A stretch of 64,000 nt of DNA, from the NCBI GenBank assembly GCA_951394045.1, contig OX595985.1:868001-932000 (forward strand). The letters run 5' to 3'. Below, in pieces: positions 1 through 64,000 of this stretch. Each line of letters starts with the position of its first letter. Positions within the stretch are counted from its first letter, which is position 1. Both the position numbers and the translations under genes were made by a program. The stretch comes from Nitzschia sp. DOCU1. Lineage: Eukaryota > Bacillariophyta > Bacillariophyceae > Bacillariales > Bacillariaceae. The notes under the pieces were generated by a model. The model saw only the letters and a program-made list of their open reading frames with translations, had not been told where the DNA came from and made no database searches.

Positions 1-1
1 G

Positions 2-1312
2 CTCGTGGCATCGGAAGCTGTTCGCGTCCTTCGAGCCTACGCCGTGTTGTATCTGCTGGCGTTTCTGTTGTTGGTAGGCTACAAGTGGCAAACGAAAGGA
101 TATTATCAAGCCGACTATGACCGTCGCTTGGCTGCGTTTTTACAACAAAATCATGAGCGCCCAGTGCCGTGGTGGACCGTCCAACAAGAATTGGTGGAAG
201 AAAGCATGACGGGAATTCGGGAGCTAGGACGTTTGCAAGATGCCGAATTGAAGAATCATGCACAACGTCAACAGCAATTAGAAGCGTTGAAAGAGACTTT
301 GGAAGGATTGGACTTTGCCGTGCCAGCCGCAGATCATCAAACACTCGAATCATCGGCGGCTACTGGGAGTTTGTTGCAACATGCGGCACTTGCAGAATTT
401 CCCACTAGCAAAGATTTGAAGCAGGTCTTCTCCAAGGCCATGGAAGAGTTGAGAGATGCCATTCAAGTGGCAGAGACGCTCGATTGGAAAAAAGTACAAT
501 CGCAATGGAGTGACCTTCCTCCCAAGAAACCCAGTGTCCCGGTAAATGGCGTGGCAATCACTTGCCCCGACGACGACATTGCTGTAAACGACAATACGGC
601 AGCGATGATTCCACAAGATGCGGCACGTCAAGCCGATTTGGATCGATACGTCGGACAAGTGCAAGCACTATTGAGTCAACGCAGCAAGGCAACCACGTTG
701 GACTCGTTTGTCTTTTCGCAGTTATTACTACCGGAAAGTCTCATGTCCTTGGAACGAACCACACGATTGCACGTCAATGAGGCTCTGGAAGAAATCATTG
801 CTACCTCCATGACAACAACAACAAATAGTACTTTGTCATCGTCGTCTTCCAACAATAACAACAAACATTGTGTCACGGAAGAACAAGTCTTGGATATGGT
901 CCAAGAAGGCTTGTGGGCCTTGCAACGCAAGGCAGATTTACGCAATGTTTTGCGCAAAAAAGTGTTGGAATTGGATCCCACGGCGACAGCCATTATACTC
1001 GATGCCGATCTAGGAATACCGACACCCAAAATTCCTATACGGCAAACCAAGAATTTGAGACGTTGGGTGGATACACCTCTCATTGCCAAATTGGCACAAG
1101 GAATCGATCAGTTGGTAGAATGGAGTGGAGGACATTCTGATCGACTCGATCAATGGTTGGATGCCATAGTGGCATCTCAACATGAACGGGTAGGAGAAAT
1201 GGTCGTGCGACGCGTCTTGCAAGAATCGGCTCATGTCGAAATTCCTACAATGGACACGCTGAAACAAAAAGCACAAACTCTAGTGTCGGCTGTCAAGAAA
1301 AAATCCAAATAA
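2..1312 (+). CDS. Partial single-pass membrane protein with helical/coiled regions, function unknown
   Basis: The reading frame is already open at the left edge and no ATG opens it (the first start-like codon is GTG), so the 5' end lies outside the window. About 436 residues are visible, ending at TAA 1310-1312. Near the visible N-terminus is one strongly hydrophobic stretch (VLRAYAVLYLLAFLLLVGY). It is followed by Gln/Glu/Leu-rich helix that could form a coiled coil, then low-complexity Thr/Ser/Asn tracts around residues 265-285, and a lysine-rich C-terminus. I recognise no catalytic motif. The topology (short N-terminal part, one TM, long helical domain) would fit an organelle or nuclear-envelope membrane protein, but that is inference. 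It converges on the HEATR5-like gene with only 68 bp between stop codons. Confidence 0.7.
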   Translation, partial: LVASEAVRVLRAYAVLYLLAFLLLVGYKWQTKGYYQADYDRRLAAFLQQNHERPVPWWTVQQELVEESMTGIRELGRLQDAELKNHAQRQQQLEALKETLEGLDFAVPAADHQTLESSAATGSLLQHAALAEFPTSKDLKQVFSKAMEELRDAIQVAETLDWKKVQSQWSDLPPKKPSVPVNGVAITCPDDDIAVNDNTAAMIPQDAARQADLDRYVGQVQALLSQRSKATTLDSFVFSQLLLPESLMSLERTTRLHVNEALEEIIATSMTTTTNSTLSSSSSNNNNKHCVTEEQVLDMVQEGLWALQRKADLRNVLRKKVLELDPTATAIILDADLGIPTPKIPIRQTKNLRRWVDTPLIAKLAQGIDQLVEWSGGHSDRLDQWLDAIVASQHERVGEMVVRRVLQESAHVEIPTMDTLKQKAQTLVSAVKKKSK

Positions 1313-1380
1313 AAACTAGGTAGGGGGGGGGGGGGGCTTGTGGTTATTGCATTCCGCTATATTTAGTCGTGTTATTATTA
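1313..1380. other. Short convergent intergenic spacer with a poly-G run
   Basis: Only 68 bp separate the stop codons of two convergent genes, so their 3' UTRs must overlap. The spacer contains an uninterrupted run of about 14 G starting near 1323. Confidence 0.6.
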
Positions 1381-4300
1381 TTATTTCTTGAAACCTTGTA
1401 GGTTCAACTTTTTCTTGGCAGGAGCCTGCGACGACGTAGCCGTGTTGCTGGGAGCATAGCCACTCATGTCGGCTCGGACGGCAAACTCCAACACGGCCCG
1501 ATCGGGTTCGGATAAGAAACCCATGCTGGATTTAAAGGGAAGGGGGGCCGTTCGGGCAATATGAGTAATGGCTTGTGCACACATGCGGCCCAAGGCAGGA
1601 TCGGAGGATCCTGGATGGGGAGATGGATGGTTCGGAATACCGTTAAAGCGCAATACCGCAATCAGACTTTGAAAGATTACCACCAACAATTGAGCGACAT
1701 CGTCGGGAGTAATAGTAGTACTGCTATCCGAGGAGAATTGCTGAATGGCAACCAGAGTAATTTTCATGCCGTCCGCACAGACGGCAGTTCGGTGCGAATG
1801 GCACGTCGTCGGTACTTGTAATGTGCCGTACGCTTGAAAGACAGACAAGACCTCTGTCAAGACCGAGCAAATAATACGACCAAAAAAGTCGTTGGGTGGA
1901 GGAGGAGAAGATTGTAGCAAGTTGCGTAGGGCAACCAACACGGGGAGTTGCTGCGCGTCTTGAATGCATCCCAAAAGAGATTCTTGTACAATGGCAAGAC
2001 TGGCCTTCGCGGCCACGCCCTCCTTGGCTTGTACCACCACTGACCAGGTTTCAAAGTCCTTCGAGTGGGCCATGGCGACTGCAATGTCACTTTGTTCCTT
2101 GAGTGTAACGGCGTCATGGGCTAGGCACACTTTCATTAGGATCCGAATGGCTGTCTGAACATTGGCCGGCAATTCCTTGCCACTGGACGAGACATGTAGA
2201 GCAACAGCTACCATCGCCTTGACTAGTGATGCTGGGGTGGAGGGATTCGAAATAATCTTGGCCACAGCGCTGAAACAAGCCGACACAATGAGGGAAGACT
2301 GTCGGCTCGTCAAGTCTACCAAACCACTCTCGAGCAAACTGAGTGGACGGAGGATCGCCAAAAGTAGGGAAGAATCTTCAGTAGCAGCGATTGTGTCGAG
2401 TTTGGTCAAATTCAACAAGAGGGAACACGACGTTTTGACGAGCTCCATTTCGCTTTCCGGTGAGGACGTCCTTTTCACTCTGCCTGATAGGATTGGCTCG
2501 AAAATGGACAACGAGATTCCGGACAGTGCACCTTCGACCTTGCCTTTCCATGAACTATCAAGCTCCAAAATGGCTTGCTTGGAAGACAGTATAGTGAGAG
2601 CCTTGAGGCAGTCGCTTGCAATCTCCGCTGGTTTGACTGATCCGGCCCACTCGTGTTTTGATCGCACTGCAGTGGGATTGCTCAAGGCAGTTGCGGCATC
2701 TCCAAAGCCAGCAAAGACAAATGGAACAATTCGACGGAGCCAGGCTTCGGCCTCGTCTGTATCGTTTGATGATTCAATAGTTTGAACCAAGAAGTTTATT
2801 GCCGTTGACGCTAGAGTCGCCCAGGATGATCCTAGGGCGGCCTTGACAGATTCATCAACATCTGTCCAATGTCCCAAGTACCCCGGATCAAAAGCTACTT
2901 GGTCGCCATCAGCCTTCGTTCCACAGAGTGTCATTCCAAAATTCAGGAGCAATCTGGCACCATCTATGGCCAGACTGGCTGCGTGCGCCCCGAGTGCGGC
3001 CTTATCCACCTTGACCAATGCCATTAGATCCTCTTCATCAGTTGGAATGTTCCCAAGCGTCCACACTTTGCTTATATGAACGAGCAGGTTGGCACGCGTA
3101 TCGGCGTACCCTTGTACTCCCGGTCCTTGGAACGTAGCAGTCGGCAATTTGTTGTCGACGCCAAAGACAACCATATCGCCTGGCTCGGGAACAACAGGGC
3201 GGAACATCCGTTTTAACACACCTTTATCAGCAGTGACTTTCATTTTGAGAAACATTTGAAGAGTGCGGCAAGAAGCGAGGAACAGTCGACATGGTGCGGC
3301 GCCTTGGTCTTCAGTTGGAGCTACTAGACCATTCTTGATGGCGGAAGAGATTTGGGGAATGTCATCGTTCAGAACGGTGGTCCCAGGTTGATCGGGATCT
3401 GGGATATTTCCGAAGCATTCAATCACTTGGCAGATCAAATGCATGGCGCTCTCCTGCAGGCAGCGAAGCTCTGCTTGATCGACGGTAGCAGTGGCCATCC
3501 CGCAGGCGGCCGTAACAATGGCACAAATGTGCAACGAGAGAACAGAAGGCGGGATACCGGCTCCCTGTTGCGTCGCTTCCCGACAAGCTGTGGTGCACTC
3601 GAGTTTGGCCTCCTTTGGATTGAAAGCAGAAGTACTGCCAAGCGCGAGGCCCTCCGATAACGACTTGCTTGCCATCTCGTTCAATGCAATCTTCATGACC
3701 TGCACTGCAAGTACCTTTACTTGCCAACGGACTGGGTTTGCGAATTCTAAAATTGGTCCGGCGTCTTGATTCGCTCGAGCGAGAGCCGACTCAACGATCC
3801 TTGCCACGGAAAATGGCTGATCTTCGGTGTAATCGTCCTCATTCAAATTGGCAGACGATCCCATGGCAATGCATCGTGACAGCAAGATGTACCTAAGAAG
3901 GATGACAAAGCATTTCGACGAATGACTGCGCTCCAAGAGAACTAGCAGGCGCATGACTTGTGAAAGTTCTAAGCTTTTCGAGTCCGGCGTCTTGAACAAC
4001 AACTCTGATTCTCTGGGCGCCGAGATGCCACGGTGCAAAGTGTTTCCAGCAAATGTCTGGGTCCCGACGAACTCTTCAAGGGCCGCGAAGAGCAACGAAA
4101 CCATTTTCATGCCACTCCACTCCGCCACCAAGATATTCGATAGTGAAAGGACACGGATAACCTTGAGGGCCGCACGAAGCACAAGTGGCGATGCCATGCC
4201 ACTTCTGGGGATGCTGGCATCTTGATCTGGGTGAATTGTAAGTCTGCGAGGACTTATGCTATCCATGAGCATAGGGATGCAAGAAAGAACCGCGTGTTCG

Positions 4301-7300
4301 ACATATTTCACTCCCTCTGCGTGGGCAGGGAGAAGATACTGGTGCTGCGATAGGACTTCCTGAAAGGCCATCGCCTCCAACTTAACTGTTGGGTGGGAGC
4401 CCAAGCACTCGTTCGCAAGAATGGCCATCCTCGAGAATCGCATCGCCACTTCCTGGTCTTTTCCATCCAGACGCGCTAACGAGGGAGTGATGAAAGTCAT
4501 CAAGCGAAGTAACACTGCGATAAAGGAAGCCTCGGATGCCAACTTCTCTTCGTCGGTTCCATGGTCGTAATCAGCCGAAGCCGCTGTCCATGCAGACAAA
4601 AAATTGTCCTCGATCAGCTCTGCCATTTTTCTCAGTAAATGGCTCTCCTGGGGTGTCAACGTTCCTGCTTCGAGCTTTTTGGAATAGGAAAACAAAATTC
4701 CAAATGCGTGCATACCTACAGCACGCACACCTAGAAAGCCACCCGTTGGCCTGCTAGTTACGGAAGGGAGAATCTTGATCAAGATTTGAAAGAGATCCAA
4801 TGCATCTTCAGCGTGTGTGTCGTTTTGCTCGGTATTACCTCTTTCTCGAGCACGAGTATCGCGCTCCTTCTTGATCCGGACAGCGGTACGCTGCATGCAT
4901 GCAAGCGAGAGTAAAGCAGCCGAACGCCCAGCCGAGATAGATTCCAATGACAGAGGCTTTCCTTGTTCCTGATCCTGCGTTCCCTGAATGACTTCATCAA
5001 CGGCATGGAGGATTGCACTCTGCAAAAATCTAGCGTCTTCTCGAACACCCAGAGTCGAAAGAAAGCCAAGCCCTTCGGCCGCAGCACGACGCACTTCTTG
5101 AGAAGGAGATCGAAGCATTGTCAAAAACACATCCTTGGCTTTATTCATCCACATTGGTCCTTTTAAAGCAAAGACAGAAAGTCACAGGTGAGAACAAGTC
5201 GAAACATCGAAAGTACACTCGATCTGCGACGAGTGAACATACCAAGATTAACCGGAACGTTGTGGGTTGATTCGAAAACGGGAAGAGCCTTCAAGCAAAA
5301 TAGAAGGACCGCTGCAACGTTGGTAGCTGCGGCCGAGTCATCCTTCAACTGAGCGCATATCAGAAATAGGAATGTGAGAACACGCTGAGTACAAAGGAAA
5401 GTAAATCGCAACACGTACCCTTCCACGCCGATTGTGGTCAGCCAATGCCCCTCGAGTGATTGGAATGTGAGGGGGGGGAAGTAAGGACTCAAGCATTTGT
5501 AGAGCATTTTGCTGCTCTTTACCACTTTTGAGAGTAAACGTTGCAGAGAAGGCTTGAATGGCAGCATCGACGAGACGCACTTTAGCAGAGCAAGAAGGCA
5601 TGGCCGGGTGTCTCCATGTGCCGACCTCGTGAAGTGCTGTTGGAGGCTTCTCCCCAGCATTTTCGGAGACGATCATACCCAGAACTTGGCTCCCAAGAAA
5701 TTCGACGTCGTCCAGCCGCATTTGTTTCGTATTCTTGAGCAAATGGAGAACTGACTCGCGGTCATTGTGTGAGGCTGCTTCCGACTTGAGCGCGACGAGA
5801 TCGTATTCCAGGTCCCGAGCACCACCAACTTGGCCTGGACTCGTGGCTCGACTAAAGGATGCGGCATCAAGAAGGCCGTCTTCGTTGCTAACTAGCGACC
5901 GAAGAATCGAGCACGAAACCTCACTCTCGATTGCATATTGGATATTGGCCGCAGAGAACGCAAACACATCATCAGCAATCATTGGGTATGATCCAGGAGG
6001 AAGCCACGCAAAGGCTTCTAGGATTGCAGCCTTGGCGCTATCCAAGTGACCAACCGCGGCAGGAATCGATTGTGTTTTTCCAAGCCTTCCGCTAGGGTAT
6101 AACAATGGCAACACATCTTCCAACAAAAGCGAGGTCCTACTCAGTGCATCAGGAACGGATAACAGTAGCTCTGAGCAATACCTCAAGAAGGCCACCGCAC
6201 TCTCCAACATGGATTCGACACACACCAGTTCATGAGCATCTGCAAACTTTCCTCCCCTTTGTTCTTGCTTTGCAACCTTTTGCCACAAGCCGAATACCAA
6301 CGCAATGTGGCTTGTTACACCAGCAGGTCCAGTGGCGAAGCCTCCACAAATAATGTTGAAGCCCGCCTTTACGCAGGTGCACACTCCTCCTGGATTGTTG
6401 GCTGTCATAGTATCACTGAACAGAGTATTCACTAGGATTTCCGCCACGGACATGGTCATGTCGAGCAATTCAGATGGCAGGCCACCCGGAAGGTTGGGCA
6501 AATCTCGCATAACAACGGAAATCATGAGCGCAATTCCGTGAATTGCCTGCTTGTGCTTGGCGGACTCGTCCACTTTCACTTCCTTGACGGGCGTCTGCTG
6601 ACGACGGAACCTGGCAAACCGGCCCGCCACGGTTGCTTCCTGCTGCTTCGGTTCCTCCTTCTCCGTGCTGGTGGTCGCCATCAGCTCAGCATGCTCCACT
6701 TGAATCTCAATGATACTCTCCTGGACCAGTTGGCGGCCTCGAGCTGGGAAAACTGACGTCATGGCAGCACAGGCGACTGCAGCTTCATGACGCACACCCT
6801 GATCGGAATGTCGAAGGCAAGCTTTCAATGCCGGGGCCAAATCATCCGCTGCCGAAGTAGTTGCCTCGCCAAGCGCGACCAGTAAATGCGAAATCTCGAT
6901 CAGCATCACCTGAAGCTGGTGCCCATTCATGGATTGCTGGTTTTTACTACAAACCTGAATCAGCTCATGCAGAATCAAGAGTTGCACCGATTCGGGAGAC
7001 AGGACTGAGATGCCTTCCCGCAAAACACGAGATGCCGCCAGCCGAGCAAGGGCTCCGTCCGCAGGCGAGACCTTCGGGCCCTGACCAAATAGATTATTGG
7101 GAACAACTGGTCCCGTTAGTGTATGCAACTGAGCATCCAAGTCACTGCCTACCATGCTCAAAATGATCATGATGGCTTCCTTGTGAGAGATACTCTTCCC
7201 TTCGCCCACAGCCTGAAGCGCCGACTGAAATCGAAGCAGCTCAATCATGGTCCTCGCAAATCCATTCCGAATCGCACGGCCTCCCATTGAAAACACGCCA

Positions 7301-8553
7301 GCCCCTGATCTAGGGGGAGTCAATTCTCCTCCCAGCTTGATAAACATGCTCACCAGGAACTGAAGGCATTTGGGTAAAGTAGAACAAGCGGCTGCTGTTA
7401 CTATTCCTTTGCGCGATGCTCTCCCCCCAGGTGCTCCTCCACCAGACGTTGCTTTGGTTGGCGATCCGTCATCTCCTTCGACATTTCGATTGCTGGTCTT
7501 CTCGGCACTTAACATGTTATTGTACTCGATCGCAGTACTCATGCAGCGCGCCAGAGCTTCACCCCACGCTCCTGCCACCATGGGGCTTTCATCATCCAAA
7601 TGTTTAAAAGCAACCGTCATGAGATCCTCCAAACTAGCGACTGGAGTAGGAGCAACCGCGTCGGGAGTGTTGGGAGATTTGATACTGGTATGAATGACCA
7701 GTGGTGCCAAAAGGCTGGCCAACTGAGCTGATCCACATCGTACTTCTGGATACTTGTCGGCCACTGCCACCTTGAGCAGACGAATCATTTCGATAATGGC
7801 CTTGTCTTCCAAAGCCCCCTTTAAAACTAGTGGATTGCTTCCTGGACGTGTTGACAAAAATGATGTTCGAGAGGCAATGGCAGCCGCCGATGCGGTCTGA
7901 ATGGCCGCAATTCGATAGGTCGGCTCTCCGGTGCCACTAGATTTGAGAGCTCGTTGACACAGTTGTATCACATCCAGAGCCCAATTACTGAGTTGCTTGG
8001 ATAACTTTTCATCCCTCATAATTCCCGCAATCACCTCCAAAGCAGCAATTCTCGTACCCCCTGCCGCTCGGGCCGTTCGGGGATTCATGGCGGCGAGCTG
8101 AATCATGCTACGGACAAAGCCGTGAATATTAATCCGCGAATTACCCGACAAACCGTCGCCCAAGGTATGACACAAAATGACACAGTCTACCCATAGTTTT
8201 CGGAGGGGCGTCGATAGCATGGGCGGAATGGCTGTTCGTCGTGTTGGATCGGCAGCTGCCGACGCGATGTTGGCGGCCGCCAAATTACTGGAAATTCCTA
8301 GCAATTTCATCAACACCCCGGCTAGCAGCGATGGAGCTGCCACTAGTGGAACATCGCGAGGCGCACTTCTTAGAAGGCTCCGTAAAGAATGAAGGCACAT
8401 CATGAGTTCACTGGACGGGGTGGGTTCCAAGACGGAAAACGACGAGTGGGTTCCCTTGGGTGGATTGATGGTGGATCCTGCCGTTCCATAACGATTGATA
8501 GCGGCGCCCAAAAGGGCACCCGCCTCGATAATACTGCTATCGTGGCTTGCCAT
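1381..8553 (-). CDS. HEAT-repeat protein of the HEATR5/LAA1 family
   Basis: Three exons on the minus strand: 8553-5419, 5348-5243 and 5159-1381. Introns 5418-5349 (70 bp, GTACGT...CAG, phase 0) and 5242-5160 (83 bp, GTATGT...AAG, phase 1) splice in frame to about 2339 residues. The product is made almost entirely of amphipathic helix pairs (HEAT repeats). A central block after the charged linker near residue 660 (LPNLPGGLPSELLDMTMSVA onward) resembles the HEATR5 core. Family members are about 2000 residues long; yeast Laa1 and human HEATR5A/B bind clathrin adaptor AP-1 and guide endosome-Golgi traffic. I chose ATG 8553 (MASHDSSIIEAG) because the HEAT-like region begins there. In-frame codons run upstream to 8901, but that sequence is Arg/Ser-rich and unlike a repeat domain, so a longer N-terminus cannot be excluded. 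The family call rests on architecture and length. Confidence 0.72.
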
Positions 8554-9251
8554 TGCTACTTGCGGGTTGTTATTGTTGTAGCACGATATGAAAAGGGTCA
8601 TTGTGTGGAGGCGCTGATGGTCAACGTTAAGCCTGAATTTGGAAGGCGTTGATGGCGAGGCACGCGATGGAGAGCCGTTTGGACCGATCACAAGTCGATT
8701 GAGTCGAGTCGTCAGTCGTCGACTACGAAGTCGGATCAGTCGGAGATCTGGCCTTCGCTCGCTCGTCATCGACACCTGCAAGCGCGACAATGCTACCGAG
8801 AAAGTTATTTTGACGTTAAATTCAAATAGTGGAGGGAATGATTCCCGTATAACTTGGATTTTTCCCTCCACTACTCTATTCAAAACGATATGGGGTTTCA
8901 TTTTACTTAGATCAAGTTTTCCGTTGGAGGCCTATCCTACCCGTCTTCGACGAGGAGTGAACACGCAAATTGGTTCCGTTCGCGCCACAAATGCCGATCT
9001 CTAGCACGACTCCCATTGTCATGACAACTACAAACGCGAAAAGGGATTCACGAGGGATCAGTCGCGGTATTCTTCCATTGCCGCCACTGAGCAACACTCC
9101 CTCCAGAAGTCAATACGGAACGGCTCCAGTGCCGTTGATGCAGTAGACGTCCGAGGTTTTGAGACGATTGAACTACTCATTAATTTGTTGGCTGCCTGTT
9201 CGAATTCGGTGGTAAGAAGAAACTAAAACCTTGGAAGACTTAGGCACAATC
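8554..9251. promoter_or_regulatory. Divergent intergenic region with a 12-bp inverted repeat
   Basis: About 700 bp lie between the HEATR5-like start (-) and the Pro/Ser-rich gene (+), so both promoters should be here. A perfect 12-bp inverted repeat (TAGTGGAGGGAA at 8827-8838, TTCCCTCCACTA at 8862-8873) is separated by 23 bp. It could be a protein-binding pair or a hairpin in the 5' UTR. I see no clear TATA box. Confidence 0.4.
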
Positions 9252-10868
9252 ATGAAGACAACAACATCCAAACAAATAATGACCGTCGTGCTTTGCAACC
9301 TCTTGGCTCTGAGTACTTCTTTGGAAGCCAAAGGACGCGACTACCGTGTGCGGCGTAGAAATAGGTTGCAACGACCTGCGCAACGAAAACAGCAGGAAGT
9401 CGATTCGTACGATGGAATACTTCGCGACTTTGCCACCAGGGAATGGTTTGATCCTATTGAAGAGCGCAAATACACTGCGAAATCCTGCGGTACAGGAAAA
9501 GGAGCATCCTGCGCACCATCAAACTCACCGACAGAGCCCCCAAGCCCTGGCCCCACCGTATCTGCTGCTCCAAGCGCTCCACCAACGCCGAGTCCCAGCC
9601 GATTTCCAACACTTAGTCCTTCGTCACCTCCAACATTTACTCCTTCGGTGTCACCAGCGCCTTCAGCGAGTCCTTCAAAACACCCAACGCAAGAACCCTC
9701 GGCTTGGCCATCTCTTGCTCCTACAAAGTCTTTCGAGCCCTCGTCTCATCCAACTTTGCTACCGACTGGGCAGTTGTTTGTGACGGATGGGTCGACTGGT
9801 TTGGTGTCAACCTGCTTAGTGCAGCCGCCCCAAGATACAGGGGTTATTCAGGAACAGACGGTTGCATTTCTATATAACTTGTATACGATATTGGATGCTA
9901 CGTTTACCGAAGAGATTGCGAATATGGAGTCAGCATTGCACGGCGGACTGTCTCGAGAATTCTTGACGTGTGACTATGATTCTGGTAGAGATTTCTATAT
10001 TGTGGCGGTTGAGGCACAGCCTGATGATTCTTTGGGTGATGTGCTCTGTGATACTTCTCAAGATCCACAACCAGCGGAAGAAAGCAAGTGCGGTGTGGTG
10101 AATGCCGAATTGACCATGACTGTGTACTTTCCTCCTTCGAGTACTCGGCGAATGCTGCAAACTACAGATGCAAGTCCGGAAGTCTTGGGCGCCGCAGGAG
10201 ACTACATGAGAAGCTCAATGAATGATGGTGATTTTGACACGGACGTGATTGTCCAGGTAATCTTTCAGGGATTTGTCAATACTCAAGATGCGGGGCGAGA
10301 GACCCCACCTGAGTCGGAGGGTGGGAGTGGTATTTCAGCGATCATGGGCAATGTAAATCAGCCTTCAAACGTCACAGACAATAAAGTGGCCATGGGTGGT
10401 GCCGTCCTTGGGCTTGCAGCAATTGTGCTTGTTGCTTTTATGGTGCTGGCAGGTCGCCGACGTAAGCGCCGGCGGGAGGCCTTTTTGAAACACTTGGAAG
10501 GCATGTCAGATAGTGATATGAGCTTCGACCAACCTCCTGAAGCCCTGGCTGATGGTCGCGTTCATTTAGTGCTGGACGATGGTGGTTTTATGCTGGATGA
10601 TAGTGGATTCAGCAGCAATGTCAACGAAAGTGGGGAGGGGCACCCCTGGGGGGGCATTTTGCAAGACTTGGATGCCACCGATATGGACAGGGGGCATGAC
10701 GTTCATGACTGCAATTCGGGGACCTGTCCCGTGTGTCGATCCATGGGTCGCAATCCAACCTTTATCAGTGCCCCACCGCTAGGATCTTCGCTATCTGATG
10801 AGAAACGTCTGCGAAAAATATTGGAGATTCGAGAATCGTATCGCTCTCCGGATACAGTAGAACTATAA
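9252..10868 (+). CDS. Secreted/type I membrane protein with Pro/Ser-rich (PSxxPT) stalk
   Basis: Single-exon, 538 residues. The first ATG is 9252; the frame is open upstream only from a TTG. Residues 1-28 form a signal peptide (TVVLCNLLALSTSLEA). Residues about 90-175 are a low-complexity stalk of PSxxPSxxPT-type repeats, common in diatom surface and wall-associated proteins. Then comes a roughly 180-residue ectodomain with a few cysteines, an RRMLQ segment, a single TM helix near residue 385 (AVLGLAAIVLVAFMVLAG), a basic stop-transfer cluster (RRRKRRR), and an acidic cytoplasmic tail with a CNSGTCPVC cysteine cluster. The ectodomain recurs in my general impression of diatom proteins, but I cannot name a family. 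A cell-surface or wall role is inference. Confidence 0.75.
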   Translation: MKTTTSKQIMTVVLCNLLALSTSLEAKGRDYRVRRRNRLQRPAQRKQQEVDSYDGILRDFATREWFDPIEERKYTAKSCGTGKGASCAPSNSPTEPPSPGPTVSAAPSAPPTPSPSRFPTLSPSSPPTFTPSVSPAPSASPSKHPTQEPSAWPSLAPTKSFEPSSHPTLLPTGQLFVTDGSTGLVSTCLVQPPQDTGVIQEQTVAFLYNLYTILDATFTEEIANMESALHGGLSREFLTCDYDSGRDFYIVAVEAQPDDSLGDVLCDTSQDPQPAEESKCGVVNAELTMTVYFPPSSTRRMLQTTDASPEVLGAAGDYMRSSMNDGDFDTDVIVQVIFQGFVNTQDAGRETPPESEGGSGISAIMGNVNQPSNVTDNKVAMGGAVLGLAAIVLVAFMVLAGRRRKRRREAFLKHLEGMSDSDMSFDQPPEALADGRVHLVLDDGGFMLDDSGFSSNVNESGEGHPWGGILQDLDATDMDRGHDVHDCNSGTCPVCRSMGRNPTFISAPPLGSSLSDEKRLRKILEIRESYRSPDTVEL

Positions 10869-11613
10869 GCCGGCCCCTGACGATTAGAGCTTGCCACAAT
10901 GCTGCCACCGATGATCTTATGCATCAAGTTTTGTTCCCTGACCCCATTGGTCAAAGATCTGTTTGGTGCCGCGGTCGTCGAAGGAATTCCCCCAGGATAT
11001 GTTTGGCAAAGGTTCAACGTATTTGGATTCCTATTTTTGACGAAGAGTATGACGACGACCATTATGATAACGGTGAATTTCTGGTTAGTTGAATAACGAG
11101 CTGGTGCAGCCAGCAGTATGAAGAAAAGCTTATCGTAATGCTCAACTGCATGATGTGTAGTGCGGTGAACCCGCTTGGCCTTGAGCTTTTCCGTAGCAAC
11201 AGTAACTAAAACAAAGGTTTAGACAAGGAAGCTATGTGATTTATGAACGAGCTTGCACTTGTCTCTAGTAGTAGTATCTAGTAGCTCTCTAAATATCATG
11301 AGTTGCATCGATTCGGGAGACGCAGGATTGAGAAACATTCCCGCAAAACAAGAGAGGATGGAAGTAGCTCCACATAGTGATAGAGGTAGCTATCAATGAT
11401 CCTACCGGTAGTAGGCAGGGTCTCTCGAACGTTGGATCGGTCGATGCCCGCTTTTATGTGACGACGTCATAATCTCCTTCTTCGAGAAGTGCGGTTAAAA
11501 TCTGGTTACGGAATGGACGAAGCCTCCATTCAAAACTTGCCACCGGCCCTCCCCACAGGGTTTGGATTCCGGGGCACTGCTGCCACCACCCTTGTATCCC
11601 TGACGCAGAAAGA
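10869..11613. other. Intergenic, no gene seen
   Basis: About 745 bp without a credible coding frame. It holds a decayed HEATR5-like relic (separate entry). Near 11463-11470 is GACGTCAT, a half of the CRE-type motif, about 145 bp upstream of the next gene's ATG. Confidence 0.5.
11295..11357 (+). repeat. Decayed copy of a short HEATR5-gene segment
   Basis: About 60 bp here closely resemble positions 6974-7036 inside the HEATR5-like exon, in the same orientation. Shared blocks include GATTCGGGAGAC and TTCCCGCAAAACA, with substitutions and small indels between them. It does not code in this setting, so it looks like a relic of a local duplication. Confidence 0.5.
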
Positions 11614-12486
11614 ATGTTCATCTCTCTCCACTCAAGAAGGCCGTTCGTCTCGCTGACTTGTTTTCTTCTCGTGTATCAACAGACTGATTCATCTCATTCA
11701 AGGGCTGTCAGATCACCGCCGTCCATCTCGATCTTCGATGAACGAGGTCACTTCGCCAAATATCCAGCGGTAGCTTGCACCATGTCGACAAAGCAAGCCC
11801 CGAACACTACTCACACCCCGAGCGAGTCAAGAATCATTTCGCAGCAAGTAAACACGGAGAGACTTCGGTTGTCCAAAATGTCCTCCAAATTGAACAGCTC
11901 GTACTTGACAGACGGAACTGAGACTACTTCATTCTCAGAAGAAGGAGATTGCGATGAGCAGGAATCAATGCACTTTGACGGAGCTATTCGAATAGACGAT
12001 TTCCTCTGTAGTGATGAAAAAGATTCCATCGCAGATGCATCGACACGATCAAGCCTTGACAACTTGGAGGACGAAGACTTCGCCTTGAACGGTCTACCTA
12101 GGGAAATCATGGTGTTTAGCGAAGATTCGGTTTCAAGCGATCAATTGGACGACTTGGATATTCACCAGCGTCTCCAAATAGCTGAGACGCTAGCACATTC
12201 CTACAAGGCCAAGATGCAATCTACGGAGGAACTGACTGATAATCTTCACGAATACTTGAGACAAGCGCAAGCATATGCGGAAGATGTACTGGCGGATCGA
12301 AATGAACTGTTACAGCAGATCCAAGAGATGCAGGAAGAAGAGCAAACCATCATGGATCAGAATATGCTCATCAAGGCCATCATGGCCTCTAGCCTATGTT
12401 ATTACTTGCTCGGGGGATCCTCGATTTTCTTGACTTGCTCTGTTGGTCTCCACTTGCTGGCTGATGCATGTGCTGCCTTGCTGTAG
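11614..12486 (+). CDS. Acidic coiled-coil protein with C-terminal hydrophobic hairpin
   Basis: Single-exon, 290 residues from ATG 11614; an internal ATG at 11782 (MSTKQAPNTT) is an alternative start. The first 20 residues are moderately hydrophobic and could be a signal sequence if the longer form is used. The middle is Ser/Asp/Glu-rich and disordered. Residues about 185-250 form a coiled coil (ELTDNLHEYLRQAQAYAEDV, then Gln/Glu heptads). The last 40 residues are hydrophobic with a central GG, suggesting a tail anchor or a two-helix hairpin. This C-terminal signature matches, without gaps, that of the protein at 16383-17012. Function unknown; an organelle or ER membrane tether would suit the architecture. 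Confidence 0.65.
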   Translation: MFISLHSRRPFVSLTCFLLVYQQTDSSHSRAVRSPPSISIFDERGHFAKYPAVACTMSTKQAPNTTHTPSESRIISQQVNTERLRLSKMSSKLNSSYLTDGTETTSFSEEGDCDEQESMHFDGAIRIDDFLCSDEKDSIADASTRSSLDNLEDEDFALNGLPREIMVFSEDSVSSDQLDDLDIHQRLQIAETLAHSYKAKMQSTEELTDNLHEYLRQAQAYAEDVLADRNELLQQIQEMQEEEQTIMDQNMLIKAIMASSLCYYLLGGSSIFLTCSVGLHLLADACAALL

Positions 12487-12746
12487 GGCAGGCCACTCAG
12501 TATCCTTTGCCATGCACTACGAACTCGCATGGTCTTCCGTCTTGGGAGGACTTTATGAAATGATTTGTTCCCGTCTGGGGGACCAATTGAGGTCTGTCTA
12601 CCTTCGTTTTGCCGTCCTGCATTTGAAGTGGTGCGAGTGAGTGCATTGGGGAAGCATGGGGCAAGCATCTTTGGGGGCAATGAAATTATGCTTTTGGGTG
12701 ACTGGTATGTTAATAGTATCAATTTTGACTATACACGATTTTGTTG

Positions 12747-14147
12747 TTATAGCTCCTCCTCTATCGCAAGCTTCTCCACCCCCATTGCGACGCGGCGAAA
12801 GACAAAAATTCCAAAGTCAGATGAATCTCCCGCTCTCGTTTGCATACCAAACTTGTCGCCGGAGATTTGACGCACGAGCTCAAAGGATCCGTCAGAAGGA
12901 GGCACCAATGGTTCGTCTCTCACATGAACAAAGATGGCTAATGCGTGTGGATTGTCGCCATCCAAAAGGATCTCGAGAGTCGTCCAAACGGCAGAGTTGG
13001 GATCGGAGGAATCCGAAAAAAATGATTGCAAGGACGATCCCATGACCACCGGAAAGCCGCACTGTTGGCCAGAGGTTGTGTCCCTGGGAAAGTATCGGTC
13101 TCTGATTTCCTCCACAGATGGAGTGTTGATATGGTTCATAACGTCAAACGCCAACGTTGTCACCCCGTTGAACCACGCGTTCGCTGTTGACAACGCCAAG
13201 GCATGCGGTGCTACATCGGTCGCCACTACTAGAACTGCTGGTGGTGAGTCATGACCTTGTGTGTTTTGCTTTTGTAGATGGAGCGCAAGTGATATACTTG
13301 GTGCACCGACACCAGTTCCCAGTTCAATGGCAAACGGTTTGGAAGAAACCCCGGACGTTGCTTGGTCCAGCAAATCTTCAATGCCGCAGCTGCTCGGATC
13401 TGCCATGCACTGGGAAAGAAGATACCCTGTAGGCCATAATATCCCCGCCACGTCAAACAGTCTCAAGTAGCCGTCTTGTTCCAGTTCTAGTACCGTGGAG
13501 GACCGTGCAAATTGCTTCGAAGCGGCCCCGATTCGGATTCGTAGTGCCGGTTCATGAAGGGAGGGGAGTCGCAAATGAGCCGAGGATCCCACAGAGAATT
13601 CACAGCACGGATTCGATATCATACATCCCAAGGATACATCACTACTTTCTCGATCTAGTGTATTGTTGTCCCAAGAAATCTCTCGTTGTCCGTTTTGACG
13701 CTGGTTGTGCTGCTGGTGGGGCAGAATCGAGCAGCATTCGTCCCACTCCTTGGTTGGATCTGCACTGCCCAACGCCACAGCAGGCATGCATCCAGAAGTA
13801 TCCCGTTTGGCGACAACTCGCTTCGTTGTTGATTCTTCACGAAGAACTTGCTGGACCTTGTCCAAGTATCCCTTGGAACCGTGAAACTTTACGGCGTCAT
13901 CAAATGATTCGATGTAAGCCTTTGAGAGAATCTTGCGATCAAAGTGGTCCAAGTGCTGTAAGGCAACCCAACGCGCTTCCGAAAGCCGCCCAGAATAAAC
14001 ACGTTTTCGTATCTCATTTTGAACATTTTGATGAGCACTATTGTCGGTTGTTAGTGGCAAAGTCGAGGCACTGGCCTCCAACTGCCACCTCAACGTAGAA
14101 AGCACAAACGAGCATATCGACGCCAACAATCGTAATGAAAGCCTCAT
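12747..14147 (-). CDS. METTL21-like (methyltransferase family 16) protein with signal peptide
   Basis: Single-exon, 466 residues. The start MRLSLRLLASICSFVLSTLR is a signal peptide or membrane anchor. A seven-beta-strand methyltransferase domain occupies about residues 215-450. It has the pre-motif GILWPTGYLLSQ, SAM-binding motif I IELGTGVGAPSI (the usual GxGxG with Ala), and the post-I acidic strand VVATDVAPHALALSTANAWF, all in the order seen in METTL21/FAM86 protein-lysine methyltransferases. The loop after motif I is expanded, and a roughly 180-residue N-terminal extension carries several Cys. Family members usually methylate cytosolic chaperones or elongation factors, so a secretory targeting signal is unusual. 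Convergent with the upstream coiled-coil gene (260 bp between stops). Confidence 0.72.
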   Translation of the reverse strand: MRLSLRLLASICSFVLSTLRWQLEASASTLPLTTDNSAHQNVQNEIRKRVYSGRLSEARWVALQHLDHFDRKILSKAYIESFDDAVKFHGSKGYLDKVQQVLREESTTKRVVAKRDTSGCMPAVALGSADPTKEWDECCSILPHQQHNQRQNGQREISWDNNTLDRESSDVSLGCMISNPCCEFSVGSSAHLRLPSLHEPALRIRIGAASKQFARSSTVLELEQDGYLRLFDVAGILWPTGYLLSQCMADPSSCGIEDLLDQATSGVSSKPFAIELGTGVGAPSISLALHLQKQNTQGHDSPPAVLVVATDVAPHALALSTANAWFNGVTTLAFDVMNHINTPSVEEIRDRYFPRDTTSGQQCGFPVVMGSSLQSFFSDSSDPNSAVWTTLEILLDGDNPHALAIFVHVRDEPLVPPSDGSFELVRQISGDKFGMQTRAGDSSDFGIFVFRRVAMGVEKLAIEEEL

Positions 14148-14589
14148 AATGACATGATACAGTGTCTCTCCCTCACTTCAGTCTGTCGTTCAAGTTCGAG
14201 TAACTCGGTAAGAAGGAGGAATACAGGTAACAACAAACCCAGGACGATCGAACCATGGTAGAGTGTGGGAGGATTCCAGTCTTTTTGATGTTTTCACCGG
14301 CACCGCACGAATATCTTTTGGAGATCTCCCGCCGCGCGCGCCTTATGACGTCATGAACGAGGACGTCTCGCGTCTGATTTCGTTCGTTGGCCCTGAGCCC
14401 CCACGACACGATCCCACGCGCACATCATCATGTTGACGATGGAAATCTGCTTGTGCTTGCCATAAAATGTCAGTCTTGTTCCATCGACTTTCCGAAAGGG
14501 AAACTTCTATTGGTATTACTACTGAAAATCCTCAATATAGTGGCGCAGTTCTATGGCAGTGACGGGGACATAAGAAGATTTTTCTAGCC
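14148..14589. promoter_or_regulatory. Divergent promoter with CRE-like palindrome ATGACGTCAT
   Basis: This 442-bp region separates the methyltransferase (-) from the 7TM gene (+). At 14345-14354 lies the perfect palindrome ATGACGTCAT, a consensus bZIP/CRE site. TGACGT elements are known to mediate CO2/cAMP-responsive transcription of a carbonic anhydrase gene in Phaeodactylum; that either gene here responds likewise is inference. Confidence 0.45.
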
Positions 14590-15777
14590 ATGTTCGGGAG
14601 TCGAAAAGACGACGCAGGTCCTGTCAAAATCGACGTTCTGACGCCGGCTCTGTTGATTTCGGCAGTCCTCTATATCTTTTGCCTGATCCTGGCCAAACGA
14701 AAACTGGCAGTGCTCAATCGATATCAACCCGAATTAAGCACGAAAAAGCTGCTGATTCTCAGCGTGGCATTGGTGTCGGTGGTGCGCGTCATGACTATTT
14801 TGGGAGTGGCGGCAATGAATGTCGCCAACGTTCGGGCGCACTACAAATTATCGCCGCAATCCAGCGAGGACCATCATCATCATCATCGCGGGGATATCCC
14901 ACGAGACCAGCACCAGCTATTTTACGACAAGTCCATGACTGTTCTCTTTGACTTGCCGAATTGTATGGTAGTGTCTACCTACGTTCTGTTGACGCTGGTG
15001 TGGGCCGAGTGTTTTGTCAAGGCTCGATTGCACACGGAAAGTGCGGCGACACTCAAACGCACGTGGCTCATCTATTTCATGATCTTCAATTCGCTTTTGT
15101 ATGCGCTGCAACTGACGCTCTATGGGAGTTTGTTCCTCGCGCCGCCCACCAAAGTGGTTCGCAGTGTTATCTACGTTGGCATTACTGGAATCAACTTTAC
15201 CGCCGTGTTGCTGGTGTTGATATTCTATGTCTATCTCAACTTTCGATTCTCGGTAGGTTTCAACAAGCTGCCGCATGATGATATTTTTGATTCGACAATA
15301 CATTGTCTTATGCTGCCTTTCCTCTTCTTCTTCTGCTAGGGATTTCCGTATCGATCGCAACGGATACGAGTTTCTTTGACCAGAGTGAGCAAGGTCATGA
15401 CGCTGTGGTCCTTGACACGGGTGGTATGGGGCATGGCAACACTTCTAGTCTTTGTCTACAAGATTGAGCTACTACAGGATTCCAATACACCAGTGTGGTC
15501 ATTTGTGGTGCTGTTGTTGATGTTCTTTGTTTGCGAAATCCTACCCATCATTGCCATGCTGGACTATAGCTACCTTTCTTTGGTCGGATTGGAGCGAGTG
15601 GAGATTCGATGGGAGGAAGAGGAGGAAGGATCGCTAGTGACGACGCCTAGCTTGCCAAATGCATCCGAGCCGCTAACGGCGGCAAGCCCGGGTAGATCCG
15701 TCCGATGGCGCGAAGACGTGCTAGAGGATCCGCTGCTTCCGCGTGACGAACTTTTGACCGAACAGGACCACGATTGA
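14590..15777 (+). CDS. Seven-TM protein of the THH1/TOM1/TOM3 type
   Basis: Two exons, 14590-15252 and 15340-15777. The 87-bp intron (GTAGGT...CTAG, phase 0) has a strong pyrimidine tract before the acceptor. The product is 366 residues. Seven hydrophobic helices can be traced: TPALLISAVLYIFCLILA, LLILSVALVSVVRVMTILG, a third with FDLPNCMVVSTYVLLTLVWA, LIYFMIFNSLLYALQLTLYG, YVGITGINFTAVLLVLIFYV, LTRVVWGMATLLVFVY and a seventh with WSFVVLLLMFFVCEILPI. The helix-3 pattern (DLP...TY.LL.L.WAE.....AR) is the hallmark of the THH1/TOM1/TOM3 domain. Plant TOM1/TOM3 are tonoplast proteins used by tobamovirus replication, and other members look GPCR-like. A His-rich loop (HHHHHR) joins helices 2 and 3. 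The C-terminal 60 residues are acidic and probably cytosolic. Confidence 0.75.
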
Positions 15778-16382
15778 TTCGCAGCGTTTGGTTTAGCCAT
15801 GTTGATGCAACCCAGTGTTGCGTCACAAATGCCACCAGCTTTTCAGTCGGCTTGTATCTTACGACGCCTGGTCTCGTCCTTTGCAAGGAACGAAATGTGA
15901 AGAATTGGGATTATGTTCGGCCACGTCCTCAAAACAATAAATATTGAATCGGATGCCCTCACTGGCATTGTGTATGGGGGTGATTTGAACGTCGCCTTTA
16001 TTCCCCACGGATGACGATATTTTCGTTATGACAAATCTTGGAACTGACAACATTTCTTCCGTCTTCTAAATCCTGAACGAGCTGCGAACAAACAATGCAA
16101 TTTGAGAGGAATTGCTGGGCGTAGAAACCACCGAGTCTACTCTAGCTGAAGTTTGATGGTCCAAACAAGCCACAGCTATAATAATTTAGAGTCAGATACA
16201 CCTCTAAAGATCTTTCATACTTTCACGTTGTCCAGCGCAATTAGCATCCATGATGGCTCCATCACGACTTGGCGAACAACTCAATATGCCCACAAGCTGG
16301 GCTTTCGGGGTATAGAGACACAAAATGCTGTATGCAACCGTTGTCACCCCAAGAAATAGCTATTATACACAACACAACGACC
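15778..16382. other. Intergenic, no gene seen
   Basis: About 600 bp between a gene ending on + and a gene ending on -. Short frames here lack coding character. I see no repeat or RNA gene. Confidence 0.4.
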
Positions 16383-17012
16383 TTAGTGGACAAAGATCTC
16401 TGCCAGAATCCACACAAATGCCACAATGGCAATAATATCTGCCCGACCACCCCAGAAAATGAATAGCGCACCAAAGAATAGACAGCCCTTCAGAATCATC
16501 AACTCCTGTCGGAGCATGCGATACTCATCTAAGGAAGCCGAGTCTTTTCCCGCTACAGCTTTCAACTCCTCCAAGAGACGAGTATTGTGTTTGATCAGCT
16601 CGGCCACTTGCAACCGAGCGCGATTCAGGTCCATGGTCAGATGATCGACCAGATTTTGTGTATCATGAAGCTGCTGACGATACTCCCGAACCTTGATTTG
16701 AGACTGTTCTTTCAACTTCTCGTCCGCCTCGGGTTGGTCCTTGCCTCCGTCGTTTGCGTCGTGCGGTCCCAAAATCGTCACTTCTGTCGGCACAGCACAA
16801 TCATCATCGGGATCTGTGGAAGTGGACTTGGCGAGTCCCGGCAATATCTCTGGAGCCAACAAAGAGTTGTCATCCTCGATCTCAAGTAGAGGAGTGACGC
16901 TCATGATAGACTGGGATTTCGACAAGACGGCAGACGACGAAAGCCTGGACATCAATCGCTCTTTCTTGGGACCTGACGATTGCTTTTTCTGCAACAAGAA
17001 GAATTTCGGCAT
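16383..17012 (-). CDS. Coiled-coil protein with C-terminal hydrophobic hairpin
   Basis: Single-exon, 209 residues, ATG 17012 to TAA 16385-16383. The N-terminus is Lys/Ser-rich, followed by an acidic disordered region (residues about 40-100). A coiled coil follows (about 105-165, with the LVDHLTMDLNRARLQVAELI heptads), then a C-terminal hydrophobic hairpin with a central GG and a near-terminal LAE. The hairpin aligns without gaps to the C-terminus of the protein at 11614-12486: M-[LI]-[IL]-K, 12 hydrophobic residues, GG, 14 residues, then LA plus an acid. The two are therefore probably divergent paralogues about 4 kb apart on opposite strands. Function unknown; likely tail-anchored. Confidence 0.65.
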   Translation of the reverse strand: MPKFFLLQKKQSSGPKKERLMSRLSSSAVLSKSQSIMSVTPLLEIEDDNSLLAPEILPGLAKSTSTDPDDDCAVPTEVTILGPHDANDGGKDQPEADEKLKEQSQIKVREYRQQLHDTQNLVDHLTMDLNRARLQVAELIKHNTRLLEELKAVAGKDSASLDEYRMLRQELMILKGCLFFGALFIFWGGRADIIAIVAFVWILAEIFVH

Positions 17013-17619
17013 ATTGGAAAGGCCTTAGCGAAGTCTGGGCTCGAATGAAGATGTGGTGAATTCAATGGATGGTGTTGTCGTACAGTATCGGAAATGGGAT
17101 GAAACACAACAGCGAAAGATTGGCAGCAAGAATTTCCGTTAGCGCTCTCTGTGAGGCGTACCAGGTAAGTTCAAATACCTTCAGTTTTTGGCGCAAACAA
17201 AAAAATGAAGAAACGGCCATCATGTGGTCCGTACGTCAACAGCGAGGAAGATGTAAACACGTCGACACCCCATGTTTTTATGTATGTATTTTAGGTATAT
17301 GGCAACATGCTCGCTATTTTTAAAGCATCGATCAGTACGAGTATTGCTAATCTAGTATTACTTTTAAAGCAGTTAAAGCAGCGAAGAGTGAGCGCTATCC
17401 AGTTAGGAACTACCTTGACGATCGAAGAGGATCAATCTCTTCGTTCGCCGGAGCGATACCTGCCACCTAGGACAGTCTCACATAGTGCCAATATGCTGCG
17501 ATACACTACCCCTAGCATGTCTATGGGTGTACTGATCTTACACAGGAGAATAAAAGTGAATAGAGTGGTCCCCGAAATGGTGAAACTCTAATGGATGAGA
17601 TTGTAGCAACAAGAAGTAG
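17013..17619. other. Intergenic, no gene seen
   Basis: About 600 bp between two minus-strand genes. It should contain the promoter of the coiled-coil gene and the 3' UTR of none. Only short low-quality frames are present. Confidence 0.4.
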
Positions 17620-18660
17620 CTATACTAGAGCCTCTTTCCACTCGTCCATGGCCTTCTTCAGATTTCTTTGTGCTCTCCGGAGTTTTTTCTTGCCTGACGC
17701 TAGAAATTCATCACCCGACGGCTTCTCAATATCGTTGTCTGAATCGTATCGTTCCACATCCCGTTCCTCTTCATCCTTGGCAGTCTTTGCCTCGTCCAAA
17801 AGCGCGACAAGCTCAGCGAGCCTCGTTTGCGCTTTGACGACTTGATTCCGGATGTGTTTGATGGCCAGCTGATCATCCTCCAATTTCAAATCTTCGTCGG
17901 TATCGATCTCATCGTCGCTGTCGTCATCATCAAAATCGTCTTCCGCACTCGAGGTCTTTGCAGTGGCAGACCCGCCGCCACCGCCAAATTGCTGTTCAAA
18001 TACCACTTCGTCTTTAGCTTGTGCCATGATCTCTTCTATTTGTTCTTCCTCGCTTTTCGGCAACGTATCTTGAAACCGTTCAAACGGCTTCTTTTGGGTG
18101 TAAAGCGATAACCCCAGTCGATTCAGTCCTCGATTGATGGAATCCATTCGTTCTTGGTCCGTCTTGAACCCGCTCGGCAGAGATGCGTTTAATTCTTGAA
18201 GTCGTTCCTCAATCGACCACTGCTGCTCTATAACATCTTTCTCTGCTTGTTTGCTCTCCACCTTTTTCGAAAAAAGCGTGTAGAAAGTGCGAATCCGAAG
18301 CTCAGCCTCTTCGTCCGTCAAGTTGGAATAAAAGTCTTCGCCTTTTTCGTCAGGTTCCGTTTCCCTTGTCATTGCCTCCAACAACGTTTTTCTGGAGGAT
18401 TGAAGATATTCACGTGCCTTTTCCTCGTACAAGGAAGCTATTTGTTTGTCTTCTTCTGTGACTCGTGGCTGTTTCTCCGCCAGGCTTTTCAAGATCCGCC
18501 GCCCCTCCACGAATCGATCGGCTGCCTCCCAGTATTGGTGCTCTTTCTCGAATTCTTTGCCTTGCTTGAGGATCCCCAACGCATTGTCGATCGTTTCTTC
18601 ATTGTTCCCGTTATCAGTAACACCGCTTTTTCCACTTTGTTCGCTGGTAGGCTTTGGCAT
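17620..18660 (-). CDS. Acidic helical protein with MIT-like N-terminal bundle
   Basis: Single-exon, 346 residues. Residues about 22-95 are a predicted three-helix segment, from GKEFEKEHQYWEAADRFVEG to EEKAREYLQSSRK. It has the size, spacing and Tyr/Ala pattern of MIT domains (microtubule interacting and trafficking, as in VPS4), which bind ESCRT-III tails. Then comes a Glu/Lys-rich helix, a short Gly run (GGGGG), a very acidic Asp/Glu segment (DDFDDDDSDDEIDTDEDLKL), and a basic C-terminal helix (SGKKKLRRAQRNLKKAMDEW). The MIT assignment is tentative, because tetratricopeptide-like helices would look similar. No enzymatic domain. Divergent from polyamine fusion copy A. Confidence 0.6.
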   Translation of the reverse strand: MPKPTSEQSGKSGVTDNGNNEETIDNALGILKQGKEFEKEHQYWEAADRFVEGRRILKSLAEKQPRVTEEDKQIASLYEEKAREYLQSSRKTLLEAMTRETEPDEKGEDFYSNLTDEEAELRIRTFYTLFSKKVESKQAEKDVIEQQWSIEERLQELNASLPSGFKTDQERMDSINRGLNRLGLSLYTQKKPFERFQDTLPKSEEEQIEEIMAQAKDEVVFEQQFGGGGGSATAKTSSAEDDFDDDDSDDEIDTDEDLKLEDDQLAIKHIRNQVVKAQTRLAELVALLDEAKTAKDEEERDVERYDSDNDIEKPSGDEFLASGKKKLRRAQRNLKKAMDEWKEALV

Positions 18661-19195
18661 TGTAACAAACAGTCGTCAACCTGGTGTGACTATTGTGAAA
18701 CAAGAGACCACATTGTTGTTTGGGCGGCCGGAGCAGAAAATTTTGCGACGATGATGGGTAGTCGCAATTTTTTTTAGGGGGGGAGCGCCCCCAAAGTCTC
18801 GCATGAAAGAAGTCGTGCAAGTCGGGGCACCGCGCGTGCCGACCTCCCTCCAACATGCGTACTTTCGCGGTTTAGCGTAGTATGAAGGACAAGAAACAAA
18901 AGCTAACTGAGAAACAACGAAAAATCAGTATAAATGAACAGAAAATACTCGTGCCCCCACAGTTGCCAGGACTGCAAGTCGAACGACGCGTCAGCGACAT
19001 AACTAAACCTCGCAAGTACCGATGGTGGAGTTCCGCGCGGGCCGACCTCCCTCCAACCCGCACGCACGTGTAGCAACTCTGGTCACACTTCCATTCGCCA
19101 ATGTCACGTGCTTTGAAAGACATGAGGGAATCAAACAAGAACCGCAGCATAATCCATTTGATCACTGGTTCCTTCTTTTGTCAGCACTGTGTCGA
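18661..19195. promoter_or_regulatory. Divergent upstream region with a 25-bp direct repeat
   Basis: A 25-bp motif of the form CCGCGCGKGCCGACCTCC (then CTCCAAC) occurs at 18830-18854 and 19033-19057, 203 bp apart, with one mismatch. It sits upstream of polyamine fusion copy A. A poly-T/poly-G stretch lies at 18770-18785. The frame of copy A stays open upstream to ATG 19022, so part of this region could be coding if that start is used. Confidence 0.45.
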
Positions 19196-21976
19196 ATGAA
19201 ACTTGCATCACTTTGTGAAGTGACAAACAAAAACACCACTGCAACACATGAAGACCCGCTGATGATCTCCAAAGTTGAAATGCCATCACAAAAGGACATG
19301 GGAGCTGTGAACTCGATGTCGGTACGAGTGTCAACTCAATTCATTGTATTGAGTGGGATCTCCGCTGTACTCGTGGCCTTTTCCCTTGGACAGGTTGCAA
19401 GCGTTCGCATGGCGGAGATCCTGCAAAGTACGACTGATGTTCTCGAGAGCGGCAAAAGTTATAATGAAGCAGTCACAGGAGCATTGCCTGATCTTGGAAT
19501 CAATGCCAGCAACACCGAGGCTGCACCGAGTTCAGTGTTTTCATCCAAGTATTTCAATGCCACGAGGTCCACAGCATGTTCTCGCTGGATCACAACCGAC
19601 ATGGGCAAGCAGCACTGTGTCCGCAATCTAGACGATGACGATGACTTTTGGTGCGAAATGGATCCTTCTCTACTACAGTCTACCGAGGACGAAGACGACG
19701 ATGAAAAATCAGAACATGTTCCAAGAGGGGAGCACCTTTTGGTGGACATCGAAAACGTAAATGCCGAGTTTCTCAACTCAGAGTATCGTTTGGCCCTAGC
19801 CATGCTGAAATTGGTGGATGAATGTGGCTTGGACCTACTGTCATACCACTGTCATGGTTTGACACCCAATGGGGTTAGCTGCGCCGGCGCTTTGCTGGAC
19901 GCCCAGGTGTCGTTTCACACCTGGCCATCGGCGGGAGTCATTACTCTGGACCTGTTCATATCTGGAGATAGTTCTGCCCTGCCCATTGTGCCTCTGGTGG
20001 AAAAGTTATTCGCTATCCCTGAAAAGGGATCGAACGAGGAACCGCATATGCGTTGGGCGAATAAGCTTCGTGGGTTCCCGGACGATGGCGCCGGAGGAGA
20101 GTCGGAAGTTACGGACTTTTACGGCTTTCCAATTGGAAGAATGACGGAGTTCAAACAAAAGGTAAGTTGAAAGCGCGTTTTTTCAATTTGGCTTTTCGTT
20201 AATTAACCACGTCTGCTGTTGAAATTGTCAAGGTCATGTCTTCGGAAACTGATTTTCAGAATATAGACATTTACGATGTATTGCGCCACCAACAGAGCCT
20301 CGAAGGTTATCTAAAGTCTTTGCTGAATGATGGATCCTATGAGGCTACCCATCCACAACTCTTCGCACCAGATCGTATCGTCTTCCTCGACGGCGTCATG
20401 CAATCTAGGAGGTCGGGAGATTCTGCGTACCACGAATCACTGGTCCATCCGGCCATGTTTGCACATTCCAATCCAAAACGTGTAGCAATCATCGGCGGGG
20501 GTGAAGGAGCTACACTACGTGAGGTATTGAAACACAAAACCGTTGACAAGGTCGTGATGATTGACATTGACGCGAAGATGGTGTCTCTCTCCCGCGAGCA
20601 TCTACCCGAATGGAACGATTGCGGTATACTGGAGGGAAATGGCGGCAGTTGCTTTGATGATCCTCGTCTGGAGTTATATTCTGAAGATGCATTTGCATGG
20701 TTCTTAGATCGTTTCAGCGGCGAGGATCACGCTGTGGAGCCGTTCGACGTCATCATCATGGACGCCTTGTAAGTAGAGTCGAGTCATCGTGCACCAGCAC
20801 ATTCTCCAATGTGACCACAACTTTCTCACGACTTCTTTTTCGCCTATGACATCGAAAAAGGGATCCTCAAATTCTTATTCCTTTCGTAGAGGCACTATAC
20901 GATGGAAGCCCATTCTTGCAGGTGCTTCCAAAGGCGTTGAGCGCTCATGGTGTATTGGTTGCCCAGGTTGGCGAGGCTGCAGATCGGATATCTCCAGCAG
21001 AAAGCTATTCGGTTAACAAGAATCGAGCGAAATTTTTACGAAGCCTGGTAGATCTAGGCTTTGTAGGCATCCGCGATTACCATGAGGTATGGAGACCCCC
21101 GGGCAGATTACACTAATGGGTTGGTTTTGCGCGTTCGACTCCTCACCATCCTTCGCTTTGATTCATAGTCGGCCCATGGAGGCTTCCTCTTTCCATGGCA
21201 ATTTACAGTAGCTTTCAAGGACTCGGTTTCCCTGGACAATTGGTTCGATAATCCGGCTGCTGTCGAGTATAAGATCAGAGAGCGGACAATTCCTAACGCC
21301 GCCGATGGAGGTTCGTCGTTATTGTATTTTGATGGAGCAACGATGACTGGATACCATCATCCCCATCAAGGCAGCGAAATCGTGTTTTGTCATGCTTTTC
21401 CACACATGGCGAGTTGCCAGGATGGACATGGCTTTAACCCGGCAGTGCCGGAGTTGCCTCTCGCGGTGTTAGCTGTCAATCGCGGGAATGAAGCGGGCCC
21501 TGGTCTTCTTGCCAAAGAGGATATTCCGGCCATGTCTTACATCGGACTAGCTGATTCAGTTCAGTCCATATCCATGACAAAAAATACCTTTAAGTTGGCC
21601 ATCCAGATGAGAGCGAGGTACGCTCGAGAGGGGGCGCTGGAATTATTGCCGGGAGTTTGGCAAAGTCGAAAGGTACGTCCTTGTTGTCAACCGAATCAAT
21701 ATAGTTTGGCGCCATGACTGATCTTGCACGTACGTTCTCATCTTTTAGGGTCGAGCGGTGATGCTCGTGGACACGGCTTTGGATTGCTTCCTGAACAATG
21801 GGTGCAGAAATGTTTCGGCCGAGAGCTTGAGCTTGTTGGGGGCGCAATTTCAAAGCAGCGCCTACGACCCGGCAGCAGAACGACAGCCTTTTTCCCGTTC
21901 CGTTTTGTTGGCCTTGCGTGGATATCCCAAGGGCGAGGAACTCTTTCAGGGCGAGGTAAGAATAGCCAAGAGTTGA
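19196..21976 (+). CDS. AdoMetDC-aminopropyltransferase-SET-like fusion, copy A (decarboxylase catalytic residues lost)
   Basis: Five exons: 19196-20161, 20233-20768, 20861-21086, 21169-21672 and 21749-21976, all with GT-AG introns at positions matching copy B (58501-61486). The product is about 819 residues. ATG 19022 is an alternative start, but the extra 58 residues have no counterpart in B. Order: N-terminal TM anchor (FIVLSGISAVLVAFSLGQV), SpeD-type AdoMet decarboxylase domain, spermidine-synthase-type aminopropyltransferase, SET-like C-terminal region. The decarboxylase site reads LLDAQVSFHTWPSAG. The Ser that becomes the pyruvoyl group is Ala (codon 19901-19903, residue 236) and the catalytic Cys 20 residues on is Ser (codon 19961). 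No pyruvoyl can form, so this domain should be inactive. The aminopropyltransferase keeps FLDGVMQ, IIGGGEGATLREVLKH and DVIIMDALDP. The C-terminus is about 24 residues shorter than in B and ends 43 bp before a duplication breakpoint. Confidence 0.8.
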
Positions 21977-22018
21977 GGAAAATGCAGGGACACGGGAGGA
22001 CTGAACGTGCGGTATCAC

Positions 22019-23518
22019 CGCTAGCAAACTTGAATAAATTCGTAAGATGCATGGGAACTAGATACTACCACACTAGCCTATAGAAACTGGTTGAATCATT
22101 CCTAGCCGGCTGCCCAACACCCTAGAAGCACAAATGCCGCTGCCCAGCCATACAGCTCTACCACAAAAAGCTGTCTCATAAAGTGATCGCGTTGCTTCGC
22201 TCGAGAAGTCGCCGCGTTGTGAGCGACTTGTTGCTGATTGTCCAACCAAGTAGGCAGGAGCTGGTTTCGGAAGCTCCGGTCCCCCAATTTCGAATCGGCG
22301 TCCTCATCTTCGTCCTGGTCGGCGTCTTCCTCCGTGTCTGCTACACGTGAGTATTTGGCGTCGGTTTCCATTAGCTTGATAGTTTCTCGCTCGACAAACA
22401 AAAAGCCCCAGAGTGTGCGTCGGACAATTTCAGCGACCGGCAACAACACGCCCCAATAGGAATTCACGTCGCTGGTCGATGTGAGTACAGTACGACTCCG
22501 CGAAACATGGTAGGCAGGAATAAAGCATAACATCCAGCTGAACCTCGCAAGAGTATTGTATGCAAAGATTTTCCAATAAAAGGCTTCCGTCTTGTACAGT
22601 CGCTTCTGACGCAGTTGTATTTGTCTACAACTCGGAATCGATGCTCTTAGGCGCTGATATTGGTCAAGCATTGGCTGAACCACATACATTTGCAGCGTCA
22701 GGAGCATGCGCGAACTCGGTCGGAAACTGGAAACACGTGCACACCAAGAGTCGCTTTCGGCTTCGGCCAGTTGAATTTGGGTCTGGATCTCAAAGAGCTC
22801 CCAATCCACAAAGACGTCCCAGCATATTTGGTAGAGTACTGCCATGACAAAGCATGCAATCCACCAAGCTGATCTTCGATTCTCCGGGTGCGTAATCGCG
22901 TAGATGACCACCAACGTCGCCGAAAGGTACTTTATGGAATTCGCTTGATACGGGACGGCCACCGCTTGTTGCTGTCATAGGCTTGACGAAGCGTTTGGAG
23001 GTACTTCAACCACAGTGGCAAAATGGCAAAGGATGGCATGATGACATTATGTAGCAGCCAAGATTCTTCCAGCAAGAGGCCACTGGCGGTGAGCCCATAC
23101 TTTCCGGAAATTGTACCATAAATCACGGTCGAATAGTACGACAGGGCAAAGAATAAGTCTTGCCCCGGTCGTACCCATGACGTAATGACATCACCGATGA
23201 ATTCGTCTCTGAAGCGTACGTGGTGCAGCGGCGCCGTAAATGCAAACTTCAACGTCCCCCGAAATCGAAATCGCCGCCTCGGGGGGACCACTGTACGCAC
23301 AAGTAATACACTCAAAAAGATGATTGGAAGAATTTGGGCGGGAACATCGGATCCATCGGGCCCTTGCATGTGATTGTACGCCTTGATGAATATATGAAAG
23401 TTGAACAGAACGGGCATGCTCAAATCCAGGGCGGCACCAAAGACTGCCGGACCTGAAGGAGCATAAACCGCGTTTTGTGTGGGTGTGGTGTGGCAGAGGA
23501 TCGAAAGAAGAAAAATGG
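22019..23518. repeat. 1.5-kb segmental duplication, copy 1 of 2
   Basis: This block is nearly identical to 49338-50822, in the same orientation. Similarity begins at CGCTAGCAAACTTGAATAA, which is the end of the coiled-coil gene fragment in the other copy, and stops at GAAAGAAGAAAAATG. The two ends therefore lie inside two different genes of the source locus. Confidence 0.85.
22102..23518 (-). pseudogene. Truncated, frameshifted copy of the EXS-domain (ERD1/XPR1-like) gene
   Basis: This is the 3' two-thirds of the gene at 49417-51702. The first exon and the acidic N-terminal region are missing, because homology starts at the ATTTQN segment before APSGPAVFGAALDLSMPVLF. At about 22951-22960 the sequence reads CGGGACGGCC where the intact gene has CGGCC, a 5-bp insertion that breaks the frame between RWP and YQANSIKYL. 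Downstream the frame remains open to the normal stop (TAG at 22104-22102). Few other changes are seen, so the duplication is recent. No promoter or start was duplicated with it. Confidence 0.82.
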
Positions 23519-23558
23519 GCACCTATGCCATAGTGGTGGACGTTTCTGGGAAAATTAA

Positions 23559-23664
23559 CGCCAATCGGATGAGGTGAATTTCACGCCGCTATGGCGGCAT
23601 GCGGTGCGCCGGGCCGCCCAATTTCGTGCCGATTTCAGCGGCACGAAATACGTATTTCGTGCCG
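23559..23664 (+). repeat. Left terminal and subterminal repeats of the piggyBac element
   Basis: TIR CGCCAATC at 23559-23566; palindrome at 23585-23598. ATTTCGTGCCG occurs at 23621-23631 and 23654-23664, and its reverse complement CGGCACGAAAT at 23639-23649. Multiple oriented copies at an end are typical of transposase-binding sites. Confidence 0.75.
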
Positions 23665-23832
23665 ATTTTTTCAGCATTGGCCTTATCCTTGCCTTATCCT
23701 TACCTTATCCTTACATTATCCTTGTCGTAATAAATACGTGCTATCGAACTCCCTCCGACAATCAACCTTTTGCATCCAACACCAAACCATGATAGTATTG
23801 ATTCATTTCATTCGTTTACACTACCTAATACG

Positions 23833-24489
23833 ATGGGTTCGAACGCCAGAGACCTCTCTCATAACCCCTACGGCATGGACTTCCTTGGTGCAGTCGAGTA
23901 CGGCTCGGATACCGAGCCAGATCCGATGGATTCCACAGTTGCAACGGCGATTCGGCTCTCCAACGAAGAGCAGAACCGCCGCACTGGTAGGAACGAGACG
24001 CTCGATGTCATTGAAGTGACGAACATTGGGAACAACATTCGTATGTTCAGCGAACCGGGTCCGGACCCTCGCTTCATGACCTTCGACTTCCCGGACGAGA
24101 TTTCAGCTGAGGACGTCGAAGCTTTCCAGCAGTACTTGCGCAATTCAGGCAAATTTTCTGCTGGTGCTACGTTGCCTCCCATCGAACCTAAGTGCGAATG
24201 GTGTGGGGAGTCGCCGTGCTTTTTGAATCAGGTGGTTGAGGGCACCGGTGGGCGTACCATGTACGAACACTTATTCGTCGACAAGGGTGATGCGATGTTG
24301 GAACAGGGCATCGCCACCAAGGAGATTCGTTATGCCCTGTACCGTGACGCAACAACCTTCATCAGTGGCTACCTAGGAAAGGGCAACCGTAAGCAACTTC
24401 CAGCTTGCGTAGTGGGTGAGATCCAGGATTCGTTCCCCGCCCCACAAGGCGGTACCTACACTGGCTTCAAGAATGCAGGGAGGAAATAG
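23833..24489 (+). CDS. piggyBac accessory protein with P2X7-ballast-like zinc motif
   Basis: Single-exon, 218 residues from ATG 23833 (MGSNARDLSH); an open frame from 23770 lacks ATG. Residues 1-110 are acidic and low in recognisable structure. Residues 121-129 carry CEWCGESPC. The C-terminal 55 residues read YALYR, then GYLGKGNRKQLPACVV (179-194), then FPAPQGGTYTGF (201-212). The spacing of YR, G, LPxC, I, FP, G-Y-GFK is that of the cysteine-rich ballast domain at the C-terminus of the P2X7 receptor, which binds zinc and also occurs in stand-alone proteins of many eukaryotes. The similarity is my own motif reading. The gene converges on the transposase (84 bp between stops) and travels inside the element, so it is probably accessory to transposition or DNA binding; that is inference. 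Confidence 0.65.
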   Translation: MGSNARDLSHNPYGMDFLGAVEYGSDTEPDPMDSTVATAIRLSNEEQNRRTGRNETLDVIEVTNIGNNIRMFSEPGPDPRFMTFDFPDEISAEDVEAFQQYLRNSGKFSAGATLPPIEPKCEWCGESPCFLNQVVEGTGGRTMYEHLFVDKGDAMLEQGIATKEIRYALYRDATTFISGYLGKGNRKQLPACVVGEIQDSFPAPQGGTYTGFKNAGRK

Positions 24490-24573
24490 AGATAGTCTAA
24501 TTATCTAGTGACCTTGATTTCAAACTAATCAATTACTAATTATCTAGTGACCTCTTTTCAAACTAATCCATTA
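24490..24573. repeat. Tandem 38-46-bp repeat between convergent transposon genes
   Basis: Two imperfect copies lie here. Each contains ATTATCTAGTGACC, then TTTCAAACTAATC, then ATTACTA. They fill the whole space between the two stop codons and may carry the overlapping polyadenylation signals. Confidence 0.5.
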
Positions 24574-27480
24574 CTATACGGTTACAGACAAAGGCGGATC
24601 CTTTCTTTTTCTCTGTTGTGGGGCTTTGCCTAGTCGTACTTTCAGCTGCGTCAGTGCCGGGTGACCGTATTGGACTGTGATCTTCCCGTTCAAATTTCTC
24701 CAAATTTGTCGTCCCAGTTCACTAGTGAGGATGTTGTGGCATGACATCCCCTTCGGGAACAACTTGTGGAGCTGGCGTTCCTCTACGTCTGTCGGGATAT
24801 GCATGTGACAAGGGCCACAACTCCGGCACAAACAAACGCTTGCTCTGATATTTTTGTTCAACCCAGTCAATCGTGCATCCAGCTGACATACTAGACATCT
24901 CCTTTCTTTATCTGGGCCTTCGACGTGACAATTTCCCGCAACATCCCCATTTGTAGTCGCTCGTGCCGGCACTCGCATTCGTCCAACCTGCGCAGTAACC
25001 TCAGCAGTACGGTCGTCCAAAGGCCCACCATCGTTCTCATCTTCGTAGTTCAAGAAATCGTCTGTGATCCATGAATAGAAATCATGTCTGCTAAAGTGTC
25101 GACGACGATTCATTCCTGGCTTGTCGACAGACAAATTCCACGCGACCAATGCGTTGAGAAGCATGCAGTCAAGCACTGCAAAGAACGCTTTTTTATACCA
25201 TTTTTTGAAGTGACCTTTTCGGGCCCAGCCGCCATGGTGCATCCTCATTTGATCTCCTCTGTCTACGCCACCCATGTACCGGTGGTAGTGACGCAACGCC
25301 CTTGGAACCCTGAGTATCCGCTTCGTGTTCCCTTCTCGTCGACCGACGTCTTCTTCTGCAACATCGGTTATACTTGAGCAAACGTTGACCACTTTATTGT
25401 CCCGCCATTGCATGCAGACGATGTCGTTCACTTTATCGTAGGCTATTCGGGATTCACCTCGTTCGCCTCTGTCCGGCATTGTCATCAGATTCTTCGGCCA
25501 ACCCTTTCTTGACTGCTTGCATGTCCCGGTTGACAGCAAGTGGCAGCGATCTCGTAGCCTCACTGCCAGTTCTGGGCACTGGTACCGATTATCCATACTT
25601 ACAGTCCGGTAGCCATGTTCCAATCCTTCGTCGTGGAGTCCCCTCTGCAATGCAGCATTTACCACAGCCTTTTGTGTTGTCGGCAGCAACTGGGCCTCTT
25701 CTTCAATGAACGAGTTACACTCGTTCTTCCCTTGGTAGACATCCATATGTAGGATGGCGTACGTCACTGAGTCTGCGAGGATGAAGAAATCGACACGGTA
25801 GGGCTGAGGCTTCGATTTGTTGTATTGGCGGACGGGACACAATCGGCTACGGCAAGAAACGCCGCCTTCGTCGAATGCCAAGTTGGGACCGGGATGAAAT
25901 GTCCTCTTCGAAGCCGCGTTGATGTTGTTCAACGCCTCCCGTAGCTGGTAACACTTGTCGCCACCGTATCCGGCAACCTTGTCCATGGGGTGGAAGGCCC
26001 CACGAATCTGCTTGAACCTTGTAAGAGACATGTATTTCTGCGCCCACCCTTTTGTACCCTCCAGCGTCTTGTCGTCTGAGTCAGAATCCAGCCCTGTGCT
26101 TAGCTTCCTGTCCTCTTGCGCGAAGTAAGCAACGTAGCCTCCACCGTCTCTTTCCTGCATCGAAATCCGCAGTAGAATCCCCAGGAAGACATGCATTTCC
26201 TTCGTTGTCACGTTCTTCCACTCTTTCCCACAGTAACTCATGTTCCGGTTCAAGTTGGGCCTAATTTTATTGCTGAAATATAGGTTGGTTTGCCTTGCAA
26301 GATTCGAAACAAAACGCACAGTCAAACCACCACACTGTCGCAGGCACTCCGTCGGGTTCTTGAACGATTGGGCAACACCCGTTTTGAGTCCAGTTGGGCC
26401 ATGGTAGAGTGGTGGACACGCATTCATGTCGGTAGTTTCATCCACCAAGTTGAAAACAAACTGTCCATCGGGGATGCCGTTGTCGTTCTGACCATCTTCT
26501 TCGTCGGATGCCTCCTCTACCTCTACTTCGATCTCGTTGGGAATATTGAGCCAGGCGTTGTCGTCTTCGTCCAAATCGTCGCCGTCCTGGGAATCCGAGT
26601 CAACGTAGCTCCCACCACTAGCATTGCTTCTAGTCGACCTAGCAGTTGACCGCGCCGATAACCCCGTGAAATTGCTGTTTGTCATCGTTGACACAGAGTC
26701 TGCCGCCGTCATCATCGCCGCCCGGGCTGCATACCTCACTGGAGTTGTGAGTACGATGGTGGCCTGTGGAGGCGGCGTGTGTTGAATAGGAGAGGCTGTT
26801 GGACCTGGTGCCTCAGTGCCAAATGACATGTGCAGGTGTTGCCGAATTCCTGCAGACCCTGCATGCTCGTAGTCGTGAGCTGCTTGTTGGAAATAGGACC
26901 GAGTGTAATCGTTGGCCGGGTACCATTCTCGAAGCAATGAACGGTCGACAGTAGCAGGCATGCCCGGGGAATGGGTGATCCAATCAACCCTGAACTGGCC
27001 ATTATTCCGCTTCTTGTTGGGACACTCGACGATTACACCAACAATCCGCCCATAAATGCCTGGAATTTGGAAGCCAGTTGTCGAGTGGAGGCGGGCGTCG
27101 CCGAGAAGTTTCTTCTTTCTGTAAGAAAATTTTTTCGAACGCTCTTTGCCGGTGGCACCAGGGTCAAGTGCCAACACACCTGCAATAGCCTCCTCCACTG
27201 CAGAACCATCACTGGCAGCATCATCTTTCTCGTTTGCAGTAGCCTCGTTGACTCCAATGCCACTGGTCGCAGCATCGTTTGTCTCATTCGGCGATGGTGG
27301 GCCCATGTCACGTGAATTGTCCGAATTTGAGACAAAAATGGATTCGGCTTGGACAAGGTCATCAATATGGTCGTCGCTAACCCGAGACCAGTCATCAGGC
27401 TCCCTGACACGCCTAGGTTTCGCCCGGATCGGTTGGAAGGAATCCTGGTGGCCCGTGGGGGCCGTTGGGGGTGCCGACAT
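24574..27480 (-). CDS. piggyBac transposase (DDE_Tnp_1_7)
   Basis: Single-exon, 968 residues, ATG in good context (ACCATGT) at 27480. The first 340 residues are an acidic, disordered extension. The transposase core occupies about residues 350-800. The three catalytic aspartates are in family-typical settings: D537 in NLAFDEGG, D630 in VSMDNRYQCPEL, and D740 with D743 in GGVDRGDQM. The flanking helices (FKKWYKKAFFAVLDCMLLNA) are also as expected. A C-terminal cysteine-rich domain (CLVC near 862, VCLCRSCGPCH near 882-892) would bind zinc and recognise the element ends. piggyBac enzymes cut and paste precisely at TTAA. All key residues are present and the frame is intact. The long N-terminal extension makes it larger than insect piggyBac (594 residues). 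Confidence 0.92.
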   Translation of the reverse strand: MSAPPTAPTGHQDSFQPIRAKPRRVREPDDWSRVSDDHIDDLVQAESIFVSNSDNSRDMGPPSPNETNDAATSGIGVNEATANEKDDAASDGSAVEEAIAGVLALDPGATGKERSKKFSYRKKKLLGDARLHSTTGFQIPGIYGRIVGVIVECPNKKRNNGQFRVDWITHSPGMPATVDRSLLREWYPANDYTRSYFQQAAHDYEHAGSAGIRQHLHMSFGTEAPGPTASPIQHTPPPQATIVLTTPVRYAARAAMMTAADSVSTMTNSNFTGLSARSTARSTRSNASGGSYVDSDSQDGDDLDEDDNAWLNIPNEIEVEVEEASDEEDGQNDNGIPDGQFVFNLVDETTDMNACPPLYHGPTGLKTGVAQSFKNPTECLRQCGGLTVRFVSNLARQTNLYFSNKIRPNLNRNMSYCGKEWKNVTTKEMHVFLGILLRISMQERDGGGYVAYFAQEDRKLSTGLDSDSDDKTLEGTKGWAQKYMSLTRFKQIRGAFHPMDKVAGYGGDKCYQLREALNNINAASKRTFHPGPNLAFDEGGVSCRSRLCPVRQYNKSKPQPYRVDFFILADSVTYAILHMDVYQGKNECNSFIEEEAQLLPTTQKAVVNAALQRGLHDEGLEHGYRTVSMDNRYQCPELAVRLRDRCHLLSTGTCKQSRKGWPKNLMTMPDRGERGESRIAYDKVNDIVCMQWRDNKVVNVCSSITDVAEEDVGRREGNTKRILRVPRALRHYHRYMGGVDRGDQMRMHHGGWARKGHFKKWYKKAFFAVLDCMLLNALVAWNLSVDKPGMNRRRHFSRHDFYSWITDDFLNYEDENDGGPLDDRTAEVTAQVGRMRVPARATTNGDVAGNCHVEGPDKERRCLVCQLDARLTGLNKNIRASVCLCRSCGPCHMHIPTDVEERQLHKLFPKGMSCHNILTSELGRQIWRNLNGKITVQYGHPALTQLKVRLGKAPQQRKRKDPPLSVTV

Positions 27481-27676
27481 GGTGGGGTTTTAATTTTTTG
27501 GCAAACTTCGCCCCGACAGGCTCACTTTTTGTGTCCGATAGGAGGGCGGGAACCTAAAACACGGAGCTCTCCGGCATGACCAACCCTAGGTAAAATTGCA
27601 CGCTCTTTCGTACGGTCGGATCTGTTTCGACGTTGGAGAGAGTTAGGCCAACGATTGGGCGAAGATAAAATTTGGT

Positions 27677-27737
27677 GCCGCTATAGTGGCGCGAAATTTA
27701 TTTCGTGCCGCTATAGCGGCATGACTTCTGATTGGCG
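27677..27737 (-). repeat. Right terminal and subterminal repeats of the piggyBac element
   Basis: Imperfect palindrome GCCGCTATAGTGGC at 27677-27690, ATTTCGTGCCG at 27700-27710, perfect palindrome GCCGCTATAGCGGC at 27707-27720, and TIR GATTGGCG at 27730-27737 abutting TTAA. Confidence 0.75.
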
Positions 27738-27867
27738 TTAATTCGACGAGCGAAGCAAGGCGAAAACGCGCCGTACATCCGGGTTACCACGACGCAGAGC
27801 CACAAATGCAATTCAACTCATCTCCTCGTCTACACAATTCATTATTGACTACCTAGTCAAGGAGGCC

Positions 27868-28974
27868 ATGATCAATGAGGCCAAGGCCAATGACGACGGA
27901 GGGAACGATGCACCACCAACAGCTGCAATCGATCCGATCTGGCATCAGTTCCTAGTGCTGGAAGAAGACAGATGCAGCTGCCGCATGCGGAAGGAGACGA
28001 TCGTCGAAGGTCTCAACAAGAAGTATTGCCCCCTATGCGACAAAGCGGAGATCAAGATAGTCAAGGAGGCCATGATCAACGAGGCCGAGGCCAATGACGA
28101 CGGAGGGAACGATGCACCACCAACAGCTGCAATCGATCCGATCTGGCATCAGTTCCTAGTGCTGGAAGAAGACAGATGCAGCTGCCGCATGCGGAAGGAG
28201 ACGATTGTCGAAGGTCTCAACAAGAAGTATTGCCCCCTATGCGCCAAAGCGGAGATCAAGATAGTCAAGGAGGCCATGATCAACAAGGCCGAGGCCAATG
28301 ACAACGGAGGAAACGATGCACCACCAACAGCTGCAATCGATCCGATCTGGCATCAGTTCCTAGTGCCGGAAGAAGACAGATGCAGCTGCCGCATGCGGAA
28401 GGAGACGATTGTCGAAGGTCTCAACAAGAAAGTATTGCCCCCTATGCGACAAAGCGGAGATCAAGATAGTCAAGGAGGCCATGATCAACGAGGCGAGGCC
28501 AATGACAACGGAGGGAACGATGCACCACCAACAGCTGCAATCGATCGGATCTGGCATCAGTTCCTAGTGCCGGAAAAAGACAGATGCAGCTGCCGCATGC
28601 GGAAGGAGACGATTGTCGAAGGTCTCAACAAGAAGTATTGCCCCCTATGCGATGAAGCAGAGATCAAGATAGTCAAGGAGGCCATGATCAACGAGGCTGA
28701 GGCCAATGACGACGGAGGAAACGATGCACCACCAACAGCTGCAATCGATCGGATCTGGCATCAGTTCCTAGTGCCGGAAGAAGACAGATGCAGCTGCCGC
28801 ATGCGGAAGGAGACGATCGTCGAAGGTCTCAACAAGAAGTATTGCCCCCTATGCGATGAAGCAGAGATCAAGATAGTCAAGGAGGCCATGATCAACGAGG
28901 CGAGGCCAATGACGACGGAGGGAACAATGCACCACCAACAGCTGCAATCGATCGGATCTGGCATCAGTTCCTAG
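27868..28974 (+). CDS. First open frame of the tandem array
   Basis: 368 residues from ATG 27868, spanning just over five units. The frame is open upstream through IIDYLVKEA without another ATG, so a start 5' of the first unit is possible via an upstream exon. In the third unit an extra A (AACAAGAAAGTATTG) shifts the frame for 24 codons. A lost C (GAGGCGAGGCC) in the next unit restores it. The frame finally ends where the C loss occurs without the A insertion. Whether it is translated is unknown. There is no signal peptide or membrane segment. Confidence 0.35.
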   Translation: MINEAKANDDGGNDAPPTAAIDPIWHQFLVLEEDRCSCRMRKETIVEGLNKKYCPLCDKAEIKIVKEAMINEAEANDDGGNDAPPTAAIDPIWHQFLVLEEDRCSCRMRKETIVEGLNKKYCPLCAKAEIKIVKEAMINKAEANDNGGNDAPPTAAIDPIWHQFLVPEEDRCSCRMRKETIVEGLNKKVLPPMRQSGDQDSQGGHDQRGEANDNGGNDAPPTAAIDRIWHQFLVPEKDRCSCRMRKETIVEGLNKKYCPLCDEAEIKIVKEAMINEAEANDDGGNDAPPTAAIDRIWHQFLVPEEDRCSCRMRKETIVEGLNKKYCPLCDEAEIKIVKEAMINEARPMTTEGTMHHQQLQSIGSGISS

Positions 28975-29749
28975 TGCCGGAAAAAGACAGATGCAGCTGC
29001 CGCATGCGGAAGGAGACGATTGTCGAAGGTCTCAACAAGAAGTATTGCCCCCTATGCGATGAAGCAGAGATCAAGATAGTCAAGGAGGCCATGATCAACG
29101 AGGCTGAGGCCAATGACGACGGAGGAAACGATGCACCACCAACAGCTGCAATCGATCGGATCTGGCATCAGTTCCTAGTGCCGGAAGAAGACAGATGCAG
29201 CTGCCGCATGCGGAAGGAGACGATTGTCGAAGGTCTCAACAAGAAAGTATTGCCCCCTATGCGACAAAGCGGAGATCAAGATAGTCAAGGAGGCCATGAT
29301 CAACGAGGCCGAGGCCAATGACGACGGAGGGAACGATGCACCACCAACAGCTGCAATCGGTCCGATCTGGCATCAGTTCCTAGTGCCGGAAAAAGACAGA
29401 TGCAGCTGCCGCATGCGGAAGGAGACGATCGTCGAAGGTCTCAACAAGAAGTATTGCCCCCTATGCGACAAAGTTTAGATCAAGATAGTCAAGGAGGCCA
29501 TGATCAACGAGGCCGAGGCCAATGACGACGGAGGGAACGATGCACCACCAACAGCTGCAATCGATCCGATCTGGCATCCGTTCCTAGTGCCGGAAGAAGA
29601 CAGATGCAGCTGCCGCATGCGGAAGGAGACGATTGTCGAAGGTCTCAACAAGAAAGTATTGCCCCCTATGCGACAAAGCGGAGATCAAGATAGTCAAGGA
29701 GGCCATGATCAACGAGGCCGAGGCCAATGACGACGGAGGGAACGATGCA

Positions 29750-29982
29750 CTCCTCCTCATCGTCATCACTGTCGGGAGCATTGGATTTGTAATTTTCTTG
29801 CAAGGTTTCGGGAAATTGTCTGATAAGAGCATCGATCCCTTTACTGCGTTTTGTGGACCAGTCATGGGCAATGTCTTGGTCCCAGCGGAATTTATATTGG
29901 AAATCAGGGTATTCGTGCTCCTCAAACAACGGCTAGAGATGCTCGACGATCGTCGAAGGTCTCAACAAGAAGTATTTGTTGG
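29750..29982 (-). repeat. 233-bp insertion within array units (13 copies), antisense exon-like
   Basis: This is the first of 13 near-identical copies. The others start at 30378, 31209, 31632, 33478, 34718, 35549, 36992, 38842, 40692, 43157, 45007 and 47063. It replaces the stretch after the GGNDA codons and rejoins the unit at CAATCGATCCG. Its last 30 bp before TTGTTGG repeat a piece of the unit itself. Read on the minus strand it gives about 58 protein-like residues, with LFEEHEYPDFQYKFRWDQDI followed by AHDWSTKRSKGIDALIRQFP and an acidic end. The plus strand gives only hydrophobic sequence. An insert-bearing unit is 424 bp, which shifts the reading frame by one. Confidence 0.8.
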
Positions 29983-32900
29983 CAATCGATCCGATCTGGC
30001 ATCAGTTCCTAGTGCCGGAAGAAGACAGATGCAGCTGCCGCATGCGGAAGGAGACGATCGTCGAAGGTCTCAACAAGAAGTATTGCCCCCTATGCGACAA
30101 AGTTTAGATCAAGATAGTCAAGGAGGCCATGATCAACGAGGCCGAGGCCAATGACGACGGAGGGAACGATGCACCACCAACAGCTGCAATCAATCCGATC
30201 TGGCATCAGTTCCCAGTGCCGGAAGAAGACAGATGCAGCTGCCGCATGCGGAAGGAGACGATTGTCGAAGGTCTCAACAAGAAAGTATTGCCCCCTATGC
30301 GACAAAGCGGAGATCAAGATAGTCAAGGAGGCCATGATCAACGAGGCGAGGCCAATGACGACGGAGGGAACGATGCACTCCTCCTCATCGTCATCACTGT
30401 CGGGAGCATTGGATTTGTAATTTTCTTGCAAGGTTTCGGGAAATTGTCTGATAAGAGCATCGATCCCTTTACTGCGTTTTGTGGACCAGTCATGGGCAAT
30501 GTCTTGGTCCCAGCGGAATTTATATTGGAAATCAGGGTATTCGTGCTCCTCAAACAACGGCTAGAGATGATCTACGATTGTCGAAGGTCTCAACAAGAAG
30601 TATTTGTTGGCAATCGATCCGATCTGGCATCAGTTCCTAGTGCCGGAAGAAGACAGATGCAGCTGCCGCATGCGAAGGAGATGATTGTCGAAGGTCTCAA
30701 CAAGAAGTATTGCCCCCTATGCAACAAAGTGGAGATCAAGATAGTCAAGGAGGCCATGATCAACGAGGCCGAGGCCAATGACGACGGAGGGAACGATGCA
30801 CCACCAACAGCTGCAATCAATCCGATCTGGCATCAGTTCCCAGTGCCGGAAGAAGACAGATGCAGCTGCCGCATGCGGAAGGAGACGATCGTCGAAGGTC
30901 TCAACAAGAAGTATTGCCCCCTATGCGACAAAGTTTAGATCAAGATAGTCAAGGAGGCCATGATCAACAAGGCCGAGGCCAATGACAACGGAGGGAACGA
31001 TGCACCACCAACAGCTGCAATCGATCCGATCTGGCATCAGTTCCTAGTGCCGGAAGAAGACAGATGCAGCTGCCGCATGCGGAAGGAGACGATTGTCGAA
31101 GGTCTCAACAAGAAAGTATTGCCCCCTATGCGACAAAGCGGAGATCAAGATAGTCAAGGAGGCCATGATCAACGAGGCGAGGCCAATGACGACGGAGGGA
31201 ACGATGCACTCCTCCTCATCGTCATCACTGTCGGGAGCATTGGATTTGTAATTTTCTTGCAAGGTTTCGGGAAATTGTCTGATAAGAGCATCGATCCCTT
31301 TACTGCGTTTTGTGGACCAGTCATGGGCAATGTCTTGGTCCCAGCGGAATTTATATTGGAAATCAGGGTATTCGTGCTCCTCAAACAACGGCTAGAGATG
31401 ATCGACGATTGTCGAAGGTCTCAACAAGAAGTATTTGTTGGCAATTGATCCGATCTGGCATCAGTTCCTAGTGCCGGAAGAAGACAGATGCAGCTGCCGC
31501 ATGCGGAAGGAGATGATTGTCGAAGGTCTCAACAAGAAGTATTGCCCCCTATGCGACAAAGCGGAGATCAAGATAGTCAAGGAGGCCATGATCAACGAGG
31601 CGAGGCCAATGACGACGGAGGGAACGATGCACTCCTCCTCATCGTCATCACTGTCGGGAGCATTGGATTTGTAATTTTCTTGCAAGGTTTCGGGAAATTG
31701 TCTGATAAGAGCATCGATCCCTTTACTGCGTTTTGTGGACCATTCATGGGCAATGTCTTGGTCCCAGCGGAATTTATATTGGAAATCAGGGTATTCGTGC
31801 TCCTCAAACAACGGCTAGAGATGCTCGACGATCGTCGAAGGTCTCAACAAGAAGTATTTGTTGGCAATCGATCCGATCTGGCATCAGTTCCTAGTGCCGG
31901 AAGAAGACAGATGCAGCTGCCGCATGCGGAAGGAGATGATTGTCGAAGGTCTCAACAAGAAGTATTGCCCCCTATGCGACAAAGCGGAGATCAAGATAGT
32001 CAAGGAGGCCATGATCAACGAGGCGAGGCCAATGACGACGGAGGGAACAATGCACCACCAACAGCTGCAATCGATCGGATCTGGCATCAGTTCCTAGTGC
32101 CGGAAGAAGACAGATGCAGCTGCCGCATGCGGAAGGAGACGATCGTCGAAGGTCTCAACAAGAAGTATTGCCCCCTATGCGACAAAGCGGAGATCAAGAT
32201 AGTCAAGGAGGCCATGATCAACGAGGCCGAGGCCAATGACGACGGAGGGAACGATGCACCACCAACAGCTGCAATCGATCCGATCTGGCATCAGTTCCTA
32301 GTGCCGGAAGAAGACAGATGCAGCTGCCACATGCGGAAGGAGACGATTGAGGTCTCAACAAGAAGTATTGCCCCCTATGCGACAAAGCAGAGATCAAGAT
32401 AATCAAGGAGGCCATGATCAACGAGGCCGAGGCCAATGACGACGGAGGGAACGATGCACCACCAACAGCTGCAATCGATCGGATCTGGCATCAGTTCCTA
32501 GTGCCGGAAGAAGACAGATGCAGCTGCCGCATGCGGAAGGAGACGATCGTCGAAGGTCTCAACAAGAAGTATTGCCCCCTATGGGATGAAGCAGAGATCA
32601 AGATAGTCAAGGAGGCCATGATCAACGAGGCGAGGCCAATGACGACGGAGGGAACAATGCACCACCAACAGCTGCAATCGATCGGATCTGGCATCAGTTC
32701 CTAGTGCCGGAAGAAGACAGATGCAGCTGCCGCATGCGGAAGGAGACGATTGTCGAAGGTCTCAACAAGAGAGTATTGTCCCCTATGCGCCAAAGTTTAG
32801 ATCAAGATAGTCAAGGAGGCCATGATCAACGAGGCCGAGGCCAATGACGACGGAGGGAACGATGCACCACCAACAGCTGCAATTGGTCCGATCTGGCATC

Positions 32901-35900
32901 AGTTCCTAGTGCCGGAAAAAGACAGATGCAGCTGCCGCATGCGGAAGGAGACGATCGTCGAAGGTCTCAACAAGAAGTATTGCCCCCTATGCGACAAAGC
33001 GGAGATCAAGATAGTCAAGGAGGCCATGATCAACGAGGCCGAGGCCAATGACGACGGAGGGAACGATGCACCACCAACAGCTGCAATCGATCCGATCTGG
33101 CATCAGTTCCTAGTGCCGGAAGAAGACAGATGCAGCTGCCACATGCGGAAGGAGACGATTGTCGAAGGTCTCAACAAGAAGTATTGCCCCCTATGCGACA
33201 AAGCGGAGATCAAGATAGTCAAGGAGGCCATGATCAACGAGGCCGAGGCCAATGACGACGGAGGGAACGATGCACCACCAACAGCTGCAATCGATCGGAT
33301 CTGGCATCAGTTCCTAGTGCCGGAAGAAGACAGATGCAGCTGCCGCATGCGGAAGGAGACGATCGTCGAAGGTCTCAACAAGAAGTATTGCCCCCTATGC
33401 GACAAAGCGGAGATCAAGATAGTCAAGGAGGCCATGATCAACGAGGCGAGGCTAATGACGACGGAGGGAACGATGCACTCCTCCTCATCGTCATCACTGT
33501 CGGGAGCATTGGATTTGTAATTTTCTTGCAAGGTTTCGGGAAATTGTCTGATAAGAGCATCGATCCCTTTACTGCGTTTTGTGGACCATTCATGGGCAAT
33601 GTCTTGGTCCCAGCGGAATTTATATTGGAAATCAGGGTATTCGTGCTCCTCAAACAACGGCTAGAGATGCTCGACGATCGTCGAAGGTCTCAACAAGAAG
33701 TATTTGTTGGCAATCGATCCGATCTGGCATCAGTTCCTAGTGCCGGAAGAAGACAGATGCAGCTGCCGCATGCGGAAGGAGATGATTGTCGAAGGTCTCA
33801 ACAAGAAGTATTGCCCCCTATGCGACAAAGCGGAGATCAAGATAGTCAAGGAGGCCATGATCAACGAGGCGAGGCCAATGACGACGGAGGGAACAATGCA
33901 CCACCAACAGCTGCAATCGATCGGATCTGGCATCAGTTCCTAGTGCCGGAAGAAGACAGATGCAGCTGCCGCATGCGGAAGGAGACGATCGTCGAAGGTC
34001 TCAACAAGAAGTATTGCCCCCTATGCGACAAAGCGGAGATCAAGATAGTCAAGGAGGCCATGATCAACGAGGCCGAGGCCAATGACGACGGAGGGAACGA
34101 TGCACCACCAACAGCTGCAATCGATCCGATCTGGCATCAGTTCCTAGTGCCGGAAGAAGACAGATGCAGCTGCCGCATGCGGAAGGAGACAATTGTCGAA
34201 GGTCTCAACAAGAAGTATTGCCCCCTATGCAACAAAGTTTAGATCAAGATAGTCAAGGAGGCCATGATCAACGAGGCCGAGGCCAATGATGACGGAGGGA
34301 ACGATGCACCACCAACAGCTGCAATCGGTCCGATCTGGCATCAGTTCCTAGTGCCGGAAAAAGACAGATGCAGCTGCCGCATGCGGAAGGAGACGATCGT
34401 CGAAGGTCTCAACAAGAAGTATTGCCCCCTATGCGACAAAGTTTAGATCAAGATAGTCAAGGAGGCCATGATCAACGAGGCCGAGGCCAATGACGACGGA
34501 GGGAACGATGCACCACCAACAGCTGCAATCGATCCGATCTGGCATCCGTTCCTAGTGCCGGAAGAAGACAGATGCAGCTGCCGCATGCGGAAGGAGACGA
34601 TTGTCGAAGGTCTCAACAAGAAAGTATTGCCCCCTATGCGACAAAGCGGAGATCAAGATAGTCAAGGAGGCCATGATCAACGAGGCCGAGGCCAATGACG
34701 ACGGAGGGAACGATGCACTCCTCCTCATCGTCATCACTGTCGGGAGCATTGGATTTGTAATTTTCTTGCAAGGTTTCGGGAAATTGTCTGATAAGAGCAT
34801 CGATCCCTTTACTGCGTTTTGTGGACCATTCATGGGCAATGTCTTGGTCCCAGCGGAATTTATATTGGAAATCAGGGTATTCGTGCTCCTCAAACAACGG
34901 CTAGAGATGCTCGACGATCGTCGAAGGTCTCAACAAGAAGTATTTGTTGGCAATCGATCCGATCTGGCATCAGTTCCTAGTGCCGGAAGAAGACAGATGC
35001 AGCTGCCGCATGCGAAGGAGATGATTGTCGAAGGTCTCAACAAGAAGTATTGCCCCCTATGCAACAAAGTGGAGATCAAGATAGTCAAGGAGGCCATGAT
35101 CAACGAGGCCGAGGCCAATGACGACGGAGGGAACGATGCACCACCAACAGCTGCAATCAATCCGATCTGGCATCAGTTCCCAGTGCCGGAAGAAGACAGA
35201 TGCAGCTGCCGCATGCGGAAGGAGACGATCGTCGAAGGTCTCAACAAGAAGTATTGCCCCCTATGCGACAAAGTTTAGATCAAGATAGTCAAGGAGGCCA
35301 TGATCAACAAGGCCGAGGCCAATGACAACGGAGGGAACGATGCACCACCAACAGCTGCAATCGATCCGATCTGGCATCAGTTCCTAGTGCCGGAAGAAGA
35401 CAGATGCAGCTGCCGCATGCGGAAGGAGACGATTGTCGAAGGTCTCAACAAGAAAGTATTGCCCCCTATGCGACAAAGCGGAGATCAAGATAGTCAAGGA
35501 GGCCATGATCAACGAGGCGAGGCCAATGACGACGGAGGGAACGATGCACTCCTCCTCATCGTCATCACTGTCGGGAGCATTGGATTTGTAATTTTCTTGC
35601 AAGGTTTCGGGAAATTGTCTGATAAGAGCATCGATCCCTTTACTGCGTTTTGTGGACCAGTCATGGGCAATGTCTTGGTCCCAGCGGAATTTATATTGGA
35701 AAACAGGGTATTCGTGCTCCTCAAACAACGGCTAGAGATGCTCGACGATCGTCGAAGGTCTCAACAAGAAGTATTTGTTGGCAATCGATCCGATCTGGCA
35801 TCAGTTCCTAGTGCCGGAAGAAGACAGATGCAGCTGCCCCATGCGGAAGGAGACGATTGTCGAAGGTCTCAACAAGAAGTATTGCCCCCTATGCGACAAA

Positions 35901-36742
35901 GCAGAGATCAAGATAATCAAGGAGGCCATGATCAACGAGGCCGAGGCCAATGACGACGGAGGGAACAATGCACCACCAACAGCTGCAATCGATCGGATCT
36001 GGCATCAGTTCCTAGTGCCGGAAGAAGACAGATGCAGCTGCCGCATGCGGAAGGAGACGATCGTCGAAGGTCTCAACAAGAAGTATTGCCCCCTATGCGA
36101 CAAAGCGGAGATCAAGATAGTCAAGGAGGCCATGATCAACGAGGCCGAGGCCAATGACGACGGAGGGAACGATGCACCACCAACAGCTGCAATCGATCCG
36201 ATCTGGCATCAGTTCCTAGTGCCGGAAGAAGACAGATGCAGCTGCCACATGCGGAAGGAGACGATTGTCGAAGGTCTCAACAAGAAGTATTGCCCCCTAT
36301 GCGACAAAGCAGAGATCAAGATAATCAAGGAGGCCATGATCAACGAGGCCGAGGCCAATGACGACGGAGGGAACGATGCACCACCAACAGCTGCAATCGA
36401 TCGGATCTGGCATCAGTTCCTAGTGCCGGAAGAAGACAGATGCAGCTGCCGCATGCGGAAGGAGACGATCGTCGAAGGTCTCAACAAGAAGTATTGCCCC
36501 CTATGCGATGAAGCAGAGATCAAGATAGTCAAGGAGGCCATGATCAACGAGGCGAGGCCAATGACGACGGAGGGAACAATGCACCACCAACAGCTGCAAT
36601 CGATCGGATCTGGCATCAGTTCCTAGTGCCGGAAGAAGACAGATGCAGCTGCCGCATGCGGAAGGAGACGATCGTCGAAGGTCTCAACAAGAAGTATTGC
36701 CCCCTATGCGACAAAGTTTAGATCAAGATAGTCAAGGAGGCC

Positions 36743-38068
36743 ATGATCAACAAGGCCGAGGCCAATGACAACGGAGGGAACGATGCACCACCAACAGCTG
36801 CAATCGATCCGATCTGGCATCAGTTCCTAGTGCCGGAAGAAGACAGATGCAGCTGCCGCATGCGGAAGGAGACGATTGTCGAAGGTCTCAACAAGAAAGT
36901 ATTGCCCCCTATGCGACAAAGCGGAGATCAAGATAGTCAAGGAGGCCATGATCAACGAGGCGAGGCCAATGACGACGGAGGGAACGATGCACTCCTCCTC
37001 ATCGTCATCACTGTCGGGAGCATTGGATTTGTAATTTTCTTGCAAGGTTTCGGGAAATTGTCTGATAAGAGCATCGATCCCTTTACTGCGTTTTGTGGAC
37101 CAGTCATGGGCAATGTCTTGGTCCCAGCGGAATTTATATTGGAAAACAGGGTATTCGTGCTCCTCAAACAACGGCTAGAGATGCTCGACGATCGTCGAAG
37201 GTCTCAACAAGAAGTATTTGTTGGCAATCGATCCGATCTGGCATCAGTTCCTAGTGCCGGAAGAAGACAGATGCAGCTGCCGCATGCGGAAGGAGATGAT
37301 TGTCGAAGGTCTCAACAAGAAGTATTGCCCCCTATGCGACAAAGCGGAGATCCAGATAGTCAAGGAGGCCATGATCAACGAGGCGAGGCCAATGACGACG
37401 GAGGGAACAATGCACCACCAACAGCTGCAATCGATCGGATCTGGCATCAGTTCCTAGTGCCGGAAGAAGACAGATGCAGCTGCCGCATGCGGAAGGAGAC
37501 GATCGTCGAAGGTCTCAACAAGAAGTATTGCCCCCTATGCGACAAAGCGGAGATCAAGATAGTCAAGGAGGCCATGATCAACGAGGCCGAGGCCAATGAC
37601 GACGGAGGGAACGATGCACCACCAACAGCTGCAATCGATCCGATCTGGCATCAGTTCCTAGTGCCGGAAGAAGACAGATGCAGCTGCCACATGCGGAAGG
37701 AGACGATTGTCGAAGGTCTCAACAAGAAGTATTGCCCCCTATGCGACAAAGCAGAGATCAAGATAATCAAGGAGGCCATGATCAACGAGGCCGAGGCCAA
37801 TGACGACGGAGGGAACGATGCACCACCAACAGCTGCAATCGATCGGATCTGGCATCAGTTCCTAGTGCCGGAAGAAGACAGATGCAGCTGCCGCATGCGG
37901 AAGGAGACGATCGTCGAAGGTCTCAACAAGAAGTATTGCCCCCTATGCGATGAAGCAGAGATCAAGATAGTCAAGGAGGCCATGATCAACGAGGCGAGGC
38001 CAATGACGACGGAGGGAACAATGCACCACCAACAGCTGCAATCGATCGGATCTGGCATCAGTTCCTAG
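36743..38068 (+). CDS. Array open frame, 441 residues
   Basis: Starts at ATG of a unit and runs through one 233-bp insertion and six units. The insertion shifts the frame by one and a downstream single-base loss shifts it back, so the canonical unit frame resumes as EANDDGGNNAPPT. Ends at the common GSGISS-stop variant. Coding status uncertain. Confidence 0.25.
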   Translation: MINKAEANDNGGNDAPPTAAIDPIWHQFLVPEEDRCSCRMRKETIVEGLNKKVLPPMRQSGDQDSQGGHDQRGEANDDGGNDALLLIVITVGSIGFVIFLQGFGKLSDKSIDPFTAFCGPVMGNVLVPAEFILENRVFVLLKQRLEMLDDRRRSQQEVFVGNRSDLASVPSAGRRQMQLPHAEGDDCRRSQQEVLPPMRQSGDPDSQGGHDQRGEANDDGGNNAPPTAAIDRIWHQFLVPEEDRCSCRMRKETIVEGLNKKYCPLCDKAEIKIVKEAMINEAEANDDGGNDAPPTAAIDPIWHQFLVPEEDRCSCHMRKETIVEGLNKKYCPLCDKAEIKIIKEAMINEAEANDDGGNDAPPTAAIDRIWHQFLVPEEDRCSCRMRKETIVEGLNKKYCPLCDEAEIKIVKEAMINEARPMTTEGTMHHQQLQSIGSGISS

Positions 38069-38697
38069 TGCCGGAAGAAGACAGATGCAGCTGCCGCATG
38101 CGGAAGGAGACGATTGTCGAAGGTCTCAACAAGAGAGTATTGTCCCCTATGCGCCAAAGTTTAGATCAAGATAGTCAAGGAGGCCATGATCAACGAGGCC
38201 GAGGCCAATGACGACGGAGGGAACGATGCACCACCAACAGCTGCAATTGGTCCGATCTGGCATCAGTTCCTAGTGCCGGAAAAAGACAGATGCAGCTGCC
38301 GCATGCGGAAGGAGACGATCGTCGAAGGTCTCAACAAGAAGTATTGCCCCCTATGCGACAAAGCGGAGATCAAGATAGTCAAGGAGGCCATGATCAACGA
38401 GGCCGAGGCCAATGACGACGGAGGGAACGATGCACCACCAACAGCTGCAATCGATCCGATCTGGCATCAGTTCCTAGTGCCGGAAGAAGACAGATGCAGC
38501 TGCCACATGCGGAAGGAGACGATTGTCGAAGGTCTCAACAAGAAGTATTGCCCCCTATGCGACAAAGCAGAGATCAAGATAATCAAGGAGGCCATGATCA
38601 ACGAGGCCGAGGCCAATGACGACGGAGGGAACGATGCACCACCAACAGCTGCAATCGATCGGATCTGGCATCAGTTCCTAGTGCCGGAAGAAGACAG

Positions 38698-40734
38698 ATG
38701 CAGCTGCCGCATGCGGAAGGAGACGATCGTCGAAGGTCTCAACAAGAAGTATTGCCCCCTATGCGACAAAGCGGAGATCAAGATAGTCAAGGAGGCCATG
38801 ATCAACGAGGCGAGGCTAATGACGACGGAGGGAACGATGCACTCCTCCTCATCGTCATCACTGTCGGGAGCATTGGATTTGTAATTTTCTTGCAAGGTTT
38901 CGGGAAATTGTCTGATAAGAGCATCGATCCCTTTACTGCGTTTTGTGGACCATTCATGGGCAATGTCTTGGTCCCAGCGGAATTTATATTGGAAATCAGG
39001 GTATTCGTGCTCCTCAAACAACGGCTAGAGATGCTCGACGATCGTCGAAGGTCTCAACAAGAAGTATTTGTTGGCAATCGATCCGATCTGGCATCAGTTC
39101 CTAGTGCCGGAAGAAGACAGATGCAGCTGCCGCATGCGGAAGGAGATGATTGTCGAAGGTCTCAACAAGAAGTATTGCCCCCTATGCGACAAAGCGGAGA
39201 TCAAGATAGTCAAGGAGGCCATGATCAACGAGGCGAGGCCAATGACGACGGAGGGAACAATGCACCACCAACAGCTGCAATCGATCGGATCTGGCATCAG
39301 TTCCTAGTGCCGGAAGAAGACAGATGCAGCTGCCGCATGTGGAAGGAGACGATCGTCGAAGGTCTCAACAAGAAGTATTGCCCCCTATGCGACAAAGCGG
39401 AGATCAAGATAGTCAAGGAGGCCATGATCAACGAGGCCGAGGCCAATGACGACGGAGGGAACGATGCACCACCAACAGCTGCAATCGATCCGATCTGGCA
39501 TCAGTTCCTAGTGCCGGAAGAAGACAGATGCAGCTGCCACATGCGGAAGGAGACGATTGTCGAAGGTCTCAACAAGAAGTATTGCCCCCTATGCGACAAA
39601 GCAGAGATCAAGATAATCAAGGAGGCCATGATCAACGAGGCCGAGGCCAATGACGACGGAGGGAACGATGCACCACCAACAGCTGCAATCGATCGGATCT
39701 GGCATCAGTTCCTAGTGCCGGAAGAAGACAGATGCAGCTGCCGCATGCGGAAGGAGACGATCGTCGAAGGTCTCAACAAGAAGTATTGCCCCCTATGCGA
39801 CAAAGCAGAGATCAAGATAGTCAAGGAGGCCATGATCAACGAGGCCGAGGCCAATGACGACGGAGGGAACGATGCACCACCAACAGCTGCAATTGGTCCG
39901 ATCTGGCATCAGTTCCTAGTGCCGGAAGAAGACAGATGCAGCTGCCGCATGCGGAAGGAGACGATTGTCGAAGGTCTCAACAAGAAGTATTGCCCCCTAT
40001 GCGATGAAGCAGAGATCAAGATAGTCAAGGAGGCCATGATCAACGAGGCCAAGGCCAATGACGACGGAGGAAACGATGCACCACCAACAGCTGCAATCGA
40101 TCCGATCTGGCATCAGTTCCTAGTGCCGGAAGAAGACAGATGCAGCTGCCGCATGCGGAAGGAGACGATTGTCGAAGGTCTCAACAAGAGAGTATTGTCC
40201 CCTATGCGCCAAAGTTTAGATCAAGATAGTCAAGGAGGCCATGATCAACGAGGCGAGGCCAATGACGACGGAGGGAACAATGCACCACCAACAGCTGCAA
40301 TTGGTCCGATCTGGCATCAGTTCCTAGTGCCGGAAAAAGACAGATGCAGCTGCCGCATGCGGAAGGAGACGATCGTCGAAGGTCTCAACAAGAAGTATTG
40401 CCCCCTATGCGACAAAGCGGAGATCAAGATAGTCAAGGAGGCCATGATCAACGAGGCCGAGGCCAATGACGACGGAGGGAACGATGCACCACCAACAGCT
40501 GCAATCGATCCGATCTGGCATCAGTTCCTAGTGCCGGAAGAAGACAGATGCAGCTGCCGCATGCGGAAGGAGACGATCGTTGAAGGTCTCAACAAGAAGT
40601 ATTGCCCCCTATGCGACAAAGCGGAGATCAAGATAGTCAAGGAGGCCATGATCAACGAGGCGAGGCTAATGACGACGGAGGGAACGATGCACTCCTCCTC
40701 ATCGTCATCACTGTCGGGAGCATTGGATTTGTAA
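38698..40734 (+). CDS. Array open frame, 678 residues
   Basis: One of the two longest frames in the array. It begins in an alternative frame of a unit (MQLPHAEGDDRRRSQQ), crosses an insertion, and then reads canonical units with intact CxC...CxxC motifs. Its predicted product looks identical to that of 43013-45049, 4315 bp away. Coding status uncertain; start choice arbitrary. Confidence 0.3.
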   Translation: MQLPHAEGDDRRRSQQEVLPPMRQSGDQDSQGGHDQRGEANDDGGNDALLLIVITVGSIGFVIFLQGFGKLSDKSIDPFTAFCGPFMGNVLVPAEFILEIRVFVLLKQRLEMLDDRRRSQQEVFVGNRSDLASVPSAGRRQMQLPHAEGDDCRRSQQEVLPPMRQSGDQDSQGGHDQRGEANDDGGNNAPPTAAIDRIWHQFLVPEEDRCSCRMWKETIVEGLNKKYCPLCDKAEIKIVKEAMINEAEANDDGGNDAPPTAAIDPIWHQFLVPEEDRCSCHMRKETIVEGLNKKYCPLCDKAEIKIIKEAMINEAEANDDGGNDAPPTAAIDRIWHQFLVPEEDRCSCRMRKETIVEGLNKKYCPLCDKAEIKIVKEAMINEAEANDDGGNDAPPTAAIGPIWHQFLVPEEDRCSCRMRKETIVEGLNKKYCPLCDEAEIKIVKEAMINEAKANDDGGNDAPPTAAIDPIWHQFLVPEEDRCSCRMRKETIVEGLNKRVLSPMRQSLDQDSQGGHDQRGEANDDGGNNAPPTAAIGPIWHQFLVPEKDRCSCRMRKETIVEGLNKKYCPLCDKAEIKIVKEAMINEAEANDDGGNDAPPTAAIDPIWHQFLVPEEDRCSCRMRKETIVEGLNKKYCPLCDKAEIKIVKEAMINEARLMTTEGTMHSSSSSSLSGALDL

Positions 40735-43012
40735 TTTTCTTGCAAGGTTTCGGGAAATTGTCTGATAAGAGCATCGATCCCTTTACTGCATTTTGTGGAC
40801 CATTCATGGGCAATGTCTTGGTCCCAGCGGAATTTATATTGGAAATCAGGGTATTCGTGCTCCTCAAACAACGGCTAGAGATGCTCGACGATCGTCGAAG
40901 GTCTCAACAAGAAGTATTTGTTGGCAATCGATCCGATCTGGCATCAGTTCCTAGTGCCGGAAGAAGACAGATGCAGCTGCCGCATGCGGAAGGAGACGAT
41001 CGTCGAAGGTCTCAACAAGAAGTATTGCCCCCTATGCGACAAAGCGGAGATCAAGATAGTCAAGGAGGCCATGATCAACGAGGCCGAGGCCAATGACGAC
41101 GGAGGGAACGATGCACCACCAACAGCTGCAATCGATCGGATCTGGCATCAGTTCCTAGTGCCGGAAGAAGACAGATGCAGCTGCCGCATGTGGAAGGAGA
41201 CGATCGTCGAAGGTCTCAACAAGAAGTATTGCCCCCTATGCGACAAAGCAGAGATCAAGATAATCAAGGAGGCCATGATCAACGAGGCCGAGGCCAATGA
41301 CGACGGAGGGAACGATGCACCACCAACAGCTGCAATTGGTCCGATCTGGCATCAGTTCCTAGTGCCGGAAGAAGACAGATGCAGCTGCCGCATGCGGAAG
41401 GAGACGATCGTCGAAGGTCTCAACAAGAGAGTATTGTCCCCTATGCGACAAAGCAGAGATCAAGATAATCAAGGAGGCCATGATCAACGAGGCCGAGGCC
41501 AATGACGACGGAGGGAACAATGCACCACCAACAGCTGCAATTGGTCCGATCTGGCATCAGTTCCTAGTGCCGGAAAAAGACAGATGCAGCTGCCGCATGC
41601 GGAAGGAGACGATCGTCGAAGGTCTCAACAAGAAGTATTGCCCCCTATGCGACAAAGCGGAGATCAAGATAGTCAAGGAGGCCATGATCAACGAGGCCGA
41701 GGCCAATGACGACGGAGGGAACGATGCACCACCAACAGCTGCAATCGATCCGATCTGGCATCAGTTCCTAGTGCCGGAAGAAGACAGATGCAGCTGCCAC
41801 ATGCGGAAGGAGACGATTGTCGAAGGTCTCAACAAGAAGTATTGCCCCCTATGCGACAAAGCAGAGATCAAGATAATCAAGGAGGCCATGATCAACGAGG
41901 CCGAGGCCAATGACGACGGAGGGAACGATGCACCACCAACAGCTGCAATCGATCGGATCTGGCATCAGTTCCTAGTGCCGGAAGAAGACAGATGCAGCTG
42001 CCGCATGCGGAAGGAGACGATCGTCGAAGGTCTCAACAAGAAGTATTGCCCCCTATGCGACAAAGCAGAGATCAAGATAGTCAAGGAGGCCATGATCAAC
42101 GAGGCCGAGGCCAATGACGACGGAGGGAACGATGCACCACCAACAGCTGCAATCGGTCCGATCTGGCATCAGTTCCTAGTGCCGGAAGAAGACAGATGCA
42201 GCTGCCGCATGCGGAAGGAGACGATTGTCGAAGGTCTCAACAAGAAGTATTGCCCCCTATGCGATGAAGCAGAGATCAAGATAGTCAAGGAGGCCATGAT
42301 CAACGAGGCCAAGGCCAATGACGACGGAGGAAACGATGCACCACCAACAGCTGCAATCGATCCGATCTGGCATCAGTTCCTAGTGCCGGAAGAAGACAGA
42401 TGCAGCTGCCGCATGCGGAAGGAGACGATTGTCGAAGGTCTCAACAAGAGAGTATTGTCCCCTATGCGCCAAAGTTTAGATCAAGATAGTCAAGGAGGCC
42501 ATGATCAACGAGGCCGAGGCCAATGACGACGGAGGGAACGATGCACCACCAACAGCTGCAATTGGTCCGATCTGGCATCAGTTCCTAGTGCCGGAAGAAG
42601 ACAGATGCAGCTGCCGCATGCGGAAGGAGACGATCGTCGAAGGTCTCAACAAGAAGTATTGCCCCCTATGCGACAAAGCGGAGATCAAGATAGTCAAGGA
42701 GGCCATGATCAACGAGGCCGAGGCCAATGACGACGGAGGGAACGATGCACCACCAACAGCTGCAATCGATCCGATCTGGCATCAGTTCCTAGTGCCGGAA
42801 GAAGACAGATGCAGCTGCCACATGCGGAAGGAGACGATTGTCGAAGGTCTCAACAAGAAGTATTGCCCCCTATGCGACAAAGCAGAGATCAAGATAATCA
42901 AGGAGGCCATGATCAACGAGGCCGAGGCCAATGACGACGGAGGGAACGATGCACCACCAACAGCTGCAATCGATCGGATCTGGCATCAGTTCCTAGTGCC
43001 GGAAGAAGACAG

Positions 43013-45049
43013 ATGCAGCTGCCGCATGCGGAAGGAGACGATCGTCGAAGGTCTCAACAAGAAGTATTGCCCCCTATGCGACAAAGCGGAGATCAAGATA
43101 GTCAAGGAGGCCATGATCAACGAGGCGAGGCTAATGACGACGGAGGGAACGATGCACTCCTCCTCATCGTCATCACTGTCGGGAGCATTGGATTTGTAAT
43201 TTTCTTGCAAGGTTTCGGGAAATTGTCTGATAAGAGCATCGATCCCTTTACTGCATTTTGTGGACCATTCATGGGCAATGTCTTGGTCCCAGCGGAATTT
43301 ATATTGGAAATCAGGGTATTCGTGCTCCTCAAACAACGGCTAGAGATGCTCGACGATCGTCGAAGGTCTCAACAAGAAGTATTTGTTGGCAATCGATCCG
43401 ATCTGGCATCAGTTCCTAGTGCCGGAAGAAGACAGATGCAGCTGCCGCATGCGGAAGGAGATGATTGTCGAAGGTCTCAACAAGAAGTATTGCCCCCTAT
43501 GCGACAAAGCGGAGATCAAGATAGTCAAGGAGGCCATGATCAACGAGGCGAGGCCAATGACGACGGAGGGAACAATGCACCACCAACAGCTGCAATCGAT
43601 CGGATCTGGCATCAGTTCCTAGTGCCGGAAGAAGACAGATGCAGCTGCCGCATGTGGAAGGAGACGATCGTCGAAGGTCTCAACAAGAAGTATTGCCCCC
43701 TATGCGACAAAGCGGAGATCAAGATAGTCAAGGAGGCCATGATCAACGAGGCCGAGGCCAATGACGACGGAGGGAACGATGCACCACCAACAGCTGCAAT
43801 CGATCCGATCTGGCATCAGTTCCTAGTGCCGGAAGAAGACAGATGCAGCTGCCACATGCGGAAGGAGACGATTGTCGAAGGTCTCAACAAGAAGTATTGC
43901 CCCCTATGCGACAAAGCAGAGATCAAGATAATCAAGGAGGCCATGATCAACGAGGCCGAGGCCAATGACGACGGAGGGAACGATGCACCACCAACAGCTG
44001 CAATCGATCGGATCTGGCATCAGTTCCTAGTGCCGGAAGAAGACAGATGCAGCTGCCGCATGCGGAAGGAGACGATCGTCGAAGGTCTCAACAAGAAGTA
44101 TTGCCCCCTATGCGACAAAGCAGAGATCAAGATAGTCAAGGAGGCCATGATCAACGAGGCCGAGGCCAATGACGACGGAGGGAACGATGCACCACCAACA
44201 GCTGCAATCGGTCCGATCTGGCATCAGTTCCTAGTGCCGGAAGAAGACAGATGCAGCTGCCGCATGCGGAAGGAGACGATTGTCGAAGGTCTCAACAAGA
44301 AGTATTGCCCCCTATGCGATGAAGCAGAGATCAAGATAGTCAAGGAGGCCATGATCAACGAGGCCAAGGCCAATGACGACGGAGGAAACGATGCACCACC
44401 AACAGCTGCAATCGATCCGATCTGGCATCAGTTCCTAGTGCCGGAAGAAGACAGATGCAGCTGCCGCATGCGGAAGGAGACGATTGTCGAAGGTCTCAAC
44501 AAGAGAGTATTGTCCCCTATGCGCCAAAGTTTAGATCAAGATAGTCAAGGAGGCCATGATCAACGAGGCGAGGCCAATGACGACGGAGGGAACAATGCAC
44601 CACCAACAGCTGCAATTGGTCCGATCTGGCATCAGTTCCTAGTGCCGGAAAAAGACAGATGCAGCTGCCGCATGCGGAAGGAGACGATCGTCGAAGGTCT
44701 CAACAAGAAGTATTGCCCCCTATGCGACAAAGCGGAGATCAAGATAGTCAAGGAGGCCATGATCAACGAGGCCGAGGCCAATGACGACGGAGGGAACGAT
44801 GCACCACCAACAGCTGCAATCGATCCGATCTGGCATCAGTTCCTAGTGCCGGAAGAAGACAGATGCAGCTGCCGCATGCGGAAGGAGACGATCGTCGAAG
44901 GTCTCAACAAGAAGTATTGCCCCCTATGCGACAAAGCGGAGATCAAGATAGTCAAGGAGGCCATGATCAACGAGGCGAGGCTAATGACGACGGAGGGAAC
45001 GATGCACTCCTCCTCATCGTCATCACTGTCGGGAGCATTGGATTTGTAA
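43013..45049 (+). CDS. Array open frame, 678 residues (twin of 38698-40734)
   Basis: Same length and apparently the same sequence as the frame at 38698-40734. This reflects a 4315-bp higher-order duplication rather than independent conservation. Coding status uncertain. Confidence 0.3.
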   Translation: MQLPHAEGDDRRRSQQEVLPPMRQSGDQDSQGGHDQRGEANDDGGNDALLLIVITVGSIGFVIFLQGFGKLSDKSIDPFTAFCGPFMGNVLVPAEFILEIRVFVLLKQRLEMLDDRRRSQQEVFVGNRSDLASVPSAGRRQMQLPHAEGDDCRRSQQEVLPPMRQSGDQDSQGGHDQRGEANDDGGNNAPPTAAIDRIWHQFLVPEEDRCSCRMWKETIVEGLNKKYCPLCDKAEIKIVKEAMINEAEANDDGGNDAPPTAAIDPIWHQFLVPEEDRCSCHMRKETIVEGLNKKYCPLCDKAEIKIIKEAMINEAEANDDGGNDAPPTAAIDRIWHQFLVPEEDRCSCRMRKETIVEGLNKKYCPLCDKAEIKIVKEAMINEAEANDDGGNDAPPTAAIGPIWHQFLVPEEDRCSCRMRKETIVEGLNKKYCPLCDEAEIKIVKEAMINEAKANDDGGNDAPPTAAIDPIWHQFLVPEEDRCSCRMRKETIVEGLNKRVLSPMRQSLDQDSQGGHDQRGEANDDGGNNAPPTAAIGPIWHQFLVPEKDRCSCRMRKETIVEGLNKKYCPLCDKAEIKIVKEAMINEAEANDDGGNDAPPTAAIDPIWHQFLVPEEDRCSCRMRKETIVEGLNKKYCPLCDKAEIKIVKEAMINEARLMTTEGTMHSSSSSSLSGALDL

Positions 45050-46635
45050 TTTTCTTGCAAGGTTTCGGGAAATTGTCTGATAAGAGCATCGATCCCTTTA
45101 CTGCGTTTTGTGGACCATTCATGGGCAATGTCTTGGTCCCAGCGGAATTTATATTGGAAATCAGGGTATTCGTGCTCCTCAAACAACGGCTAGAGATGCT
45201 CGACGATCGTCGAAGGTCTCAACAAGAAGTATTTGTTGGCAATCGATCCGATCTGGCATCAGTTCCTAGTGCCGGAAGAAGACAGATGCAGCTGCCGCAT
45301 GCGGAAGGAGATGATTGTCGAAGGTCTCAACAAGAAGTATTGCCCCCTATGCGACAAAGCGGAGATCAAGATAGTCAAGGAGGCCATGATCAACGAGGCG
45401 AGGCCAATGACGACGGAGGGAACAATGCACCACCAACAGCTGCAATCGATCGGATCTGGCATCAGTTCCTAGTGCCGGAAGAAGACAGATGCAGCTGCCG
45501 CATGTGGAAGGAGACGATCGTCGAAGGTCTCAACAAGAAGTATTGCCCCCTATGCGACAAAGCGGAGATCAAGATAGTCAAGGAGGCCATGATCAACGAG
45601 GCCGAGGCCAATGACGACGGAGGGAACGATGCACCACCAACAGCTGCAATCGATCCGATCTGGCATCAGTTCCTAGTGCCGGAAGAAGACAGATGCAGCT
45701 GCCACATGCGGAAGGAGACGATTGTCGAAGGTCTCAACAAGAAGTATTGCCCCCTATGCGACAAAGCAGAGATCAAGATAATCAAGGAGGCCATGATCAA
45801 CGAGGCCGAGGCCAATGACGACGGAGGGAACGATGCACCACCAACAGCTGCAATCGATCGGATCTGGCATCAGTTCCTAGTGCCGGAAGAAGACAGATGC
45901 AGCTGCCGCATGCGGAAGGAGACGATCGTCGAAGGTCTCAACAAGAAGTATTGCCCCCTATGCGATGAAGCAGAGATCAAGATAGTCAAGGAGGCCATGA
46001 TCAACGAGGCCGAGGCCAATGACGACGGAGGGAACGATGCACCACCAACAGCTGCAATCGGTCCGATCTGGCATCAGTTCCTAGTGCCGGAAGAAGACAG
46101 ATGCAGCTGCCGCATGCGGAAGGAGACGATTGTCGAAGGTCTCAACAAGAAGTATTGCCCCCTATGCGATGAAGCAGAGATCAGGATAGTCAAGGAGGCC
46201 ATGATCAACGAGGCCAAGGCCAATGACGACGGAGGGAACGATGCACCACCAACAGCTGCAATCGATCCGATCTGGCATCAGTTCCTAGTGCCGGAAGAAG
46301 ACAGATGCAGCTGCCACATGCGGAAGGAGACGATTGTCGAAGGTCTCAACAAGAAGTATTGCCCCCTATGCGACAAAGCAGAGATCAAGATAATCAAGGA
46401 GGCCATGATCAACGAGGCCGAGGCCAATGACGACGGAGGGAACGATGCACCACCAACAGCTGCAATCGATCGGATCTGGCATCAGTTCCTAGTGCCGGAA
46501 GAAGACAGATGCAGCTGCCGCATGCGGAAGGAGACGATCGTCGAAGGTCTCAACAAGAGAGTATTGTCCCCTATGCGCCAAAGTTTAGATCAAGATAGTC
46601 AAGGAGGCCATGATCAACGAGGCCGAGGCCAATGA
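44863..46635 (+). CDS. Array open frame, 590 residues
   Basis: Starts like the two 678-residue frames and crosses the insertion at 45007. It continues through canonical units with small changes (AEIRIVKEA, CDEAE) and stops after the AAGAGAGTATTG variant leads out of frame. Coding status uncertain. Confidence 0.25.
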   Translation: MQLPHAEGDDRRRSQQEVLPPMRQSGDQDSQGGHDQRGEANDDGGNDALLLIVITVGSIGFVIFLQGFGKLSDKSIDPFTAFCGPFMGNVLVPAEFILEIRVFVLLKQRLEMLDDRRRSQQEVFVGNRSDLASVPSAGRRQMQLPHAEGDDCRRSQQEVLPPMRQSGDQDSQGGHDQRGEANDDGGNNAPPTAAIDRIWHQFLVPEEDRCSCRMWKETIVEGLNKKYCPLCDKAEIKIVKEAMINEAEANDDGGNDAPPTAAIDPIWHQFLVPEEDRCSCHMRKETIVEGLNKKYCPLCDKAEIKIIKEAMINEAEANDDGGNDAPPTAAIDRIWHQFLVPEEDRCSCRMRKETIVEGLNKKYCPLCDEAEIKIVKEAMINEAEANDDGGNDAPPTAAIGPIWHQFLVPEEDRCSCRMRKETIVEGLNKKYCPLCDEAEIRIVKEAMINEAKANDDGGNDAPPTAAIDPIWHQFLVPEEDRCSCHMRKETIVEGLNKKYCPLCDKAEIKIIKEAMINEAEANDDGGNDAPPTAAIDRIWHQFLVPEEDRCSCRMRKETIVEGLNKRVLSPMRQSLDQDSQGGHDQRGRGQ

Positions 46636-47354
46636 CGACGGAGGGAACGATGCACCACCAACAGCTGCAATTGGTCCGATCTGGCATCAGTTCCTAGTGC
46701 CGGAAAAAGACAGATGCAGCTGCCGCATGCGGAAGGAGACGATCGTCGAAGGTCTCAACAAGAAGTATTGCCCCCTATGCGACAAAGCGGAGATCAAGAT
46801 AGTCAAGGAGGCCATGATCAACGAGGCCGAGGCCAATGACGACGGAGGGAACGATGCACCACCAACAGCTGCAATCGATCCGATCTGGCATCAGTTCCTA
46901 GTGCCGGAAGAAGACAGATGCAGCTGCCGCATGCGGAAGGAGACGATCGTCGAAGGTCTCAACAAGAAGTATTGCCCCCTATGCGACAAAGCGGAGATCA
47001 AGATAGTCAAGGAGGCCATGATCAACGAGGCCGAGACCAATGACGACGGAGGGAACGATGCACTCCTCCTCATCGTCATCACTGTCGGGAGCATTGGATT
47101 TGTAATTTTCTTGCAAGGTTTTGGGAAATTGTCTGATAAGAGCATCGATCCCTTTACTGCCTTTTGTGGACCAGTCATGGGCAATGTATTGGTCCCAGCG
47201 GAATTTATATTGGAAATCAGGGTATTCGTGCTCCTCAAACAACGGCTAGAGATGCTCGACGATCGTCGAAGGTCTCAACAAGAAGTATTTGTTGGCAATC
47301 GATCCGATCTGGCATCAGTTCCTAGTGCCGGAAGAAGACAGATGCAGCTGCCGC

Positions 47355-48680
47355 ATGCGGAAGGAGATGATTGTCGAAGGTCTCAACAAGAAGTATTGCC
47401 CCCTATGCGACAAAGTGGAGGTCAAGATAGTCAAGGAGGCCATGATCAACGAGGCCGAGGCCAATGACGACGGAGGGAACGATGCACCACCAACAGCTGC
47501 AATCGATCCGATCTGGCATCAGTTCCTAGTGCCGGAAGAAGACAGATGCAGCTGCCGCATGCGGAAGGAGATGATTGTCGAAGGTCTCAACAAGAAGTAT
47601 TGCCCCCTATGCAACAAAGCGGAGATCAAGATAGTCAAGGAGGCCATGATCAACGAGGCCAAGGCCAATGACGACGGAGGGAACGATGCACCACCAACAG
47701 CTGCAATCGATCCGATCTGGCATCAGTTCCTAGTGCTGGAAGAAGACAGATGCAGCTGCCGCATGCGGAAGGAGACGATCGTCGAAGGTCTCAAGAAGTA
47801 TTGCCCCCTATGCGACAAAGCGGAGATCAAGATAGTCAAGGAGGCCATGATCAACGAGGCCAAGGCCAATGACGACGGAGGGAACGATGCACCACCAACA
47901 GCTGCAATCGATCCCATCTGGCATCAGTTCCTAGTGCTGGAAGAAGACAGATGCAGCTGCCGCATGCGGAAGGAGACGATCGTCGAAGGTCTCAACAAGA
48001 AGTATTGCCCCCTATGCGACAAAGCGGAGATCAAGATAGTCAAGGAGGCCATGATCAACGAGGCCGAGGCCAATGACGACGGAGGGAACGATGCACCACC
48101 AACAGCTGCAATCGATCCGATCTGGCATCAGTTCCTAGTGCCGGAAGATGACAGATGCAGCTGCCGCATGCGGAAGGAGACGATTGTCAAAGGTCTCAAG
48201 AAGTATTGCCCCCTATGCAACGAAGCGGAGATCAAGATAGTCAAGGAGGCTATGATCAACAAGGCCGAGGCCAATGACAATGGAGGGAAAGATGCACCAC
48301 CAACAGCTGCAATCTCCGCTGGATTGGGTTCCTTGACTTGTAATCTCCTAGTTCGCCACATAAGCACCTCTTTTGAAGGCTTTGTGTTCCCAGCAGAAGA
48401 TGCCCACGTAGGTGCTGAGGATGATAGCGTGACAGAAGCAATACTGAACAATCTTGGATGGAACAATCATTTTGTCCCCTATGAAGAAGGGACCAGCCTT
48501 GAAGAAATTCCCCCACGCAACTTCAAGAGGCTCAACGATGGACGTTTTGCGGTTTACATCCCACCCGCCAAATCAACTGGGACAGCTTGCAGAAGCTGCC
48601 GTCTTGCCGCCACCGATTGGTGCCTGGTAGATAGCAAGAGCCTTCCTATGCACTTCGTAGTTTGCATCGGTTTCTACTAG
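47355..48680 (+). CDS. Last array frame with unique C-terminal domain
   Basis: About 442 residues from an in-frame ATG in a unit (MRKEMIVEGLNKKYC); the frame is open upstream to 47289 without ATG. Five further units follow, two with a 3-base deletion (EGLKKYC), the last two diverging more (CNEAE, NDNGGKDA). After PPTAAI the repeat stops and a unique tail of about 123 residues begins (SAGLGSLTCNLLVRHISTSF), with protein-like composition (GWNNHFVPYEEGTSLEEIPP, NFKRLNDGRFAVYIPP) and CRSCR near the end. Greater divergence at the edge is what tandem arrays show. This is the best candidate for the true 3' end of a repeat gene. Its last third overlaps a minus-strand frame at 48573-48767, so one of the two is probably not real. 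Confidence 0.4.
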   Translation: MRKEMIVEGLNKKYCPLCDKVEVKIVKEAMINEAEANDDGGNDAPPTAAIDPIWHQFLVPEEDRCSCRMRKEMIVEGLNKKYCPLCNKAEIKIVKEAMINEAKANDDGGNDAPPTAAIDPIWHQFLVLEEDRCSCRMRKETIVEGLKKYCPLCDKAEIKIVKEAMINEAKANDDGGNDAPPTAAIDPIWHQFLVLEEDRCSCRMRKETIVEGLNKKYCPLCDKAEIKIVKEAMINEAEANDDGGNDAPPTAAIDPIWHQFLVPEDDRCSCRMRKETIVKGLKKYCPLCNEAEIKIVKEAMINKAEANDNGGKDAPPTAAISAGLGSLTCNLLVRHISTSFEGFVFPAEDAHVGAEDDSVTEAILNNLGWNNHFVPYEEGTSLEEIPPRNFKRLNDGRFAVYIPPAKSTGTACRSCRLAATDWCLVDSKSLPMHFVVCIGFY

Positions 48681-48767
48681 CTTCGCGCGCTGCTGTGCAC
48701 CAATGGCTCTTGCCCATTCTTGGTCGGGAAGGGCATCGGCTTCTGTCACAAATCGTTTGTCTGTCAT
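48573..48767 (-). CDS. Short protein-like frame, possible first exon
   Basis: 64 residues from a genuine ATG at 48767, with balanced composition (MTDKRFVTEADALPDQEWAR onward). It overlaps antisense to the tail of the last array frame. No continuation could be traced with confidence. It may be a gene start whose remainder was lost at the array junction, or chance. Confidence 0.25.
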   Translation of the reverse strand: MTDKRFVTEADALPDQEWARAIGAQQRAKLVETDANYEVHRKALAIYQAPIGGGKTAASASCPS

Positions 48768-48882
48768 GGCGGGAGAGCAAATGGTGTGGTTGCTTCAAGA
48801 GAAAGCGGCCGCTAGTGATACGCTAGTGATACGATATCACGCCTGTTTGCTGCAAAAAGTCGTCCAATCTACAAGATTGTGA

Positions 48883-49354
48883 GATCGCCAATGCTGCTGC
48901 AAACTCAGCCTTGGATCAGAAACAACTCCAGCAATCCTACCAGGTGGCGTACAAATTGAACGAAGTACCATCGCATGCATCCAAGAGGCCGGATCGACGG
49001 AAGTGGGACTGAGAAAAATCGACCGTTACTTGGATTACTGGATGACGTCAAGTGCGACATCCGGAGAACGGACAGACGGGTCTGTTTCGACATGTCCCTT
49101 TTTAGTAACAAGGTGACACAGCGAACAAGGTTGCATCCGCCGCTGAAAAGAATGCTGATACGATTCGCACAATGCTGGGCCTGCTGCAGGTAGATATGAA
49201 GGAACTCAAGAAGGAAATGAAGCAGGGCACCACGACAGAAACTGCAGGCCTAATCAAGCAGGGCACGACAGAAACTGCAAGCCTACGAATGGATGTGAAT
49301 GAACTGACAAAGAGCGTCAAGAAAGCTGGGCAGATCGCTAGCAAACTTGAATAA
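48883..49354 (+). pseudogene. 3' end of a coiled-coil protein gene, frameshifted
   Basis: Two overlapping protein-like frames follow one another: 48883-49113 (GGVQIERSTIACIQEAGSTE, then VGLRKIDRYLDYWM) and 49109-49354 (GDTANKVASAAEKNADTIRT, then LLQVDMKELKKEMKQG, ending KKAGQIASKLE-stop). The junction lies at about 49110 and needs a frame change; an intron with a poor splice site is the alternative. The second part is a coiled coil with a short internal duplication (GTTTETAGLIKQ/GTTETASLR). No start is visible. The final codons form the left edge of the 1.5-kb segmental duplication. Confidence 0.4.
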
Positions 49355-50822
49355 ATTCGTAAGATGCATGGGAACTAGATACTCGATATGGCTTATAGAA
49401 ACTGCTTGAATCATTCCTAGCCGGCTGCCCAACACCCTAGAAGCACAAATGCCGCTGCCCAGCCATACAGCTCTACCACAAAAAGCTGTCTCATAAAGTG
49501 ATCGCGTTGCTTCGCTCGAGAAGTCGCCGCGTTGTGAGCGACTTGTTGCTGATTGTCCAACCAGGTAGGCAGGAGCTGGTTTCGGAAGCTCCGGTCCCCC
49601 AATTTCGAATCGGCGTCCTCATCTTCGTCCTGGTCGGCGTCTTCCTCCGTGTCTGCTACACGTGAGTATTTGGCGTCGGTTTCCATTAGCTTGATAGTTT
49701 CTCGCTCGACAAACAAAAAGCCCCAGAGTGTGCGTCGGACAATTTCAGCGACCGGCAACAACACGCCCCAATAGGAATTCACGTCGCTGGTCGATGTGAG
49801 TACAGTACGACTCCGCGAAACATGGTAGGCAGGAATAAAGCATAACATCCAGCTGAACCTCGCAAGAGTATTGTATGCAAAGATTTTCCAATAAAAGGCT
49901 TCCGTCTTGTACAGTCGCTTCTGACGCAGTTGTATTTGTCTACAACTCGGAATCGATGCTCTTAGGCGCTGATATTGGTCAAGCATTGGCTGAACCACAT
50001 ACATTTGCAGCGTCAGGAGCATGCGCGAACTCGGTCGGAAACTGGAAACACGTGCACACCAAGAGTCGCTTTCGGCTTCGGCCAGTTGAATTTGGGTCTG
50101 GATCTCAAAGAGCTCCCAATCCACAAAGACGTCCCAGCATATTTGGTAGAGTACTGCCATGACAAAGCATGCAATCCACCAAGGTGATTTTCGATTCTCC
50201 GGGTGCGTAATCGCGTAGATGACCACCAACGTTGCCGAAAGGTACTTTATAGAATTCGCTTGATACGGCCAGCGCTTGTTGCTGTCATAGGCTTGACGAA
50301 GCGTTTGGAGGTACTTCAACCACAGAGGCAAAATGGCAAAGGATGGCATGATGACATTATGTAGCAGCCAAGATTCTTCCAGCAAGAGACCGCTGTCGGT
50401 AAGCCCATACTTTCCGGAAATGGTACCATAAATCACGGTCGAATAGTACGAGAGGGCAAAGAATAAATCTTGCCCTGGTCGTACCCATGACGTAATGACA
50501 TCGCCGATGAATTCGTCTCTGAAGCGTACGTGGTGCAGCGGCGCCGTAAATGCAAACTTCAACGTCCCCCAGAATCGAAATCGCCGACTCGGGGGAATCA
50601 CTGTACGCACAAGTAATACACTCAAAAAGATGATTGGAAGAATTTGGGCAGGAACATCGGATCCCTCGGGTCCTTGCATGTGATTGTACGCTTCGATGAA
50701 TAGATGAAAATTGAACAGAACGGGCATGCTCAAATCCAAGGCGGCACCAAAGACTGCCGGACCTGAAGGAGCATAAGCCGCGTTTTGTGTGGTTGTGGCA
50801 GAGGATCGAAAGAAGAAAAATG
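49338..50822. repeat. 1.5-kb segmental duplication, copy 2 of 2 (probable source)
   Basis: Nearly identical to 22019-23518. This copy lies inside an intact gene and so is the likely donor. The small difference after TAGATACT (CGATATGGCT here, ACCACACTAGCC there) shows some post-duplication change. Confidence 0.85.
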
Positions 50823-51702
50823 TCCCCAGACGCGCCAGAAGTGGATGATTGTCTCTCCATCGTTGAACAGGGCCAGAGGGTGAGGTGGATCCCAACTCGG
50901 CATCATCGTTTGCCGAAGATTCATGATTCGATGTTCGGTGCAATAAACCTTGCGTCTGGATAACATTTTCGTCTTCGCCATCATCCATGTCCCAGCTTCT
51001 CGGTGGCTCGGTTGTTCCTTCATTGTTGCCACCAGTACCAGTGGTATCTGGCTGAGATGAATCTCCATCGATGGACGACGCGTTTTCGATTCCAATCAAT
51101 CCAGCTTCATCTTCAGAATGTGCTCTACGTTGACGAACAGAAGGTGACGATGAGTTCATTCCCAAGCCTCCTCCACCGGCGGCTAAATCAGCCTCGGATT
51201 TCGTTGTTTGAGATTGTCGTATGGGGCTGGATGCCGAACGGTGCAAAGGTTGCGAATTTCGATGATGACTCGAATGTGACGACTGCGCTCCTACTGTATC
51301 CGAGGATAACTGTTGTTCGGGCATTTCAATCAAAGGACCTTCGACTCCATGTTCGTGTCCATGTAATGTTCCCGGAAGAAACAAAAGTTCATCGCAGGCT
51401 ATTCCATTCCGCCGCCAAGTACGCAACGAATACGCACACATCATTAATGTAAAAGCTAACAATGCGGGGCCTGCAGAAACAAAACGGCAGACTTAGATTC
51501 ACCGAGCAAATATCAACATATCTACGACTGCTCAATAATGTGCCTTACCTCGATAGACTCGGAGAGATGTTATATCATGTGTTTTTGTTGTCAAGTCATA
51601 GGCCAGGATACAGCCTAATATGAACAACGCCGTAGCCTTGGGCTTTAGGACCCGCTCTGAAATGGCGAAACTGCCGATAGCCGCCACTACCGAAACATCC
51701 AT
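49417..51702 (-). CDS. EXS-domain membrane protein (ERD1/XPR1/SYG1 type)
   Basis: Two exons, 51702-51549 and 51470-49417. The 78-bp intron (GTAAGG...CTGCAG, phase 1) joins DITSLRVYR to GPALLAFTLMM, giving 735 residues. Exon 1 supplies TM1 (ATALFILGCILAYDL), followed by TM2. A variable acidic/Ser-rich region follows (about residues 85-270). The EXS domain occupies the C-terminal half, with several TM helices and the signatures YQANSIKYLSATLVVIYA, WIACFVMAVLYQICWDVFVD, AYNTLARFSWMLCFIP and RRTLWGFLFVERE. There is no SPX domain, so it is closer to yeast Erd1, a Golgi phosphate recycler, than to SPX-EXS phosphate exporters. The tail has an Asp/Glu cluster and a last TM. A truncated duplicate lies at 22102-23518. 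Confidence 0.85.
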
Positions 51703-52421
51703 TGTTGAATGATGCCAGAGTGCTGAGCGGGATGAATATTATTGTAACCGTGGCCTCGAATCCGATCCAACGGTACTGTCGCAGCAGCACCTTATTTTAC
51801 AGTTCACTTATCCCTGGGGACCCGAGCAAATTAAAAGCAATCGATTTCCTTCGACGTATCAGAAAGCACTAAGGTCTACAAAATCCCTCAAGAGGCGCGG
51901 AGGGACAACTATAAAATAGAATGCCAGTAGCGACCGTCGACTACCTTGCAGTGTATTAAGACTGGGATTGTTGCTTTCCTCCAGCATTTCTCCCCCTGTC
52001 ATCATCGTGACACACTCTTTGCATTGCTTCCGTGCCTACACCTCTCCGTGTGTGACCCTCGGAATAAATCTACGTAGATGCAGTACCGGCGCGGGTACGT
52101 GGCCGCCAACGGATAGTTCCCAATCGACTACTTTGAAAGCATAATTCCAACAGCCTGTTGTTGACGGACAGACCTCGAAAAGATGCGAACGCGCACGCGC
52201 GACCCGTTTCATTCGACTGACTCCTTCGACTATTGGACGACATCCCACTCTATCCGATGAGCGCAGACCACCCACCATGACTTTTGATGTGGTGGCACCC
52301 TGTTGTATGTGATGAGAACACCTCCACCTACCCTCCCTTCATTCAATAGTCTACGCTGTATCAGAATCGGCGCCTCTCTGCTCTACTAGAAACGATATAA
52401 GTGTTATTGAGCAGCAGTATC
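51703..52421. promoter_or_regulatory. Divergent intergenic region EXS gene/SYF1
   Basis: About 720 bp between the start of the EXS gene (-) and the SYF1 ATG (+). No credible ORF; an 80-residue frame at 52036-52278 (-) lacks coding character. ACGATATAAG at 52391-52400, about 20-30 bp before the SYF1 ATG, is TATA-like but too close to be confident. Confidence 0.35.
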
Positions 52422-55196
52422 ATGCCCGAGAATGCTACTGACTCGTCGGCACAATCAGCGCTGTTATTTTCGTTGATATCGGGCACTCCCGCGTTGTTGC
52501 ACCAAGAAGATGCCGTAGGACGAGCTCCTTACAATGTGACTGCCTGGGTGCACTACCTAGACACTATTGATGAAGTCATTTCCGAACAAAAATCAGCAGC
52601 ATCCATGATCAAAGTCCGCGAGCTAGTAGGAAAACGCGCTGTCCACCACTTGCCCAAATCCTACAAATTGTGGAAGATGCACTGGGAATTTTGTCGGAAA
52701 CACATGTTGGATGAAGACGAAGGAAGCCTCCACAAAATGTGGGAGCGTTCGCTAGTGACCTTGCACAAGTTTCCTCGTGTGTGGATCGAGTACTTAGAGT
52801 GGGCGCACGAACAAGAAACGTCGTTGTCGTCGATCGATCACCCAACGCAGTTACGGCACTTGTGCAATCGAGCGTTGGAAGCCATTCCCGTCACACAACA
52901 TGACAAGATATGGCCCGTCATTCTCAAATATTATCAATGCACCACCACGACGTGGATCCCCAAAGAAACAAAATTGAGTTTGCTACGACGCTACATACAA
53001 TTCAATCCAGCAGCAACCAAGGAAGTGGCAGACTTTCTCGCCAATGAGTTGCAACACTGGGGCGAGGCAGCGTTGTTGTACGTCGATCTCTTGAATCAAG
53101 CGCAAGCCGTACAGCGGCAAGAATTGTGGATGGCATTGGCGCAAATTTGTACTCGTCATCCTGTCGAACAAGTAGGAATTGACTGGGATGTTCTGGTACG
53201 ACGTGCCCTCGAAACGAAACACTATCAGGAAATGGAAGGCGTCTTGTGGAATCAACTCGCCGATGCATGGATTCGACGTGGAGAATTTCAACTAGCTCGA
53301 AGTGTTTATGAAGAAGCACTGGAAAATGTCTCGAAAGTTCGGGATTTCACAATTCTGTTGGACGCATATTTGCAGTTTGAAGAGGGGCTTTTAGAAGCCA
53401 TTATGGAAGCAGCTGGAGATGCGGACGAAGAAGAAGAGAGCGAGGAACAAGCCGAGACTGATCCCGACGACTGGGACTTGCTACTTCCTGGTAGAGGAGA
53501 TGATGATGACACAACCAAGAAGAATAACATGTCGGATTTGGAACTAGCCCTGGCCAGGGCGGAAGATTTGACTGCGCGACAACCGATAATGTTGAATCGC
53601 GTCCTCTTGCGACAGAATCCTCACGATGTTGCAGAATGGCTAAAGCGGGCCCGGCTGTATCAAGAAAAGGATCAATTGGCTCAAGCTCAGGCCGCCTTGG
53701 AAGAAGGGCTAAGAACAGTTCTCGCTCGACGAGCGATTGGCGGCTCTCCTAGCCAAATGGTGACAGAGCTGCTCAAGCTCTACGAATCAGATCCTGATAA
53801 TGGAGTCGCCAAGGCACGGGATTTAATGGATCGAATCTGCAATCAGTGGGTGTATGAATTCAAACACACTGATGATCTTGCAGAATGCCACGCTGCCTGG
53901 GTAGAGTTGGAGCTACGGCAGGAGTCTTGGGACGAAGCACTTGATATCATTCGAAGCAGTGTCGTAGTGCCCTTATCGACGCCCGAACGCTCCATCCCCA
54001 AAATGGTTCGAGGCTTGGCGAAATCCTTACGATTATGGGACTTGCTCTTGGATCTCGAAGAGTCCTTGGGTACGGTCCAAACCACGAAGGATGCTTACAA
54101 TAGAGCTATCGAACAACGAGTCGCGACGCCGCTACATATATTGAACTATGCAACCTTTTTGACCGAGCACAAGTATTTTGAAGAGTCATTCTCTGCCTAC
54201 GAGCGCGGCATTGAGCTTTTCCAATTCCCAGGTGTCAAAGTTATTTGGAAAGCGTATATAGATGCATTCCTGAAGCGTTATCAAGGCACCAAGGTGGAGC
54301 GAACACGCGATTTGTTTCACCGGTGCTTGGATGTCTGTCCACCGGAAGAATGCACGGAATTCTTTTTGATGAATGGCAAATTCGAAGAAGACCACGGTTT
54401 GACTAAGCGGGCATTGAGTGTCTACCGTGACATGTGCAAAAAAGTACCAGACCAGGAAAAGTATACTGCCTATCAACTTTTTATTGCCAAGACAACCAAG
54501 TACTTGGGTCAGACAGCCACAAGAGATATCTACCAGTCGGCTATACAGGAGTTGAGCGATGCACCAGCATCTCAGCTATGTTTGGACTTTGCCAAGATGG
54601 AAACGTCTCTTCAAGAAATCGACCGTGCCCGGGCCGTGCTAACGTATGGAGCCCAAATGGCAGATCCGCGACGCAATGAGCAATACTGGAAGGAATGGAA
54701 TGAATTTGAAATTGAGCACGGCAACGAAGAAACCTTTCGTGAAATGCTTCGTATCAAGCGAAGTGTCGAGGCTTCTTTCTCCACTGTCAACTACAACGCT
54801 GCCGAGATGAGCCAAACGTCGATCAAAGATACGCTGAGCAACGAAGAGGCCATGAGAATGATTGCAGAGCGGGAAGGGGTCGAATTGGATCCACAGGTGA
54901 CTTCGCCAGCAACTGGGGTCAGCGGCTTTGTTGGTGCCAAACGAACGGCTGGGGCGGCGCAGTTAGACGACGTGGAAGAGCGCGTAGCAAAGCTTCGCAA
55001 GGCTACGGCAGAAGCTGCGGTGCAGCCAGAGATCAATGACGATGAAGATGAAATCGACATTGATGATGACATGGCCGGGGAGGAGGAAGAAGAAGAAGGT
55101 GCAGCTGTTAAGGATGTGAAGACAAAAGCTGTCCCAGCTGCGGTGTTCGGCGGGCTTGCGAAACTAGCAGAAGACGAGGACAAGAAAAAGCAATAG
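52422..55196 (+). CDS. SYF1: Pre-mRNA-splicing factor SYF1 (XAB2 orthologue)
   Basis: Single-exon, 924 residues from ATG 52422; the preceding seven codons open with GTG and are not used. The protein is a solenoid of HAT (half-a-TPR) repeats, with typical W..Y/E patterns such as NVTAWVHYLDTI, SYKLWKMHWEFC, FPRVWIEYLEWA, VKVIWKAYIDAF and EQYWKEWNEFEIEHGNEE. After the last repeat the hallmark FSTVNYNAAEM is present, and near the end the conserved VPAAVFG. SYF1/XAB2 is a scaffold of the Prp19/NTC complex in the spliceosome. Acidic insertions (residues about 340-370 and 870-895) lengthen it relative to human XAB2 (855 residues). Intact; the neighbours are unrelated housekeeping genes. Confidence 0.93.
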   Translation: MPENATDSSAQSALLFSLISGTPALLHQEDAVGRAPYNVTAWVHYLDTIDEVISEQKSAASMIKVRELVGKRAVHHLPKSYKLWKMHWEFCRKHMLDEDEGSLHKMWERSLVTLHKFPRVWIEYLEWAHEQETSLSSIDHPTQLRHLCNRALEAIPVTQHDKIWPVILKYYQCTTTTWIPKETKLSLLRRYIQFNPAATKEVADFLANELQHWGEAALLYVDLLNQAQAVQRQELWMALAQICTRHPVEQVGIDWDVLVRRALETKHYQEMEGVLWNQLADAWIRRGEFQLARSVYEEALENVSKVRDFTILLDAYLQFEEGLLEAIMEAAGDADEEEESEEQAETDPDDWDLLLPGRGDDDDTTKKNNMSDLELALARAEDLTARQPIMLNRVLLRQNPHDVAEWLKRARLYQEKDQLAQAQAALEEGLRTVLARRAIGGSPSQMVTELLKLYESDPDNGVAKARDLMDRICNQWVYEFKHTDDLAECHAAWVELELRQESWDEALDIIRSSVVVPLSTPERSIPKMVRGLAKSLRLWDLLLDLEESLGTVQTTKDAYNRAIEQRVATPLHILNYATFLTEHKYFEESFSAYERGIELFQFPGVKVIWKAYIDAFLKRYQGTKVERTRDLFHRCLDVCPPEECTEFFLMNGKFEEDHGLTKRALSVYRDMCKKVPDQEKYTAYQLFIAKTTKYLGQTATRDIYQSAIQELSDAPASQLCLDFAKMETSLQEIDRARAVLTYGAQMADPRRNEQYWKEWNEFEIEHGNEETFREMLRIKRSVEASFSTVNYNAAEMSQTSIKDTLSNEEAMRMIAEREGVELDPQVTSPATGVSGFVGAKRTAGAAQLDDVEERVAKLRKATAEAAVQPEINDDEDEIDIDDDMAGEEEEEEGAAVKDVKTKAVPAAVFGGLAKLAEDEDKKKQ

Positions 55197-55346
55197 CGTG
55201 TTCAATATTCTTCCTTCAGCCACCTTTTTCGCTGCGTAGCCACTTGGCATAGTTGTAAGTCGGTACAGGCTCTAGCAAGTAGTCCCGGGTTCACGCAAGC
55301 TGTCTTTCAGAAAAAATGAATTGCTACCTTAGTAATGTACGTTGAT

Positions 55347-57965
55347 CTATTCCACGTCGATATCCGCCTCGACATACAACTTAAACAAATCCCTTTCAAC
55401 TTTGGACGGCGGGTGCTTCAAATAAGTCTGTTGATTCTTTTTGGAGAACCGAATCTGGCTGTACTTTTCGAAGAATTCCCGATAGAGCGGAAGAAAGACT
55501 CCTGCGACTTCCTGTTGCAGTAAATCCCGCAAGCGAGGATCAACGACACACAAAAGCTGGTGCTCCTCCATGAGGCGCTCGAAATCTTCGTTGAATCCGC
55601 TGAAACGACTCTTGATTAATCGACCACTGTCAAGTGACAAGACGACATCATTCTTCTGATATTCTAACTCATCGTGCTCGACGCTGCGGAAGTAAGAGGG
55701 CAGAAGAGATTAGAATCAAAATAAAGGCGGCGTTAGCGTCACAAGTCTTCATGACCAGAATGTTTTCAAGCGATTACTTACCTGGTCAAGTGCGTGTTCA
55801 ACACTTCCCAGTGGCCAAGGTACTTGTTCTTTTCGGTTTCGAAGAGTTTGTTAACCTTGTCCACGAACCAAGAACTTTCAATTCGGAATTCAGACGTTTG
55901 GGTTGTCTGTCCAAGTTGGGGACCAAGTTCATCACGCAGAAAGAAAGTGTTGTTCATCATGAACATGCTGCTACGAGCTTGACCAAGATCTCCTGAATGC
56001 TTCGTATAGTTTAGCGCCTTCCCCTTGAGAGAGTTGACCAGACGCATGACCAAGAAGCGCACAAAAGAATCCAATTCACCCGCCTCTTCTCCCATGTTGG
56101 GATCCCATGGAAGCTGGCGACGCTTCGACACGGACTTGTAAGCGCTGTCAAAGGTTGCTATAGCGCGAATGGCTCGAACGACGTCGATCGTCAAAGGCGC
56201 CACGCGAGCGTCCTTGACACGCTGGGCCGACCCCTTGACCGGATCTTCTTGGATCGCCTTGGCCAGATTCTCCAAGGTTCGTGCAGCGTTCTTTACCGTC
56301 GTGCGGTGAATGGCAATGCATAGAATCGCTGCAAGACTAGGTTGTTCTTCGTTTCCGTCTCCAACAGGCATATCACAAAGCTTCGCTAGTGATGGCCCCA
56401 ACATACGAACACCATCCAACATTCGAAGTCCAGCAGCTGCAGCTGCCGCCGTTTGTCGCACAGTGAGAGGTGGTGCCTCGCCCTTTCCGCCTCCCGAAGC
56501 GTGTCCAATACACCCTTCTTTTAAGAAGACCGTCTCAATGATATCCATAGTCTAATGTTGAAAGAAATCATTGTAGGTAAGTCTCGGTTGATATTTGGAA
56601 AACTCCATTCTCGAGACACAATAACGTACCTTATCTACCACACATGCCACGACATACGAGTAGGATGCTGCACAAGCCTTGCGATAGTAGGGTGAGATGT
56701 CATCATTGACAGCATCTTCATCCGCGATTTTGGTCAACGAAGGCGAGATGACTGTTCGATAGACATTCTTTTCTCCAGCCACCACCACCATGGCGTGTTC
56801 CAAACACCGAACGGCATCTCGTGCGGCGACATCGGCGGGTTCCATAATGGCGGACGAAAACTTTTCGGCATTTCGCTTGCGCTCTTGCTTGATCCGGCGA
56901 TAGTAGTTGTCAATACTTGTAAATGCCACTTGCTTGCGTGCTTCTCCATAGGCATCGACGTGTGGAAATCCCGTCTTGAGAGGACGTAAGACCAAATTGG
57001 TGTATCCTCCACTCCCCACCTTTTCGGTACGAACGACGCGATTGGCGGGGATACCAAAGTGATATGCCAAGCCCGGAGGCTCATTCTTGGGTGGCGGTCC
57101 TAGCTGATACCCATTGCCACTCAAGGCTTCAAAGATACCACGAAGTTCTCGCACAAGACGAGGCTCGACTGGTTGATACTCTTCATATTCACCAATGCTT
57201 CTGAGCAAATCACGATTCTGCAAAGCAGCCGATAATCGATCTCGAGTCTAATACACATGACAAAAAATCAAAGTGAGAATCAAAATACGATGATAATCCA
57301 AAAGCATCCACAATCTGCGTTTCACGTACCTGTTCTGCCGTTTCGGTGGCAGGAGTAACGTGTGCTTCTCCTTCCTGTTTTACAACACGCTTGATTCTCA
57401 CTGCTTGCCCCGCGTCTGTCAAATGAAAGGATGCTAAAGTACACATGGACGAGACCCCCATTTGATGCACTCGTTCGAGCGAAGCCAGCGCTGCTGCAGT
57501 GGACCTCCAATGCTTGCGGTCGATAAAGAACTCGTAGGCATCCCTGATAATTTCCATGGAATCCGCGGCCGCATAGACATCCTGTTCGGACAAGACCACA
57601 TTACTGTTTTTTCCTTCTCCGTCTTCAAATGGATTTCTTCTTGCCTTTTTTGCCTGGCCGCTCTTTTCATTTTGCATTTGTACGACTCCTCGTTTGAGTC
57701 TATCAATGGCGGGCTCACAATCTCGAATGGTATCGAATTTCTCGCGGGCTTCGTTCATCAATACCAGAGTAGCCCCGAGATTATTACTAGCTTTTGAGAG
57801 TAGACTGGAAGCATCAGACGCCGGACTCGTCAAAGAATCTAATTGTCTGGCGCGTTTGGTGAGTTGATCGCAACAGACACACGCTTCGGTGGTCGATGCC
57901 TTCATTTTGCGGAGGGCTTTGCCCAGCGCTTCAATCCGGCGCTGGGATTCCGTGGTAGCGCCCAT
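55347..57965 (-). CDS. EXO70: Exocyst complex subunit EXO70
   Basis: Four exons: 57965-57330, 57247-56630, 56551-55782 and 55683-55347. GT-AG introns of 82, 78 and 98 bp give a product of 786 residues. The start is ATG 57965 (MGATTESQRRIEALGKALRK); the frame upstream has only TTG. The N-terminal 100 residues are a coiled coil. The rest is the elongated helical-bundle fold of Exo70. Recognisable features are FFLRDELG, then SSWFVDKVNKLFETEKNKYL near residue 655, and the C-terminal VVDPRLRDLLQQEVAGVFLP, LYREFFEKYSQIRFSK and YLKHPPSKVERDLFKLY. Exo70 binds PI(4,5)P2 and the plasma membrane and tethers secretory vesicles. Divergent from fusion copy B (535 bp apart). Confidence 0.88.
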
Positions 57966-58500
57966 GGTCGACGACTTGTGTGTACTACTCAGACAATGGT
58001 GACAAGGGCAGTGACGGGTGGAACCAAGAAAAGCAATGAGTGACAAGCTAAGGTAAGGGCCGATTCAAAAAAAAGTCCATGGTGTCCCGCCTGCATGCAT
58101 GGCGAAATCTTTGTTTCCAACGCGTCTCGTCCTGCCGCCGAACGGTCGGAAGGCGGCCGGACCGGAATGAACGAGCATTGGCATCCAGGGCCTTTTATGT
58201 ATGTACGTATTGTAGGCCATGTAGTAAGTACACTGAACGAACGACATGTTCGACTCCACGGCATCAAAGCACGCCGACCGACCCCGCGCGCGCTATCGGA
58301 GTTGTTCAGGACCGTTGCGTCCGCCCATGATGATGATGCCAACATCTAACAAAGCCTCTCGTCCATCATTGATTGGTTGCCCTCAACTCATCTTCATGGT
58401 GGTGCATTGCACTCCCTTGCCTTATTGTTGTTCTTGTGTTAGCTTGTTGTACCTTTACCTTGCTAGACATAATTAGAGCATACTTCACACACAAGCCATC
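57966..58500. promoter_or_regulatory. Divergent intergenic region EXO70/polyamine fusion B
   Basis: 535 bp that must hold both promoters. A GC-rich CCGCGCGCGC stretch lies near 58285. No ORF of quality and no palindrome stood out. Confidence 0.35.
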
Positions 58501-61486
58501 ATGGCGGCAACCAGAAGCAAAACATCTCGCGAGCCCAAGACCTCCAACGGGCACCATCATAAGGAAGCTTCTGCCAATGGGCATTCCTCCTCCCCAGCAG
58601 CAGCAGCAGCAGCAGCAGCCCATCCTGGCTGGATGGTTCGAATCTCGCAGCGATTTGTAACGTTATCGCTACTGGCTTGTACATTGGTAGCCTTTGCTGT
58701 TGGACGGACCGCCCGTATGCTGCTATTTATTAATCCTCAAGTTCAATTCATGAAGGACCTTTTAGCAGCAACAACAACAACTAATGATTCTTCCGAACCA
58801 CTTGACCACACGTACAATATAATGAAACTGCCTAATCCCGTCTTGAAGAACGGCAAATTACCACCACCGACCTTGTACACATCCAAGAATTTTGATACGG
58901 CTCGATCGGCAGCTATTAATTCACGATGGGTAGTGACCGAACCAGGAACGGCATTTACCAGTCAAGATGCCATTGTCAAGGATGCAGAAGAAGAATGTGA
59001 TGCGGCTGCGAATGATGGTAGTTGTGCTACTTGTAGTCGGGGGAAACCTGTCAAATCAGACGGCAATAACAAGGAAGAAGAAGAAGTTCATTTGCCGGTC
59101 GGTCAACACTTGCTCATGGATATTCGTCATGTGGATGCCGCGTTTTTGGCATCGGAAGAACGACTGGCCAATGCCATGTTGGATGTCGTCGGGGAATGCG
59201 GTTTGACTCTACTCAGCTACCATTGTCATGGCTTGATTCCGGCGGGAGTCAGTTGCGTCGGAGTCTTGTTGGAAAGTCACGTGTCCTTTCACACGTGGCC
59301 AACCGAAGGAGTCATTACGCTGGACTTGTTCACATGTGGTCCCAACTCCTTGCTGCCCATTGTACCAAAGGTGGAAGAATTATTCAGTGTTCCAAGGCCA
59401 GGGGCGACGCATTTGATGGACATGCCGGAAGCAATATGGGCGTATAAATGGAGAGGATATGGAAACGAGAGCAAAGAGAAAACGGCGGAATTGACCGATC
59501 TATTCACCTTTCCGATTGGAGCCATGACCGAGTATAAAAAAGAGGTGCGTATACTTTGTTGCTGGACGGGGAGAGTGAATGGACGCAGGTGCACGCAAGT
59601 ATGCTTATCTGAGGTTCTGCCTTTTTCTATAGATTGCGTCTGTATACATTGGTTCTGATCGAATTGATATCTACGATGTTCTTCGGTCTCCGTATCAAAC
59701 ACTGGCATCGTACAAGCGTCTCTTGGTGGAGGAGACATCGTATGAAAGGCAACACCCAGAGGTGTTTCAACCCGACCGCATCGTTTTTACGAATGGAGTC
59801 TTGCAGTCGCGTCGTTCTTCCATGGCCGCCTTTTACGAAATGTTTGTCCATCCTGCCATGTTTACTCATCACAACCCCCGACAAGTTGCAGTGGTGGGAT
59901 TCGGAGACGGAGCCATTTTGCGGGAAGTCTTGAAACACAAGTCGGTGGAGCAAGTTGTATTGTTGGATTACGATGAAGCCTTGTTGAACTTGACGACGCA
60001 ACACTTCCCGGAATACAATGACTGCAGTTTCTTGATGGGGCCCATCAAAAATTGTCTCGACGACCCGCGTGTCATAACATACTATGGTGATACATTAGAT
60101 TGGTTTAATGACGAAAACAAAAAGACGGATGTCAGGTTTGATGTCATTATTGTGGATGAACTGTAAGCCAGTCGCGTGCCGACGACAACAGGGTCTCCGT
60201 TGGAGTGGTTGCTAACCGTTTCGTGTCTTTCACTCGTTTGTTGTAGGGAACTGATCACGGGAGACGACGAAGTCCTAGGTATCCTAGAGACACTTTGTGA
60301 CCACATGACGGACGAGGGTGTCCTTGTAGCGAGTATGGGGTATGCCCCTGCGAGATTCTCGGCAGCGATAGCTGCAGAGATTGCAAAGGGCTTTTCGGAT
60401 ACATTAGTAAAGGCAGGCTTTGAAAGTGTGAGGGATTATGAAGAGGTATGTTGGGCCGTTTTGTAGATGGACATTGCCACTTTGTTTGAAATATTACTCA
60501 ACAGGATTCTTCGTTTCCGCAACCAGGGACATCTTGGATACGAATGGCCATGGAGATTTGCGCTTGCTTTCAAAGATTTCGACACGAGAGCAACATGGTT
60601 TCGCAATGAGGCCGCTACGAAAATCGAAATCCAGAAGAGAATCATTCAACCTTCCGATGGGTCTTTGCCATTAGCCTACTTTGACGGTGCGACTCACAGC
60701 GCCATTTTGTATCCATCGCGAGCAAGTGAGATTGAATTCTGTCGCCGCAGTAATGCACCGAAGGAATGTGGAGCCAGCGGACATGGATTTGATCCTGAAA
60801 TCCCTAACTTTATGATCGATTCCGCGTTGGAAGCGAGGAGAGGAGAATCAAATGATTTGCATGTCTATGCCAAAGTCGACATCCCTCTTCCGTCTTATGT
60901 TGGTCTTGAAGAAATCTCGACACCAATTTACTTTCCACCATCAAGCTACCACACATTTTTAGGAATCGGATCAAAGTATTATGGATGGAATGGACATGCG
61001 ATGATCCCTTTTGAGGCAGCATATTCTCACGTCTATGGTCATCTTGTAAGTTGTCGTCATCGTCGTCATGCTAACAAAAGAAAAATGAATACCAAGACTA
61101 TCCTGTTTGCTCACCGCTCATTATCTTCCCATGGACAGGGGGAGTTGGAAGCAAGAATTCCATCAACACTAGAACTCTTCATCGACCACGGCTGCAAGGG
61201 ATCTAGCAACTTTGGGAGCCCTTTTAAATTAACGGAAGAAGAGGCCGATCCTGATTCTATTGCTGACGAAATCTGGGAGTTTTATGTGGGGAAAGATCGA
61301 ATTTACAATCCGGCAGCCGAACGCCTCCCCTTCTTTTATGACCATGCTGTCCCGCTAAGAGCCGTGCAGGCAGGCGAACAGATCCTTGTCAATAAGCTTG
61401 CGAGTACTGGCCTTAACGAATTTGCCTGGAAAGCTGAAGTTCTGGCCCTTCGAGAGAAGTGCTCCAGAACATCAGCCAATATGTAG
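58501..61486 (+). CDS. AdoMetDC-aminopropyltransferase-SET-like fusion, copy B (decarboxylase intact)
   Basis: Five exons: 58501-59544, 59633-60162, 60247-60445, 60527-61045 and 61139-61486, at the same phases as copy A. The product is 879 residues. The N-terminus has a poly-Ala run (CAG/GCA repeat near 58600) and a TM anchor (FVTLSLLACTLVAFAVG). The SpeD-type decarboxylase domain reads LLESHVSFHTWPTEG. Ser259 is the expected pyruvoyl precursor, His264 is present, and Cys279 (DLFTCG) is the expected proton donor, so self-processing should work. The aminopropyltransferase domain is diverged: FTNGVLQ instead of LDG, GFGDG instead of GGGDG, and VDELEL instead of the usual D-x-x-D-P. The C-terminal region (YVGLEE, FIDHGCKGSSNFG, NPAAERLPFF) resembles a SET fold and may methylate amines. 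Such fusions in diatoms have been proposed to make the long-chain polyamines of the silica wall. Confidence 0.83.
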
Positions 61487-62310
61487 CCACCTAACTATGT
61501 GCGCGACTTAACTGCAACAAGATTCCTTGGTTATCCACGACGAGCTGTCGGCAAGAAGTGATGCAGTGTGATACTACATAACTACTACTATTAAGCATTA
61601 TGCTTGCCACCCTTTCAACTGAAATGCGGTTTGCCGGCATGTGGCCAACTTCTCTAGTAGAGATATGCGTATCAACAAGAAAAGCGAAAGCAATGCTACC
61701 AAGCTTTCTCTCTAGCTGGGATGGAAGGATACCTCTACTCCACGAGTAGACAAGGTGGGCGCCTATGCGATACTAATAAGACGAGCGAAGCGAGGAGGCC
61801 AGTTGGTATAGTACATGTCCGAAACGAGCGAAGTATCTTTGGCTTGATCGTGGCTTTCAGTAGTAAGCCAACCTCTCCCCCCGCGGAAAGTGGAGAGAGC
61901 AAAAGGGGGGGGCCCGCCCGGGGCGGGAGGAGCCAGCTTGGACCGATTCGACTCATTTTGGAACGAGCTCGACGGTTAGATACCAAGAGCTCGCGACGAA
62001 AAAGCGAGCCTGCCCAACAAAAGATACATCATCAACGCGCTACCGCGGCCTCCGCGTGTCAATGCCCAGCACTATCTATCTAGAGCTACTACTAGCCTAT
62101 CGTACCGGTAACTTGAAAACAGATAAACTCCAAGATTCCAATTCGCATTGTCATCGTCGTCGTCGACATTTGAACAGGATATGTTCATCTCCCGAACCGT
62201 CATTCTCAACAAAGCTCTACACAATCCTCATTATTTGTCTGTGTCTGCAAACAGCTCTGGCCCTTCCACGAGAACTATCTTTACTCGAAACAACCCACAA
62301 CCCCATAATG
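61487..62310. other. Gene-poor spacer with GC-rich block
   Basis: About 820 bp after fusion B. It contains a G/C-only stretch near 61906-61930 and several short frames on both strands without coding character. No RNA gene seen. Confidence 0.35.
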
Positions 62311-62697
62311 TCATCCGCCGGAAATCCTGATGCCATTGCCCCATTCCACTTGTTCCAACACATTTGAAAGAAACGGCACGTACTGTGGTCCCAAAACGAC
62401 ATCTACTTCTGGAACTTTCCATAAGAGATCCTGTCCATCTTGTTGCGCCACACAACCCGTGACAATCAACGCAATTTCTTCTCCTTTTCGTTTTCGAGCG
62501 CAATAGGGCCCTAGCAAATCATACAACTTTTGTTTGGCATGATCCGCCCGTGCCGCCAATGAGAGTTGTAGTTCATTCTCGAGAATTCCTGCTAATCGTT
62601 CGCTATCGGCAACATTCATTTGACAGCCATTGGTCTGGATGAAATACGTCTTCTTTTGTGAGGAGAAAGACGTCGAAAGATCCAGTAGTTTGAGCAT
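62311..62697 (-). pseudogene. MiaB/CDK5RAP1-type methylthiotransferase, N-terminal fragment
   Basis: 128 residues from ATG 62697. It matches the N-terminal (UPF0004) domain of tRNA methylthiotransferases: KTYFIQTNGCQMNVADSERL, then LYDLLGPYCARKRKGEEIAL, then VTGCVAQQDGQDLLWKVPEV and DVVLGPQYVPFL. The first and third iron-sulfur cysteines (NGCQMN, TGCVAQ) are present. The segment that should carry the second (around NTCSIR before DHA.QK) is missing: ELQLSLAAR runs straight into ADHAKQK. The radical-SAM and TRAM domains are absent downstream. With about 15 residues deleted and two domains gone it cannot work, so it is a decayed copy, unless the missing parts are on undetected exons. Confidence 0.65.
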
Positions 62698-62833
62698 GAC
62701 ACCTCGTCCCTTGAGTTTACTTTTTTCCGAGACAAAATGGCATTTCGGCCGGTATTAGCGCCTCGATAGGGACAGTTCCACAGAAGAACACCTAACTTGG
62801 CCCAGACGATTCATCCTAGCCGCAATATAAATA

Positions 62834-63124
62834 TCATTGGTTCTTTTTCTTGACTCTGATTTGCTTCCAAGTCTGCGGGTCGTAAAGGCCTAAACCCTCT
62901 TCCCAAGCTTGGACACGCATGGGGCCGACTTTGCTCAGGGTCTTTTGGAACAAGCTAGGGAATAGTTGATTCATGTACAAACCAAGAAGGACCGGGTGTT
63001 CTGCTATCCAGTATTCACCTCCTTGTTGGTGAGATATTGTCATACTGCTAATGAGCAGGGATGTGCATCTGCTGGTTGGCATTTTGAGCTTGGTTTTCAT
63101 CGTAGTCTTGTCCACCGTCTTCAT
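62834..63124 (-). pseudogene. Possible C-terminal fragment of a short-chain dehydrogenase
   Basis: 96 residues on the minus strand. The first 35 are nondescript. The rest (EYWIAEHPVLLGLYMNQLFP, then FQKTLSKVGPMRVQAWEEGL, then YDPQTWKQIRVKKKNQ) has the feel of the membrane-associated C-terminus of SDR-type reductases. No Rossmann motif or YxxxK site is nearby, so only a tail remains. Weak assignment by pattern. Confidence 0.25.
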
Positions 63125-64000
63125 GCCATCAGTATCTACGCCATTCTTCTTACCAGTAGAACCCCCAATATGGCTTTGATGAAATTCCGTGTCGGTGGAT
63201 CCGGGAAGTTGTTAGAGCACTTGAAAAGAAGGAAGGTCTTGATTGAAATGGAGTCACCAAAGTGATGCGTGACGCCCATATCAACATGACGCTGACGGAT
63301 GAAATCTTAAGGGATGCCATTTTTGTATGGACGCGGAAGAAGATAAATTTCGAGTAGGACTTTTCTCTGCAGGCAAGATAGCTCAGTCTACCGGGTAGGC
63401 TGATGGTGATGGACGTAATGCTTCTGGCAATCCATAGGTCCATCAACCCACGGATACTATTTCATCGCTTTTAAGTGCTCTTTTGAACTTGCCGACACGA
63501 GAGGACTATTCCATTCAAACGAAAAGGTGATGGCGTCACGTCATCGCACCGTCCGTGCGCCAAGATGATGTGCACGATGATGCTTCCGCGTGGATCTTCC
63601 ATTCGACAAGTTGTGAACTCGTTCGGCTCTTGGCATCAAGTTTGCATCACTGTCTGTCTGTCCGATTAACACTCCGCGCGAGCGCGTCCGTCTTCTCCTA
63701 CTGAGGAATGTTTCTCGACGAATTCGTGCTCTGCACAAGACTTGGAAACAAACTAACCGATAGTCAAACTCATGTGGGCAATGTCGCTTCGATTTTCACC
63801 TCGAAAATCAATGAAGCGACCAAGAACTTGGCTATTTGGAAAACCTGGGAAGCCATAGTAATGGCCCTATTTTGTTCTTGCTGGCCGAAAAGATCTGAAT
63901 TTGACCGGTGACCGGATTCTTTTGCACTACCAGACTTTGAAACATTTGGAACGATCGTCCAGAAGAAATGGGTTGCTTTCGTTGTCATAAAAACAAACAT
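63125..64000. other. Right end of window, no clear gene
   Basis: Several frames of 60-100 residues exist on both strands (63150-63446 -, 63708-63911 +, 63770-64000 -), but none has recognisable domains or convincing composition. The frame at 63770-64000 (-) is open at the window edge and could be the end of a gene lying to the right. Confidence 0.3.

Follow-up and report, generated by a model that had tools for sequence, protein, structure and literature searches.

The window, by which we mean the whole stretch of 64,000 nucleotides analysed, carries on its forward strand two fusion genes of Nitzschia sp. DOCU1, here called A and B. Gene A (19196..21976, + strand) encodes 819 amino acids in five exons (19196-20161, 20233-20768, 20861-21086, 21169-21672 and 21749-21976), and gene B (58501..61486, + strand) 879 amino acids, again in five exons (58501-59544, 59633-60162, 60247-60445, 60527-61045 and 61139-61486). 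By the splice models and Pfam, both begin with a predicted hydrophobic anchor, continue with AdoMetDC (SpeD) and aminopropyltransferase (APT) domains and end in a SET-like tail, with AdoMet_dc and Spermine_synth matched in each. The introns of A lie at 20162..20232 (phase 0), 20769..20860 (phase 2, inside the DALDP motif), 21087..21168 (phase 0) and 21673..21748 (phase 0); those of B lie at 59545..59632 (phase 0), 60163..60246 (phase 2, at the site of A's intron 2 and splitting DELEL), 60446..60526 (phase 0) and 61046..61138 (phase 0). The preliminary description had proposed a common domain order and common intron phases, and we confirm both, the phases being 0, 2, 0 and 0 in the two genes. 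Hand splicing gives GT-AG borders at all four introns of each gene and leaves both reading frames intact, with 819 codons free of stops in A, and a spliced aligner with B as the query recovers the same four introns in A. The best hydropathy of a 19-mer in the N-terminal stretch is 2.09 in A and 1.76 in B. A SET domain was not matched by Pfam in either protein at E 1e-3; SET domain-bearing relatives (precomputed PF00856) do align with both tails, that of A being degenerate.

The SpeD domain of A matches PF02675 with 57.6 bits (cut-off 25). Where active class 1b AdoMetDCs have Ser, His and Cys, it has Ala236 (GCC, 19901..19903), His241 (19916..19918) and Ser256 (TCT, 19961..19963): the first stands at the position of the pyruvoyl-forming Ser, aligned with the Ser of the T. 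maritima AdoMetDC 1vr7, the histidine is kept, and the last stands at the active-site Cys. The Ser-to-Ala change is the one carried by the engineered, non-processing S63A mutant of the T. maritima enzyme (1tmi), a structure that A's SpeD matches both in sequence and in fold. With Ala and Ser in place of Ser and Cys, formation of the pyruvoyl cofactor is not expected, and the AdoMetDC site of A should be dead. Residues 181-290 were nonetheless modelled with block pLDDT values of 89-96, and the modelled fold matches class 1b AdoMetDCs (1vr7, 2iii, 1tlu, 1tmi) and human spermine synthase (3c6k). The APT domain of A (motif residues at 20389..20864) has LDG with Asp375, YHES with Tyr388, GGGEG with Glu413, Asp433, and DALDP with Asp499 and Asp502, and so shows the residue set of an active aminopropyltransferase (PF01564): a glycine loop with its acid, D-x-x-D-P, the Tyr and the acids E-D-D-D. 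Its best match by sequence among solved structures is the T. thermophilus APT 1uir/3anx (E 1e-30). The SpeD fold, judged from the model, and the APT, judged from its residues, thus look intact.

Three ways in which A's active site might have been misread were considered. Another Ser at the cleavage site, named beforehand as a possible refutation, was not found in the alignment with relatives and 1tmi: the nearby Ser of VSFH recurs in B and in many live relatives, and Ala236 itself is aligned with the Ala of 1tmi. An alternative exon restoring the Ser is unlikely: the codon sits within an exon of 966 bases, 258 bases upstream of the donor, and a DNA search found exon 1 of A to be single copy in the 52.1 Mb genome. 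A sequencing error is also unlikely; two separate codons differ, and adjoining residues are changed from E to D and from H to Q.

The SpeD domain of B (PF02675, 74.1 bits against the same cut-off of 25) has the residue set of an active class 1b AdoMetDC, with Ser259 (AGT, 59275..59277) as the predicted pyruvoyl-forming residue, His264 (59290..59292) and Cys279 (TGT, 59335..59337), and AdoMet is its predicted substrate. Some SpeD homologues, including one from the stramenopile Nannochloropsis, decarboxylate arginine or ornithine (PMC10407285), and S-H-C in B is therefore no proof of AdoMetDC activity. The APT domain of B is divergent. It is matched by Pfam with 71.7 bits, its best E among solved structures (8.5e-20) is weaker than that of A's APT, its gate loop is short, and its motifs (59792..60250) read TNG with Asn402, FYEM, where Phe415-Tyr416 give FYE for YHE, GFGDG with Asp440, and DELEL with Asp523 and Glu526. 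Phe415 stands at the place of a conserved Tyr, Tyr79 in the human enzyme, that holds the amine in position (PMC12812037), and the neighbouring residue is a Tyr. Together with Asp460, however, an acid is kept at all four acidic APT positions considered, and because the GxGxG pattern is kept as well, the domain may be active. All of the SpeD and APT residues that the preliminary description listed for the two proteins are present after splicing and alignment, but the "complementary loss of active sites" that it drew from them holds only for A; the APT of B appears altered by its residues, and to call it dead would go beyond them.

Alteration of one domain at a time is found elsewhere in the family. 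We classified 179 rows from the matches listed to A, B and a further family member, L012, a biased sample whose rows are not independent, scoring the APT at three positions: the loop acid, the first Asp and the residue three after it. The domain classes divide 138/21/19/1; the 138 look live in both domains by residues, and one row in the 179 (P0140) has both domains broken. A column-based count gives 134 rows with both intact, 1 conservative, 24 with SpeD intact and APT broken, 19 with SpeD broken and APT intact and 1 with both broken; B, P0121, P0122 and P0124 appear there as APT-broken because of an alignment gap and, having an acid at that place once the gap is removed, are counted as live among the 138. 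The claim that the two losses strictly exclude each other was rejected, as the shortage of double losses is nonsignificant (Fisher p 0.26 over the 179 nonindependent rows). Within Nitzschia sp. DOCU1, L012 has, by residues, a dead SpeD and a canonical APT, L010 has S-H-C in its SpeD and a destroyed APT that has lost the Asp motif, and L011 and L009 are bifunctional by residues; the genome also has a class 2 AdoMetDC gene, with PF01536 matches on contig C2, and a fusion in SET-APT-SpeD order on contig C15. Both one-sided kinds are present by residues in Nitzschia inconspicua (P0211/P0123) and in Cylindrotheca fusiformis, a classic silaffin species, where P0017/P0128 are indicated as a reciprocal pair. 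The earlier proposal that the pair has split the two activities thus stands insofar as dead/live and live/degenerate members coexist here and in the two named diatoms, and falls short in that B's APT is not proven dead.

We give a probability of about 0.6 to the reading that these genes belong to a family of anchored AdoMetDC-APT-SET fusions in which, time and again, one activity has been kept while the other was lost or altered, A acting as an APT only and B mainly as an AdoMetDC. On the evidence of its residues, A would be a monofunctional aminopropyltransferase on a dead SpeD scaffold: the pyruvoyl cofactor would not be made, the fold would be kept, most likely to scaffold the dimer as it does in human spermine synthase, while the APT would be fed in trans with dcAdoMet from other family members. 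B would be a source of dcAdoMet, with an APT on which constraint has long been weaker or of another kind, and which would be inactive or changed in acceptor specificity. Residues, gene structures, phylogeny, domain rates and recurrence are observed here; the location of the proteins, the scaffold role, the supply in trans and a part in long-chain polyamine synthesis are what we infer.

The phylogeny places B in a clade of 14 rows (100/100). In this clade the ratio of SpeD to APT branch length is 0.25, where 28 other Bacillariaceae-type rows give 0.69, a ratio of ratios of 0.37 (0.27-0.53); B is a member of an older clade with a slow SpeD and a fast APT. A possible, though doubtful, alternative is that B's APT has been neofunctionalised and passes aminopropyl groups on to a different acceptor, such as a silaffin lysine or a long polyamine, in which case the family would be one of specialised transferases and not of split activities. 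The retained acids D440, D460, D523 and E526 and the GxGxG loop would fit this, as would the sharing of the motif changes: B has exactly the same TNG, FYE and GFGDG as its nearest relatives among the matches listed, P0121 and P0122 (62% identical to it across 99% of the searched part), P0124 has nearly the same, and the changes are not scattered, all three relatives having Asp at the fourth acidic position, where B has Glu526. The sister group of B, too, has a conserved loop of its own, LLNCGGGAALREVLKH, in 18 of 26 motif-matching proteins. That sister group, however, lacks two of the four APT acids and L010 lacks the Asp motif, and in B itself the shortened gate loop, the Phe at the Tyr79 position with a Tyr next to it and the fast evolution of the APT relative to SpeD speak against this alternative.

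The loss in A has another history. S-H-C is found at the SpeD site in 162 of 167 aligned rows (A, B and 165 relatives among the matches listed), A being among the five exceptions, and the sister of A in the tree (97/87) is L011, a paralogue at a distance of 125 kb in which both sites are kept by residues. As its nearest relatives keep S-H-C, the simplest place for the loss is A's own branch, and it looks recent. Among the 165 relatives listed there is one close candidate for a similar Ser/Cys loss, P0017 from C. fusiformis, which has G-H-S and, like A, IS where live rows have TC; a clade of A and P0017 with a common loss is absent from the best tree and is not rejected (AU p 0.115), so that the question of conservation in other diatoms, raised with the original claim, finds one candidate and no clear orthologue. 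L009, L010 and L012 were on long branches in the first tree, and L009 and L010 are still so in the later one. A and B do not emerge as each other's partner, as had been suggested: A is sister to the bifunctional-looking L011, and the divergence of B's APT is older and common to its clade. With L011, L009 and the class 2 AdoMetDC gene in the genome, A need not depend on B.

The same observations bear on the idea that A acts like a trypanosomatid prozyme, its dead SpeD pairing with a live one, in B or L011, to activate or regulate AdoMetDC in a mixed dimer with a single SpeD site and either one or two APT sites. Precedents are the catalytically dead T. brucei prozyme, which activates AdoMetDC as a heterodimer, and the bacterial AdoMetDC half-enzymes that pair via their sheets (PMC5201418), and the SpeD of A, with its predicted fold intact, is 79% identical to that of L011 and 73% to that of B over 91 columns. 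We regard it as unlikely: the nearest paralogue is L011 and not B, homodimers would serve equally, 138 of 179 rows look live in both domains, so that by residues most members would do without a dead partner, and in Foldseek the prozyme complex (5tvf, 5tvm, E 0.002) matches no better than other class 2 AdoMetDCs, such as those of potato and human, and hence not specifically. Slightly less probable still is an extended, two-way version, in which paralogues with a dead SpeD and a live APT and others with a live SpeD and a dead or altered APT would form mixed dimers via the SpeD interface and pass dcAdoMet between chains; if true, the choice of paired paralogues would set the chain length or the acceptor, be it polyamine or silaffin. 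Equally improbable is that A is a recent duplicate in decay, its SpeD loss a first step to a pseudogene with no functional meaning: the placement of the loss on A's own branch, the lack of a clear orthologue with a similar loss, its end branch of 0.50 against 0.20 for L011 and its degenerate tail would agree with this, but the open frame, the GT-AG introns, the intact APT motifs, an APT dN of 0.22 to L011 with dS saturated (as it is in SpeD, APT and tail alike) and the fact that elsewhere a whole clade of SpeD-dead/APT-live proteins persists (L012 and its group, five rows, SH-aLRT 99) argue against it. A faster SpeD relative to APT in A than in its four sisters was not detected, the ratio of ratios with the active-site columns left out being 1.05 with a wide bootstrap interval of 0.43-2.75; a very recent loss, too, would leave SpeD unrelaxed.

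On the preferred reading of a family with repeated one-sided change, the two genes may bear on how the long polyamines of the glass shell are synthesised. The fusion enzymes are candidate makers of the long-chain polyamines, variable among diatoms, that precipitate silica; they have been described as awaiting characterisation (PMC6356823), and for N. inconspicua, with 32 fusion proteins that have an APT domain, more study has been urged (PMC12803844). Read domain by domain, this large family sorts into testable classes, bifunctional, transferase-only and decarboxylase-only, which tell which paralogues to assay for what.

Among known systems, diatom AdoMetDC-APT(-SET) fusions, some with a catalytically dead AdoMetDC in alternatively configured fusions, were reportedly described by Michael in 2011. 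A and B appear to resemble these in architecture and do so in the proposed long-chain polyamine role; in A, however, the dead SpeD is at the standard N-terminal place, whereas the dead domains described there reportedly belong to other configurations, to be compared with the SET-APT-SpeD order on contig C15. For the reverse class, a live SpeD with a degenerate APT, we found no report in the literature searched and know of none. Diatom fusions of this architecture are also treated in PMC6356823, PMC3820600 and PMC12803844. Bacterial AdoMetDC-APT fusions likewise join SpeD to APT in this order, but they are bifunctional, the two tested being active in both domains (PMC12803844), whereas in A and in B one of the domains is altered. 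The APT of A aligns best with 1uir/3anx, including the GGGEGATLREVLKH loop, among the T. thermophilus APT and related structures (1uir, 3anx, 7xif, 6bq2), whose chains, unlike A and B, have no SpeD domain. Like the trypanosomatid prozyme, A is a dead AdoMetDC paralogue beside live ones, but the prozyme has no APT domain and is of the eukaryotic type (PF01536), so that A, with its PF02675 domain, is not of the prozyme type, and activation through a heterodimer, established in trypanosomatids, is for A only possible. Human spermine synthase is a closer precedent. Its N-terminal domain has lost AdoMetDC function, yet dimer formation and activity depend on it (PMC12803844, PMC3585406), and in animals this domain comes from a class 1b AdoMetDC, the enzyme originating from a bacterial AdoMetDC-APT fusion (PMC12803844). 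The loss in A belongs to another lineage, and A differs in its anchor, its SET-like tail and a SpeD still recognisable by sequence; yet A likewise appears, from its residues, to place a dead class 1b SpeD ahead of an APT with intact motifs.

The two fusion genes, A (19196-21976) and B (58501-61486), lie on the forward strand 36.5 kb apart within C1:868001-932000 of the genome searched (52.1 Mb, 63 contigs). Our splice models make both complete, with five exons each, and Pfam profiles find an AdoMetDC (SpeD) and an aminopropyltransferase (APT) domain in each; the active-site and motif residues claimed for them in the preliminary description proved exact in the spliced translations and alignment. 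Among the matches listed, the nearest named proteins come from Nitzschia, Pseudo-nitzschia and Cylindrotheca. The tails of A and B align with the SET region of relatives, and a search of these tails with PF00856 at 1e-3 gave no match. In the rows shown of that alignment, N-H precedes G/A-C in 11 of 19 and the final motif, mostly N-Y-L, has its Tyr in 12 of 19, marks that we take to be those of active SET enzymes; A has NN and B has DH at the N-H position, and both lack the Tyr. Between the genes, a tandem array of 20.5 kb (27854-48314) repeats a unit of 204 bases, or 68 codons, about 99 times at 82% matches. It contains long open frames on the forward strand and may be a giant repeat protein gene or a satellite-like array; its short Pfam matches (glutaredoxin-like and others) look spurious. 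Nearby are a 968-aa open frame with a DDE_Tnp_1_7 (Transposase IS4) domain (24574-27480, reverse strand, E 1.7e-45), an EXS-family protein (49417-51462, reverse, E 1.6e-43), a pre-mRNA splicing factor SYF1/CRNKL1-like protein (52401-55196) and an Exo70 C-terminal match (55778-56548, reverse).

The SpeD domain of A aligns with T. maritima AdoMetDC, in which Ser63, His68 and Cys83 have the active-site roles; A carries Ala236 at the Ser position and Ser256 at the Cys position. One of the aligned structures, 1tmi, by its title the S63A non-processing mutant, has Ala at the same position. In the predicted model of exon 1, residues 181-290 form a block of pLDDT 89-96, and its fold is matched with E no higher than 0.001 by seven chains, two of 1vr7 and one each of 2iii, 1tlu, 1tmi, human spermine synthase 3c6k and potato AdoMetDC 1mhm. 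Taken together, these observations make it very likely that the domain is folded, and the pyruvoyl cofactor should not form via the known route. As for conservation of the loss beyond A, a point raised in the preliminary description, Ser, His and Cys are all present in 162 of 167 rows, comprising A, B and 165 relatives (the best 120 of 911 matches merged with the best 120 of 664).

The transferase domain of B departs from that of A in having TNG for LDG, F-Y-E for Y-H-E, GFGDG for GGGEG and DELEL for DALDP, with a shorter loop after the last motif. In human spermidine synthase, Asp173 takes the proton and Tyr79, which adjoins the gate loop (residues 174-182), helps to position the amine (PMC12812037). 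Aligned with solved spermidine synthases, B keeps the Asp (Asp523) and replaces the Tyr with Phe, which on our own reading of the motif would correspond to human 173 and 79; three residues past Asp523, gaps removed, B has Glu526 where its relatives P0121, P0122 and P0124 have Asp. Since both acids are kept, the domain is altered and perhaps dead, rather than proven dead, and the complementary loss proposed earlier stands for A, with its Ser and Cys replaced, and shrinks to an altered APT for B. The model of P0121 (mean pLDDT 72.4) still matches the spermidine synthase fold.

In a tree of 49 rows (A, B, the family gene L011 and 46 hand-picked from the 165 relatives), from which active-site columns were excluded and L009, L010 and L012 omitted as long branches, the two genes do not come out as a sister pair: A is sister to P0001, P0002, P0003 and L011 (support 97/87), all of which keep Ser, His and Cys, and B falls within a 14-row clade (100/100), nearest to P0121, P0122 and P0124 (100/98). 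A quick tree of 95 rows (six own genes and 89 of the 165 relatives) recovers a 25-row B clade (SH-aLRT 95) and leaves A unresolved. On the fixed 49-row tree, with 91 SpeD and 207 APT columns and 100 column bootstraps, the SpeD/APT branch-length ratio is 0.25 (0.18-0.49) in the B clade and 0.69 (0.51-1.16) in 28 other Bacillariaceae-type rows including A and P0017, a ratio of ratios of 0.37 (0.27-0.53); constraint on the APT of B has for a long time been weaker or of another kind, its SpeD meanwhile staying tight. P0017 against the 28 rows gives 2.55 (1.17-4.89). No relaxation was seen in A's SpeD against its four sisters (1.05, with a wide interval of 0.43-2.75); either its fold is still useful, or the site was lost recently.

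Of 217 rows (211 relatives and six own genes), 38 were incomplete and excluded, and the 179 covering both domains were classed: 138 live in both, B among them under this rule, 21 with SpeD live and APT dead, 19 with the reverse and one (P0140) dead in both. Cys alone is lost in P0193, a SpeD-dead row (one of 20) that still has Ser and His. Double losses are not significantly scarce (p 0.26); the rows are related, and the sample is biased to matches to A, B and L012. The best quick tree of the 179 rows, with 57 of 176 inner branches open, requires at least nine state changes for SpeD and four for APT; SpeD-dead and APT-dead groups counted against each other need three changes each, two of them forced by well-supported branches. 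From these counts one-sided loss is likely recurrent, its exact number not being firm. L012 and P0166-P0169 form a SpeD-dead clade of five rows (SH-aLRT 99), and single species hold both kinds: in Cylindrotheca fusiformis P0017 is SpeD-dead and P0128 APT-dead, and in Nitzschia inconspicua P0211 is SpeD-dead, P0123 APT-dead, and P0016 and P0019 are intact. A conserved LLNCGGGAALREVLKH takes the place of the APT glycine loop in 26 of the relatives P0123-P0165, being identical in 18 of the 26, and D-[DE]-x-Y-Y often follows where DALDP would be; kept so consistently, the stretch hints that the transferase domain has gained a new role rather than decayed.

The genome holds at least eight AdoMet_dc and at least 23 Spermine_synth profile matches, lower bounds in which some of the latter are exons of one gene, and four further genes were modelled with the same domain order. 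L011 (C1, 762 kb) has Ser-His-Cys, GGGEG and DALDP and, with a 69-base intron 4 found by inspection, the four intron phases of A and B; L009 (C1, 267 kb) has Ser-His-Cys, GGGEG, DAMEP and introns unlike theirs; L010 (C7) has Ser-His-Cys, the APT loop FGSTTGA and no Asp motif; L012 (C6) has a destroyed SpeD site and canonical APT motifs. Contig C1 (5.86 of 52.08 Mb) holds four of the six genes, a chance of ~0.002 if placed independently, which suggests local duplication. Contig C2 carries a class 2 AdoMetDC and a 342-aa frame with a strong spermidine synthase match (243.6 bits). On C15, two single long open frames (L013:2064-6506 and L014:3296-6400) run from SET-like sequence nearer the N-terminal end through APT to a SpeD that is degenerate by eye, with Ser and His replaced (e.g. 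EGYVVARVWP); this SET-APT-SpeD order resembles the 'alternatively configured' diatom fusions reportedly described by Michael in 2011, who is also reported to have found dead AdoMetDC in diatom fusions. Later papers, in the parts seen, treat the fusions as a group, without live and dead domain classes (PMC6356823, PMC12803844, PMC10968388, PMC12533330, PMC12029483). Against the open-access papers searched, which do not include the 2011 work, the class with live SpeD and degenerate APT and the recurrence of one-sided loss appear to be new.

A prozyme-like arrangement, the alternative offered in the preliminary description, or a mixed dimer would be compatible, since AdoMetDC halves of bacteria pair via their sheets (PMC5201418). 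The findings are most simply read as an ancestral fusion with both activities, like the two bacterial counterparts tested elsewhere, which are bifunctional (PMC12803844), followed by specialisation of the paralogues. B would keep the decarboxylase, assumed to act on AdoMet rather than arginine or ornithine (see PMC10407285), and the two proteins may share one compartment and decarboxylated AdoMet, a possibility raised by their similar N-terminal hydrophobic stretches (best 19-mers at residues 49-67 of A and 52-70 of B). On this reading A would still work as a transferase built on a dead SpeD, much like animal spermine synthase, in which removing the dead SpeD base abolishes dimer and function (PMC3585406).
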